Origin: a virus
Direction: 5' to 3' (one strand)
Length of the DNA stretch: 41,611 bases
Virus record (IMG/VR): IMGVR_UViG_3300046012_000432
Span: 1-41,611 of that record
The notes under the pieces were generated by a model. That model ran no database searches, was not told the DNA's origin, and saw nothing but the letters and a program-made list of their open reading frames with translations. Numbering within the stretch: position 1 is the first letter of the stretch; each line of letters opens with the position of its first letter. Made by a program: the position numbers and the translations under genes. This document shows positions 1-41,611 of this stretch, one piece after another.

Positions 1-63
1 GGAGAGACCCGCGCTAGACATCCGCGAATTTCTCCGGCGCCGGTAACAAATCACGGGCGGCTC

Positions 64-69
64 GATAGA
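64..69 (+). promoter_or_regulatory. GATAGA start-linked element before terminase
   Basis: GATAGA preceded by CTC ends 7 bases before the GTG at 77. No Shine-Dalgarno sequence lies in the gap. This is copy 1 of the recurrent CCGATAGRC element, read here as a -10 box for a leaderless transcript. Bases 1-63 otherwise show no gene. Confidence 0.6.
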
Positions 70-76
70 CGGGTTC

Positions 77-1921
77 GTGACGACACGGCGCCGCCATCTC
101 CACGCCGTCGGCGACGCTGACGAGGAGAAGCGCGGCCGTGGCCGTCCGAGTAAGACGCTGCAGCAGCACGTCGACGACGGCACCTTCGAACGCCGCAAGC
201 ACGAGGAGCTGCTCGCCGGCGACGGTTTGGTCGCCGACGCTGACCTGAAGAAGCTGCAGCAGCGCTACCGGCGGCTGAAGACGGAGTCGAAGCGGGGCGA
301 GGTCGCGCTCGAGTTCGAACGGCTCGCCCGTGCGCGCGCGCCCGAGCGTCAGCGTCAGGATGCCGACGAGATCGCCGCCCGCATCCGGCGGCTCGGGCCG
401 CCGCGGTCAGCGAAACGCACGATCGGGTTCTTCGAGGAGTTCTACGTCTGGGACGACGGCTCGCCGTGGCGCCTCGACCCCTGGCAGAAGGACTGGCTGC
501 GCGACTGGAAACGGCGCGACCGCAGCGACCGGCTGCTCTACCGCGAGGGGCTGCTCGGGATCTGCCGCGGCCAGGGTAAGACGCCGATCGCCTCCGGGCT
601 GAACACGGAGGAGATCGCGACCGCCGAGACGCGCAGCTACGCGTTCCAGATCGCCGGCTCGAAGCTGCAGGCCTCACTCGGAACCGAGTACGCGAGCAAC
701 TGGGTCGACGACGGCGACCTCGGCAAGATCCTGCAGGCGCGCAAGAACAGCGTCGTGCGCCGCGACGGTCGCGGCTCTTTCACGGTGCTCTCATCCGACG
801 GCCGTCTCGCGCACGGCCGCCGCGGCCGGATCAAGGCGATCGCCGACGAGCTCTGGCTCTACAAGAGCTACGCGGAGGAGCAGGCCTACGTCGCGCTCGA
901 GTCGGCGCTGCACAAGGATCCCGAGTCGCAGCTGCTCGGGATCTCGACCGCCGGCTACAACCTCCGCTCGCTGCTCGGCCGCAAGTACCGGCGAGGCCTC
1001 GCCTGCCCCCAGATCGTCACGAAGCGCGAGGGCTTCCTGACGATCGGCCGCGACCCCGAGGCCGGGTTCCTCATGTGGTGGTTCGGGATGCCGCAGGGCT
1101 ACGAGCTCGACCTCGAGGACGACGCCGCGGTCATGCGCGCGCTGAAGCTGGCGAACCCCGGCTCCTGGACCGACCACCGCGAGCAGCTCCGCTCGCTCCG
1201 CCGCGCGATGAACGGCGAGCTCGAGGAGGGCGACGAGGTGCAGGACGAGCTCGAGTGGCTGCGTCTCTGCCTCAATTACTGGACGCCCGTGCGGGGGCTC
1301 TGGCTGAAAGCCGGCACCTGGCGGTCGCTCGCCGATCCGAATGTGCAGATCCCCGCGCACGCGGAGATCTACGTCGCCGTCGACGCGGCGCACAGCTACG
1401 ACACGACCGCCGTCGCCTGGGCCTGGCTCAACCCGGACGGCAAAGTCGTCGAGCGTTGCAAGATCTTCTCCGTCCGCGCCGGCGCGCCCGCGCACGTTCA
1501 CGTCGACGACTTCTACGGGCCCGACGGCGTCCACGTCGCCGAACGGTTCATCAACGACGAGCTCGCCGGCCGCTACAAGGTGCGGGAAGTCGTCGGCGAC
1601 CCGAACTACTTCGGCGCCGAGCTCGCCCGGCTCGGGAAACGGTTCCTGACCGCGCCAGTCTTCCCGCAGAGCAAGGACATGCGCGGATACGTGCAGCGGT
1701 TCTACCGCGACGTCCACGGCCATCAGATCATCACCGACGGCGACCTGATCGTCACCGAACACGTGGAGGCGATCGCCGGCGAGAAGACCGGGGACGGCTA
1801 CTGGTCGATCCGGAAGCTGCACCAGTCGCAGCCGATGGACGGCGGCACCGCCCAGATCATCGCGAACGGCCGCGCGCGCAGCCGAGAACAGGCCGCGAAG
1901 CCGTGGGCGGCACGCTGGTGA
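77..1921 (+). CDS. Terminase large subunit
   Basis: This is the DNA-packaging motor (ATPase plus nuclease) of the Terminase_1 type, acting at the portal of the procapsid. The 614-residue protein has a Walker A-like motif, CRGQGKT, near residues 162-168. A Walker B-like segment, AIADELW, lies near residues 253-259. The C-terminal nuclease domain shows acidic motifs YVAVDAAHSYD and VVGDPNYFGAEL. The first ~130 residues are basic and coiled-coil-like (RGRPSKTLQQHVDDGTFERR) and precede the ATPase core. No separate small terminase gene is visible, so this extension may supply that role (inference). GTG at 77 is chosen because it sits 7 bases after GATAGA and keeps the conserved RGRPSKTL region. 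An HNH gene at the other end of the window would lie just upstream if the ends are joined. Confidence 0.93.
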   Translation: MTTRRRHLHAVGDADEEKRGRGRPSKTLQQHVDDGTFERRKHEELLAGDGLVADADLKKLQQRYRRLKTESKRGEVALEFERLARARAPERQRQDADEIAARIRRLGPPRSAKRTIGFFEEFYVWDDGSPWRLDPWQKDWLRDWKRRDRSDRLLYREGLLGICRGQGKTPIASGLNTEEIATAETRSYAFQIAGSKLQASLGTEYASNWVDDGDLGKILQARKNSVVRRDGRGSFTVLSSDGRLAHGRRGRIKAIADELWLYKSYAEEQAYVALESALHKDPESQLLGISTAGYNLRSLLGRKYRRGLACPQIVTKREGFLTIGRDPEAGFLMWWFGMPQGYELDLEDDAAVMRALKLANPGSWTDHREQLRSLRRAMNGELEEGDEVQDELEWLRLCLNYWTPVRGLWLKAGTWRSLADPNVQIPAHAEIYVAVDAAHSYDTTAVAWAWLNPDGKVVERCKIFSVRAGAPAHVHVDDFYGPDGVHVAERFINDELAGRYKVREVVGDPNYFGAELARLGKRFLTAPVFPQSKDMRGYVQRFYRDVHGHQIITDGDLIVTEHVEAIAGEKTGDGYWSIRKLHQSQPMDGGTAQIIANGRARSREQAAKPWAARW

Positions 1922-1931
1922 GCTTCCGACC

Positions 1932-1937
1932 GATAGA
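1932..1937 (+). promoter_or_regulatory. GATAGA start-linked element
   Basis: CCGATAGAC whose hexamer ends 6 bases before the ATG at 1944. There is no purine-rich ribosome site between them. Copy 2 of the recurrent element. Confidence 0.6.
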
Positions 1938-1943
1938 CGCAGC

Positions 1944-2171
1944 ATGAAGTGGCGCCGCACGGCTGAACCTCATGTCCGCGGACTCGTGCGTCTTCACATG
2001 AAGAAGGACCCGCGGAGCTTCGAGGGTCTGCTGGTCGAGATCGTCGAGGGTCACTATCGGCTCGCGAACGCGCGGCTGCTCGTGAACACGAACCGCGTCG
2101 ACGACATCCCGATCGACGGCGACACGTTCGTGCCGTGTGGCGACGTGCATTACGCGCAGAAGGTCGGCTAG
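1944..2171 (+). CDS. Small virion-cluster protein, unknown
   Basis: A 75-residue protein between terminase and portal. Alternating hydrophobic and polar residues (FEGLLVEIVEGHYRLANARLL, then IPIDGDTFVPCGDV) suggest a small beta-barrel. Its stop TAG directly abuts the portal ATG, so the two are probably translationally coupled. The ATG is 6 bases after GATAGA. I do not recognise a family. A head-assembly accessory role is inferred from position only. Confidence 0.75.
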   Translation: MKWRRTAEPHVRGLVRLHMKKDPRSFEGLLVEIVEGHYRLANARLLVNTNRVDDIPIDGDTFVPCGDVHYAQKVG

Positions 2172-3536
2172 ATGATCGTCAAGAGCGGCGGCTCTGACCG
2201 GCAGGTCAAGTCGATCCTCGACCAGTGGCCCTACCCGGTGATTCCGCCGGAATTCGGCCTCGGCCTCAATGGCGTCGCCGGCGACCCGTTCTGGCCGTTC
2301 ATGTCGATGGAGCAGGCGATGGGGCTGCCCGCGCTGCTCGGTGTGCTGCTCAGGATCTCGACCGCCTGCGGGATGCTGCCGCAGAAGGTCTACGAGGGCG
2401 ACGACCAGCTGAACCGGCGCGCCGCCACCGACTCGTGGCAGTACGACCTGCTGCACGACCGGCCCGGCGAGGAACACACACCGTTCACGCTGCGCGCGGA
2501 CATCGCGCTCGGCGTCGCCGGCGCCGGCTACTCCTGCATCCGCAAGTACAAGGTTCCCGACCGCACCGTGCCGGGCGGCCAGCGTGTCGCCGAGCTGCTG
2601 CCGCTCGACTCGCGTCTCGTCAAGCCGAAGCGCGTCAACGGCCGTCTCGTGTTCGAGGACCGCACCGAGGGCGAGCTCGTCACCCGCGACCGCTCCGAGA
2701 TCATCTACGTGCGCGCGCCCGCATCGAACGGCGGCGTCGAAGGATTGGCTCCGATCACCCTCACCCGGATGGGAATCTCGACCGGGCTGAAACGGCAGAT
2801 CTTCGAGGGCGGCTACTACGACAAGTCAGCCGAGCCAAGGGTCGTGCTCGCGTTCCCCGAACAGATGCAGCCCGACCAGGCGGAGGAGTGGCGGGAGCTC
2901 TGGAACGACCAGCACCAAGGGCTCGCGAACATGCACGGCACCTCGGTGATCGGCGGCGGCGCGACCGTCAGCACGATCCCGGTGTCGCTCGCCGACGCGA
3001 TGTTCGTGCAGGCGACAAACCAGACCGCCGACCAGATCGGGTTCATCTACGGGATGCCGAAGGTGTTCATGAACACCGTCGAGCGGCCGACGATCACCGA
3101 CAACGACTGGCGCTACTTCGTCACCTTCGGGCTCGGCTGGATCATGGCCGCCGTCGACCAGGCATTCACCGCCGACCGCGACCTCTTCCCGGCCGGTGCC
3201 GGTCGGATGCACGTCGAGACGATCACCGACGCGCTCCTCAAGCCCGACATCCAGACCCGCTACGGCGCCTACCTCGTCGCCCGGCAGGCAGGCTGGCTCA
3301 CCTCGAACGAGATCCGCGCCCTCGAGAACTACCCGCCCGTGCCAGGCGGCGACGTGCTGCAGATCACCCCTGTCGGCGCAGGCGTCGACAACACCGGCAC
3401 CTCCGCCAACGAGGCCGCCGCAAAAGCGCTCGATCTGATCCTCGACGACTTCAAGGACGCAACCCCGGAACAGCGGCAGATCCTGGAGCGGATCTCGCAG
3501 CGCGCCCGCGAGCTCGCGCCGATAGGCACCGCGTGA
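2172..3536 (+). CDS. Portal protein, HK97 family
   Basis: The portal forms the dodecameric ring at the capsid vertex through which DNA is packaged and to which the tail connects. Its 454 residues fit the usual 400-500 of the HK97/SPP1-like family. Recognisable features are the N-terminal stretch about active vertex assembly, the central LLPLDSRLVKPKR and IIYVRAP segments, and the helix-rich C-terminal part (DQIGFIYGMPKVF, then a Gln/Glu-rich tail). The ATG begins directly after the preceding stop codon. Its own stop overlaps the GTG of the protease gene by four bases. The gene order terminase-portal-protease-capsid is the standard HK97 order. Confidence 0.93.
   Translation: MIVKSGGSDRQVKSILDQWPYPVIPPEFGLGLNGVAGDPFWPFMSMEQAMGLPALLGVLLRISTACGMLPQKVYEGDDQLNRRAATDSWQYDLLHDRPGEEHTPFTLRADIALGVAGAGYSCIRKYKVPDRTVPGGQRVAELLPLDSRLVKPKRVNGRLVFEDRTEGELVTRDRSEIIYVRAPASNGGVEGLAPITLTRMGISTGLKRQIFEGGYYDKSAEPRVVLAFPEQMQPDQAEEWRELWNDQHQGLANMHGTSVIGGGATVSTIPVSLADAMFVQATNQTADQIGFIYGMPKVFMNTVERPTITDNDWRYFVTFGLGWIMAAVDQAFTADRDLFPAGAGRMHVETITDALLKPDIQTRYGAYLVARQAGWLTSNEIRALENYPPVPGGDVLQITPVGAGVDNTGTSANEAAAKALDLILDDFKDATPEQRQILERISQRARELAPIGTA
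3521..3526 (+). promoter_or_regulatory. GATAGG start-linked element inside portal 3' end
   Basis: GCCGATAGGC lies in the last codons of the portal gene and ends 6 bases before the GTG at 3533. In the portal frame it uses ATA (Ile), a rare codon in this GC-rich genome, so the DNA element seems to be kept despite the coding cost. Copy 3. Confidence 0.6.
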
Positions 3537-4525
3537 AGACCCGCGGGCCCGGTTACGACACGCTCGATTTCAAGTTCGAGCTGAAGAGCCTCGACGACGC
3601 CGGCGAGCTCGAGGGCTACGCCGCGGTCTTCGGGAACGTCGACCTCGGCGGCGACGTGATCGAGCAAGGCGCGTTCACGAAAAGCATCCAGGAGTCAGGC
3701 GGCCACGTGCCGATCCTCTGGCAGCACGACCGCTACGAGCCGATCGGTGTGTCCACCTCGCTCGAGCAGGACCGCAAAGGTCTGCTCGTCAAGGGGCAGC
3801 TGAACATGGACGTACAGCGCGCCCGTGAGGCCCGCGCGCTCCTCAACCAGGGGGCCCTACAGGGCCTGTCGGTCGGCTACAAGAGCGTCAAGCACGTCTT
3901 CGACGGCCCAGTTCGGCGGCTGAAGGAGATGTCGCTGAAGGAGTTCTCGCCCGTCGTGTTCCCGATGAACGAGCTCGCGCTTGCCTCGGTGAAGGGCGCC
4001 GGCGACATCATCTGGGAGCCCGAGTCCGGCTTCAACGACCTGATGTCGGATCTCTGCGAGCTGCTCAACCCCGGCTCGCCCCCGAACCGCTTCTGGGTCA
4101 GCGACATCGCGATCGACCTCTCGCACGCGATCGTGCGCGACTACGACGCCAACGAGGCGTGGGTGGTGCCGATCAGCATCGACGACAACGGCGAACCGTC
4201 GATCGCGCCTGCCTCCGACTGGGTAGAGGCCGAGCAGGCATGGGTCGCGGCCGTCGACGAGCCGGGCAAGGCCGCGTTCGCGATCGCGAACGCCTACAAG
4301 ATTTCGGCGACCCGCCAGCAGGCCAAAGAGGGTCGCATGTTCAGCAACGCCAACCTGGCGACGCTGAAGGAAGCGCACGAACGGATCGCTGCACTCCTCG
4401 AGCTCGCGCAGCCGGCAAACGCCACTGCGGACGACGACGGAGCCGCAAAGCACGCAGAGATGCCGGCCCTCGCGGCCACTCTCCGCGACTCCATCACGTC
4501 AATTTTCGAAGGAGGAACACAGTGA
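3533..4525 (+). CDS. Prohead protease with C-terminal extension
   Basis: This is the maturation protease of HK97-like heads (peptidase U35/S78 type), which digests the capsid delta domain and itself. The catalytic His is probably H65 in LWQHDR, and the Ser is S113 in GLSVGY. The protease fold ends near residue 150 at SPVVFPMNELA. A further ~180 residues follow. They include a compact segment (RFWVSDIAIDLSHAIVRDYD, then WVVPISIDDNG) and a helical Ala/Glu-rich tail, which may act as an internal scaffold (inference). The family is usually about 200 residues, so 330 is long. The start GTG overlaps the portal stop (GTGA) and follows GATAGG by 6 bases. Confidence 0.9.
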   Translation: MKTRGPGYDTLDFKFELKSLDDAGELEGYAAVFGNVDLGGDVIEQGAFTKSIQESGGHVPILWQHDRYEPIGVSTSLEQDRKGLLVKGQLNMDVQRAREARALLNQGALQGLSVGYKSVKHVFDGPVRRLKEMSLKEFSPVVFPMNELALASVKGAGDIIWEPESGFNDLMSDLCELLNPGSPPNRFWVSDIAIDLSHAIVRDYDANEAWVVPISIDDNGEPSIAPASDWVEAEQAWVAAVDEPGKAAFAIANAYKISATRQQAKEGRMFSNANLATLKEAHERIAALLELAQPANATADDDGAAKHAEMPALAATLRDSITSIFEGGTQ

Positions 4526-5769
4526 GCACACAGCTCGAAGAGCTCAAGGAGCTCGGCGACGGCATCAAGTCGACCTTCGAGGAGTGGAAGAAGGTCGACG
4601 CCGAGCGCGCCGAGGAGATCAAGAAATTCGGAGAGGCGACCGCCGAGACGCAGCAGAAGTTCACCGCGCTCGACGACCGGATCGACGAGCTCGACGTTCG
4701 CATGCAGAAGTCGCGCCTCGACGGCGGCCGCGGCGAGCTCGACCTCGACCAGCCGCAGGTGAAGGCGTTCGAGAAGCTGATCCGCTTCGGCCCGGTCGGG
4801 ATGACCGAGGACGAGATGAAGCACGTCACGCTCGCGACCAAGCAGGGCGACGAGCTCTACACCAAGACGATGACGGTCGGAGACGACACGACGGGCGGGT
4901 TCCTCGCGCCGGTCGAGATCGTCAACGAGCTGATCAAGGGCATCGTGCTCTTCAGCCCGATCCGCAACGTCGCGAACGTCCGCCAGACGTCGTTCAACTC
5001 GATCAAGGCGCCGAAGCGCACGCAGACGTCTTCGGCGGTCTGGGTCGGAGAGATCGACTCGCGCAGCGAGACCCAGAACGTGAAGTTCGGCAAGGAAGAG
5101 ATCTCGACGCGCGAGCTGTCGGCGATGGCCGACATCTCCCGGCAGGATCTCCAGGACGCAGCGGTCAACCTCGACCAGCTCGTCTATGCCGACTTCGAGG
5201 AGCAGTTCGGCGTCTCCGAAGGGCTCGCGTTCGTCTCCGGCGACGGCGTCGACGGCAAGCCCGAAGGGATCCTGACCGCATCCGACCAGGGCTTCCTCGG
5301 CTCGAACGGCATCGAGACCGTCGCGTCCGGCGCGGCGACCGCGATCAGCGGCGACGACCTGATCGAACTGTTCTACCGCCTCAAGGACGGCTACGCGCGC
5401 AACGCGTCGTGGCTGATGAAGCGCGGCACGGTCAAGGTCGTCCGGCAGCTGAAGGAGACCTCGACGGACAACTACCTGTGGCAGCCCGGTCTGGCCTCGG
5501 TAGCTCCGCCGACGATCCTCGACCGCCCGTACGTCGAGACCGTCGACATGCCCGGCCCGAGCTCCGGAGCGACGTTCACGACCGGCGACCTGCCGATCGC
5601 GTTCGGCGACTTCAAGCGCGGCTACTGGATCGTCGACCGCCTCGCGCTGCAGACCCTCCGCGACCCCTACACGCAGGCCGGCAACGGCTACCTGCGCATC
5701 TGGGCGTACAAGCGGGTCGGCGGCCAGGTCGTGCTCCCCGAGGCCATCAAGCTCCTCCGCGTCGCCTAG
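4522..5769 (+). CDS. Major capsid protein, HK97 fold
   Basis: This 415-residue protein is the main shell subunit. Residues 1-~75 are a charged helical delta domain (LEELKELGDGIKSTFEEWKK) normally removed by the protease. The mature part begins around the TKTMTVGDDTTGGFLAPVEI segment, a typical HK97 gp5-like N-arm. SGDGVDGKPEGIL is the characteristic family motif, and the P-domain and A-loop regions follow. The GTG start overlaps the protease stop (GTGA). A strong Shine-Dalgarno site, GAAGGAGGA, at 4508-4516 sets the start, in contrast with the GATAGR-led genes. High expression is expected. Confidence 0.94.
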   Translation: MSTQLEELKELGDGIKSTFEEWKKVDAERAEEIKKFGEATAETQQKFTALDDRIDELDVRMQKSRLDGGRGELDLDQPQVKAFEKLIRFGPVGMTEDEMKHVTLATKQGDELYTKTMTVGDDTTGGFLAPVEIVNELIKGIVLFSPIRNVANVRQTSFNSIKAPKRTQTSSAVWVGEIDSRSETQNVKFGKEEISTRELSAMADISRQDLQDAAVNLDQLVYADFEEQFGVSEGLAFVSGDGVDGKPEGILTASDQGFLGSNGIETVASGAATAISGDDLIELFYRLKDGYARNASWLMKRGTVKVVRQLKETSTDNYLWQPGLASVAPPTILDRPYVETVDMPGPSSGATFTTGDLPIAFGDFKRGYWIVDRLALQTLRDPYTQAGNGYLRIWAYKRVGGQVVLPEAIKLLRVA

Positions 5770-5822
5770 ACGCGGCCAACCCACGAAGAGACCCACAGAG
5801 AAAGCCAAGGTGAAGAGAAACG

Positions 5823-6224
5823 ATGCGTGATCTGCTCAACAGCCTGGTCTCCAAGATGGCGAAGGCCGCCGCGGCGATCAGCTCCAGCACAACGACCAAC
5901 GGTCTGGTGATCGACCTGCAGGGGTACGACTCCTGCAGGTTCGACATCCACTCGGCCACCCTGACCGACGGCACCTACGCGTGCTCGATCCAGGAGGGCG
6001 CGGCCTCGGACCTGTCCGACGCCGCCGACGCTCCCGCAGCGTCGGTGCTCGGCACAGCGTCGTTCGCAGCGACCGACGACAACACGGTGAAGTCGCTGTC
6101 GTACGTCGGTTCGAAGCGCTACGTCCGGGTGAAGATCGTCTCCACCGGCGTGACGACCGGCGGCACGCTCGGCGCGATCGCCGTGCTCGGCCGCCAGCGC
6201 CACACCGGCGGCAAGGCCGTCTAA
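5823..6224 (+). CDS. Probable head decoration or head-associated protein
   Basis: A 133-residue protein directly after the capsid gene. It is rich in Thr, Ser and Ala, with beta-strand periodicity (VIDLQGYDSCRFDIHSATL; KRYVRVKIVSTG). Proteins of this type commonly follow the capsid gene in siphoviruses, and a decoration or beta-sandwich head role is likely. That assignment rests on position and composition, not on a recognised motif. A weak purine-rich site, GAAGAGAAA, precedes the ATG. A strong hairpin follows the stop. Confidence 0.7.
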   Translation: MRDLLNSLVSKMAKAAAAISSSTTTNGLVIDLQGYDSCRFDIHSATLTDGTYACSIQEGAASDLSDAADAPAASVLGTASFAATDDNTVKSLSYVGSKRYVRVKIVSTGVTTGGTLGAIAVLGRQRHTGGKAV

Positions 6225-6236
6225 CCAAGACCGAAC

Positions 6237-6262
6237 GTGGGGCGGCGTTCGCGCCGCCCCAC
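6237..6262 (+). terminator. Perfect 11-bp hairpin with TTCG loop
   Basis: Left arm GTGGGGCGGCG, loop TTCG, right arm CGCCGCCCCAC. The stem is perfect and lies 12 bases after the stop of the capsid/decoration unit. No T-tract follows. It may attenuate transcription, block 3' decay or be a processing site, so that capsid transcripts are more abundant than those downstream. Confidence 0.6.
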
Positions 6263-6289
6263 AACCGGCCGACGAAAGAGAGGAATCCG

Positions 6290-6604
6290 ATGCACGTCAA
6301 GATGCTCAAAGACATGCACGTCGTCATCGACGGGGTGCGCAAGATCTTCGCGCTCGCGGGCGAGCATCACGAGATGGGCGACGGCGTCGCCGCCTCCCTG
6401 ATCGCGCAGGGGGCAGCCGAGGCCGCAGACCTGCCCGAGCAGCCCGCAGCCCAGGCGCGCGCGCACGAGTCCGCAGACGCCGTCAACGCCGACGGCGGCG
6501 AAGGTGCGAAGGTGGACGAGTCCAAGCTCGAGAACAAGGACGAGCCGTCCGCGCCTGCGAAGCCGAAGAAGCCGTCACGTCGTAAGAAGGCAGCCGGCCA
6601 CTGA
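6290..6604 (+). CDS. Small head protein with Lys-rich tail
   Basis: This 104-residue protein begins MHVKMLKDMHVVIDGVRKIF and contains DGVAASLIAQGAAEAAD. That pattern is common in small proteins encoded next to capsid genes. The middle is acidic and disordered, and the last ~15 residues are Lys/Arg-rich (KPKKPSRRKKAAGH), which could contact DNA. A Shine-Dalgarno-like GAGAGGAAT precedes the ATG at 6290. The stop overlaps the next ATG (TGATG). The role is unknown and likely virion-associated. Confidence 0.75.
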   Translation: MHVKMLKDMHVVIDGVRKIFALAGEHHEMGDGVAASLIAQGAAEAADLPEQPAAQARAHESADAVNADGGEGAKVDESKLENKDEPSAPAKPKKPSRRKKAAGH

Positions 6605-6867
6605 TGTCCGTGGCCGCCGCCCAGATCACGGTCGGCACGAGCGCGACGCAGCTCCAGGCGCGCGAAGGCGACGGACACTCGCTCTGCCTCCGCAACGCCG
6701 GGGCCGTCGACGTCTACCTCGGCGCCTCCGACGTCACAACCTCCACCGGGTTCAAGCTCGCCGCCGGCGAGACGATGGCGCTCGACCTGCTCGCCGCCGA
6801 GGCCGTATACGGGATCGTCGCCTCCGGCAGCTGCATCGTCCACGTGCTCGGGGTGAGCGTCGGCTGA
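6604..6867 (+). CDS. Small beta-sandwich virion protein, unknown
   Basis: An 87-residue protein with the pattern SLCLRNAGAVDVYLGASDVT followed by GFKLAAGETMALDLLAAEAVYG. This resembles short phage proteins that model as a beta-sandwich (my recollection of the pattern, not a database result). It overlaps both neighbours by one base (TGATG), so it is part of a coupled set running from 6290 to 7679. It may be a head-spike base or decoration component. Confidence 0.72.
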   Translation: MSVAAAQITVGTSATQLQAREGDGHSLCLRNAGAVDVYLGASDVTTSTGFKLAAGETMALDLLAAEAVYGIVASGSCIVHVLGVSVG

Positions 6868-7679
6868 TGGGCAAGATCTCGCCGCCAGCGTCCGCGAATG
6901 GCGGTTCCAGTTCCCTCCCCACGGGCGGTTCCGCCGGCGACATCCTCCGCAAAAGCTCCTCGACCGACGGAGACGCGGCATGGGCGTCCGTCGACACGAC
7001 CGTCAACCTGGACGACCTTTCTGACGTCTCTGCCGGCTCGCCGTCGTCGGGTCAAGCCCTCGTCTGGAGCGGAACCGCTTGGATTCCCAGCACGTCGAAG
7101 GTTCTGCTCGACACCGACCGCGTCTCGGCGTTCAAGCCCTCCGACTACGGCAAGAAGTTTTCGTCATACGATCCTGGGTTCATCGCGTCCGGGAAGGCGC
7201 TGAGCTCGGGGCTTGTTTTAGTCACACGGCTGAACACGCCGGGGCCCGCGCAGGCGATCACGAACCTCTTCGTGGCGCTGACAGCAGCAGCCTCCACCGT
7301 CACGGCTGCCGGCGCGTGGGCCTACATTTGGGACGCGTCGGGGACGCTGTTGGCGACGTCAACAGACCAGTCAACTCCCTGGTCGACCGCCGGCAATCTG
7401 GCGGACACGCTGATGGACGCTTTGGCGGTGCCGATGTCGTTCAATACGCCGGCGAACTCCTGGGTCTGGGTCGGTCTGCATGTCCCGTCTGCGACCGGGT
7501 ATCCGTCGTTCGGCCGGTACGGAGCCGAGGGCAACGGGACGGTCAACATTGGTCTGACGACGAGCCAGTTGCGTGTCACGGCGCTCACGTCGCAGTCGGC
7601 GAAACTGACTGGCGCTCTCACTGTCCCTCTCTCAGCGAACGCGGCTGGTGGTTCGTGGGTTTGGCTGGCTCTGGCCTAA
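6867..7679 (+). CDS. Fibre-like structural protein
   Basis: A 270-residue protein. Near residues 47-75 it carries LDDLSDVSAGSPSSGQ followed by LVWSGTAWIPS. This is the LxDLSDV...GQxLxWxGxxWxP signature of phage tail and head fibres. The N-terminus is Gly/Ser-rich and flexible. The C-terminal ~150 residues look like a beta-rich head domain. Codon use is visibly less GC-biased than in the capsid genes (for example TTTTAG and TTGGCGGTG stretches), suggesting independent acquisition. The location between head and connector genes, not after the tape measure, suggests a head fibre, but a tail fibre cannot be excluded. Confidence 0.72.
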   Translation: MGKISPPASANGGSSSLPTGGSAGDILRKSSSTDGDAAWASVDTTVNLDDLSDVSAGSPSSGQALVWSGTAWIPSTSKVLLDTDRVSAFKPSDYGKKFSSYDPGFIASGKALSSGLVLVTRLNTPGPAQAITNLFVALTAAASTVTAAGAWAYIWDASGTLLATSTDQSTPWSTAGNLADTLMDALAVPMSFNTPANSWVWVGLHVPSATGYPSFGRYGAEGNGTVNIGLTTSQLRVTALTSQSAKLTGALTVPLSANAAGGSWVWLALA

Positions 7680-9188
7680 ATGCGGCTTCGCAACGGATTC
7701 GAGAGTGGCCCGTCCGCCGCGCTCATCATCCCGCAGGGTTCAGGCAACCCTGATCCCTGGGATGCGACGCTCACCTCAGGCCAGTACGACACGGCCCTCT
7801 ATGACACAACCCACGCGCGCGGGGTGTTCGCGGGCAAGTTCAGCACGCAGTCGTCGGGCGACCAGGTCGGCAACGTCGAGTGGCGCACAGCGAGCTTTGG
7901 AACACAGACCGGCTGGTACGGGCGGCTCTACCTGTATCTGTCTGCGAATCCGGGAGGGTCGTTGACGATCGCCGGCGCGACAGACGGAGCGGGGTCGGTG
8001 AAGTGCCGCATCCAGGTCACATCCGCGGGGAAACTGCTTATCGCAGGCCCTACCGGCGGCACGCTCGCAACCGACACCGTTTCGATTGCGCTCAATCAGT
8101 GGGTGCGGCTGGAATGGCATCTCGTCCATGACCTGTCGGCAGGCAGCTTTGAGCTTCGCGTGTTCGAGACGAACGCCGAGGCTGCCGTTGGATCCTACGA
8201 CCGCGTTCTTTCCGTCTCGAGCGTCGACTCGGGCGCTTCGGCGTTCGGAGCGATCTTCGGGGTCTGCACGTCGCTCGTTTCAGCCCCCGCGTTTTGGCTC
8301 GACACAGTCGAGGTCAACAACACAGGCTGGGCCGGGCCCGACACCGACGCCGCAAGAACACCCCCGTCGTTCCTTGTCCTCCAAGACGTCTCTGGTTTCG
8401 GGGACGTCACGTCCGCGGCGCAGATCGCGGACTACAGCTACATCGGCGGCGTCGAAGCAGCGGACCGTCTGCAGCTTGTCAGCCATCCCGTACGCCGCGG
8501 CGCAGGGTCGCTGCTCGTCGAAGTGCGAACAAACGACACAGACCACGACGGCCTGACCGACCGCACCGAAGCCGCGTCACCTGGGTTCCAGTTCGCGCCC
8601 GGAGACGACTTCTGGCTCGGATACAGCGTCATCCTGGACCCCACATTCCCGACCTCGCAGAGCCACTGGCTGGTTCTCTTCCAGTTGTACGGCTCGACCG
8701 GAGGCCAAACCACCGGGGCGCCGCCGTTCGCAATCGAAATCGACTCCGACCATTTCCTGATGACTGTGCGCGGAGGCATCAAAGCCACCCCCAGCACGTC
8801 AGCGCCTCGAAGCACAGGCCGCCGTTTCGCTTCCGCGACAAGAGGGATTTGGCACGACTTCAAGTTCCACCTGAAGCTCGCGAAAGACGCGACAGGCCAG
8901 ATCGACGCCTACCACAAACGAGGCTCCGAAACGGCGTGGCCGTCCGCCCCGAACTGCACGGACACAGGAATCAACGTCCTCACTGTGGCAGGTGTCGATC
9001 AGTGGCCTTCGCCGGAGGGCGGCATCTACCGTGAGACGCGCGCCGAAACCGGCATCGCCTATGTCGGACTGATCGCGGCGGACCCTTCGGAATCAATCGT
9101 CGAAAGCTACTTCCCGTCCTCCGGCGCAACCGACCTCGGAGACCCCGGCCTTCTCAAGGCCGGCGGCGACCTCGTACGGATGACGTAG
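7680..9188 (+). CDS. Two-domain lectin/polysaccharide-lyase-like protein
   Basis: A 502-residue protein starting immediately after the preceding TAA. The first ~220 residues resemble a LamG/concanavalin-like sandwich (RLYLYLSANPGGSLTI, LNQWVRLEWHLV, WLDTVEVNNTGW). Residues ~240-490 form a second jelly-roll resembling heparin-lyase-like or polysaccharide lyase family 20 folds. Supporting segments are FAPGDDFWLGYSVILDPTFP, SHWLVLFQLYG, FAIEIDSDHFLMTV and IWHDFKFHLKLAKD. The likely role is binding or cleaving host surface glycan from the virion. Catalytic residues cannot be assigned by eye. GC bias is lower than in neighbouring genes. Confidence 0.68.
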   Translation: MRLRNGFESGPSAALIIPQGSGNPDPWDATLTSGQYDTALYDTTHARGVFAGKFSTQSSGDQVGNVEWRTASFGTQTGWYGRLYLYLSANPGGSLTIAGATDGAGSVKCRIQVTSAGKLLIAGPTGGTLATDTVSIALNQWVRLEWHLVHDLSAGSFELRVFETNAEAAVGSYDRVLSVSSVDSGASAFGAIFGVCTSLVSAPAFWLDTVEVNNTGWAGPDTDAARTPPSFLVLQDVSGFGDVTSAAQIADYSYIGGVEAADRLQLVSHPVRRGAGSLLVEVRTNDTDHDGLTDRTEAASPGFQFAPGDDFWLGYSVILDPTFPTSQSHWLVLFQLYGSTGGQTTGAPPFAIEIDSDHFLMTVRGGIKATPSTSAPRSTGRRFASATRGIWHDFKFHLKLAKDATGQIDAYHKRGSETAWPSAPNCTDTGINVLTVAGVDQWPSPEGGIYRETRAETGIAYVGLIAADPSESIVESYFPSSGATDLGDPGLLKAGGDLVRMT

Positions 9189-9227
9189 GAACGGGAATCG
9201 AGTCTCGGGTGCGCCCGTCGACCGCCC

Positions 9228-9233
9228 GATAGA
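9228..9233 (+). promoter_or_regulatory. GATAGA start-linked element before connector genes
   Basis: CCCGATAGAC ends 8 bases before the ATG at 9242, in a 53-base gap after the lectin gene. No Shine-Dalgarno sequence is present. Copy 4, placed to start the connector/tail transcript. Confidence 0.62.
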
Positions 9234-9241
9234 CGAACGCG

Positions 9242-9883
9242 ATGACCGTCGCCCCTGATCAGCTTCAGCCGCGGGCGCTGTGTGCGCTGCTCGACGTCAC
9301 GAAGCGGGTGCCGGGATACGAGCCGGGCGACGACGAAACGGTCGACGACATCCTGAACGACTTGATCGTGCAGGAGTCGCGCGACTTCGTCGAGACGACC
9401 GGACGTGAGATCGTCGCGATGAGCTCAGGCCCGCGCGTCTTCGACCTGACCGTGTCGATGATCGGGCGACGGTCGCTCCCGATCGGCGACGCGGCATCGA
9501 TCACCCAGGTCGAGCTGTTCGACTACGACGGCACCACCAGCCTGGGCGTGATCGCGTCGAATCTCTACGTGCTGCAGCCGAGGGTCCGCGACGACTGGCA
9601 GCCGATTCGCAGGTTGTGGTTTCCCTACCGTCCAGTGTCCGCGCCCGTGCTGCTCGCGCCCGGACGCACGCTCGAGATCACGGCCACGTGGGGCTTTCCT
9701 GCGATCCCGGACACCGTTCGTCGCGCGGTCGCGACGCTCGTGATCTTCCGGTATCTGAATGACGCCGCGGCGGCGGGCACCGTGTTCGCGGACGCTGCGA
9801 ACCGCGAAGACTTCAACCTCGGCGCATCGTTGAAGGTCGCGCTCGATGCTCGCGACCGACTCGGGCCGGCGTCGTTCGCGTGA
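9242..9883 (+). CDS. Head-tail connector (adaptor) protein
   Basis: A 213-residue protein with an N-terminal helical part (ALCALLDVTKRVPGY; ETVDDILNDLIVQESRDFVE). A beta insertion follows, then a C-terminal ATWGFPAIPDTVRRAVATLV segment. This layout is typical of the gp6/gp15-like adaptor ring that binds the portal. The ATG is 8 bases after GATAGA. The stop overlaps the next GTG (GTGA). It begins the neck cluster that continues to 10757. Confidence 0.82.
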   Translation: MTVAPDQLQPRALCALLDVTKRVPGYEPGDDETVDDILNDLIVQESRDFVETTGREIVAMSSGPRVFDLTVSMIGRRSLPIGDAASITQVELFDYDGTTSLGVIASNLYVLQPRVRDDWQPIRRLWFPYRPVSAPVLLAPGRTLEITATWGFPAIPDTVRRAVATLVIFRYLNDAAAAGTVFADAANREDFNLGASLKVALDARDRLGPASFA

Positions 9884-10320
9884 GCAACACGATCACGCTG
9901 TGGCGTCAGGCGGTGATGGCCCAGCTGGAAGCGAACCTCCAGGACGGCGAGTTCACCGTTCTGCCGGGGGAGCGAGACGGCCTCTCGCGCGACCGCAAGC
10001 TCGCGTGCGTGTACGCGCCGGCGCTCGCGACGGACGGCGCCAACGTCAGCTTCGCGCGGCCGGTGCTGATCGTCAGAGCATGGGTTCCTCAGCCGAGGAT
10101 CTCCGCGAAACTGAAGGACGTCCCCGCCGACCCGGAGCCGGTCGAGCAGCTGATGGTCGATCTCGCGGCCTGTCTGCAGGAGATCCAGGCGCAGCCCGCG
10201 ATCGGGATTAGCGGCCTCTACTTCTTCGTCACCCAGATCCGGCCCGACTACGACGACTGGGGCGTCGAGGCGACGTTGCAAGGCTGGACCGGAAACCCGG
10301 CAGTGCTACCAGCACCGTGA
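9880..10320 (+). CDS. Neck or tail-terminator-like protein
   Basis: A 146-residue alpha/beta protein (ITLWRQAVMAQLEANLQDGE, VLIVRAWVP, PVEQLMVDLAACLQEI, EATLQGWTG). Size and position between the adaptor and the HK97 gp10-like protein fit a head-closure or tail-terminator subunit. I cannot decide which by eye. It overlaps both neighbours through GTGA. Confidence 0.68.
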   Translation: MSNTITLWRQAVMAQLEANLQDGEFTVLPGERDGLSRDRKLACVYAPALATDGANVSFARPVLIVRAWVPQPRISAKLKDVPADPEPVEQLMVDLAACLQEIQAQPAIGISGLYFFVTQIRPDYDDWGVEATLQGWTGNPAVLPAP

Positions 10321-10757
10321 TCCGGGCGACGGTCACGGTGCGTGACAACCTCGCGCAGCTGCACACCCGGGTCGAGCAGAGCGCTCGCCGCGCCACGCTG
10401 GCTGCTGCCGAAGCCGCGGCCGCGGTGGCGCAGGCGAACGCGTCGATCGACCTCGAGGTGCATGTCGTGCCGGCAGAGCAGGACCCGGACGGGGTGACTG
10501 CCGGCATCCGCTCCGAGAAGAAAGGCAACCGTGGCACCCGGATCGCGGACTTCTTCGACGAGGGCACGCTCGGCAACCGCCGCAAGAAGACGAAACGGCC
10601 CGGTCGGAGCTCCTGGACCGTGAAACGCGGGGGCGGCTCCTACACCGCCCACCGCGGCGACACCTCCGGCAAGGGGATCGAGCCGGAGCGGTTCTTCGCG
10701 AAAGCGAAGACCGCGGGCCGCAAAGCGATGCAGGCCGAGCTCGAGAAAGGCCTCTGA
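10317..10757 (+). CDS. HK97 gp10-like neck protein
   Basis: A 146-residue, very basic protein. The helical N-terminus is rich in Ala/Arg (SARRATLAAAEAAAAVAQAN). The pattern ends in PERFFAKAKTAGRKAMQAEL, as in HK97 gp10-like (minor head-tail joining) proteins. It is expected at the head-tail interface. The GTG start overlaps the previous stop by GTGA. Confidence 0.78.
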   Translation: MIRATVTVRDNLAQLHTRVEQSARRATLAAAEAAAAVAQANASIDLEVHVVPAEQDPDGVTAGIRSEKKGNRGTRIADFFDEGTLGNRRKKTKRPGRSSWTVKRGGGSYTAHRGDTSGKGIEPERFFAKAKTAGRKAMQAELEKGL

Positions 10758-10770
10758 GCCAGCCGCCGCC

Positions 10771-10776
10771 GATAGG
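10771..10776 (+). promoter_or_regulatory. GATAGG start-linked element before tail genes
   Basis: GCCGATAGGC ends 8 bases before the ATG at 10785 in a short 27-base gap. Copy 5. It precedes the small gene that leads into the major tail protein. Confidence 0.6.
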
Positions 10777-10784
10777 CGCGGGCG

Positions 10785-10994
10785 ATGAGCAAGATCGCCT
10801 TCAAGCTCGCGGACGGATTCAGCGCGCTCCGGCATGCGCTTCCCGGCGGCCGTGAGATCTCGATCGACCACGGCAGCAGCTACCTGACCGACGACCCGCA
10901 CCAGGTCGCGGCGCTCGACCGGCACCCGGCAGCCGAACGCGCGAAGCAGAACAAGCGCGCGCCCGGGCGCGCCGGCGACGAGGAGGTTTCCTAG
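10785..10994 (+). CDS. Small tail-cluster protein, unknown
   Basis: A 69-residue protein (FKLADGFSALRHALPGGREI, then YLTDDPHQVAALDRHPA) with a basic C-terminus. Its stop TAG abuts the major tail ATG. Small proteins with a similar 'LTDDPxxVAALxxHP' stretch often precede tail tube genes, but I know no function. It is GATAGG-led. Confidence 0.72.
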   Translation: MSKIAFKLADGFSALRHALPGGREISIDHGSSYLTDDPHQVAALDRHPAAERAKQNKRAPGRAGDEEVS

Positions 10995-11966
10995 ATGGGC
11001 CTGAACCCGAATAACGCGCTGACGCTCGCGGGCGGTAAGCAGGTCGCGAAGGGCACCGCGCAGGCGACGCCGCAGTTCAAGCTGGCGTTCACCGGCGGCT
11101 ACGGCCCCGACCCGATCTGGGATCCGCTGCAGCCGGCCGAGACCGACGCGCAGCGGCAGGAAGCCGACGCCGTCCGGGTCGGGTTCTCGGTCAAAGGGCA
11201 GAGCGAGCACTACCTACGCCCGGCGCAACACCATTATTTGGCGCACGCGGTGCTCGGGTCGACCGCGACGACCGGAACCACGCCGAAGACGCATGTCGCG
11301 ACGCCGACCGACGACGGCTCGGCGCCGTACTACACGTTGTTCCGGGCGGTCGCGCAGACGGCCGAGGTCACCGAGATGGTCGACTGCCAGGCCTCGCAGG
11401 TCCAGTGGACGGGCGGGCAGGGGCAGGCGCTCTCCGCGCAGATCGACTGGGTCGGGCTCGCGGCGATCCTCGGCGCCTCCGACCCCGCCGGCGACGTGCT
11501 CGAGGATCCGATCCTCGTCTACCCGCAGGTCGCCGTGACCTACGGCGGCGTCCAGGACGGGTCAGTGCAGTCGTTCCAGGTGACCGTCAACCAGAACCGC
11601 TCGGCCTGGATCGGCGACACCGGAACCGCGGCGCTCGACATCGTCCCGGGCCAGCTGATCGTGACGGCGCAGCTCGTGATGCTGTTCCAAAACGACGAGG
11701 AGTACCGCAACTTCCTCGGCGGCGCCGTCGACGCAACCACCCCCGCGGTCGCGATCCCCTCGAAGTCGATCTCGATCCTCGCCTCCGAGAGCGCCGACTC
11801 GTCGATCCAGTGGGACATGGCAGACGCGCAGATCACCGACTACACCCGCGCGTTCGGCACCGACGGCGCGCCGCTCTTGGCGACGATCTCCCTCAAGTCG
11901 AAGAAGAGCGCCACCCTCTCCGACGTGATCTCGGTCACGACGGTGAACGCCATCGCGGCCCCGTGA
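10995..11966 (+). CDS. Major tail (tube) protein
   Basis: A 323-residue protein in the canonical place between neck proteins and tail chaperones. Evidence is the beta-rich pattern (VGFSVKGQSEHYLRPAQHHY; VAVTYGGVQDGSVQSFQVTV), an insertion between tube-fold halves, and the C-terminal strand ATISLKSKKSATLSDVISV. GAGGAGG at 10980-10986 is a strong Shine-Dalgarno site for the ATG at 10995. Its stop overlaps the next GTG. Confidence 0.85.
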   Translation: MGLNPNNALTLAGGKQVAKGTAQATPQFKLAFTGGYGPDPIWDPLQPAETDAQRQEADAVRVGFSVKGQSEHYLRPAQHHYLAHAVLGSTATTGTTPKTHVATPTDDGSAPYYTLFRAVAQTAEVTEMVDCQASQVQWTGGQGQALSAQIDWVGLAAILGASDPAGDVLEDPILVYPQVAVTYGGVQDGSVQSFQVTVNQNRSAWIGDTGTAALDIVPGQLIVTAQLVMLFQNDEEYRNFLGGAVDATTPAVAIPSKSISILASESADSSIQWDMADAQITDYTRAFGTDGAPLLATISLKSKKSATLSDVISVTTVNAIAAP

Positions 11967-12253
11967 CGAGAGACGCCCTCGACGACCACCTTCACACGTT
12001 CCGTGTCCAGGGACGCTTCGCCGCGCACACGTTGCGGACGACCGCTGACCTGCTCGAACGGGAGCTCGCCGGCGACCTCGACGTCGCCGCCGCCGACCGG
12101 CTCCGCTCGCAGCTCGGCGCGGCGCTCCGTGCGGCACGCACGAGCAAGCAGCTGGCCGCACAGGCCGCAGCACTGATCCAGGCCCATACAGCCCGAGGAG
12201 GCACAACGAATGGCCGCAGCAGCAACAGAGAACGATCAGCTCGCGTGGGCTGA
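11963..12253 (+). CDS. Small protein before tail chaperone, unknown
   Basis: A 96-residue, helical, Ala/Arg-rich protein (HTLRTTADLLERELAGDLDV; LRSQLGAALRAARTSKQ). GTG overlaps the major tail stop (GTGA). The last 44 bases overlap the start of the next gene. It may be a first tail-assembly chaperone component, but this is inferred from position. Confidence 0.65.
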   Translation: MTRDALDDHLHTFRVQGRFAAHTLRTTADLLERELAGDLDVAAADRLRSQLGAALRAARTSKQLAAQAAALIQAHTARGGTTNGRSSNRERSARVG

Positions 12254-12791
12254 CAGCAAGCAGGCGTGGCTCGGCCGCGTCCACGACGCGATCCTTCCGT
12301 CCGGGATCAAGGTCACCTTCCGGGATCTCTCGCTCGCCGAGTTCGCGATGCTCGAGCAGCTCCCGACCGACCTGCTCGACCTCGCCGTGGCGGAGTGGGG
12401 GAACCCCGGATCCGGCTCCGACTACGCGCTCGCACCGTTCCAGGAGCTCAACCAGCTCGAGAAGCCGACCAAGGCGCAGCGCCAGGCGGCGGAGAAAGAA
12501 ACCCGGAAGCGGTTCGACGCGCTCGCCGAGCTCAGCCGCGAGGTCGTAGCGGCAGCGCTCGTGGAGCCGAAGCTGACCGCCGACGAGCTGCGCGGGATCC
12601 CGATGCCCGACCTCGAGATGCTGTCGCTGCTCGTCAACCGGCAGCTCGCGATCGACGCAGCAGGGCGGCGCGTGGGGGTCGTGCCCGTCGAGACCTTTCA
12701 AGTCGTTCTTGAAGCGCACGGACACGAGCGGTGCGCTCCGGATTGCGAGACATGCGAGGAGGCCCGGCGGACGCTGGCCACGCCTCGCTGA
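12210..12791 (+). CDS. Tail assembly chaperone-like protein
   Basis: A 193-residue protein containing KVTFRDLSLAEFAMLEQLP, a pattern seen in siphovirus tail assembly chaperones. These coat the tape measure before tail tube polymerisation. The C-terminus has a Cys cluster, RCAPDCETCEEAR. GAGGAGG at 12196-12202 is a good ribosome site for the ATG at 12210. The gene overlaps an open +1 frame that continues to the tape measure start, the usual place for a programmed frameshift. Confidence 0.75.
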   Translation: MAAAATENDQLAWADSKQAWLGRVHDAILPSGIKVTFRDLSLAEFAMLEQLPTDLLDLAVAEWGNPGSGSDYALAPFQELNQLEKPTKAQRQAAEKETRKRFDALAELSREVVAAALVEPKLTADELRGIPMPDLEMLSLLVNRQLAIDAAGRRVGVVPVETFQVVLEAHGHERCAPDCETCEEARRTLATPR

Positions 12792-12801
12792 CGACGAGCT
12801 C

Positions 12802-12951
12802 ATGCAATTCCTGATCGAAGAAGCCGCGGCCGCCGCGCTCGAGCTGCACGAAGCCGCCCAGGCCGCGACCGAGCAGGCCGGCGGAGAAAGCGACGTGCGT
12901 AGTCGCCACCAGCGGCTCGTCGACGCGGCCCGCCAAGGGGCGGCCGTCTGA
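12802..12951 (+). CDS. Short ORF before tape measure, chaperone extension candidate
   Basis: From ATG 12802 this encodes 49 residues (MQFLIEEAAAAALELHEAAQ and a charged tail). The frame is open further upstream, without a good start, back through the 3' part of the chaperone gene, so the segment may instead be made by +1 frameshifting there. A possible slip site is ACC TTT CAA at 12693-12701, where Phe-tRNA could move from TTT to TTC. The stop overlaps the tape measure ATG (TGATG). Confidence 0.55.
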   Translation: MQFLIEEAAAAALELHEAAQAATEQAGGESDVRSRHQRLVDAARQGAAV

Positions 12952-15701
12952 TGGCGTTCGGGTCGAGCACCGTCTTCGAAGCCGACGTCGCGTTCCGCGC
13001 GTCATATGCGCAGTTCGAGGGCGACACCGCGAAGATCCGTGAGGCCGCCGAGCGCACCTACGGCGCGATCGACAACTCGACGCTGAAAGCATCGCTCGCG
13101 TCGGAGAAGTACGACCGTGCGCTCGCCCGGTCGAAGGGCAGCGCCTACGCGGTCCAGCGCGCGACGGCCGCCTACAAGGCGGAGCTCGCGACGCTCGAGG
13201 CAACCCAGGGCCGCGCGACCGTCGCCTCGACGCGGCACAGCGGCGCGCTGCAGCAGGAAGAGCGCAACCTCTCCCATCTCGTGCGCGGCGGGATCGCCGG
13301 CTCCGGGGCGCTGGAGCGGGTCGGCCGCGCCGCGATCTTCGCGTCGACGTCGGTGCTCGGCGGCTACGGGCTCGTCTACGCGTTCCGTTCCGTGATTGGC
13401 GCCGCGAAGGAGCAGGAGGTCGCCCTCGGCCATCTGCAGGTCGCGCTGGAGGACAGCGGCGCCGGCTGGGAACGCAACAAGGTGCGGGTGGAGGACGCGC
13501 TGACCTCGCTCGTGAAGGCGACCGCGTTCACGAAGAACGACCTCACCGAATCACTCGCCACGACGGCGCGCAGGTTCGGCGACGTCGACCAGGCGCTCAA
13601 CGCCACCTCGATCGCCGCCGACGTCGCCCGCGCGAAGAACATCGACCTCGCAACCGCGACGAACCTCGTGATCCGCGCGAGCCTCGGCCAGTCGAAGTCC
13701 GCAAAAGCGCTCGGCGTCGACGTCGCCGCCTCAACCACGAACATCGACCAGCTGCGCGCGACGACGAAGAACGCAACCGCCGAGCAGATCAAGAACGCGA
13801 AGGCCGCCGACCTGCAGGCCAGCAAGACGTCCTACCTCGACGCGATCCAGCAGAAATATCAGGGCAACGCCGCCCGCTACCTCCAGACCTCCGCCGGCAA
13901 GCAGGCGCTCTTCAACGCCGAACTGCAGCAGAGCGAAGAGATCGTCGGGCAGGCGCTCCTCCCGACCCTCAACCACTACCTCGGAAACCTCTCGGTCTGG
14001 CTGAACAAGATGAACCAGTCCGGGCGCCTCCAGCACGACGTCAACGCCGCGATGAAGACCGGCGGCGACGTCGTCCACGACCTCGAGGGCGGCTTCAAGG
14101 CGATCTCGCCCGTGCTGTCGGGCTTCAACCATCTCGTCGGTGGAACCAGGAACGAGGTTCGGTTGCTGCTCGCGCTCTTCGCCGCGTGGAAGTTCGGCGT
14201 GCTGCAGGCCGGTCTGCGCGGACTGACCGGCGGCATCCGCGGCGTCGGCGCCGCCGCGGCGACGACCGCCGGCGAGCTCAACACGATGACCGCCGCGGAA
14301 GGACGCGCCGCGGCAGGCGGAGCGACCGGCGGCGTGCCGACGTTCGGCACGACCGGGCCGTTCTCGAGGGCAGGTCAGATCCCGAACAAGGACCTGCGCG
14401 CGCCGTCGATCCTCGGCGCCGGCGCCACGCTCGGCGGGAGCTTCATCGGATCGATCGCTCTCAGCAGCTTCGGCGCGATCCCCGACACGAAGAACGGGAT
14501 CCCGATGATCGGCGGCGGAACGTTCTTCGGCACGCCGCCGGCGCCGGGCTCGAGGATCAAAGGCAAGGACGGGAAGACCTACATCGTCTACTACTCGGGC
14601 GGCAAGGTCGGCTTCCTCGACGCGGCGACAGTCGGCCAGGCGAACGCGGCCGGCAACGTCACCGCCGGCGACTCGCTCAATCCCCGGAGCACCGTTCCCG
14701 GCTCACCGAGCTACCTCGACCCGAACGCCGCAGCCGCCGCCGCAACGAAGCGCGTGCAGCCGACGCTCGGAGGCCTGTCGTACCAGCTCCAGAACGCTCT
14801 GCTCGAGGCGCAGGGGACGCCCGGCACCGCCGACGACATGAAGAGCCTGAACGACGAGCTCGCCTACCTGAACCGTGCGCTCGCCCAGAAGCAGACACCG
14901 GCCGCCCGAAACGCGCTCCTGCAACAGCGCAACGACGTGCTGTCGCAGCGCGACCAGATCACGCAGGCGGCCACGGCCGCACGCAAGTCGGCGGCAACCG
15001 CCGCGGCCGCGAAGCGGAAGCAGCGGTTCACCGGGCAGACCGTAATCCCGGCGACTCTCGTGAAGCAGCTCGCCGACGCGCAACGCACCGGCAAGCCCGC
15101 CGACACGATCGTCGCGATCATCCGCAAGGAAGAACAGGCGCTCCGAAGCCAGTCCGGGCAGCTCCACCGCGAGGGCGCCCCAGAATCGTATGAGGCGACG
15201 ATCGCGAAGGAGCTGAAGACGCTCCACGACGAGATCGTCAAGGCGATCAGCGGCGCGCGGAAGCAGAGGATCGCGAAGCTCGATGCTGTTCCCGCGGGCC
15301 TGCAGTTGGAGGAGGCGAACGCGATCGCGAATAACGCGTCGCAGGAGCGGCTGCTCGCGATCTACAAGAAAGAGAAGCAGCGGCTCGACGAGCAGCTGAA
15401 GACGCTCGTCGCGATGAAGGCGACGCAGGCGGAGAAGCTCAAGAACCGGCAGGCCGCCGCCGCGATCGAGAAGAAGATCCTCGCCGCTCAGAAGAGCGCC
15501 CAGACGGACTTCGGAGCGGTCGAGCGCGAGTTCCTCTCCGCGCAGGCAGGCTTCTTCAACGACGTGGCCTCGAACGTGTTCACCTCGGGCTCCGGCGCGA
15601 CGGTCAACGTCCACCAGCACTTCCCGCATCCGCCGACCGCGGACGGCCACAGGGAATCGCTCTACGCGCGACGCGCGGCCTCGGCGGCGTTCGATGGCTG
15701 A
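12951..15701 (+). CDS. Tape measure protein
   Basis: At 916 residues this is the longest gene. It sets tail length, and at about 1.5 Angstrom per residue it predicts a tail near 135-140 nm. The long helical N-terminal half is Ala-rich. Hydrophobic segments lie around LVRGGIAGSGALERVGRAAI to VLGGYGLVYAF. Another hydrophobic, Gly-rich stretch falls near residues 415-430 and 480-520. Coiled coil with many Lys/Gln follows (LDEQLKTLVAMKATQAEKLK). The gene overlaps the next by 8 bases. Confidence 0.92.
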   Translation: MAFGSSTVFEADVAFRASYAQFEGDTAKIREAAERTYGAIDNSTLKASLASEKYDRALARSKGSAYAVQRATAAYKAELATLEATQGRATVASTRHSGALQQEERNLSHLVRGGIAGSGALERVGRAAIFASTSVLGGYGLVYAFRSVIGAAKEQEVALGHLQVALEDSGAGWERNKVRVEDALTSLVKATAFTKNDLTESLATTARRFGDVDQALNATSIAADVARAKNIDLATATNLVIRASLGQSKSAKALGVDVAASTTNIDQLRATTKNATAEQIKNAKAADLQASKTSYLDAIQQKYQGNAARYLQTSAGKQALFNAELQQSEEIVGQALLPTLNHYLGNLSVWLNKMNQSGRLQHDVNAAMKTGGDVVHDLEGGFKAISPVLSGFNHLVGGTRNEVRLLLALFAAWKFGVLQAGLRGLTGGIRGVGAAAATTAGELNTMTAAEGRAAAGGATGGVPTFGTTGPFSRAGQIPNKDLRAPSILGAGATLGGSFIGSIALSSFGAIPDTKNGIPMIGGGTFFGTPPAPGSRIKGKDGKTYIVYYSGGKVGFLDAATVGQANAAGNVTAGDSLNPRSTVPGSPSYLDPNAAAAAATKRVQPTLGGLSYQLQNALLEAQGTPGTADDMKSLNDELAYLNRALAQKQTPAARNALLQQRNDVLSQRDQITQAATAARKSAATAAAAKRKQRFTGQTVIPATLVKQLADAQRTGKPADTIVAIIRKEEQALRSQSGQLHREGAPESYEATIAKELKTLHDEIVKAISGARKQRIAKLDAVPAGLQLEEANAIANNASQERLLAIYKKEKQRLDEQLKTLVAMKATQAEKLKNRQAAAAIEKKILAAQKSAQTDFGAVEREFLSAQAGFFNDVASNVFTSGSGATVNVHQHFPHPPTADGHRESLYARRAASAAFDG

Positions 15702-16125
15702 GTTCTCCGCGCCCGCGACGCTCGTGACGCCCGCCGGGACGATCGCGTTCAATCCCGCGGCCGGCGGCGACGGCTACTACCTGACCGCGGTGCATGGGCT
15801 CGGGCAGGCGCCGCTGCGCGCCACCGTCGACGACAAACCGCAAGCCGCCGGCGGCATCGTCCACCCGTTCCTGCGAGGCGCCAGACGGATCACCGCCGAA
15901 GGGTTCATCCTGCCGGTCGTCGGTAGCGGCCTCGTGACCGCCATGGACGCACTGACGGCCGCGCTCGAGTCGATCGAGCAGGCCGACGGCACCTGGTCAT
16001 GGACACCGACCGGCGGCAGCGCCAAGTCGCTGACGGTGCGCTGCGAGATTGCCGTCGACTACGACAGCGCCCGCCCGAAGACATTCGCTTTCGGGCTCGT
16101 CGCCGGCGACCCGACCATCACCTAA
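15694..16125 (+). CDS. Distal tail-like protein
   Basis: A 143-residue protein with the pattern YYLTAVHGLGQAPLRATVDD followed by GGIVHPFLRGARRITAEGFI. This resembles the N-terminal domain of distal tail (Dit) proteins, which cap the tube and hold the baseplate. Its ATG lies within the last codons of the tape measure gene. It is followed by a 12-base gap with the next gene's ribosome site. Confidence 0.72.
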   Translation: MAEFSAPATLVTPAGTIAFNPAAGGDGYYLTAVHGLGQAPLRATVDDKPQAAGGIVHPFLRGARRITAEGFILPVVGSGLVTAMDALTAALESIEQADGTWSWTPTGGSAKSLTVRCEIAVDYDSARPKTFAFGLVAGDPTIT

Positions 16126-16137
16126 AGAGGAGAAGCA

Positions 16138-16482
16138 ATGGCCCGCGTAGCTATCCCCGTCACCGCGCTCGACCGCACCGGCGTCGCGCCACCCGCACAA
16201 ACCAACGCGGATGCGACGAACGACCACACGCTCTCGAATCCGAACGGCCGGACGCTGCTCGAGATCGTCTCCTCCGACGCCAGCTCCCAGACAGTCGAGT
16301 TCGAGCTCGTGACCGCCGCCGTGGACGGCGTGACCGTGCCGCCGAAGACCGTGACGATCGCGGCCGGCGTGACGCGCCTCGTCGGGCCGTTCCCGAAGAA
16401 CTTCTACAACCAGACCGGCGACGTGATCAACGTCAACCCGTCGGTCTCGACGACGCTCAAGTTCCGGGCCTACAGCATCTAG
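16138..16482 (+). CDS. Small beta-rich tail protein, unknown
   Basis: A 114-residue protein (RTLLEIVSSDASSQTVEFEL; TVTIAAGVTRLVGPFPKNFY; VSTTLKFRAYSI). Alternating strands suggest a beta-sandwich, similar in style to the protein at 6604-6867. A Shine-Dalgarno sequence, AAAGAGGAGAAG, precedes the ATG. Its role in the tail tip is inferred from neighbours. Confidence 0.72.
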   Translation: MARVAIPVTALDRTGVAPPAQTNADATNDHTLSNPNGRTLLEIVSSDASSQTVEFELVTAAVDGVTVPPKTVTIAAGVTRLVGPFPKNFYNQTGDVINVNPSVSTTLKFRAYSI

Positions 16483-16492
16483 GCGGCCCACG

Positions 16493-17674
16493 GTGTCCTG
16501 GACCTATCTTCTGTGCGACAAGGACAGCGACGCGGAGCTCGCGGACCTGACCGAGTGGTCACTCACGAAGAAGATCTCAGCCAGGCTGAACCGGCCGCTC
16601 TCGACGGTGCTGACGATCCCCGGTGACACGGCCGCGATCCGCGACTCAAGCTTCGACGGCCGCCCGAACCTCGAGGTGGGACGGCGCACGATCAAGGCCT
16701 ACCAGGACGGGGTGCTCCGCGGCCACACGCTCGTCTGGAACATCGGCCCCTCCGGCGACGAAAACCAGACGTCGGTGATGGTCACCGGCTACGACCCCAT
16801 GATGCTGCTCCCGAAGCGGCTCGTCCAAGAGTCCGACGGCACCTTCGCGAACCCGCAGTTCGCATCGCCGATCACGGGCGCCGAGATCCTGCAGCAGGTG
16901 ATCGACAACACCGTCTCAAACGACGGCCCCCTGCCGATCGACACCTCCGGCGCGATCTCCTCCTCGACCGACCTCGCCGCCGACCTCACGAACTGGCCGA
17001 CCACGATCGGCGACCTCTTCACGATGCTCACCGACACCGGCGTCCTAGACGTCCAGATGGCGCCCGTCGACACACACACAGGATTCCCGGCCGGGATCAT
17101 GGCGCAACTGCTCGTCGCGGACGAACTCGGCGCTGACCTCACCGACAGCGTCCACTTCGACTACGCGACCGGCGACTTCTCCGTCGCGAACATCCGCCGC
17201 AGCTTCGACATGGACGAGCTCTGCAACAAGCTCTGGTACTACCTCGGCCCCCGCATCGACGACACCCACTACCGCGGCAACATCACGGCCACCGAAGCAG
17301 GCCTCGAAACCTACGCCGCGCTCCAGCTCGCCTCGCGCGACCTCTACGGCGTGTACATGGACGCACGGATCTACGACGACACCGACGTCGAGTCCGACGC
17401 GAGGCCGCTCTTCCACCGGCTCTGGAAGACGGAGGTGCAGCTGCGCGTCAACCCGCGCGAGCTCCTCTACGTTCAGCCCGCCGCCGGCGACGGCTGCCCC
17501 TTCCGGCCGTTCATCGACTACAACCCCGGCGACCGCGTCAGCGTCAACGCCGCCGACATCGTCGGCCCAGCGATAGACGGAGCCGTGCAACGGATCTACG
17601 GCTTCGACGTCGACGAGGACCAGGACGGCATCGAACGCGCCTCCGAGCTGATCGTGAGCGCAGCGGATGAGTAA
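16493..17674 (+). CDS. Tail tip/baseplate hub-like protein (ReqiPepy6 gp37-like)
   Basis: A 393-residue protein similar in layout to the 'Siphovirus ReqiPepy6 Gp37-like' family of tail proteins. The N-terminal beta part is WTYLLCDKDSDAELADLTEW, with TIKAYQDGVLRGHTLVWNIG. Middle and C-terminal strands include VQLRVNPRELLYVQP, FIDYNPGDRVSVNA and QRIYGFDVDEDQDGIERASE. It probably forms the hub at the tail tip. The GTG start is 11 bases after the previous stop and lacks a clear ribosome site. The last 8 bases overlap the next gene. Confidence 0.78.
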   Translation: MSWTYLLCDKDSDAELADLTEWSLTKKISARLNRPLSTVLTIPGDTAAIRDSSFDGRPNLEVGRRTIKAYQDGVLRGHTLVWNIGPSGDENQTSVMVTGYDPMMLLPKRLVQESDGTFANPQFASPITGAEILQQVIDNTVSNDGPLPIDTSGAISSSTDLAADLTNWPTTIGDLFTMLTDTGVLDVQMAPVDTHTGFPAGIMAQLLVADELGADLTDSVHFDYATGDFSVANIRRSFDMDELCNKLWYYLGPRIDDTHYRGNITATEAGLETYAALQLASRDLYGVYMDARIYDDTDVESDARPLFHRLWKTEVQLRVNPRELLYVQPAAGDGCPFRPFIDYNPGDRVSVNAADIVGPAIDGAVQRIYGFDVDEDQDGIERASELIVSAADE

Positions 17675-18365
17675 GCCGCTCTACGTGCGCACGGCCGAGA
17701 CCGCCTTGCGCGGGCTCCGCCGAGACGTCGAAGCGCTCAAGCGACGCGCGCAGCCAGCGGCGGCTGCGGGCGGCATCGCGCAGATGGGGTTCTTCACGAA
17801 CCCGTTCTTCGGTGACAGCATCGACAGCACCGACGAACGGTCCGAGGACTGGCTGCTCTGGTCGCAGTCATGGCTCGGCCCGCCCGGACAGATCGACAAC
17901 AACGGCTGGGTCTACGTTCCGCTCGTCGACACCTCCGTCGGCAGCGCGCCGGCGTCGATCTACGAAGTCAAGGTCGTCATCGATCCGCCCGACGACCCGA
18001 ACGACCCCGGTGACGGCACCGCGCCGGCCGACCCGAAGTATTGGGACATCGGCCTCACGATCTGTTACGGCTCACCTGACTTTCCCACGACCCCGCCGAC
18101 CGGGCCGCAGACGCAGGTGTGGGGGCCGATCGCGTGCAACCACAACAACCTGCCGTTCCAGGCGAACTACACGAAGAACGTCAACGTCCCAGGACGGCAG
18201 CCGACGGCGTTCTGGGAATCGATCACCGAGATCGTCAACAACTCCGGCTACCCCTACTGCGCGCTCGCGGTCTCGCTCACCCAGACGCACCCTGGCGACG
18301 ATCCCGGGATGCGACAGACGTCCGTTCACAACGGCTACATGCAAGTGCGTCTGCTCAACGGATAG
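17667..18365 (+). CDS. Minor tail protein, unknown
   Basis: A 232-residue protein. The N-terminal ~35 residues are a helical oligomerisation-like segment (YVRTAETALRGLRRDVEALK). A beta-rich body with many Trp, Asn and Pro follows (WVYVPLVDTSVGSAP, YWDIGLTICYGSPDF, YMQVRLLNG). It is the last gene of the tail module, where receptor-binding or tip proteins are usual. The ATG overlaps the hub gene by 8 bases. Its stop codon TAG is itself part of a GATAGAC sequence. Confidence 0.72.
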   Translation: MSKPLYVRTAETALRGLRRDVEALKRRAQPAAAAGGIAQMGFFTNPFFGDSIDSTDERSEDWLLWSQSWLGPPGQIDNNGWVYVPLVDTSVGSAPASIYEVKVVIDPPDDPNDPGDGTAPADPKYWDIGLTICYGSPDFPTTPPTGPQTQVWGPIACNHNNLPFQANYTKNVNVPGRQPTAFWESITEIVNNSGYPYCALAVSLTQTHPGDDPGMRQTSVHNGYMQVRLLNG

Positions 18366-18376
18366 ACCTGCGGGCC

Positions 18377-18382
18377 GATAGA
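18377..18382 (+). promoter_or_regulatory. GATAGA start-linked element before lysis cassette
   Basis: GGCCGATAGACC ends 7 bases before an ATG at 18390. A second GATAGAC lies 16 bases upstream at 18361-18367, overlapping the stop of the tail gene. Copy 6, doubled. Confidence 0.6.
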
Positions 18383-18389
18383 CCGCACC

Positions 18390-18434
18390 ATGCTCCGGCC
18401 CGCGCAAGCTCCTGACCGTCACCGGGCCGACTGA
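18390..18434 (+). CDS. 14-codon leader ORF
   Basis: ATG at 18390 opens a 14-residue reading frame (MLRPAQAPDRHRAD) ending TGA at 18434, eight bases before the next gene's ATG. It is the only ORF that uses the GATAGA at 18377 with correct spacing. It could be a translated leader that couples or delays lysis protein synthesis. It may also be chance. Confidence 0.35.
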   Translation: MLRPAQAPDRHRAD

Positions 18435-18442
18435 CCGTTGCG

Positions 18443-18838
18443 ATGCCGCTCATCGTCGTCATCCTCGGCGGGTTCGCGACGCTGCTCACCGTCACCGCGT
18501 CACTCGCCGCGGTCTGGCGTGTCGGCCGGCTGAAGACGCTCCACGAGACCGCCGAACGCGCCGCCGCGGCCTGGCAGGAAGAGCGCGACGCCGCCGTCGC
18601 GAAAGCGACGCGGCTCGAGGACGACATCCAGCAGCTCGAGGGGCGCGTGAAGGAGCTCGAAGAGGCAAAGCAGCGGCTCGAGGAGCGCACCGACCTGACG
18701 ACGTATTTCGAGCGCCAGGAGCGGAACCACCGCGAACTGCTCGAGGAGCAGCACCAGAGCACGATGAGCGTGAAGTCGCTCGCGGTCGCGATCGAGACGC
18801 TCGCGACGATGCTCCGCCCGCTCACCGCCGCCAGCTAA
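18443..18838 (+). CDS. Membrane-anchored coiled-coil protein of lysis cassette
   Basis: A 131-residue protein with one N-terminal membrane segment (LIVVILGGFATLLTVTASLA). A long charged coiled coil follows (KATRLEDDIQQLEGRVKELE onward). The architecture resembles i-spanins or membrane-tethered lysis regulators. In a Gram-positive-like host a holin accessory role is more likely. The sequence before the ATG reads CGACTGAC plus 7 bases, a degenerate form of the GATAGAC element. No Shine-Dalgarno sequence is seen. Confidence 0.7.
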   Translation: MPLIVVILGGFATLLTVTASLAAVWRVGRLKTLHETAERAAAAWQEERDAAVAKATRLEDDIQQLEGRVKELEEAKQRLEERTDLTTYFERQERNHRELLEEQHQSTMSVKSLAVAIETLATMLRPLTAAS

Positions 18839-18853
18839 AACGCGCGTCGCGCC

Positions 18854-18859
18854 GACAGA
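18854..18859 (+). promoter_or_regulatory. GACAGA variant of start-linked element before endolysin
   Basis: GCCGACAGAC, one base off GATAGA, ends 6 bases before the GTG at 18866. An ATG at 18861 lies inside the gap but opens an out-of-frame ORF. Copy 7. Confidence 0.5.
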
Positions 18860-18865
18860 CATGGC

Positions 18866-19747
18866 GTGGCAAGGCTGCGCCTCCTTCTTCTCCTCGCGAC
18901 GGCCGCGGCCGCGATATCGCCAGGGGCGCTCGCCGCCGGCCGCACGGACGCGTGGAACCTGCACCCCGGCTCGCGCGGCCCGCGCGTGGCTGCGCTGCAG
19001 TGGATGCTCGCCGGTCACTGCCCGAACCGCTACGCGGTGCGCTGCGGCGGCAAGGTCAAGCCGACGCTGCATCGCTACACCGCCGGCATCGACGGGGCCC
19101 GCACAGGCTCCGGCGTCGTCGCGATGAAATACCGGGTCGGCTACCCAAAAGCGGGGGAGTGCGGCGCATCGCGCAGCTACCTCAACGCGTCGGTGGGGCC
19201 CTACTTCTTCGCGCTCCTGAAGGGGCAGAAGCAGCGGCCGACGTGCTGGGTCGTCCTCGCTGCGAAACGGATCAAGCTTCCAGCCCCGGGCGTCTCCGCG
19301 GCCGCGTTGAAGGTGAAGGCGTTCGAGGTCGCGCAGCTCGGAGTGACGGAGCAGCCTGCCGGCTCGAACCGCGGCCCACGCATCTCCTACGACGCAGCCG
19401 GTGTCCGCGCCTACCAGGCCGCGACTGGCGCCTACGGGGCCGCATGGTGCGTCTCGTTCCAGCAGGCGTCGTTTCTCGCCGAGCTGGGTGTCACGTTCGC
19501 CGACCGCACCGCGGGCGTCTTCTACGCGGTCGGGTACGCCCGCAGCCACGGCTGGTTGAACGCCAAGGCGAAGGTCGGCGAGCTCGTCGCGTTCCTCGAC
19601 TACCAAGGCCACATGGGCTTCGTCGCGAAGATCACGGCTTCTGGCTTCTCGAGCATCGAGGGGAACCAGGCGAACGGCGTTCACGAGGTCTTCCACGCGT
19701 ACGGGTCGCGGCCCTATGCGTTCATCGCGATCCCCGGCGTGGCTTGA
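18866..19747 (+). CDS. Endolysin with signal peptide and CHAP domain
   Basis: A 293-residue cell-wall hydrolase. Residues 1-~23 are a signal peptide (MARLRLLLLLATAAAA, then SPGALA-A), so export may not need a holin pore. Residues ~30-95 resemble a peptidoglycan-binding domain (HPGSRGPRVAALQWMLAGH). The C-terminal ~130 residues form a CHAP amidase/endopeptidase. The likely catalytic Cys is C195 in GAAWCVSFQQ, the His is H249 in GHMGFV, and E265/N267 lie in IEGNQ. GTG 18866 is chosen because it preserves the signal peptide and the GACAGA spacing. The gene is flanked by two membrane-protein genes. Confidence 0.87.
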   Translation: MARLRLLLLLATAAAAISPGALAAGRTDAWNLHPGSRGPRVAALQWMLAGHCPNRYAVRCGGKVKPTLHRYTAGIDGARTGSGVVAMKYRVGYPKAGECGASRSYLNASVGPYFFALLKGQKQRPTCWVVLAAKRIKLPAPGVSAAALKVKAFEVAQLGVTEQPAGSNRGPRISYDAAGVRAYQAATGAYGAAWCVSFQQASFLAELGVTFADRTAGVFYAVGYARSHGWLNAKAKVGELVAFLDYQGHMGFVAKITASGFSSIEGNQANGVHEVFHAYGSRPYAFIAIPGVA

Positions 19748-19756
19748 GCGCCAGCC

Positions 19757-19762
19757 GATAGG
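19757..19762 (+). promoter_or_regulatory. GATAGG start-linked element before holin-like gene
   Basis: GCCGATAGGC ends 7 bases before the ATG at 19770, in the 22-base gap after the endolysin stop. Copy 8. Confidence 0.6.
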
Positions 19763-19769
19763 CGCGCGC

Positions 19770-20027
19770 ATGGATCTCGCCGAGAAGGTCTCGTCCGCGC
19801 TGAGCAAGCTCGTCGGCCCGAACTCCGCCCATGTCATCGACGGGCTGATCGCCTGGGAACTCACCGCGGTCGCCGCCGGCGCGAAGTCGCACTCGGCACG
19901 CGAGTACGGCGTCAACCACCCGCTGCTCGTCGTCGCGTTCACGGTTGGGCCGCCGCTGCTGACCGCGGCCGCCGCGAAGTTCCGGAAAGCCGCCGGGACG
20001 AAGTCGGCCGTCGAGCCGAAGAAGTAG
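19770..20027 (+). CDS. Holin-like small membrane protein
   Basis: An 85-residue protein with a moderately hydrophobic helix (VIDGLIAWELTAVAAGA). A clear membrane segment (HPLLVVAFTVGPPLLTAAAA) and a Lys-rich tail follow. Size, position directly after the endolysin and the charged tail fit a holin, but no family motif is certain. The ATG at 19770 is set by the GATAGG element. Confidence 0.62.
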   Translation: MDLAEKVSSALSKLVGPNSAHVIDGLIAWELTAVAAGAKSHSAREYGVNHPLLVVAFTVGPPLLTAAAAKFRKAAGTKSAVEPKK

Positions 20028-20031
20028 CGCG

Positions 20032-20220
20032 GTGGAGACCGCCTTGATTCCCACGGAATCAGAGCGCGTCGCATCCTGGCGACTCGAGCAAGCGCTCGGG
20101 CTCAACGTGCCGCTCGAGCTGGCCGAAGTGTTCGCGATAAGTGACGGCGACCTGCACCGCCTCGGCGAGCTCGTCCGTGGCGGATGCCCGCCCGAGCTCG
20201 CCGCGCGCATTCTGATCTAG
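20032..20220 (+). CDS. Short helical protein, unknown
   Basis: A 62-residue protein with a GTG start. Residues ~12-62 (RVASWRLEQALGLNVPLELA ... GDLHRLGELVRGGCPPELAA) resemble a short repeat-like protein common in some actinobacterial genomes ('WRLEQL...DLH...LVxxGCPxExAxxIL'). The function is not known. It ends the late transcription unit and overlaps the 3' end of the minus-strand HIRAN gene by four bases. Confidence 0.6.
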   Translation: METALIPTESERVASWRLEQALGLNVPLELAEVFAISDGDLHRLGELVRGGCPPELAARILI

Positions 20221-20993
20221 CTCATCGCGACAGTTGGGGAGAGCTTGGCGGCAAGTTCACCGATCTTGCTCGGTGTCGCGATCAGAACATGAATCGCGCA
20301 GCGCTCACCGCTGTCATAGCGCCATTCCCATCCAGTGATCGCGAGCCAGCCTTCATCGAGCGCAGGTCGTACCTTCGGCTGCATCATCCTCGGGACGTAA
20401 CCGAGCTGATGAAGCATGTCGGCGGTGTGGATCGCTAACGCGTTTCCGTCGAACTCGTTCTTCGGCTCGGGGATGATCAACAGTCGCTGCCCCGGCCCGC
20501 CGGAGGGCGTCATACGTGTCGCGGCGTCGCGATACTTGACTCCCGCGACGTGGATGTGAACCAGACCGGCATGCACTTCGAGATCAGGGTCGTCGTAGCT
20601 GATCCAGCTGTTGAAGCCATGAAAGACGGCCGCCGGCCAGATGCCGTGACCTGTGAGGTGAACGCCGTCACGGTCGGTGAAGTCCCTGGTATTCGAGAAG
20701 AACTCAAGCTCAGATCCAGGTTGGTCAGAAAGGCTTTCACCGTTGACCGTGGCGAAGAGCTGGACCCTCGAGAGCGCCTCCGCGTACGTCGCCGACGTCG
20801 CGGCTTCCGACTGCTGCGCATCGCGCCTCGAAGTCGGGGGCGCCTGCCGAATGCGATTCGTGTACCGCAGGTAACCGGCGACGCAGACTCCGATTCCCAC
20901 GAGGACGACGATCCAAGCCCAGCCGGCGGAAATGTGCAGCTGCGTCTGCACGATCACGACGAGCACCAGCACCGCCAAGAATGCCCGGATCAC
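20217..20993 (-). CDS. Membrane-anchored HIRAN-domain protein
   Basis: A 258-residue protein. Two N-terminal membrane segments (residues ~3-17 and ~24-42) are followed by a soluble region. The last ~110 residues match the HIRAN pattern: IHVAGVKYRDAA, PGQRLLIIPEPKNEFDGNAL and LHQLGYVPRMM. HIRAN domains usually bind DNA 3' ends in helicases and repair proteins. A membrane-tethered stand-alone form is unusual, and a lysogeny-expressed defence or exclusion role is speculative. It is transcribed against the lysis genes and overlaps the zinc-ribbon gene by ATGA. Confidence 0.78.
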   Translation of the reverse strand: MIRAFLAVLVLVVIVQTQLHISAGWAWIVVLVGIGVCVAGYLRYTNRIRQAPPTSRRDAQQSEAATSATYAEALSRVQLFATVNGESLSDQPGSELEFFSNTRDFTDRDGVHLTGHGIWPAAVFHGFNSWISYDDPDLEVHAGLVHIHVAGVKYRDAATRMTPSGGPGQRLLIIPEPKNEFDGNALAIHTADMLHQLGYVPRMMQPKVRPALDEGWLAITGWEWRYDSGERCAIHVLIATPSKIGELAAKLSPTVAMS

Positions 20994-21208
20994 TGAGCGC
21001 CAGCTGCATCGTTGATCGCGCGCTGGCAGTGCGGGCAGACGGTCGCTTCGGGATGGCGTAGCTCACGGCAATGCGGGCACGCGACATACCCGGACCGGCC
21101 GCGGAAAAGGTCAATCAGCTTCACGATCGGCAGCGCCCGACTGATGCCGCCGTGGGTGATCTTCCGGACGTCGTCTTCGCTCAATGTCCGGAATGGATCG
21201 TCTTTCAC
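20990..21208 (-). CDS. Zinc-ribbon protein paired with HIRAN gene
   Basis: A 72-residue protein with CPHCRELRHPEATVCPHCQR near the C-terminus, a two-CxxC zinc ribbon. The N-terminal half is helical (LSEDDVRKITHGGISRALP; KLIDLFRGRSG). A GTG start at 21208 follows a ribosome site AGGGAG. It is first in a two-gene minus-strand operon with the HIRAN gene, so both probably work together. Confidence 0.75.
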   Translation of the reverse strand: MKDDPFRTLSEDDVRKITHGGISRALPIVKLIDLFRGRSGYVACPHCRELRHPEATVCPHCQRAINDAAGAQ

Positions 21209-21235
21209 GACGATCTCCCTTCTACGCGCAAGTGG

Positions 21236-21241
21236 GATATA
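21236..21241 (-). promoter_or_regulatory. Candidate promoter of the HIRAN operon
   Basis: On the minus strand TATATC lies 27 bases upstream of the GTG at 21208. A TTCAAT stands 13 bases further upstream. The local AT content is higher than elsewhere. The spacing is short for a canonical promoter, so this is tentative. Confidence 0.35.
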
Positions 21242-21374
21242 CGCCGGTCGGACGATTGAACCCGGGTCAGCGGTGTGATGACATTGGGCGTGACGGAGGG
21301 TCTGGGGAGACGGGGGTCAGCGCTACCGGTGGATGCGAACATGCTCGACGACCTGGCCGACGTGCTGCAGTCGG

Positions 21375-21707
21375 TCATTGCTTCCCTCGCGCACGCTGAG
21401 GTGGCGCTTCGTTCGCTAGCTCATTCGACCGATCCGCCGCTTCCCGCGCCGCGTCACCTGCACGCTTTACCGACTCTGCTGGATCGTTGCCCTGCAGCGC
21501 CTTCTGACCCTCAGCCGTGAGGAGGCCCGCGGCGGCGAGAAGCTGAAGGGTGCTCTCGTATTCGGGGGCGCTGACACCGTCGAGCCAGCGCTGCACGTTC
21601 CTCGGTGCGGAGTACGAGGTCATCTCGAGGGTGCGCGCGAGCTCCGTCGGCGTCGTCGCACCTGTCGCCTTCATGGCTCGTTTCACCAGCTCCGGTGCGC
21701 TGATCAT
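21375..21707 (-). CDS. Phage repressor-like HTH protein
   Basis: A 110-residue protein with an N-terminal helix-turn-helix (TPTELARTLEMTSYSAPRNV, then QRWLDGVSAPEYESTLQLLA). The C-terminus is charged and disordered. It is divergent from the XRE gene at 21777, with a 69-base gap carrying a near-perfect palindrome. That layout is the expected immunity switch, and this gene is the likelier repressor because it reads away from the early genes. It lacks a peptidase domain, so induction is not by LexA-type self-cleavage. Confidence 0.75.
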   Translation of the reverse strand: MISAPELVKRAMKATGATTPTELARTLEMTSYSAPRNVQRWLDGVSAPEYESTLQLLAAAGLLTAEGQKALQGNDPAESVKRAGDAAREAADRSNELANEAPPQRARGKQ

Positions 21708-21728
21708 TCGCTGAACGTAACGAGGAGG

Positions 21729-21761
21729 GACTGTTAAGTCAGACGGTCTAACTTGACAGTC
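21729..21761. promoter_or_regulatory. 33-bp near-palindromic operator in the switch region
   Basis: Half-sites GACTGTTAAGTCAGAC and GTCTAACTTGACAGTC flank a central G and match as inverted repeats at 14 of 16 positions. A TTGACA (21753-21758) lies inside the right half. A 17-base gap after it leads to CATGTT at 21776-21781, so a promoter for the rightward gene could be covered by the bound regulator. It sits between the divergent HTH genes. Confidence 0.72.
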
Positions 21762-21776
21762 AATCTATGACCTGTC

Positions 21777-22160
21777 ATGTTGGTCGGCGTGCTCGTCGGA
21801 ACCTTCAACCCGAAGCGCCTCGAGAGGGCCATCCAGGCCAAGGGGCTGACGGCCGCGGACCTCGCCTATGAGATGCGCCGCACCTCTGGCGGTAGGTTGA
21901 AGACGACCGAGAGCCAGGTCTACAAGTGGCTCCGCGGCGACCACGTTCCGACGATCGGCGCGCTTGCCGTCGCGGCGCGCGCGACCGATGTCACGACCGA
22001 CTCGCTCTTCGAGCACGACGAAGACGACGAGGAGAAGGCTCGAGCTATGCGCCTCAACCGCATCCGGGTCGAGCTCGCGCGCACGGGGCGCACTGATCTG
22101 GTCGCGGACCTGAACGCGCTCGCCGGCGCCGGCGCCGGCGCGACGGACGGCTGGCTATGA
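21777..22160 (+). CDS. XRE-family regulator opposite the repressor
   Basis: A 127-residue protein with a helix-turn-helix in residues ~10-60 (RLERAIQAKGLTAADLAYEM; ESQVYKWLRGDHVPTIGALA). An acidic patch EHDEDDEE and a helical tail with an AGAGAG repeat follow. It is probably the rightward-promoter regulator (Cro-like or activator). The exact start is uncertain: ATG 21777 is first, but a few codons could be trimmed. The stop overlaps the next ATG (ATGA). Confidence 0.75.
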   Translation: MLVGVLVGTFNPKRLERAIQAKGLTAADLAYEMRRTSGGRLKTTESQVYKWLRGDHVPTIGALAVAARATDVTTDSLFEHDEDDEEKARAMRLNRIRVELARTGRTDLVADLNALAGAGAGATDGWL

Positions 22161-22633
22161 ACGAGCACGAGCGTGCGTTGTTGCGGTCGGGGACGTTTCC
22201 GGTGTTGGAGCTGCTCGAGGATCGTGGCTGGCATACGGCGGCTGAGATCGAGGAGCGCTGCAACGTGACGGCGCATTCGCGGCTGTCTGAGTTGCGCGGT
22301 GATGGGTGCGTGATCGACAAGCGTCGGAACCCGCAGGCGACGGGGCGGCGGATGTTCAGCTACCGGCTGGTCGCGTCGGCCGAGGAGATGGCGGCGTTGG
22401 ACGAGTCCGAGGCGAGGCAGCCCGCTGCCGCAGATTCGGGCTCGTCGAGCGCCGGTGGGTCTGAGCGCTCGGGCTCCGTTGTGGGCGCGGCCGGGGTTGG
22501 GGCCTCGGCCGCGCCCGACGGTGAGCTCGAGGACGCGGGTTGGCGTGATTTGTTTCCGGCGGAATCAGCTGGTGAGGCGTTGCCCCCCCCGAGTTGCGGG
22601 CAGCTGCCGCTCCTCGACGAGGTGGCGTTCTAG
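22157..22633 (+). CDS. Winged-HTH protein with disordered tail
   Basis: A 158-residue protein. Residues 10-75 read as a winged helix (FPVLELLEDRGWHTAAEIEE; HSRLSELRGDGCVIDKRR). The remainder is low-complexity Ala/Ser/Gly. An 8-C run at 22583-22590 encodes PPP near the C-terminus. The protein is probably an early DNA-binding protein, but the target is unknown. Its TAG stop and the TAG stop of the convergent Ku gene share one CTAG palindrome. Confidence 0.68.
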   Translation: MNEHERALLRSGTFPVLELLEDRGWHTAAEIEERCNVTAHSRLSELRGDGCVIDKRRNPQATGRRMFSYRLVASAEEMAALDESEARQPAAADSGSSSAGGSERSGSVVGAAGVGASAAPDGELEDAGWRDLFPAESAGEALPPPSCGQLPLLDEVAF

Positions 22634-23469
22634 TGCCGGGCGAGCGCGGCGTCGACGCGCGCTTTGCGGCTCTTCGGGATGCCGCGGATGCTCTGCTGCA
22701 GCGCGCCGGCGATATCGACGGACGGTCTGGCGGCGCGCTCGTCGATCGGCGGCGCCTGGATCATGGTTGCGCCGCCGGTGAGGCGTGCGTCGAGCAGCTC
22801 CCGGATCCGTTCGCGGTGCTGGCTCGTGAGGAGCGCCGGCTCGTAGGGCACCTCGAGCCGGGCGACGAGCTTCCTGGCGAGCTCGAGCGTGCGTGCGTCG
22901 AGCTCGACCGCGGCGATCTCCTCGGCGATCGGGCCGGCGTCGCGAAGGTCGGCGGCCGGTGCGAGCTCGCGCAGCGCGAGCACGTAGCGGTGCGGGACGA
23001 GCGCGGCGAGGTGTTCGCTGCCGAACGCCGTCCAGCGGGCGAGGCCGATCAGCTGTTCGAGCCGGAGCGCCTGCTCGAGTGCGGCGTATCCGTCGCGGCT
23101 GACGCTGCTCGGGGTGGGGAGCAGGTAGTAGGCGCGTGTGGTGAGCATCGGGTCGAGGGCGTCGGCGTCGACGATCGCGTAGACGTCGATGATCCGGTTG
23201 TCGGGCGGCGCGACCGCGGTCAGCTCGTCCGGCTCGATGCGGACGTACTCGCCGGGTGCGACCTCCCAGCCTTTGACGAGCTCCTCGTCGGGCACGACGC
23301 CGTGAACGGGGCAGCCGCGGCTCTGCTTGATCGGCTGGCCGCAGCCGTCGTGGATCAGCCGGAACGTCGGCTCCTGCGACTTGCGGCGGCTGCTGACGAA
23401 GCCGATCGGGACGACGAGCTCCCGCAGCTTCAGCACGCCGTTCCAGGACGAGCGGGGAAGGTCGCTCAC
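22630..23469 (-). CDS. ku: Ku-like non-homologous end-joining protein
   Basis: A 279-residue protein recognisable as bacterial Ku, which forms a ring on DNA ends and recruits ligase LigD. Diagnostic segments are SSWNGVLKLRELVVPIGFVS at the N-terminus and LIHDGCGQPIKQSRGCPVHG near residue 40. VVPDEELVKGWEVAPGEYVR follows, then IIDVYAIVDADALDPMLTTR with AYYLLP. The SAP-like basic C-terminal extension is minimal (IPKSRKARVDAALARH). No LigD or other ligase is in the window, so host ligase would be needed. The gene is minus-strand among plus-strand early genes and starts at GTG 23469 without a Shine-Dalgarno site. Mycobacteriophages Corndog and Omega are known to carry Ku. Confidence 0.9.
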   Translation of the reverse strand: MSDLPRSSWNGVLKLRELVVPIGFVSSRRKSQEPTFRLIHDGCGQPIKQSRGCPVHGVVPDEELVKGWEVAPGEYVRIEPDELTAVAPPDNRIIDVYAIVDADALDPMLTTRAYYLLPTPSSVSRDGYAALEQALRLEQLIGLARWTAFGSEHLAALVPHRYVLALRELAPAADLRDAGPIAEEIAAVELDARTLELARKLVARLEVPYEPALLTSQHRERIRELLDARLTGGATMIQAPPIDERAARPSVDIAGALQQSIRGIPKSRKARVDAALARH

Positions 23470-23475
23470 AAGCCG

Positions 23476-23481
23476 ACCGTA
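23476..23481 (-). promoter_or_regulatory. Candidate -10 of a leaderless ku transcript
   Basis: On the minus strand TACGGT (TAnnnT) ends 6 bases before the ku GTG. That is the spacing expected if transcription starts at the start codon. TTTTTG lies 17 bases further upstream. It differs from the GATAGR elements, suggesting a host-type promoter. Confidence 0.4.
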
Positions 23482-23517
23482 GCGTCCTGCACGGACAGCA
23501 AAAAGCGTGCGGGCCGG

Positions 23518-23637
23518 TTGCGGGACGCGGTCGGCGACGAGATCTCCGACCTGATCGTGCCGGCCCGCCAGGTCGAGTTGACGCTGTGGCTGCTCGAGCG
23601 GGCCCGGGCGATGCGGGCGCAGCAGGTGATCGCGTGA
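23518..23637 (+). CDS. Short ORF divergent from ku
   Basis: A TTG start at 23518 gives 39 residues (RDAVGDEISDLIVPARQVEL, then WLLERARAMRAQQ). Codon use matches the neighbours and the stop overlaps the next GTG (GTGA), which supports a real gene. The start is uncertain because no ATG or GTG lies upstream in frame. Confidence 0.45.
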   Translation: MRDAVGDEISDLIVPARQVELTLWLLERARAMRAQQVIA

Positions 23638-24047
23638 GCAGCGTCGCGGAGACGATGATGCGCTACAGCCGCCTCGGCGTTCTCGCCGCGGAGTGGGAGC
23701 GCAGCCGCGCGGAGTTCGCGCACGCTGTCACCTCGACGGCTTACAGCGGAGCCGAGGTCGCGGCCGCCCGCGAACGGTTCGGGTGCGCGTCGGAACGGCT
23801 TGCGGCTGTTGTGGCGGAGCTCGACGATTACGACCTGCCCGCGGTCGCGAACGGCACCTCCGGGTGCGCACGCCAGATCATCCGGCTCGAGGGCGACGTC
23901 GTGCTCGAAGCGATCGGCTGGCACCACGCCCGCAAGGACACCTCCCTGCACGGCCGTGAACTGCAGGCCGATAGTTGCGCGAGGCTCGACGAGAAGGTCG
24001 AGCAGCTCGTCGACGCGTTCGCGAGGGTCGGGACGGCCGCCGCGTGA
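23634..24047 (+). CDS. Helical protein, unknown
   Basis: A 137-residue protein, largely helical (LGVLAAEWERSRAEFAHAVT; SERLAAVVAELDDYDLPAVA; LDEKVEQLVDAFARVG). I recognise no family. It is linked to both neighbours by GTGA overlaps in a run of small early genes. Confidence 0.65.
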   Translation: MSSVAETMMRYSRLGVLAAEWERSRAEFAHAVTSTAYSGAEVAAARERFGCASERLAAVVAELDDYDLPAVANGTSGCARQIIRLEGDVVLEAIGWHHARKDTSLHGRELQADSCARLDEKVEQLVDAFARVGTAAA

Positions 24048-24211
24048 ACGCTGGCATGGGCACCTTCGACTGGATCGTCGTCGTCGTTGTCGTCTTGTTG
24101 CCGATCGCGGTCGCGACCGTGGTCGCGGAGCTGCAGGCTCGCCGCGATCGCCGCGAGCGCGGCAACCTGACCCGGCCGGCGGACAAGATCGATCTGCGGG
24201 TGCGCTGGTGA
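24044..24211 (+). CDS. Small single-span membrane protein
   Basis: 55 residues from the GTG at 24044 (an internal ATG at 24056 is possible). One membrane helix, WIVVVVVVLLPIAVATVV, is followed by a basic tail. Its role is unknown. GTGA overlaps lie on both sides. Confidence 0.6.
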   Translation: MNAGMGTFDWIVVVVVVLLPIAVATVVAELQARRDRRERGNLTRPADKIDLRVRW

Positions 24212-24474
24212 TCGGCCAGGTCGAGATCCTGATCGACGCCGACGGCGGCGTGTTCCTCGACACCGGGGATCGGTGGGAAGGGCTGCGTGTGCGCTACCGC
24301 ACGGTCGGGGAGCGCCGCTGGGCGAAGTTCATCCTCGTCGGCGCGGAAGGCCAGTCGCTGCGCGATCTCCTCGACGCTGCTGTGGCGGTCGTCGCGCGCT
24401 CCGACAGCGCCGGCATCGCACATCCGACCCGCGCGTCGTGCGAGCAGTTGCAGCTCGGAGGCGCGGCAGCATGA
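24208..24474 (+). CDS. Small alpha/beta protein, unknown
   Basis: An 88-residue protein (VEILIDADGGVFLDTGDRWE; VGERRWAKFILVGAEGQSL). Beta strands precede a C-terminal helix. There is no recognised family. It is linked by GTGA upstream and ATGA downstream. Confidence 0.62.
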   Translation: MIGQVEILIDADGGVFLDTGDRWEGLRVRYRTVGERRWAKFILVGAEGQSLRDLLDAAVAVVARSDSAGIAHPTRASCEQLQLGGAAA

Positions 24475-24752
24475 GGCCGTGCCGCACACCAGAGACGCTC
24501 GTCGTCTTCCATCTGCCCGGCGGCACCGAGGAGAACGACCTGTGGGTGCGCCGCGGCCAACAGAACGGGCTGACGTTCGTCGAGTCGGTCTGGGCGCTCG
24601 AAGACAACGAGCGGGCCGCGATCGCCGCCGGCGCGACCGTCGAGCTGCGCGTCTACGCACAGGTCACACCGGCAGTTTCGCTCGAGATCGGCCCCTCGCT
24701 CGAGGAGCGTCATGCGGAGCCGAGTCCTGACGACGGAAGGATCGACGGGTGA
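24471..24752 (+). CDS. Small early protein, unknown
   Basis: A 93-residue protein (TLVVFHLPGGTEENDLWVRR; LTFVESVWALEDNERAAIAA). A beta-alpha pattern is visible but no known family. The ATG overlaps the previous stop. The stop overlaps the initiator GTG. Confidence 0.62.
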   Translation: MRPCRTPETLVVFHLPGGTEENDLWVRRGQQNGLTFVESVWALEDNERAAIAAGATVELRVYAQVTPAVSLEIGPSLEERHAEPSPDDGRIDG

Positions 24753-25705
24753 GCGTCGACGTCTACCGCGAGGTGTGGCGGCACTCGAGGTCGGAGCACG
24801 GAGCTCGTCTGACGTTGCTCGCGATCGCCGACAACGCGTCGAAGAGCGAGGCTGTCGCGTTCCCGGGCCAGGCGCTCCTGATGGAGATGACCCGGCTCAA
24901 GGAGCGCGGCCTGCGCGAGTCGCTGCGCTGGCTCGAGGACGCCGTCGAGATCGAGACGCGCCAGGCGATGAAGCACCAGGCGCGGATCAACGTCTACCGG
25001 GTGCTCCTCGGCGAGTTCGCCGACGTCGACATCGACCCCTCGATGCTCCCGTTCCGTCTGCTGCAGCCGTTCTCGACGCCGGCCGAGATCGCCCAGCGAC
25101 GAGCGGCAGAAAATGCCGGTCGTCGCGCCCCTGACGGGCGGCAGAAAATGCCGGTCGTTCCTGACCCCGCGACCGGCATAAAACGCCGTCACGACCGGCA
25201 GAATCCGCCGCTCCATAAGGAAGGACCCGTACTGGACCCAGGAACGAGCGAAGCTAACGCTTCGCTCGTGGCGGCTGACGCCGCCGAGCGGGAGATGTCG
25301 AGTCGGTTCGAGATCTCGCTCGCTCTCTCGGCCGAGCTCGGCGTCGGTCTGCAAGGGCTGACGCGGAGCGAGCGAGGCGCCTGGGAGAAGGCCGTCACCG
25401 ATCTGCTCGAGGTCGGCGCGACCGCCGGCGACGTCGTCGCGCGCTGCGGCGTCTACCGGGCGATGTGGCCCGGGATGCGGCTGACGCCGAACGCGCTCGC
25501 CCGGCACTGGTCGATGCTCGGCGTCGAAGTCGACGTCGCTGCCGCGAGCGACCCGATGGCCGCGTGGCTCGAGCGGGCGCCGGCGATCTTCGAGCGGACG
25601 GTCGCGCACGAGATCCTCGCCGACCGTCCCGGCCTCGCCGACGACGTGCGCCGCCGCTACCACGCGCTGCTCGACGAGCGCTACGACGAGCAGGCGGCCG
25701 CGTGA
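24749..25705 (+). CDS. Replication initiator-like protein carrying iterons
   Basis: A 318-residue protein. Residues ~1-95 form a winged-helix domain of the RepA/phage O type (GARLTLLAIADNASKSEAVA; ALLMEMTRLKERGLRESLRW). A linker at residues ~118-175 is low-complexity because its DNA contains four 19-bp repeats and a hairpin. The C-terminal domain (LTRSERGAWEKAVTDLLEVG onward) is helical and DnaD-like in style. The phage lambda O gene has the same architecture, with the origin inside the initiator gene. I infer that this protein binds the repeats and recruits host replication proteins, since no polymerase, primase or replicative helicase is seen in the window. Confidence 0.72.
   Translation: MSVDVYREVWRHSRSEHGARLTLLAIADNASKSEAVAFPGQALLMEMTRLKERGLRESLRWLEDAVEIETRQAMKHQARINVYRVLLGEFADVDIDPSMLPFRLLQPFSTPAEIAQRRAAENAGRRAPDGRQKMPVVPDPATGIKRRHDRQNPPLHKEGPVLDPGTSEANASLVAADAAEREMSSRFEISLALSAELGVGLQGLTRSERGAWEKAVTDLLEVGATAGDVVARCGVYRAMWPGMRLTPNALARHWSMLGVEVDVAAASDPMAAWLERAPAIFERTVAHEILADRPGLADDVRRRYHALLDERYDEQAAA
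25104..25210. repeat. Four 19-bp iterons, probable replication origin
   Basis: Two identical direct copies of CGGCAGAAAATGCCGGTCG are at 25104-25122 and 25139-25157. Two inverted, diverged copies are at 25170-25188 (CGACCGGCATAAAACGCCG) and 25192-25210 (CGACCGGCAGAATCCGCCG). All four share the TGCCGGTCG core. They lie in the linker of the initiator gene, like the lambda origin, and the A-runs raise local AT content. Confidence 0.75.
25244..25269. repeat. Perfect 11-bp inverted repeat beside the iterons
   Basis: ACGAGCGAAGC, loop TAAC, GCTTCGCTCGT. The stem is perfect, lies 33 bases after the last iteron and is inside the initiator coding sequence. It may be a primosome-loading or secondary initiation structure, but function is inferred only from location. 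Confidence 0.6.
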
Positions 25706-25869
25706 TGCCGGCGTGTCATCGCTGCGAACGGGTGCAGGCGACCGCCGAGCTGCGGCGCACAAAGCTCGGGTTCGTCTGCAAGGACAACGACCGCTGGTCG
25801 CGCTGCGCGAAGATCGCGCGCGAGCTGCGCGCCGCGCGCCGCCAGGCACGCAGGACGGCGGCCGCGTGA
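25705..25869 (+). CDS. Small Cys-containing basic protein
   Basis: A 54-residue protein (MPACHRCERVQATAEL; LGFVCKDNDRWSRC) with four Cys in CxxC...C...C spacing, probably a zinc knuckle. An Arg/Ala-rich tail follows. The start can be GTG 25702 or ATG 25705. It overlaps neighbours on both sides. Confidence 0.6.
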   Translation: MPACHRCERVQATAELRRTKLGFVCKDNDRWSRCAKIARELRAARRQARRTAAA

Positions 25870-26393
25870 GCCGCGGCCGCGTCGACCTGGTCGTGTTCGT
25901 GCTGCTCGCCGCCGCGTTCCTGCTCGCCGCCCGGGTGACGCACGAGCCGCGCGCGGCCGCCGCGAGCGACGTCGCCGAACGGACGGTGCAGGGCAAGAGC
26001 ATCGACTGGTGGGCCCGCCACGCGGTGCAAGCCCGCAAGGACGCGAACGCACGCGCAGCGACGATCCGCCGTCTGCGCAGGGAGCTCGCGAGCGACACGA
26101 CGATCCAGCAGTCGATCGACCTGGCGGCGGTCACCTTCCACGTCGACGCGGCGATGCTCTCCCGCAAAGCCTCCTGCGAATCGACCGGCGGCCGCGGCTA
26201 CAACCCGTCCGCTACCGGCCGCCCGATCGGCGACGGTGAGAAGCCGCTCGGGCTCTTTCAATTCCTCGGTTCGACTTGGCGGTCGACGCCTTACGCACGC
26301 TTCTCCCCGTACAACCCGCTCGCCGCGGCGCTCGCCGCCGGCTGGATGCACAGCGCCGCGATCCACCGAGGATCCGAATGGCAGTGCCGGTGA
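25866..26393 (+). CDS. Membrane-anchored lytic transglycosylase (SLT-like)
   Basis: A 175-residue protein with an N-terminal membrane anchor (VDLVVFVLLAAAFLLAA). A helical spacer is followed by a lysozyme-like domain. The latter shows MLSRKASCESTGGRGYNPSA with the likely catalytic Glu in SCEST, LGLFQFLGSTWRSTPYARFS and NPLAAALAAGWMH. It would cleave peptidoglycan from the outer membrane face. Its place in the early region, far from the lysis genes, is unusual. Roles in wall remodelling or lysogen physiology are possible. Confidence 0.78.
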   Translation: MSRGRVDLVVFVLLAAAFLLAARVTHEPRAAAASDVAERTVQGKSIDWWARHAVQARKDANARAATIRRLRRELASDTTIQQSIDLAAVTFHVDAAMLSRKASCESTGGRGYNPSATGRPIGDGEKPLGLFQFLGSTWRSTPYARFSPYNPLAAALAAGWMHSAAIHRGSEWQCR

Positions 26394-26500
26394 GCCGCAA
26401 CCGCAGCCGTATCGACGAGCTGCTGGTCGTCTGGACGATCTACGTGTTCATCGTCGTGTTCTGGGCCGCATGCGCGTTCGCGATCCTGAGGTGGCTCTGA
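26390..26500 (+). CDS. 36-residue membrane peptide
   Basis: A GTG start overlaps the previous stop. The peptide has one membrane helix, LLVVWTIYVFIVVFWAACAF. It begins with SRNRSR, giving a positive cytoplasmic end. Its partner and role are unknown. Its stop overlaps the next ATG. Confidence 0.55.
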   Translation: MSRNRSRIDELLVVWTIYVFIVVFWAACAFAILRWL

Positions 26501-26775
26501 TGCCCGCCGCCGGCGCGCGCTCAGGCACACGTCCCTCGCGCGCAGCGCGCGGCGCCGGCAGCGGCACGATCGGCGACCGGATCGGGCTGACGTGCGGCCA
26601 CACGACCGACGAGCAGCCGATCGCGAAAGGCCAGACCTTCGCGCTCTACCAGTGCCCGCGCGGTTGCGGGCTCGTCAAGCGCGCACCACGTGCGCGCACA
26701 ACCGAACGAAAGGAGGAGCGTCGTGACAGCTACGGCGACCAAAGACGCTCAGAAGAAGGAAGCCCCGCTCGTTGA
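26500..26775 (+). CDS. Small zinc-binding-like protein
   Basis: A 91-residue protein with GLTCGHTTDEQPIAKGQT followed by FALYQCPRGCGLVKRAP, a probable zinc ribbon. The basic C-terminus overlaps the start of the ParB gene by 53 bases and could be shorter in practice. Function is unknown. Confidence 0.5.
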   Translation: MPAAGARSGTRPSRAARGAGSGTIGDRIGLTCGHTTDEQPIAKGQTFALYQCPRGCGLVKRAPRARTTERKEERRDSYGDQRRSEEGSPAR

Positions 26776-28129
26776 GTACCACGAGCTGCACGTCGAATCA
26801 CTCGCCGTTGTAGGCGACAACGTTCGCAGCAACGTCGGCGACGTCACCGAGCTCGCCGCGTCGATCAAGGAGCAGGGGCTGATCCAGCCGATCGTCGCGA
26901 CGATGCGCGCGATCGTCGACGAGAACGGCGAGGACGACCTCGGCGTCCGCTTCGTCGTCGTCGCCGGCCACCGCCGCCTCGCCGCCGCGAAGCTCGCAGG
27001 CCTCGAGAAGGTGCCGGTGATCCTCCGGACGATGGACGAGCAGCAGCGCATCGAGGCGATGCTCGTCGAGAACCTCGACCGCACAGACATCAGCCCGCTC
27101 GACGAGGCCCGCGGCTACCAGAGGCTCACCGACGAATTCTCGCTCAGCCAGCGCGACATCGCCGCGAAGATGGGACGGTCGCAGGGGCACATCTCGAAGC
27201 GGCTCGTCCTGCTCGAGCTGCCTGAGGAGATCCGCAAACGGGTCGATTCCGGCGGAATCACAATCTCGGACGCAGTCGAGCTCGCGAAGCTCAAAGACCA
27301 CCCTGCCCATCTCCGCGGTGCGGCGACGACGAACGCCTGGGAGACAATCCCCGGCAACGTCACCAAGGCGCTCGATGAGCTGAAGCGCGAGAAGCTGCTG
27401 ACGACGAAGCAGGAGCAGCTCGAGTCAAAGGGCCTCGCGACCGTCCGCGTCTCCAGCCGCTACCAGCTGCCGACGAAGATCCATCGGATCAACGACGGCA
27501 CGATCGCCGGCGACCCGCACGCGCTGCCGATCACCCCGGCCGATCACGCGAAGCACTCATGCCACGCGATCGCGCTCTTCATCAACCACGTCGGCAAGGT
27601 CGAAGAGTTCCCGGTCTGCACCGACCGCAAGCAGCACCCCGGCCTCAAGACACGCCAGGAGAAGCCCGCGCGCGGCTCGACCGCGCCGCATCCGCTCCAG
27701 AAGGAACGGGAGGCACTCCGCGAAGCCGAGACCGCACGGCGGACGTTCAGGCGCGAGCTGCTCAAGCGCAAGCTGCCCAAGGAGGAGATGCTCGACCGGA
27801 TCTTCCTCTCGATCATCGACACCGCGATGGAGATGTCTGACGACCAGCTGATCGTGAACTCGATGATCACGCTCGGCCTCGCGAACGAAGAGGACGAAGC
27901 GGTCAACGAAGCCGACCTCCGCGGCTACGCGCTCGAAGGGCCGGCACAGCTACTCCGCGCAGCGTTCGCTGTCGCGCTCGCGCAGAGCGACGACTACGCG
28001 CTTAACGAATGGGCGACGAACTGGGGCGAAGGGGCCGCCTCCTACCTCGCATTCCTCGAACGGCACGGCTACGAGGCCACCGCCGCCGAAAAGAAGCGAC
28101 TCCGGTCTGTCCTCAAGGCCGCGTCGTGA
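26723..28129 (+). CDS. ParB-like DNA-binding protein
   Basis: A 468-residue ParB/Spo0J-type protein. An N-terminal ParB nuclease-like domain (LAASIKEQGLIQPIVATM) carries the nucleotide-pocket motif AGHRRLAAAKLAG near residues 80-92. VENLDRTDISPLDEARGYQR follows. A helix-turn-helix lies near residues 139-167 (LSQRDIAAKMGRSQGHISKR). The C-terminal ~250 residues are specific to this protein. A strong ribosome site, GAAAGGAGGAG, precedes GTG 26723. No ParA gene is present, so partition as a ParAB system is doubtful. DNA bridging or gene regulation is more likely, perhaps with the HerA-like ATPase. Confidence 0.83.
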   Translation: MTATATKDAQKKEAPLVEYHELHVESLAVVGDNVRSNVGDVTELAASIKEQGLIQPIVATMRAIVDENGEDDLGVRFVVVAGHRRLAAAKLAGLEKVPVILRTMDEQQRIEAMLVENLDRTDISPLDEARGYQRLTDEFSLSQRDIAAKMGRSQGHISKRLVLLELPEEIRKRVDSGGITISDAVELAKLKDHPAHLRGAATTNAWETIPGNVTKALDELKREKLLTTKQEQLESKGLATVRVSSRYQLPTKIHRINDGTIAGDPHALPITPADHAKHSCHAIALFINHVGKVEEFPVCTDRKQHPGLKTRQEKPARGSTAPHPLQKEREALREAETARRTFRRELLKRKLPKEEMLDRIFLSIIDTAMEMSDDQLIVNSMITLGLANEEDEAVNEADLRGYALEGPAQLLRAAFAVALAQSDDYALNEWATNWGEGAASYLAFLERHGYEATAAEKKRLRSVLKAAS

Positions 28130-28344
28130 AGGACTGCCCGGTTCCCGGCTGCGGCACGCGGATCGACAGCTCTCTGCTGATGTGCAGCCCGCACTGGTGG
28201 TCGGTGCCGAAGTCGCTCCGCAACCGCGTCTGGACGACGGTTCGCAAAGGCGTGCTCGACGACCGCTACCGCGACGCCGCGGCCGCCGCAATCTCGGCCG
28301 CGACCGAAAAGGCCGGGACGACCCCGGTCAGGGAGTACGCCTGA
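28126..28344 (+). CDS. Small zinc-binding-like phage protein
   Basis: A 72-residue protein with KDCPVPGCGTRIDSSLLMC followed by SPHWWSVPKSLRNRVW. The C...C...C..HW...P..LR pattern is common in short actinophage proteins and suggests one zinc site. A helical tail follows. GTGA upstream and TGATG downstream show coupling. Confidence 0.68.
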   Translation: MKDCPVPGCGTRIDSSLLMCSPHWWSVPKSLRNRVWTTVRKGVLDDRYRDAAAAAISAATEKAGTTPVREYA

Positions 28345-28598
28345 TGGAGATCCTCATCAACGGCAAGGTTCCTTCGACCTGTGAGCTGCGCGGCTGCGAC
28401 CGCCCGGCCGTCGCAACACTGATTGCTCATCCCCTGAAACGTCACGCCGTCGGCGGCTGCTCATCGGTGTGCGCCGACCACCTCGAAAAGGCGTGCGCGA
28501 TGGTCGCGCGTGCGTTCCTGATCTCGAACAAGCTCCTCGAGCCCGCCGACGACCGCGAACGTGACTACCTCGCGGTGCTCGAGGAGCACATCGCGTGA
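28344..28598 (+). CDS. Small Cys/His protein, unknown
   Basis: An 84-residue protein with CELRGCDRPA and CADHLEKACAM, suggesting a structural zinc. The C-terminus is helical. It is encoded directly before the HerA-like gene and overlaps it by GTGA. Confidence 0.63.
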   Translation: MEILINGKVPSTCELRGCDRPAVATLIAHPLKRHAVGGCSSVCADHLEKACAMVARAFLISNKLLEPADDRERDYLAVLEEHIA

Positions 28599-30448
28599 GC
28601 GAGCTCCGGATCTCATCGCGGCTGGCGTTGCCGATCCAGGTGGCGGGCGAGTCGACGGCGATCCTGGCGAAGAAAGGCGCGGGGAAGTCGAACACCGCGA
28701 AGGTGATCGTCGAGGAGGTTCTCGACCACGGCGGCGTCCAGGTCGTCGTGCTCGACCCGATCGGCCACTGGTGGTCGCTGCGCGCCGGCGCCGACGGGAA
28801 GCCGAAGGGCGGCTACCCGGTCGCGGTGTTCGGCGGGATGCACGGCGACCTGCCGTTGGAGCCGACCGCCGGCGCGCTGCTCGCTCAGACCGCCGTCGAG
28901 TCGGGCCAGTCGATCATCCTCGACGTCTCCTCGCTCGACTCGAACGGCGCGATGCAACGGTTCGTGTACGAGTTCCTCGAGGAGCTGTACAAGCTCAAGC
29001 AGCGTGTCCCGACACCAACGCTGCTCGTGCTCGAGGAGGCCGACGAGTTCGCGCCGCAGGACCCGAAGGGCACGAACGTGCCGCGGATGGTCGGCGCCGC
29101 GAACCGGATCTCGAAACGCGGCCGCGGCCGCGGCATCGGGATGCTCTACGTCACGCAACGCTCGGCCGCCCTGAACAAGAACGTCCTCGACCAGGCCGAC
29201 ACGCTGATCGTGATGCGCACGATCGGGCCGCGCGACCGGACGGCGATCGAGGGCTGGGTCAAACACCAGGACGCCGCCGGCATGGAAGACGTCCTCCCGT
29301 CGCTGCCCGGCCTCGAGACCGGGGAGGCGTGGGTCTGGACCCCCGAACGGCAGCTGCTCGAACGGGTGAAGATCCGCAAGGCCCGCACCTTCGACTCCTC
29401 GCTCACCCCGAAGCCCGGCCAGGCAGCGGTCGTCGCGAACGTGAAACCGATCGACGTCGACGCGCTCGGCGCCGCGATCAAAGCAACCGCCGAGAAGGTC
29501 AAAGCCAACGACCCGCGCGAGCTGCAGAAACGACTCCGCGAGCTCGAGCGCGAATCGCACGACCGGCTCGCACGCATCCGCGAGCTCGAGGTCGACCGCG
29601 AGCCCGAGACCGTCGAGACGACGGTCGAGGTTCCGGTGCTCAGCGACGAGGAGCGCGAGCTCCTCACCGGCGTCGCGCGCACGATCAACGAGTCGCTCGC
29701 GCGAGCGCAGCAGGCATCCGACGCGCTCGTCGAGCTGCTCTCCGACATCCCCGCCCGCATCGACGCGGGACACAACACGAAGGAGAACAAGCAATGGTCG
29801 AGATCCCGATCAACCTCGCCGCCCCAGGCTGGCGCTGCAAGCTCTGGCGGCTCGCATACCGGCTCGCGGGCCGCTGCCCCTGCGGCGACAGCTCCGCCGC
29901 CGGCTGGCGGACGCCGCGCTGCGCCGACTGTCTCGAGGCCGACTGGCGCGACTGAGAACGTCTCCGCGCCGCAGCAGCGGATCCTGAACGCGCTCGCCGC
30001 GCTCGAGCAGATCGGAGTCGCCGCGCCCGACAAGACGCAGCTCGCGCTGTTCGCCGAGGCCTCGCCGAAGTCGTCGAGCTACTCGAACAACCTCGGCCAC
30101 CTGAACAACCAGCTCGGGCTGATCCGCTACCCGCAACCCGGACGGGTGCAGCTCACAGACGACGGCCGGAAGCTCGCCAACCCAGGCGGCGCACCGCAAA
30201 CCGTCGACGAGCTCCACCGATACGTCGCCGGCCTCGTCGGGCCTGCGAAGTGGCGGCTCCTCGAGCAGCTCATCCTCGCCTACGACGCGCCGCTCACCAA
30301 GGCCGACCTCGCCGAGCGCGCAGGCGCCTCGGCGACGTCGTCGAGCTTCTCGAACAACCTCGGCTCGCTCCGCTCGCTCGGCCTGATCGACTACCCGTCG
30401 CCCGGCGAGATCGTCGCGCTCCCGGTGCTCTTCATGGAGGGCACATGA
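28595..30448 (+). CDS. HerA/FtsK-like ATPase with two C-terminal winged helices
   Basis: A 617-residue protein. The Walker A motif is GAGKSNTAK (G28-S32 region) and Walker B is LLVLEEADEF near residues 143-152. RGIGMLYVTQRSAALNKNVL is a sensor/arginine segment typical of HerA (DUF87) ATPases. A coiled coil with KRLRELERESHDRLARIREL follows. A Ser/Pro/Gly linker spans residues ~400-455, then come two similar winged-helix units. These contain the twin motif SSSYSNNLGHLNNQLGLIRY and SSSFSNNLGSLRSLGLIDY. It probably moves or organises DNA. A small ORF with its own ribosome site is nested in the linker. Confidence 0.82.
   Translation: MSELRISSRLALPIQVAGESTAILAKKGAGKSNTAKVIVEEVLDHGGVQVVVLDPIGHWWSLRAGADGKPKGGYPVAVFGGMHGDLPLEPTAGALLAQTAVESGQSIILDVSSLDSNGAMQRFVYEFLEELYKLKQRVPTPTLLVLEEADEFAPQDPKGTNVPRMVGAANRISKRGRGRGIGMLYVTQRSAALNKNVLDQADTLIVMRTIGPRDRTAIEGWVKHQDAAGMEDVLPSLPGLETGEAWVWTPERQLLERVKIRKARTFDSSLTPKPGQAAVVANVKPIDVDALGAAIKATAEKVKANDPRELQKRLRELERESHDRLARIRELEVDREPETVETTVEVPVLSDEERELLTGVARTINESLARAQQASDALVELLSDIPARIDAGHNTKENKQWSRSRSTSPPQAGAASSGGSHTGSRAAAPAATAPPPAGGRRAAPTVSRPTGATENVSAPQQRILNALAALEQIGVAAPDKTQLALFAEASPKSSSYSNNLGHLNNQLGLIRYPQPGRVQLTDDGRKLANPGGAPQTVDELHRYVAGLVGPAKWRLLEQLILAYDAPLTKADLAERAGASATSSSFSNNLGSLRSLGLIDYPSPGEIVALPVLFMEGT
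29794..29955 (+). CDS. 53-residue ORF nested in the HerA-like gene
   Basis: ATG 29794 follows GAAGGAGAAC, a good ribosome site, and opens the +1 frame inside the ATPase linker. The product (MVEIPINLAAPGWRCK; RCPCGDSSAAGWRTPRCADC) has a CxC...CxxC cluster. The overlapping ATPase stretch is low-complexity, as expected if the nested frame is the one under selection. Alternatively it is chance in GC-rich DNA. Confidence 0.5.
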   Translation: MVEIPINLAAPGWRCKLWRLAYRLAGRCPCGDSSAAGWRTPRCADCLEADWRD

Positions 30449-30612
30449 CCGCGCAGCAACACCTCGCCGCCGCCGGCGTCGCGATCGCCGTCGCGAACTG
30501 GCACGCCCTGCACGCCAAGTACGGCAACCGCGACCTCGCACACACCCGCGACGCTGCCGGCGTTGCCACCCGGCAGCTCGCCGCTGCCCTCACAGAAGGA
30601 GGCACCACGTGA
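30445..30612 (+). CDS. Small helical protein, unknown
   Basis: A 55-residue protein (HLAAAGVAIAVANWHALHAK; DAAGVATRQLAAALTEGG). ATGA overlap with the ATPase stop. No family recognised. Confidence 0.58.
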   Translation: MTAQQHLAAAGVAIAVANWHALHAKYGNRDLAHTRDAAGVATRQLAAALTEGGTT

Positions 30613-30917
30613 ACGCCGTCGATCGGCGCAAGCTCTACGAGGAGCAAGTCGGGCCTGATGCGCTCGCACGGCAGCTGCGCGCCGCGGCGCCGAAATGCCG
30701 CAGTTGCACCCGGCCGATGCGCTGGGTCACCACGATCCGCGGCAGCAAGATGCCCGTCGACTTCGACCCGCACGAAGACGGCAACGTCGTCGTCCACAGG
30801 GACGGGCGCGCGGACGTCTACCAGTCGACACCGACCGAGATCCCCGGCGGCGCGACACTGCACTTCTCGCACTTCGCGACCTGCCCGAACGCCGACCAAC
30901 ACCGGCGGTCGCGATGA
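30609..30917 (+). CDS. Zinc-binding phage protein, unknown role
   Basis: A 102-residue protein with CRSCTRPMRWVTTIRGSKMP, VDFDPHEDGNVVV and HFSHFATCPNADQHRR. This Cys/His pattern occurs in many actinophage and actinobacterial prophage proteins of unknown function. A strong ribosome site, AGAAGGAGG, at 30594-30602 sets GTG 30609. Confidence 0.72.
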   Translation: MNAVDRRKLYEEQVGPDALARQLRAAAPKCRSCTRPMRWVTTIRGSKMPVDFDPHEDGNVVVHRDGRADVYQSTPTEIPGGATLHFSHFATCPNADQHRRSR

Positions 30918-31153
30918 CGACGCGCGAACGCTCATCAGTGTTCCCGTTCGCTCTTGAGCTTGACGAGTACGAGGTCGCGAACCTGCGTGCTGGGCTTCAA
31001 GCGCTCAAGGAGCTTGACCTCGACACGGGCGACTGGCTCTTGGAAATCCTGATCCGGCTGCCGTCCGTGGAACGTCTCCCGAACCGTCCTGTGTCGGCGC
31101 AGGTCGATCAGGTCAAGCGGTTTGCTCAGTGGGCGGTGACGCGTCGTGTGTGA
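30914..31153 (+). CDS. Small helical protein, unknown
   Basis: A 79-residue acidic N-terminal/basic C-terminal protein (DEYEVANLRAGLQALKELDL; TGDWLLEILIRLPSVERLPN). The ATG overlaps the preceding stop. A 13-base stretch near its start (TCAGTGTTCCCGT, 30935-30947) recurs at 31257-31269 in the next gene. Confidence 0.6.
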   Translation: MTTRERSSVFPFALELDEYEVANLRAGLQALKELDLDTGDWLLEILIRLPSVERLPNRPVSAQVDQVKRFAQWAVTRRV

Positions 31154-31481
31154 TGGAACCGGCCCTGACGTGTGTAGGCCATCTGAAAACTCGGAGAAAA
31201 CTCCGGGCGATCAGCGAGCGGTAACCGGCCAGGACGGCCGCAACGAGCGGACACCGTCAGTGTTCCCGTCCCGTCGTCGTGTACTCGGTTGGCGCTGCGC
31301 CTGGGGCTTTCACGTGTGGCGTCCGAGGTCGATATGCGGGCGTGACTACGGCGTCAGCAAGTACCGCGCCTGGGAGATTTACAGCGTTTGCGACCGTTGC
31401 CACTCAGAGGAGAGCTACTTCGAGCGGAACCGTGTCATGGCACAGGCGATGGCCGACTACATCGGCGCGGTACTTCCATGA
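31146..31481 (+). CDS. Small zinc-binding-like protein before integrase 1
   Basis: 111 residues from GTG 31146, or 73 from the in-frame GTG at 31260, which better fits the conserved-looking part. That part reads LGWRCAWGFHVWRPRSICGR and EIYSVCDRCHSEESYF, a likely single zinc site. The N-terminal 38 residues are polar and may be untranslated. It overlaps integrase 1 by ATGA. Confidence 0.55.
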   Translation: MCDGTGPDVCRPSENSEKTPGDQRAVTGQDGRNERTPSVFPSRRRVLGWRCAWGFHVWRPRSICGRDYGVSKYRAWEIYSVCDRCHSEESYFERNRVMAQAMADYIGAVLP

Positions 31482-32671
31482 GCGGAATGCTAACCGGCCT
31501 GGGCGGACGCATACCCGTGACCGCCGAAACTGAAAGCGGCCAGGGAACGGATCTTGTGACCGTGCTCGAGCAGCGCGTGTCGCTCGCGGCGACGCTCGCG
31601 AATCCGAACATCACGCTCGCGCGCGCTTGCGCCACCTACCTGCTCTACAAGCAGCGCCGCCTGACCGCCGCGTCGAGGCGCGGCTACCAGGCGGTCGTCG
31701 ACCAGCTGACGAAGAACCATCCGGGCGCGAAGCTCTCCGATTTCGAACCTCCCAACGGGACGTTCTTGCTCGAGGACTTCATGAACGGCCTCTGGGGTCT
31801 GAGCGCGCCGCGCACCTACAACAAGAGCCACTCGATCCTCTCCGACCTCTTCAAGTGGCACGTCGCCCGCGGCACGCTGCTGCGCGACCCGATGGCGACG
31901 ATCGAGCGGGCGAAGACACGGCCCGTCCCTCACCGGGTCTTCACTGACGCGGAGATCGTGCAGATCCTGGCGCGCAACACGTCGGCGCGCGATCAGATCG
32001 CACTCCGGCTGCTGCTCTTCTTCGGGATCCGCAAGGGCGCGCTCCGCGGCATCAGGTTCGAGCACTTCAACCCCGATCGGCGGCAGCTGATCGTCTTCAC
32101 GAAGGGCGAGAAGTTTCACACGCTCCCGATCGTTGACGACACGGTCTGGAAGCTGCTCGACGAGCTGCACGAGCCCGCGGAGCACTACCTGCTTCCGAAG
32201 CAGAAGAGCCGCAAGCGTGTCCCCCCGACCCGCCGGCAACTGCGCGAGCTCGGCGACGCGCTGCGCACGGCCCAGGCCGTGCTGCCCCTCGCGGCGGCCG
32301 ACCCGTTCTGCGCCGGCGAGCTCGCCGACGTCCTGGACGCCTTTCAGATGGCGGACGTGCGTCTGAAGGTCGCCGTCCAGGCGGCATCGACGCAGTCCAG
32401 GGTCGAACCGACGGAGCCGATCGGGGAGCACGGAGCGCACCTCTGGTGGTACCGATGCCTCGCCCGCGCCGGCGTCGTCTCGACGGGCGTCACCGCGGGC
32501 CGGAGGATGCACGGTGCGAGACACACAAGCATCCAGCGCGTCCTCGAGCGCACCGGCAACCTTCGCGCGGCGCAGACGCTCGCGGGCCACGCCACCGTGT
32601 CGACCACCGAGCTCTACACAGACTGGAACGAACAGCTCGAGCAGACGATGCGCGAGGTGCTCGGCCGGTGA
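31478..32671 (+). CDS. Tyrosine recombinase 1
   Basis: A 397-residue tyrosine recombinase. An N-terminal core-binding domain (residues ~45-150) precedes the catalytic domain. Catalytic residues seen are Arg in FFGIRKGALRG (about R185), Lys in FTKGEKFHTLP, and the HxxR box in MHGARHTSIQR (about H345/R348). They continue with His in AGHATVSTTELY and Tyr about Y380. About 60 extra, Ala-rich residues lie between the Lys hairpin and HxxR. No obvious arm-binding domain is seen at the N-terminus. It may be a second integrase, a resolvase or a Xer-like enzyme. Confidence 0.85.
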   Translation: MSGMLTGLGGRIPVTAETESGQGTDLVTVLEQRVSLAATLANPNITLARACATYLLYKQRRLTAASRRGYQAVVDQLTKNHPGAKLSDFEPPNGTFLLEDFMNGLWGLSAPRTYNKSHSILSDLFKWHVARGTLLRDPMATIERAKTRPVPHRVFTDAEIVQILARNTSARDQIALRLLLFFGIRKGALRGIRFEHFNPDRRQLIVFTKGEKFHTLPIVDDTVWKLLDELHEPAEHYLLPKQKSRKRVPPTRRQLRELGDALRTAQAVLPLAAADPFCAGELADVLDAFQMADVRLKVAVQAASTQSRVEPTEPIGEHGAHLWWYRCLARAGVVSTGVTAGRRMHGARHTSIQRVLERTGNLRAAQTLAGHATVSTTELYTDWNEQLEQTMREVLGR

Positions 32672-32790
32672 AGCGGGCCGCCCGTAGTGCCCTTTCCTGG
32701 ACCGACGTCGCGCTGTACGCGTTCGCGACCGCGATCGCCGTCGCGGTGACGATCGCGGCGGTCGTTATCGAGCTGTGGTTGAACGCGTGA
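32668..32790 (+). CDS. 40-residue membrane peptide
   Basis: A GTG start overlaps the integrase stop. A single membrane helix (DVALYAFATAIAVAVTIAAV) makes up most of the product. It overlaps the excisionase start by GTGA. Role unknown. Confidence 0.5.
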   Translation: MKRAARSALSWTDVALYAFATAIAVAVTIAAVVIELWLNA

Positions 32791-33002
32791 GCGACGATCG
32801 TCTTTTGGTCGCTGCCGAGGTGGCGGAGTTGCTGAGCGTAAAGGAGTCGTGGGTGCGCGAGCACACCCGCAACGGCGATATCCCGCACAAGCAGCTCGGC
32901 CGGTATCTGCGGTATGACAGGGCTGAGGTTCTCGAGTGGCTCGGTCGCCAGTCTGCGGGCGGCGACAGGGCCGCTCGCGGCGGCGGGCTTCGTGCCGCCT
33001 AG
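32787..33002 (+). CDS. xis: Excisionase-like HTH protein
   Basis: A 71-residue MerR-type/HTH_17 protein (LLVAAEVAELLSVKESWVRE, then QLGRYLRYDRAEVLEWLGRQ). Proteins of this type act as recombination directionality factors or transcription regulators. It lies between two tyrosine recombinase genes, which favours a role in excision. The start GTG at 32787 overlaps the preceding stop. Confidence 0.75.
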   Translation: MSDDRLLVAAEVAELLSVKESWVREHTRNGDIPHKQLGRYLRYDRAEVLEWLGRQSAGGDRAARGGGLRAA

Positions 33003-33018
33003 CGTTCGTCGTCTGCTC

Positions 33019-34272
33019 ATGTCAGGCTCGGCGTCGATGGCAGCGCGCAGGACCGGCAGCGTGGTCGTTTACGAGGGCAGGCGCGGCCGCGTGTTCCGGC
33101 TGCGCTATCGGGACGCCGAGGGGGAGCGGATCGTCGAGACGCTCGGGCTCGAGCAGGACGGCTGGACCGCAACCAAGGCGGAGGCCGAGCTCCGCGATCG
33201 CCTCGTCGACGTGAAGCGAGAGCGGCGGCGGAAGATCCGGCCGGCCACGTTCGGCGACTTCGCGCTGCACTGGCTCGAGACCTACCCGGAGGCGCGCGGC
33301 TTGAAGAAGTCGACGCGAGTCGCCTACCGCACGATCGTGAAGCGCCACCTGATCCCTGTGCTCGGCGACGTCCGTCTGGAGCTCGTCGACCTTGACCGTG
33401 TCGAGGAGTACGTCGCGGCGAAGCGGAAGGCCGGCCTTGGACCCGCGACGATCAACCGGCACCTGAACCTCCTAAACCTTCTCTTCGTCGCGGCGATCAA
33501 GCGTGGCGCGGTGCGGGCGAACGCGAACCCGGTGCCGCTGGTCGAACGTCCGAAGGAGCCGCGGCGCCGCTGGACGATCCTGACGCCGGCGGAGATAGCT
33601 CGTGTCGCGAACGCATTCGAGGAGCTCGCCGCAGCCGCGCCGCTCGAGGGGCCGAAGCTCGAGGAGACGCGCCTGTGGATCGAGCAGGCACGCGTCGTGT
33701 TCCTCGTCGTCGTCGCGTGCGGTCTCCGGCGCGGCGAGATCCTCGGCCTCCGGTGGCGGCACGTCGACCTCGTCGACATGGTGATGCGGATCGAGGAGAC
33801 CTGGGTCGCCGGCCAGGTCGACACACCGAAATCCGAGGCTGGCGAGCGCACGGTCGCGTTCGGGCAGGTGGTTGCGGACGAGCTCTGGCAGCAGCGGCGC
33901 CGCTCGAGGTTCCAGGGTGACGACGAGCGTGTCTTCTGCCACCCGACGAAGGGCTCGCCGATCGATCCGACCCTCTACGCACTGACGCTCCGCCTCGCGC
34001 TCAAGCGTGCGAGCGTCACCCGGAAGATGCGGCCGTTCCACGATGGCCGCCACACCGCGATCACGAACGACGCGAAGTCGGGAAACGCCCCCGTGTCGAT
34101 CCAGACGCGTGCCGGCCACTCGTCCTACTCGACGACGCAGCGCTACATCGACCTCGCCGGCGTCGTCTTCCGCGAGGAAGCGGACAGGCTCGACGAGCAC
34201 CTCTTCGGAGTCCGAGACGAGAAGGAACGCGACGAAAAACGACCGGCGCGGCGAGATGATCGCGCGCTCTGA
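33019..34272 (+). CDS. int: Tyrosine recombinase 2, probable phage integrase
   Basis: 417 residues from ATG 33019. The N-terminal arm-type domain (SVVVYEGRRGRVFRLRYRDA) precedes a SAM-like core domain (TFGDFALHWLETYPEARGLK) and the catalytic domain. Catalytic residues are Arg in CGLRRGEILGLRW (about R237), Lys in TPKSEAGERTV, HDGRH (about H341, R344), His in AGHSSYSTTQ and Tyr in RYIDL (about Y376). The arm domain and complete catalytic set fit the enzyme that acts at the attP-like site at 35302-35544. ATG 33037 is an alternative start. Confidence 0.88.
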   Translation: MSGSASMAARRTGSVVVYEGRRGRVFRLRYRDAEGERIVETLGLEQDGWTATKAEAELRDRLVDVKRERRRKIRPATFGDFALHWLETYPEARGLKKSTRVAYRTIVKRHLIPVLGDVRLELVDLDRVEEYVAAKRKAGLGPATINRHLNLLNLLFVAAIKRGAVRANANPVPLVERPKEPRRRWTILTPAEIARVANAFEELAAAAPLEGPKLEETRLWIEQARVVFLVVVACGLRRGEILGLRWRHVDLVDMVMRIEETWVAGQVDTPKSEAGERTVAFGQVVADELWQQRRRSRFQGDDERVFCHPTKGSPIDPTLYALTLRLALKRASVTRKMRPFHDGRHTAITNDAKSGNAPVSIQTRAGHSSYSTTQRYIDLAGVVFREEADRLDEHLFGVRDEKERDEKRPARRDDRAL

Positions 34273-34311
34273 ACCTGAGACCGTCATTGCAAACTCGTCC
34301 TTTTGCTCCAA

Positions 34312-34605
34312 ATGGTCCTGAGTGTCTGCCTCGAACACCGACTCTTGCCGGACAACGCCCACTCGCTGCTCCTGGCCTTCGATCGCGATGACGTCGCGTT
34401 CGTCGACGGCTTCGAGCTCGGCCGTCTTTGGAGCGAGCTCCGCGCGGCTCCGACCGAAGTCGTGAGCGCGGAGATCCACGCTCGGAACGTCGAGATGGTG
34501 CTGCGCCTTGCCGAGGCGACAGGGCGCGACGTACAGAGCGAAGAGCTCGGCGCCGACTGGGTCCAGGTGACCTATGGCCCCGCTGGCGTACTAGAGTCGC
34601 CCTGA
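34312..34605 (+). CDS. Protein after integrase, unknown
   Basis: 97 residues from ATG 34312 (TTG 34303 is possible). It has an alpha/beta pattern (VCLEHRLLPDNAHSLLLAFD; FVDGFELGRLWSELRAAPTE; WVQVTYGPAGVLESP). No family is recognised. It is convergent with the gene at 34687-34869 across a hairpin. Its composition is less GC-biased than that of the head genes. Confidence 0.55.
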   Translation: MVLSVCLEHRLLPDNAHSLLLAFDRDDVAFVDGFELGRLWSELRAAPTEVVSAEIHARNVEMVLRLAEATGRDVQSEELGADWVQVTYGPAGVLESP

Positions 34606-34612
34606 CGAAGTT

Positions 34613-34644
34613 CGGCCGAGGCTTCGATGTCGTTGCCTCGGCCG
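34613..34644. terminator. 10-bp hairpin between convergent genes
   Basis: Arms CGGCCGAGGC and GCCTCGGCCG are perfect inverted repeats around a 12-base loop. They lie 8 bases after one stop codon and 42 bases before the stop of the opposing gene. No T-tract is present. It is probably a bidirectional terminator. Confidence 0.65.
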
Positions 34645-34686
34645 ATGTCACCACACACGAGCCGTTCACGTAATCGCTAGGTAGCT

Positions 34687-34869
34687 CTAGCGGTGAACGG
34701 TCGTGTCGCGCAGCACGTAGCCGTGCTCGGTGGTTCCGTGACGCGTCGGCGGGAATGTTTCGCCGCGCACGCAGGTCACCTCGCGGCCGAGGTAGGTGCC
34801 GTAGACGTTCACGACGCCGTACTGGCCGGAGACCGGGACGGTCTCGCCGGGGCGGTAGATGCGGTTCAT
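34687..34869 (-). CDS. YjzC-like small protein
   Basis: A 60-residue protein resembling the short YjzC-type family (YRPGETVPVSGQYGVVNVYG; YLGREVTCVRGETFPPT; HGYVLRDTTVHR). The function is unknown even in known members. The start is fixed by an unusually complete Shine-Dalgarno sequence on the minus strand, AAGGAGGTGATC, 3 bases before the ATG. The gene opposes the integrase direction and may be expressed in the lysogen. Confidence 0.72.
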   Translation of the reverse strand: MNRIYRPGETVPVSGQYGVVNVYGTYLGREVTCVRGETFPPTRHGTTEHGYVLRDTTVHR

Positions 34870-35145
34870 GCGATCACCTCCTTCGAGAGTCGGCAGTTCG
34901 CGCCGTGACATCCCGGGTGTGCGAGTGCGGTGGGCGGGATGCTCCCGCGAGGTGCGCGGGAGATCTGGAAGCCGTGGGTGTTCGCGGTGACGTTCGTGCT
35001 GGGTTCGCCTGCTTCGACCTCTGGGGTTCTCGAGTTCCGTCGCGACGAGGGGTCGTCGACGACGGACGTGCGATTGGTTACAGGGGTTGGAGCAGGATGC
35101 TACGAGCCGGCCCAGACGGACATGCACGTGCGCCTCGGACGCAAA

Positions 35146-35171
35146 GGCCGCCCGGGCATCCCCGGACGGCC
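35146..35171. terminator. GC-rich hairpin in the integrase-att interval
   Basis: GGCCGCCCGGG and CCCGGACGGCC pair with one mismatch around a short CATC-type loop. Read on the minus strand the stem is followed by TTTGCG, so termination of leftward transcripts is more likely. It would shield the YjzC-like gene from transcription starting near attP. The interval 34870-35300 shows no convincing gene. Confidence 0.5.
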
Positions 35172-35301
35172 CCCGCCTACCCTGTCACCACCGCGGTCCC
35201 GAACCCCTTCGGGAGCAGCAAGATGCATCTTTCCGACTGGACCGGATGACACACCCGGGTGCAAATTGCGCCGATCGTCCGACCGGCGGCCGAAAACGGC
35301 T

Positions 35302-35324
35302 CGGGCGAAAGTTCGGGCAAAAGT
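35302..35324 (+). repeat. Arm-type repeat, left (P-arm candidate)
   Basis: Two tandem units, CGGGCGAAAGT and CGGGCAAAAGT, separated by one T. The same 23-base block recurs at 35522-35544 with two differences. The blocks flank the tRNA-Sec-like core about 50 bases away on each side, as integrase arm sites do. Confidence 0.65.
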
Positions 35325-35375
35325 GCTGGCGAGGTCTCCTGGTCAGACTCGACCGCGCGGCGGGAAAGTCCTGCA

Positions 35376-35469
35376 CGGAGCGGCCCCGGAGTCGAACCGA
35401 GCCAGCCTGGGGTTGCCAGACCTGACGAGTTTTGAAGGCCCGCGGGAGCCGACCCACCGTCGCGATTCC
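35376..35469 (-). other. tRNA-Sec-like fragment, probable attP core
   Basis: On the minus strand this 94-base stretch has the 3' features of tRNA-Sec. The T-arm is CTCGG-TTCGACT-CCGGG. The 3' acceptor strand is GCCGCTCC with discriminator G. A 6-bp long variable arm is present (GTCTGG/CCAGGC with one G-T pair). The anticodon loop CTTCAAA has anticodon TCA. The 5' side is degenerate: GGAATCGC pairs with only 6 of 8 acceptor bases, counting one G-T pair, and the anticodon stem has a C-A mismatch. That is expected when attP carries only the 3' part of a tRNA gene, to restore it after integration. Confidence 0.68.
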
Positions 35470-35521
35470 GCTGGAATCAAGCCACGCTGGGTCACGCCCG
35501 ATCGGCTCAGGTCACCTGACT

Positions 35522-35544
35522 GGGGCAAAAGTTCGGGCAAAAGT
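35522..35544 (+). repeat. Arm-type repeat, right (P'-arm candidate)
   Basis: GGGGCAAAAGT followed by T and CGGGCAAAAGT, matching the block at 35302-35324 in 21 of 23 positions and in the same orientation. It lies 52 bases beyond the tRNA-like sequence. Confidence 0.65.
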
Positions 35545-35600
35545 TGAAGCGAGTCGAGACGCCGGCAGGGCGCAATACATCTACGGCGAAGGTCGTTCAC

Positions 35601-35984
35601 ATGACCACATCGCGTGCTCTCAAGCTCGTCCTCGCCGCGTCGATCGCGGCGCTCGCGGTCGCCGGCTTCGCGTTCGCCGGCGGCCCGCCACCCTGGGCCG
35701 GGAACCCGCACCATCCTCCGACCGTCTCGACGGTCACCGTGACGGCCACGGCGCCGACGGTCACTCAGACCGTGACCGCTCCGGCGGCGGCTCCGAGCTC
35801 CCCGTCCTCCTCGTCGAGCAGCTCGAGCAGCAGCTCGAACGCGGCGACGACCGTCGTCGTGAACGTTCCGCCCGCGACCGTCGTCCGCCAGATCGTCGTC
35901 AAGGTGCCGCCGAAAATCGTGCGCGTCCGGCGCTACTGCACGAGGCAGCGCCACGGCTGGCGCTGCACCCCGAAACGGCCCTGA
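35601..35984 (+). CDS. Secreted Ser/Thr-rich protein
   Basis: 127 residues from ATG 35601. A signal peptide (LKLVLAASIAALAVAGFAFA) is followed by Pro- and Thr-rich repeats (TVTVTATAPTVTQTVTAP). An 11-residue Ser run comes next, and a basic C-terminus with two Cys (RRYCTRQRHGWRCTPKR) closes the protein. It is likely exported. Its location just outside attP is typical of lysogenic-conversion genes, but no activity can be assigned. A longer frame reaching 35544 overlaps the arm repeat and is less likely. Confidence 0.65.
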   Translation: MTTSRALKLVLAASIAALAVAGFAFAGGPPPWAGNPHHPPTVSTVTVTATAPTVTQTVTAPAAAPSSPSSSSSSSSSSSNAATTVVVNVPPATVVRQIVVKVPPKIVRVRRYCTRQRHGWRCTPKRP

Positions 35985-36030
35985 TCCTCCGCGCGCGGCC
36001 GCGCGCGCCACGCTCGAATCCGTCGGCCTC

Positions 36031-36036
36031 GATAGA
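36031..36036 (+). promoter_or_regulatory. GATAGA start-linked element before sigma-like gene
   Basis: CCTCGATAGACG ends 8 bases before the ATG at 36045. Copy 9, the only clear copy outside the virion and lysis region. If the encoded protein reads this element, the gene would be autoregulated. Confidence 0.6.
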
Positions 36037-36044
36037 CGCCGGCG

Positions 36045-36623
36045 ATGGGTTCACGCGAACTGAACGAGGCGCTCGCCGGCAAGCGGAAGCTGATCGCGCA
36101 TGTTGCGGGAGCGTTCTCCAGCCGCAGCAACGTCGAGTATGACGACGCCTTCCAGATCGTCTCGATGGAGGTGTTGAGCATCCTCGAGAATCCGCCGCCG
36201 CCCGACGTGAACGTCGACGGGCTGATCGTGACACGCGGCGTCAGGCGACTCCTCGACGAGCTCCGCAGCGGCCGGATCACCGGGATCCGCCGGGCAGGCT
36301 TCGCCGCCGGCCAGCGCGCGGCGACCTCGCTGAACGCTCGCATCAGCATCGGCACCTCTTCGTTCGAACTGGTCGAGTTGGTCGCCGACGAAGAGGACGG
36401 CTATCGCGAGATCGAGGACAGGGATGAGATGGATCGCGCGGTCGCTGGGTTGGAGGGGGCACTCGCATGCCTTCCTGAGCGGGAGCGCCGGGTCGTCTAC
36501 TTCGTCTTCTACGAGGAGCTGTCGCAGAGCGAGGTGGCCGTCATGCTGGGAGTGAGCGAGAGCCGGGTCTCGCAGCTCGTCGCGCGCGCACATCAACGGA
36601 TGCGAGCGCAGCTCGCGGCATAG
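36045..36623 (+). CDS. Sigma-70-family-like factor
   Basis: A 192-residue protein. The N-terminal part (LIAHVAGAFSSRSNVEYDDA, then FQIVSMEVLSILE) resembles sigma region 2 in spacing. The C-terminal ~55 residues are a clear sigma region 4: LPERERRVVYFVFYEELS and QSEVAVMLGVSESRVSQLVA. Phage-encoded sigma factors redirect host RNA polymerase to phage promoters. The gene is led by GATAGA. It is convergent with the minus-strand gene at 36635-36874. Confidence 0.8.
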   Translation: MGSRELNEALAGKRKLIAHVAGAFSSRSNVEYDDAFQIVSMEVLSILENPPPPDVNVDGLIVTRGVRRLLDELRSGRITGIRRAGFAAGQRAATSLNARISIGTSSFELVELVADEEDGYREIEDRDEMDRAVAGLEGALACLPERERRVVYFVFYEELSQSEVAVMLGVSESRVSQLVARAHQRMRAQLAA

Positions 36624-36634
36624 CCGGGGCAAGG

Positions 36635-36874
36635 TCAGTCAGGCAGCGGCGTGGGCACATGCACGCTGCATGAGGGGTTCCAGGCGCCTTTGCGGCAGCT
36701 GCAGCGCAGCTCTTCGACGGGCGTTCGGCCGTGGAAGTGGAAATCGACGACTCGGCCCTCCACGAACACGACCTCGATCTTGCGCTTGCCGCTCGTGAGT
36801 TGCAGCCGCGCGGCGAGCTCCTCGAGCAGCTCGAGGAGCGTCACGTCCAGATCGTCAAGCGCAAAAACCACCAT
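36635..36874 (-). CDS. Small protein convergent with sigma gene
   Basis: 79 residues from the minus-strand ATG at 36874 (an upstream start at 36961 is possible). An acidic helix (FALDDLDVTLLELLEELAAR) is followed by KIEVVFVEGRVVDFHFHGRT and a Cys-containing tail (RCSCRKGAWNPSC). Function unknown. It could act on the neighbouring sigma factor, but nothing in the sequence proves this. Confidence 0.5.
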   Translation of the reverse strand: MVVFALDDLDVTLLELLEELAARLQLTSGKRKIEVVFVEGRVVDFHFHGRTPVEELRCSCRKGAWNPSCSVHVPTPLPD

Positions 36875-37033
36875 TTGCAGAGATTGTCGCGCAACCCACC
36901 GGACGTTGCCAATAGTCAGATTTGCTCTATGCAAACGTCGCGTGAATCGGGCATCCTTCACGTCGACGTCGTTCCTTGTGCCGGTGATGGCGTTCGACGT
37001 CGAGCCTCAGACCCGATCCGTGGGAGGTTCGAC

Positions 37034-37396
37034 GTGGAAACGCCCGGCCAGATCACGATCGACGATGCGATCCTCGAGTCCGAGCGCGCCAATCGCGTCG
37101 GCGACCAGGACGGACCGATCGAGCTCGAACGCCTCGGCGAGAGCTTCGAGTTCGGCTGGCTCATTCTTGAACTGCTCGAGAACGCAGGCTGGCTCGTCCA
37201 TGTCACCGTCCCGTTCGCGGGCCAGCTCGACGGTAAAGGAACGCGCGGCGTGATGGTCGTCGCCCGCCACGAACTGCTCGACGGCGTCGACCTACGCGTG
37301 ACCGGCCGCACGGTCGCCGACTGCGCGACGCCGTTGCTCGTCGAGTCCGGCAAGTACATCCGGCTGATCGCGAGCGCGCGCGAGCGGGCCGCATGA
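37034..37396 (+). CDS. Small alpha/beta protein, unknown
   Basis: 120 residues from GTG 37034, preceded by GTGGGAGG with ideal spacing. Segments are SFEFGWLILELLENAGWLVH, LDGKGTRGVMVVARHELLDG and VADCATPLLVESGKYIRLI. No family recognised. It is divergent from the gene at 36635-36874. The stop overlaps the next ATG. Confidence 0.65.
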   Translation: METPGQITIDDAILESERANRVGDQDGPIELERLGESFEFGWLILELLENAGWLVHVTVPFAGQLDGKGTRGVMVVARHELLDGVDLRVTGRTVADCATPLLVESGKYIRLIASARERAA

Positions 37397-37569
37397 TCGA
37401 ACCAGCGCTCCGTGAACAGCTCGACGCCGTGAAGCTCTCGACGCTCGTCGAGTACCTCGCTGCACGGTTCGGCCTTGTGCGCGGCGAGCTTCGGCTGCAG
37501 ATCAAGGCCGGCTGCTACGAACGCGGCCGCGCCGTCGTGCCGCTCGGCGATCTCCCGCGCCACGACTGA
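37393..37569 (+). CDS. 58-residue protein, unknown
   Basis: ATG 37393 overlaps the previous stop (ATGA). The product reads MIEPALREQLDAVKLS, VEYLAARFGLVRGELRL, then a Cys/Tyr/basic end. Codon use matches the neighbours. Function unknown. Confidence 0.6.
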   Translation: MIEPALREQLDAVKLSTLVEYLAARFGLVRGELRLQIKAGCYERGRAVVPLGDLPRHD

Positions 37570-37794
37570 ACGTTCGCGACGGCGGGTTTCGTTCGCTACG
37601 GTCCCGACCAGTCGGCCGACCCAACGTCTTGGCAGAGACTCGGTGGCCGCGGTAGCGCACCTCGGAGCCGCCTCCCATGGGACCGGCGGCCCCTGCCGAA
37701 GATAGGCCGAACGGCCCTTGCGCCGATATGCACCTCGTGATTACGGTGCGCGTGCCTTTCAGAGCCGGTAGCGGCGAAGGGTCCTAGAGCCACC
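37570..37794. other. Non-coding interval with short hairpins
   Basis: No convincing gene in 225 bases. It holds several short inverted repeats: CCCATGGG, GGCC-GAAC-GGCC, and GCCG/CGGC arms. A GATAGG at about 37701 is present but has no start codon at the usual spacing. A GGTAGCGCAC stretch recalls a tRNA D-arm but no T-arm follows. It may hold a promoter or small RNA for the sigma-like gene downstream. Confidence 0.4.
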
Positions 37795-37902
37795 ATGAGC
37801 CGCTGCTACCGCGCCTACCTCTCGATCGCGAAGGTCCCTGCCAGGGCCGACGCACTCCACGCGCGCTGGCGGCCTGAACAGGTCGCCTGTTGTCGAAGCT
37901 AG
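37795..37902 (+). CDS. 35-residue ORF upstream of sigma-like gene
   Basis: ATG 37795 opens a short frame (MSRCYRAYLSIAKVPARADA and a tail ending CCRS) that ends over the start of the next gene. It could couple translation of the TTG-started gene at 37890. There is no ribosome site, so it may be spurious. Confidence 0.35.
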   Translation: MSRCYRAYLSIAKVPARADALHARWRPEQVACCRS

Positions 37903-38615
37903 ACCAACGTCACGTCAGGCTCTACGGGCCTGCGTTCGCGCTGCACGACGTCCGCGACGTCGAAGCGCACGTCCGCACTCTCCTCGACGCCTACCTCCGC
38001 GAGCGCGGCGCACGCCTCGACGCCGCGAAGTACAACGACGCACTCGCCTACCTCGTCGCTCTCTGCTGGACGCTCTCCGGTCTCCAGTCCGACGGGCGCA
38101 CACCCCGTCTCGAACACTGGGCCGAGATCATCCAAGCCACCGAACAGGGCGAGTACACGATCGAGATCGGGCCGTTCACGTCTCGCGACCGCGCCGAGAA
38201 GGCTGCCGCCGCCTACCTCGAGCAGCAGACCGCGCCGCTCGTCGCGGTCGCCTACATCGTGCGGGCGCCGCGAGGCTCATACGACTCGACCTTCGGGCTC
38301 GCGTTCTCGACCTACAGCCGCCGCATCCTTTCCCGCCGCGTCGTCGACTGGTACCGCGCGACCTTCGGCGACAGCCGCTACGGCAGCAACCCGAAGCCGC
38401 TCTCACTCGACCAGCTCGTCGACCAGTTCGAGGAGGGCGCGTGGAGCGACGCCGGCGGCGCGGGCGACTCCTACCTCGACCACAACGGGCCTGGAGCGCG
38501 ATACGACCGCATCGACGAGCTGAACCGGCACGCCTACTACGACCCATTCGAGGAGCGCGACACGCGCTCCGTCACCGACCAAGGAGGCACCGACCGTGCT
38601 GCCGCAGCTCGCTGA
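37890..38615 (+). CDS. Sigma region 2-like protein
   Basis: A 241-residue protein with a TTG start (an in-frame stop at 37875 forbids anything further upstream). The central segment has STFGLAFSTYSRRILSRR followed by VVDWYRATFGDSRYG. This closely follows the sigma-70 region 2 pattern of promoter melting and polymerase binding (FxTYxxRRIxxxVVDWYR). No region 4 is seen, and the C-terminus is acidic and polar. It may need a partner for -35 recognition, perhaps the region 4-containing protein at 36045. Similar proteins occur in actinobacterial prophages, as far as I recall. Confidence 0.68.
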   Translation: MSKLDQRHVRLYGPAFALHDVRDVEAHVRTLLDAYLRERGARLDAAKYNDALAYLVALCWTLSGLQSDGRTPRLEHWAEIIQATEQGEYTIEIGPFTSRDRAEKAAAAYLEQQTAPLVAVAYIVRAPRGSYDSTFGLAFSTYSRRILSRRVVDWYRATFGDSRYGSNPKPLSLDQLVDQFEEGAWSDAGGAGDSYLDHNGPGARYDRIDELNRHAYYDPFEERDTRSVTDQGGTDRAAAAR

Positions 38616-39399
38616 CCTCGACGTCGCCAAACTCTCCGCTGACGCGCGCGACGCGCTCGCCGCCGGCCAAGAGCTCGCCGACGGAGCCTCCCTCGCCGAC
38701 GTCGCCGCCAAGCGCGCGATCTCCGTCGACGAGCTGAAGCGCCGCATCGAAACGCTCGCCGCGGAATGGCGGGAGCACTCAGGCATCGTCGGCCTGCCGA
38801 AGCTGACCGACGACGAATACGAAGCCCTCCGCGACTCGATCGCGAAACACGGCCAGATCGTCCCGATCCTCGCCGACGCCGACGGCAACATCATCGACGG
38901 CCGCCATCGCCTCCGCGCCTGCCGCGAGCTCGGCCTCGAGCCCCGCATCGACTATCTGCCCGCGAGCACCGCAGCCGAAGAGCTGAAGAGTCTGGCGCTC
39001 GTCGTGAACCTCGCCCGACGGCAAATCACGGCGAGCGCCAGGCGCGGAATCGTCCGCGACGAGCTCCTCCGCGACGCCAGCCGCTCCGACCGCGCGATCG
39101 CGGCCGCCGTCGGCGTCTCGCATCCGACTGTCGCAGCGGTACGCCGCGATCTTGAGCAGCAGGGCGAGGTGGAAACTCTTTCCACCAGGGTCGGCAAGGA
39201 CGGTGTCGCCCAGCCCGCCGCCAAGCCGCCACGCGATCCAGCCGAACTGGCCGAGCTGCCCGACGGCCTCGTCGACGTCACGCTCAGAGTCACCCGCGAA
39301 TACGCCGACGCCGTCGACGGCGGCGCCTGGCTCGAATGCCGCGCCATCCGCCTGGTGCTCGTCGACGCCGGGACCTACACGCTGGAGGTGAAGCAATGA
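38596..39399 (+). CDS. Second ParB-like DNA-binding protein
   Basis: A 267-residue protein. A ParB/sulfiredoxin-type domain reads YEALRDSIAKHGQIVPILAD with DGRHRLRACRELG at about residues 101-113. A helix-turn-helix follows at about 164-190 (SDRAIAAAVGVSHPTVAAVR), then TRVGKDG. The C-terminus ends in beta strands (AIRLVLVDAGTYTLEVKQ). A strong site, AAGGAGG, at 38581-38587 sets GTG 38596. No ParA is present. It is probably a regulator or replication-associated DNA binder. Confidence 0.8.
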   Translation: MLPQLADLDVAKLSADARDALAAGQELADGASLADVAAKRAISVDELKRRIETLAAEWREHSGIVGLPKLTDDEYEALRDSIAKHGQIVPILADADGNIIDGRHRLRACRELGLEPRIDYLPASTAAEELKSLALVVNLARRQITASARRGIVRDELLRDASRSDRAIAAAVGVSHPTVAAVRRDLEQQGEVETLSTRVGKDGVAQPAAKPPRDPAELAELPDGLVDVTLRVTREYADAVDGGAWLECRAIRLVLVDAGTYTLEVKQ

Positions 39400-39749
39400 C
39401 CGAGATCCAGGGCGACAGCCTCACGCACACCTACGACTGCAAGACCCCGAACTGTGTCCGTGAATCCCGGTCGCCCGTCGGCCGCTACAGCTACTGCGAC
39501 GAGTGCCGCGAACGGCGCGCTCGCGAACGCGGAACACCAGCCAAGCCCGCCAAGACCTCGTCGTCGCCCCCCGCGCGCCCGTCGGCGTCGTTCGTCAGTC
39601 GCCTCGACGAGATCAAGAAGCACGCTGCCGCAGCCGACCGCGCGCGCTCGGCCGCGATCGCGGCGATGCAGAAGGCGCTCGAAGCGAAACGCGCATCGGA
39701 CGCCGCTGAAGAGACCTACAAGCAGGCGCTTCGCGCGGCAACAGGATGA
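39396..39749 (+). CDS. Zinc-finger plus coiled-coil protein, unknown
   Basis: A 117-residue protein. The N-terminus has YDCKTPNCVRESRSPVGRYS followed by YCDECRERR, a four-Cys zinc site. A Pro/Ser linker follows, then an Ala-rich helix (AADRARSAAIAAMQKALEAK). It overlaps both neighbours. A DNA- or protein-binding adaptor is possible. Confidence 0.62.
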   Translation: MTEIQGDSLTHTYDCKTPNCVRESRSPVGRYSYCDECRERRARERGTPAKPAKTSSSPPARPSASFVSRLDEIKKHAAAADRARSAAIAAMQKALEAKRASDAAEETYKQALRAATG

Positions 39750-39913
39750 ACGATCTCGACGCGATCAACCGCGCGAGCCGCCTCGAGCAAATGGGCATCG
39801 TCGTCCGCTCGCCCGAGCTCCGCGAGAAAGCGCAATCGATCGCCGCCTTCAACGCCGCCGGCGGCAACCGCGCGATGCGCCGCGCAGCCAAGCGCGCCGG
39901 CAGGCGGCGCTGA
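39746..39913 (+). CDS. 55-residue basic protein, unknown
   Basis: ATG 39746 overlaps the previous stop (ATGA). The product is MNDLDAINRASRLEQMGIVV, a helical middle and an Arg-rich end (RAMRRAAKRAGRRR). Probably nucleic-acid binding by charge only. Confidence 0.55.
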   Translation: MNDLDAINRASRLEQMGIVVRSPELREKAQSIAAFNAAGGNRAMRRAAKRAGRRR

Positions 39914-39914
39914 G

Positions 39915-40118
39915 GTGGGGCCGCTGACCGTCGCCCTCTGGTCGCTCGTCGTCCTCTTCGCCGGAGGCGACGCGGCCGCGCACTTCACCCACTACCGCTA
40001 CGGCGAGACCGTCTCAGCGTCGATCTGGCAGGCGCTGAAGCGCTTCCCGATCCTGCACTACATCCTCGGCGTCGCGATCGCCGTGCTCTTCACGCACCTG
40101 GAGTTCCAACTGCCATGA
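39915..40118 (+). CDS. Small two-span membrane protein
   Basis: A 67-residue protein with two membrane segments (VALWSLVVLFAGGDAAAHF and FPILHYILGVAIAVLFTHLE). GTG starts one base after the preceding stop. Comparable short membrane proteins are frequent in actinophages, but the role is unknown. Confidence 0.62.
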   Translation: MGPLTVALWSLVVLFAGGDAAAHFTHYRYGETVSASIWQALKRFPILHYILGVAIAVLFTHLEFQLP

Positions 40119-40369
40119 GCGAGCTCACTCAGGGTCGCCGTCGCCACGAGGACACAAAGCCGTGGGAGCTCGAGGCCGGCGACTACACCGTGCGCGATGG
40201 CGTCGCGTGGGTTTGTCTCCCCTCCGGCGTTGGGCCGTCACGTCTCAAAGGCTGGGATCTCATCGAGCACGACGACGGGACGATCACGATCAGCCCCTCG
40301 ATCCTCGACTCAGGGACGCCGAACGGATGGCACGGCTTCCTCGAGCGCGGCGTATGGAGGTCGTGTTGA
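40115..40369 (+). CDS. DUF6527-like small protein
   Basis: An 84-residue protein with WDLIEHDDGTITISPSIL followed by GWHGFLERGVW. This W..h.DGTITl.PSI...GWHG.L..GvW pattern resembles DUF6527-type phage proteins (tentative). Function unknown. The ATG overlaps the previous stop. Confidence 0.6.
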   Translation: MSELTQGRRRHEDTKPWELEAGDYTVRDGVAWVCLPSGVGPSRLKGWDLIEHDDGTITISPSILDSGTPNGWHGFLERGVWRSC

Positions 40370-40725
40370 TCTGCCCGGTCTGCGGTGGCCCGAAGACGAA
40401 GCGCGCGCATCTGTGCGCGGGCTGTCGGCGTGCGGCGATCGCCGCGGGCGTGAACCTGTTGCTCGCCGACATGACGCCGGCGGCGCCGCGGCCGCCGCAC
40501 GTCGACCCGTTCCGCACACCGGGCCAGAGCCGCGCCTACCACGGCAAGTGCGGCAGCCTCGCGCAGCTCGAGCAGACGACACCGCAGCGAATCAAGCAGC
40601 AGGCGCTCGAGCACATCAGCGCCGTGGTGGGCCGTCCTGTTCTGTCCAGCAAGGATCTCACCGAGGACGAGATGAGCGACCTGCTCGACTGGCTCGACGA
40701 GTCTATTGCCTCGGTCCAGCCATGA
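40354..40725 (+). CDS. Zinc-ribbon protein, unknown
   Basis: 123 residues from ATG 40354. GTG 40363 or TTG 40366 after GGAGG are alternative starts. It has LICPVCGGPKTKRAHLCAGC, a zinc ribbon. A helical C-terminus (ALEHISAVVGRPVLSSKDLT, EDEMSDLLDWLDES) resembles the end of several phage DNA-metabolism proteins. Role unknown. Confidence 0.62.
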   Translation: MEVVLICPVCGGPKTKRAHLCAGCRRAAIAAGVNLLLADMTPAAPRPPHVDPFRTPGQSRAYHGKCGSLAQLEQTTPQRIKQQALEHISAVVGRPVLSSKDLTEDEMSDLLDWLDESIASVQP

Positions 40726-40952
40726 GGCGTCCGGCTCCGAGGCCGCGGCTTCCGATCGGCGACGATCTCGATCAGGAGCTCGTGTTCGATCTCGCGGTTG
40801 GCTGCGCGGATGCCACGCTGTACGACCGTCACATCACGGACGCCGAGCGCAAGAAGTGGCGCGACGAGGACGCAGAGCGTGACCGCCATCGCATCCCGCT
40901 CGGGTTCCGGGCGCCGGCGGGTCTGGACGAGCCGAGGTCGACGGCACCTTGA
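40722..40952 (+). CDS. Small charged protein, unknown
   Basis: A 76-residue protein (IGDDLDQELVFDLAVGCADA; DAERKKWRDEDAERDRHRIP). The ATG overlaps the previous stop and the stop overlaps a TTG start. No family recognised. Confidence 0.55.
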   Translation: MRRPAPRPRLPIGDDLDQELVFDLAVGCADATLYDRHITDAERKKWRDEDAERDRHRIPLGFRAPAGLDEPRSTAP

Positions 40953-41212
40953 AGGCCGCCAGCGACAGGGTGCCGGTCACGCTGCGGCTACCTCGGCAAC
41001 TTCTCTCGAGGTCGGCATGCTGGCTGCGCTGCAGGTTGCGCGGCCACCAGATGACGACCGTGCGCGTGCGCCAGCCTGGCGGCGTGCTGGCCTCGGCTTC
41101 GGTCTGCCGGCGCTGCTCGCGTGTCGACTACAGCAGCGTCCGCACAATCGCGTGGAACCGCCACGAGCGCCGCCGTCGAGCACGCGCGCTCGCGAAGCGC
41201 ATCACGCGCTGA
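40949..41212 (+). CDS. Small Arg/Cys-rich protein
   Basis: An 87-residue protein with a TTG start overlapping the previous stop (TTGA). It has CWLRCRLRGHQMTTVRVR and ASVCRRCSRVDYS, suggesting a C..C...H...C..C zinc site. The C-terminus is strongly basic. Probably nucleic-acid binding. The internal ATG at 41051 would give a shorter form. Confidence 0.5.
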   Translation: MKAASDRVPVTLRLPRQLLSRSACWLRCRLRGHQMTTVRVRQPGGVLASASVCRRCSRVDYSSVRTIAWNRHERRRRARALAKRITR

Positions 41213-41218
41213 GCTGCC

Positions 41219-41545
41219 GTGGCTCTCGGCCGGATCTGCCGGTACCAGGACGGAGCGATCTGCACCGACTGCAAGAGCAGCTGCCGCCTCGACAATCAAC
41301 GGCGAGCCGAGAAGAGCAAGCGCCACGGGCTGACGACGTCGCGCTGGCAACGGCTGCGCACGGCGGCGCTGCGACGTGATCGGTTCCTTTGCCAGCTGCG
41401 ACTCTCCGGCTGCACGCAGAAGGCCACGACGGTGCATCTACGTCCGGAGCTCGCCGGCGACCATCTCTCGGCGTCGCTGGGAGACCTGAGCAGCTGCTGC
41501 GCGCACTGCCACGGCGCAGTCGACGCGCCGCGCGCACGGCGCTGA
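41219..41545 (+). CDS. HNH endonuclease-like protein
   Basis: A 108-residue protein with RWQRLRTAALRRDRFLCQLR, then SGCTQKATTVHLRP and SSCCAHCHGAVDA. The Cys pairs and final CxxCH...D match phage HNH nucleases, which often lie next to the terminase and assist packaging. The central H-N-H residues are not canonical (no DHI/HHI), so activity is uncertain. Joined end to start, it would sit about 140 bases upstream of the terminase gene. Bases 41546-41611 hold no gene. Confidence 0.72.
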   Translation: MALGRICRYQDGAICTDCKSSCRLDNQRRAEKSKRHGLTTSRWQRLRTAALRRDRFLCQLRLSGCTQKATTVHLRPELAGDHLSASLGDLSSCCAHCHGAVDAPRARR

Positions 41546-41611
41546 GAACGGCTTGGGGGGCGGGTCGCAGACTGGGGCGGCCGCGCTCACCCCGCGCTAT
41601 TCTCTTCCTTC

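Follow-up and report, generated by a model that had tools for sequence, protein, structure and literature searches.

The stretch of viral DNA analysed here (IMG/VR record IMGVR_UViG_3300046012_000432; 41,611 nucleotides, referred to as the window) raises the question of why one short sequence recurs a few nucleotides before so many of its predicted gene starts. The original prediction was that nine such starts share a promoter -10 box, placed so that the mRNA would begin at the start codon. The element has the core [CT]CGAYAGRC, with the consensus CCGATAGRC. In a group of uncultured phages, where it stands 6-7 nt before most late-gene starts, it is very probably the promoter for messages that begin at the start codon. 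The sites and the principal genes are collected in Table 1.

Table 1. Copies of the element in the window and the principal genes discussed in the text.
Feature	Position	Strand	Remarks
Element TCGATAGAC	62..70	+	6 nt upstream of GTG 77, terminase large subunit
Element CCGATAGAC	1930..1938	+	5 nt upstream of ATG 1944
Element CCGATAGGC	3519..3527	+	Within portal 3' end; 5 nt upstream of GTG 3533, head maturation protease
Element CCGATAGAC	9226..9234	+	7 nt upstream of ATG 9242, head-tail adaptor
Element CCGATAGGC	10769..10777	+	7 nt upstream of ATG 10785
Extra copy GCGATAGAC	17570..17578	+	Inside gene 16493-17674; no gene start at the expected distance
Element CCGATAGAC	18375..18383	+	6 nt upstream of 14-codon ORF at 18390; next real gene 18443
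Element CCGACAGAC	18852..18860	+	5 nt upstream of GTG 18866, CHAP-like, probable endolysin
Element CCGATAGGC	19755..19763	+	6 nt upstream of ATG 19770, 85-aa holin-like protein
Element TCGATAGAC	36029..36037	+	7 nt upstream of ATG 36045, sigma factor
Terminase large subunit	77..1921	+	phrog_9, E 1e-45
Head maturation protease	3533..4525	+	phrog_80, E 5e-48
Sigma-70 family protein, FliA/WhiG-like region 4 (candidate A)	36045..36623	+	PF04545 1.2e-17; TIGR02937 2e-18; TIGR02479
Divergent sigma region-2-like protein without region 4 (candidate B)	37890..38615	+	Start codon uncertain; homologues in L090 (37%) and G011
ParB-like protein overlapping candidate B	38596..39399	+	TIGR00180 1.3e-9

The sequence CGATAGRC occurs nine times on the forward strand of the window and not at all on the reverse strand. 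Seven of the nine copies lie 5-8 nt upstream of an ATG or GTG that opens a reading frame of at least 50 codons. In 200 genomes simulated with a first-order Markov model such copies averaged 0.085 per genome and never exceeded 1, and the reversed pattern gave no start-linked match. CCGATAGRC is found six times forward and never in reverse, with none in the control. An eighth start-linked site, CGACAGAC, precedes 18866, while the ninth (18377) precedes a mere 14-codon ORF. When both strands were scanned with a matrix trained solely on relatives, eight of the nine predicted sites ranked top. All nine predicted sequences are present where they had been placed. At 18866 the start-linked copy stands, with its sequence corrected as above, and 18390 has to be given up as a real gene start. 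The reported absence of the element from the early region also held, there being no copy between 20 and 36 kb. The pattern originally suggested for scanning, CSNGAYAGRC, was mis-specified and shows no enrichment (3 matches, 5 expected). A chance origin, or an artefact of coding or codon usage, might be imagined in a GC-rich genome with many CGATCG-like sequences, but is effectively ruled out by the Markov-genome test of start-linked copies, by matrices cross-validated in both directions, and by conservation of the element in intergenic and coding contexts of divergent phages.

Several other features of the window may be recorded here. AT-rich palindromic repeats (TTGACAGTCAA and similar) at 21745-21780, immediately upstream of an HTH gene (21777), are likely to be a repressor operator. 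In the non-structural region (26723-30448) a HerA-like helicase/ATPase comes after a ParB-domain protein. Two adjoining tyrosine-integrase-like genes occupy 31388-34272. A tRNA-SeC reported by ARAGORN at 35376-35463 on the reverse strand is probably a false positive.

The genes that carry the element in the window encode the terminase, the protease, the head-tail adaptor, the CHAP-like probable endolysin and the holin-like protein, together with small genes of the head/tail region and the sigma gene at 36045. We regard them as late genes, their timing being inferred, and all gene starts are predictions. The relatives come from metagenomes, as contigs that are in many cases fragments. An alignment of capsid sequences led to L010/L090 (capsid 76%, portal 77% and terminase 45% identical), and terminase alignments recovered more. 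Alignments were needed for this, since scanning viral and genome contigs with a single terminase or sigma sequence gave no match. Known phages have no nucleotide match to 24 kb of the window, and a portal scan of genome contigs was empty, so the host is not identified; plasmids gave only weak, mixed matches to integrase.

The search for the element before the same genes in relatives was successful: it recurs in seven divergent contigs, upstream of terminase, portal, protease and other late genes. In L090, L091 and L092 it precedes the terminase, the small gene that follows and the protease with unchanged spacing, the small gene being an orthologue of 1944 in L090 and L091 and its equivalent in L092. 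In L094, L114 and L119 it precedes portal, protease and other genes. The protease-linked site has equivalents in L090, L091, L092, L094, L119 and a more distant genome, G011 (described below); the site before 10785 is matched before the G011 homologue and before a similar small gene in L119. In L090 one copy has moved to the other strand together with its gene, which encodes a holin-like protein of 81 aa; the holin-like gene of the window (19770) is on the forward strand. L090 also has an HNH endonuclease gene (5254-5580) directly followed by the terminase. In the window the HNH gene (41219-41545) is at the right end and the terminase at the left, and the window is therefore probably a near-complete genome or one that is circularly permuted.

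If the element is a promoter, its type can be examined from the flanking sequence. In 21 aligned sites the information is confined to [CT]CGAYAGRC, with nothing conserved in the 50 bases upstream, and TAAA, TTGACA and TANNNT are all lacking at 38 sites. The flagellar -35 sequence TAAA has no exact occurrence at the right spacing in the 38 sites, and five occurrences with at most one mismatch where about three are expected. Together these observations indicate a -10-only promoter, as in the T4-type late promoter, which has no -35. In two respects the sites also look as expected for a leaderless promoter, namely in the absence of a Shine-Dalgarno site and in a fixed distance between the -10 sequence and the RTG (6.5 +/- 1.0 nt, 39 sites). 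The likeness to the FliA/WhiG -10 that was first remarked on holds only in part: the element shares CCGATA with GCCGATAA, the flagellar/WhiG -10 (PMC8325347), and ends in GRC rather than AA. The absence of TAAA sets it apart from standard FliA/WhiG promoters, and a flagellar promoter with TAAA was rejected. Ordinary leaderless promoters of the host, read by sigma-A through TANNNT, would place their -10 box where the element lies relative to the start codon. However, the final T is found at only 1 of the 38 sites, and the conservation spans CGATAGRC instead; host TANNNT promoters were rejected on this ground and we consider them very improbable.

A sequence so tightly linked to start codons could alternatively act in the RNA, as a translation-initiation signal that replaces the Shine-Dalgarno site and is perhaps bound by a phage protein. 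The genes concerned do lack Shine-Dalgarno pairing, as had been claimed: the mean anti-Shine-Dalgarno energy of the element genes in the window is -1.35 kcal/mol, and that of 22 others is -6.8 (Mann-Whitney p = 0.00025). There is also a precedent in the start-associated sequences of cluster K mycobacteriophages, proposed to act in translation (PMC3203893). The element is distinct from these, in agreement with the original prediction. The 13-bp cluster K motif GGGATAGGAGCCC has four matches in the window at up to three mismatches, where 12.5 are expected, and none is at the element starts; nor, at the energies just given, do the element genes have the AGGAG core. Identity with the cluster K sequence was rejected, its motif being rarer than chance and absent at these starts.

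The choice between RNA and DNA is best made in G011 (IMGVR_UViG_3300037466_001608, 41.6 kb), whose terminase is only 26% identical to that of the window. It has 12 copies of the element, all on the forward strand, of which 10 precede coding starts, and a matrix built from the window alone ranks these 12 sites top. The copy at 4549 stops exactly 6 nt short of the 5' end of a tRNA-Met gene (4563-4636), the same spacing as to start codons. Another, at 38692, lies 78 nt upstream of ATG 38778, whose gene has a strong Shine-Dalgarno site, GGAGG, unlike nearly all other element genes. A third, before ATG 25200, is immediately 3' of a strong hairpin (-26.9 kcal/mol), which leaves room for a promoter of no more than about 24 nt. 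GC-rich hairpins are in fact seen directly upstream of several copies in G011 (L222-L224), as if they were terminators insulating each promoter.

The tRNA copy and the leadered gene with its own Shine-Dalgarno site argue that the element marks the start of an RNA, and both count against a signal in translation, which we judge unlikely. Taken together with the hairpin-abutting copy, they place the RNA start 6-7 nt after the element, mostly at the start codon. The leaderless reading, at first a guess from spacing, thus gains support from the relatives. On the other side, the tRNA is a single case, as is the clearly leadered gene, the G011 capsid gene has a spacing of 10 nt and a Shine-Dalgarno-like GAGG, and the in-gene copy at 17570 and the mini-ORF at 18390 fit poorly.

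It remains to ask what reads the element. The window does encode sigma-like proteins, as predicted. The 36045 protein is a clear sigma factor with FliA and WhiG as its best matches, PDB included. The 37890 protein is divergent, with a weak match to SigI region 2 (E 0.007). Its gene and the ParB-like gene overlap with a +1 shift of frame (37890-39399), the ParB-like gene having a strong Shine-Dalgarno site, and L090 shows the same arrangement (2652-4341). A near-match to the element, GCCGATATGC, lies at 37722-37731, some 160 nt before the 37890 gene. The N-terminal 60 residues of the ParB-like protein may be a detached region 4, which is suggestive only; homology of the window pair to G011 as a fused sigma-2/sigma-4 was likewise suggestive, without reaching significance by BLAST. 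The G011 member of the 37890 family matches TIGR02937 over nearly its full length (8.3e-8 in a genome search), at 26.6 bits, below the curated cut-off of 42.9. Its AlphaFold model is of low confidence (pLDDT 52), and Foldseek returned many sigma factors, none at E <= 0.001.

Sigma-like genes occur in G000, G001, G005 and G011, and L094 has a different, SigH-like sigma. The 37890 family has been seen only in element-bearing contigs (window, L090, G011). No member was found in 10 longer relatives (30-51 kb) that have no start-linked element, nor in G006, G012, G013, G014 and other element-free relatives, although contigs can be incomplete. On this co-occurrence in three contigs we prefer the 37890 family to the 36045 protein as the recogniser, a preference that is not proof. 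The promoter might instead be read by the 36045 sigma, whose own gene carries the element and would then be autoregulated, or by a WhiG/FliA-type sigma of the host, and the match of the CCGATA core to the flagellar/WhiG -10 speaks for this. It is nevertheless rather unlikely, since TAAA is absent and since G011, with its 12 copies, has no region-4 sigma detectable by Pfam, only the 37890-type protein. A doubtful and more elaborate form of the preferred assignment to the 37890 family is recognition of the -10-only promoter by a region-2-only sigma together with a detached region 4, which would be fused to the ParB-like protein of the next, overlapping gene; the promoter would then join the transcription and translation starts of virion genes, lysis genes and one relative's tRNA.

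We consider it likely, with good confidence, that the element is a -10-type late promoter that gives leaderless mRNAs without a -35, and that it is read by host RNA polymerase with a phage sigma factor, the family of 37890-38615 being the best candidate. The RNA would start about 6-7 nt downstream of the element, with the A or G of the start codon as its first base, a position that is inferred because no RNA 5' ends have been mapped. Late mRNAs would then be translated without a Shine-Dalgarno site, which assumes that the host, not identified, translates leaderless messages. No -35 element would be used. Recognition most likely would be by host polymerase carrying the phage-encoded sigma, again by inference, and the lack of region 4 in the 37890 protein and its L090 homologue would fit a promoter with no -35.

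Leaderless mRNAs are common in some bacteria. In a limited search of the open-access literature we found no report of this element, nor of a phage that expresses its late genes from a single dedicated promoter of the leaderless kind. The element offers a simple way, from sequence only, to locate transcription units in uncultured phages. It also ties a divergent sigma family to a likely DNA target, and provides a testable GC-rich counterpart of the T4 late system.

The closest known systems each share part of this arrangement. Mycobacteria efficiently translate mRNAs that start with ATG or GTG (PMC4633059), and the messages predicted here likewise have RTG at the 5' end and no Shine-Dalgarno site; those, however, are host transcripts, and the -10 here is not TANNNT. 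The cluster K start-associated sequences are conserved, have a GATAGG core and immediately precede start codons in a single orientation (PMC3203893), as the element does, but they contain AGGAG, occur in early/non-structural genes and have a proposed translational role (PMC3203893, PMC11373665), whereas the present element precedes late genes and a tRNA and lacks the 13-bp motif. FliA/WhiG promoters share the CCGATA core of their -10 (PMC8325347), and the phage encodes a FliA/WhiG-like sigma; they differ in that the element has no -35 TAAA, has GRC after the core, and keeps a fixed 5-7 nt from start codons. The T4 late promoters (gp55/gp33) are likewise short and -10-only, with no -35, and late transcripts there may have either polarity (PMC2988020). 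The candidate sigma without region 4 in the window and L090 recalls gp55, although no homology to gp55 has been shown, and the element, at which RNA would start on the start codon itself, is a GC-rich CCGATAGRC, in contrast to the TATA-type sequence of T4.
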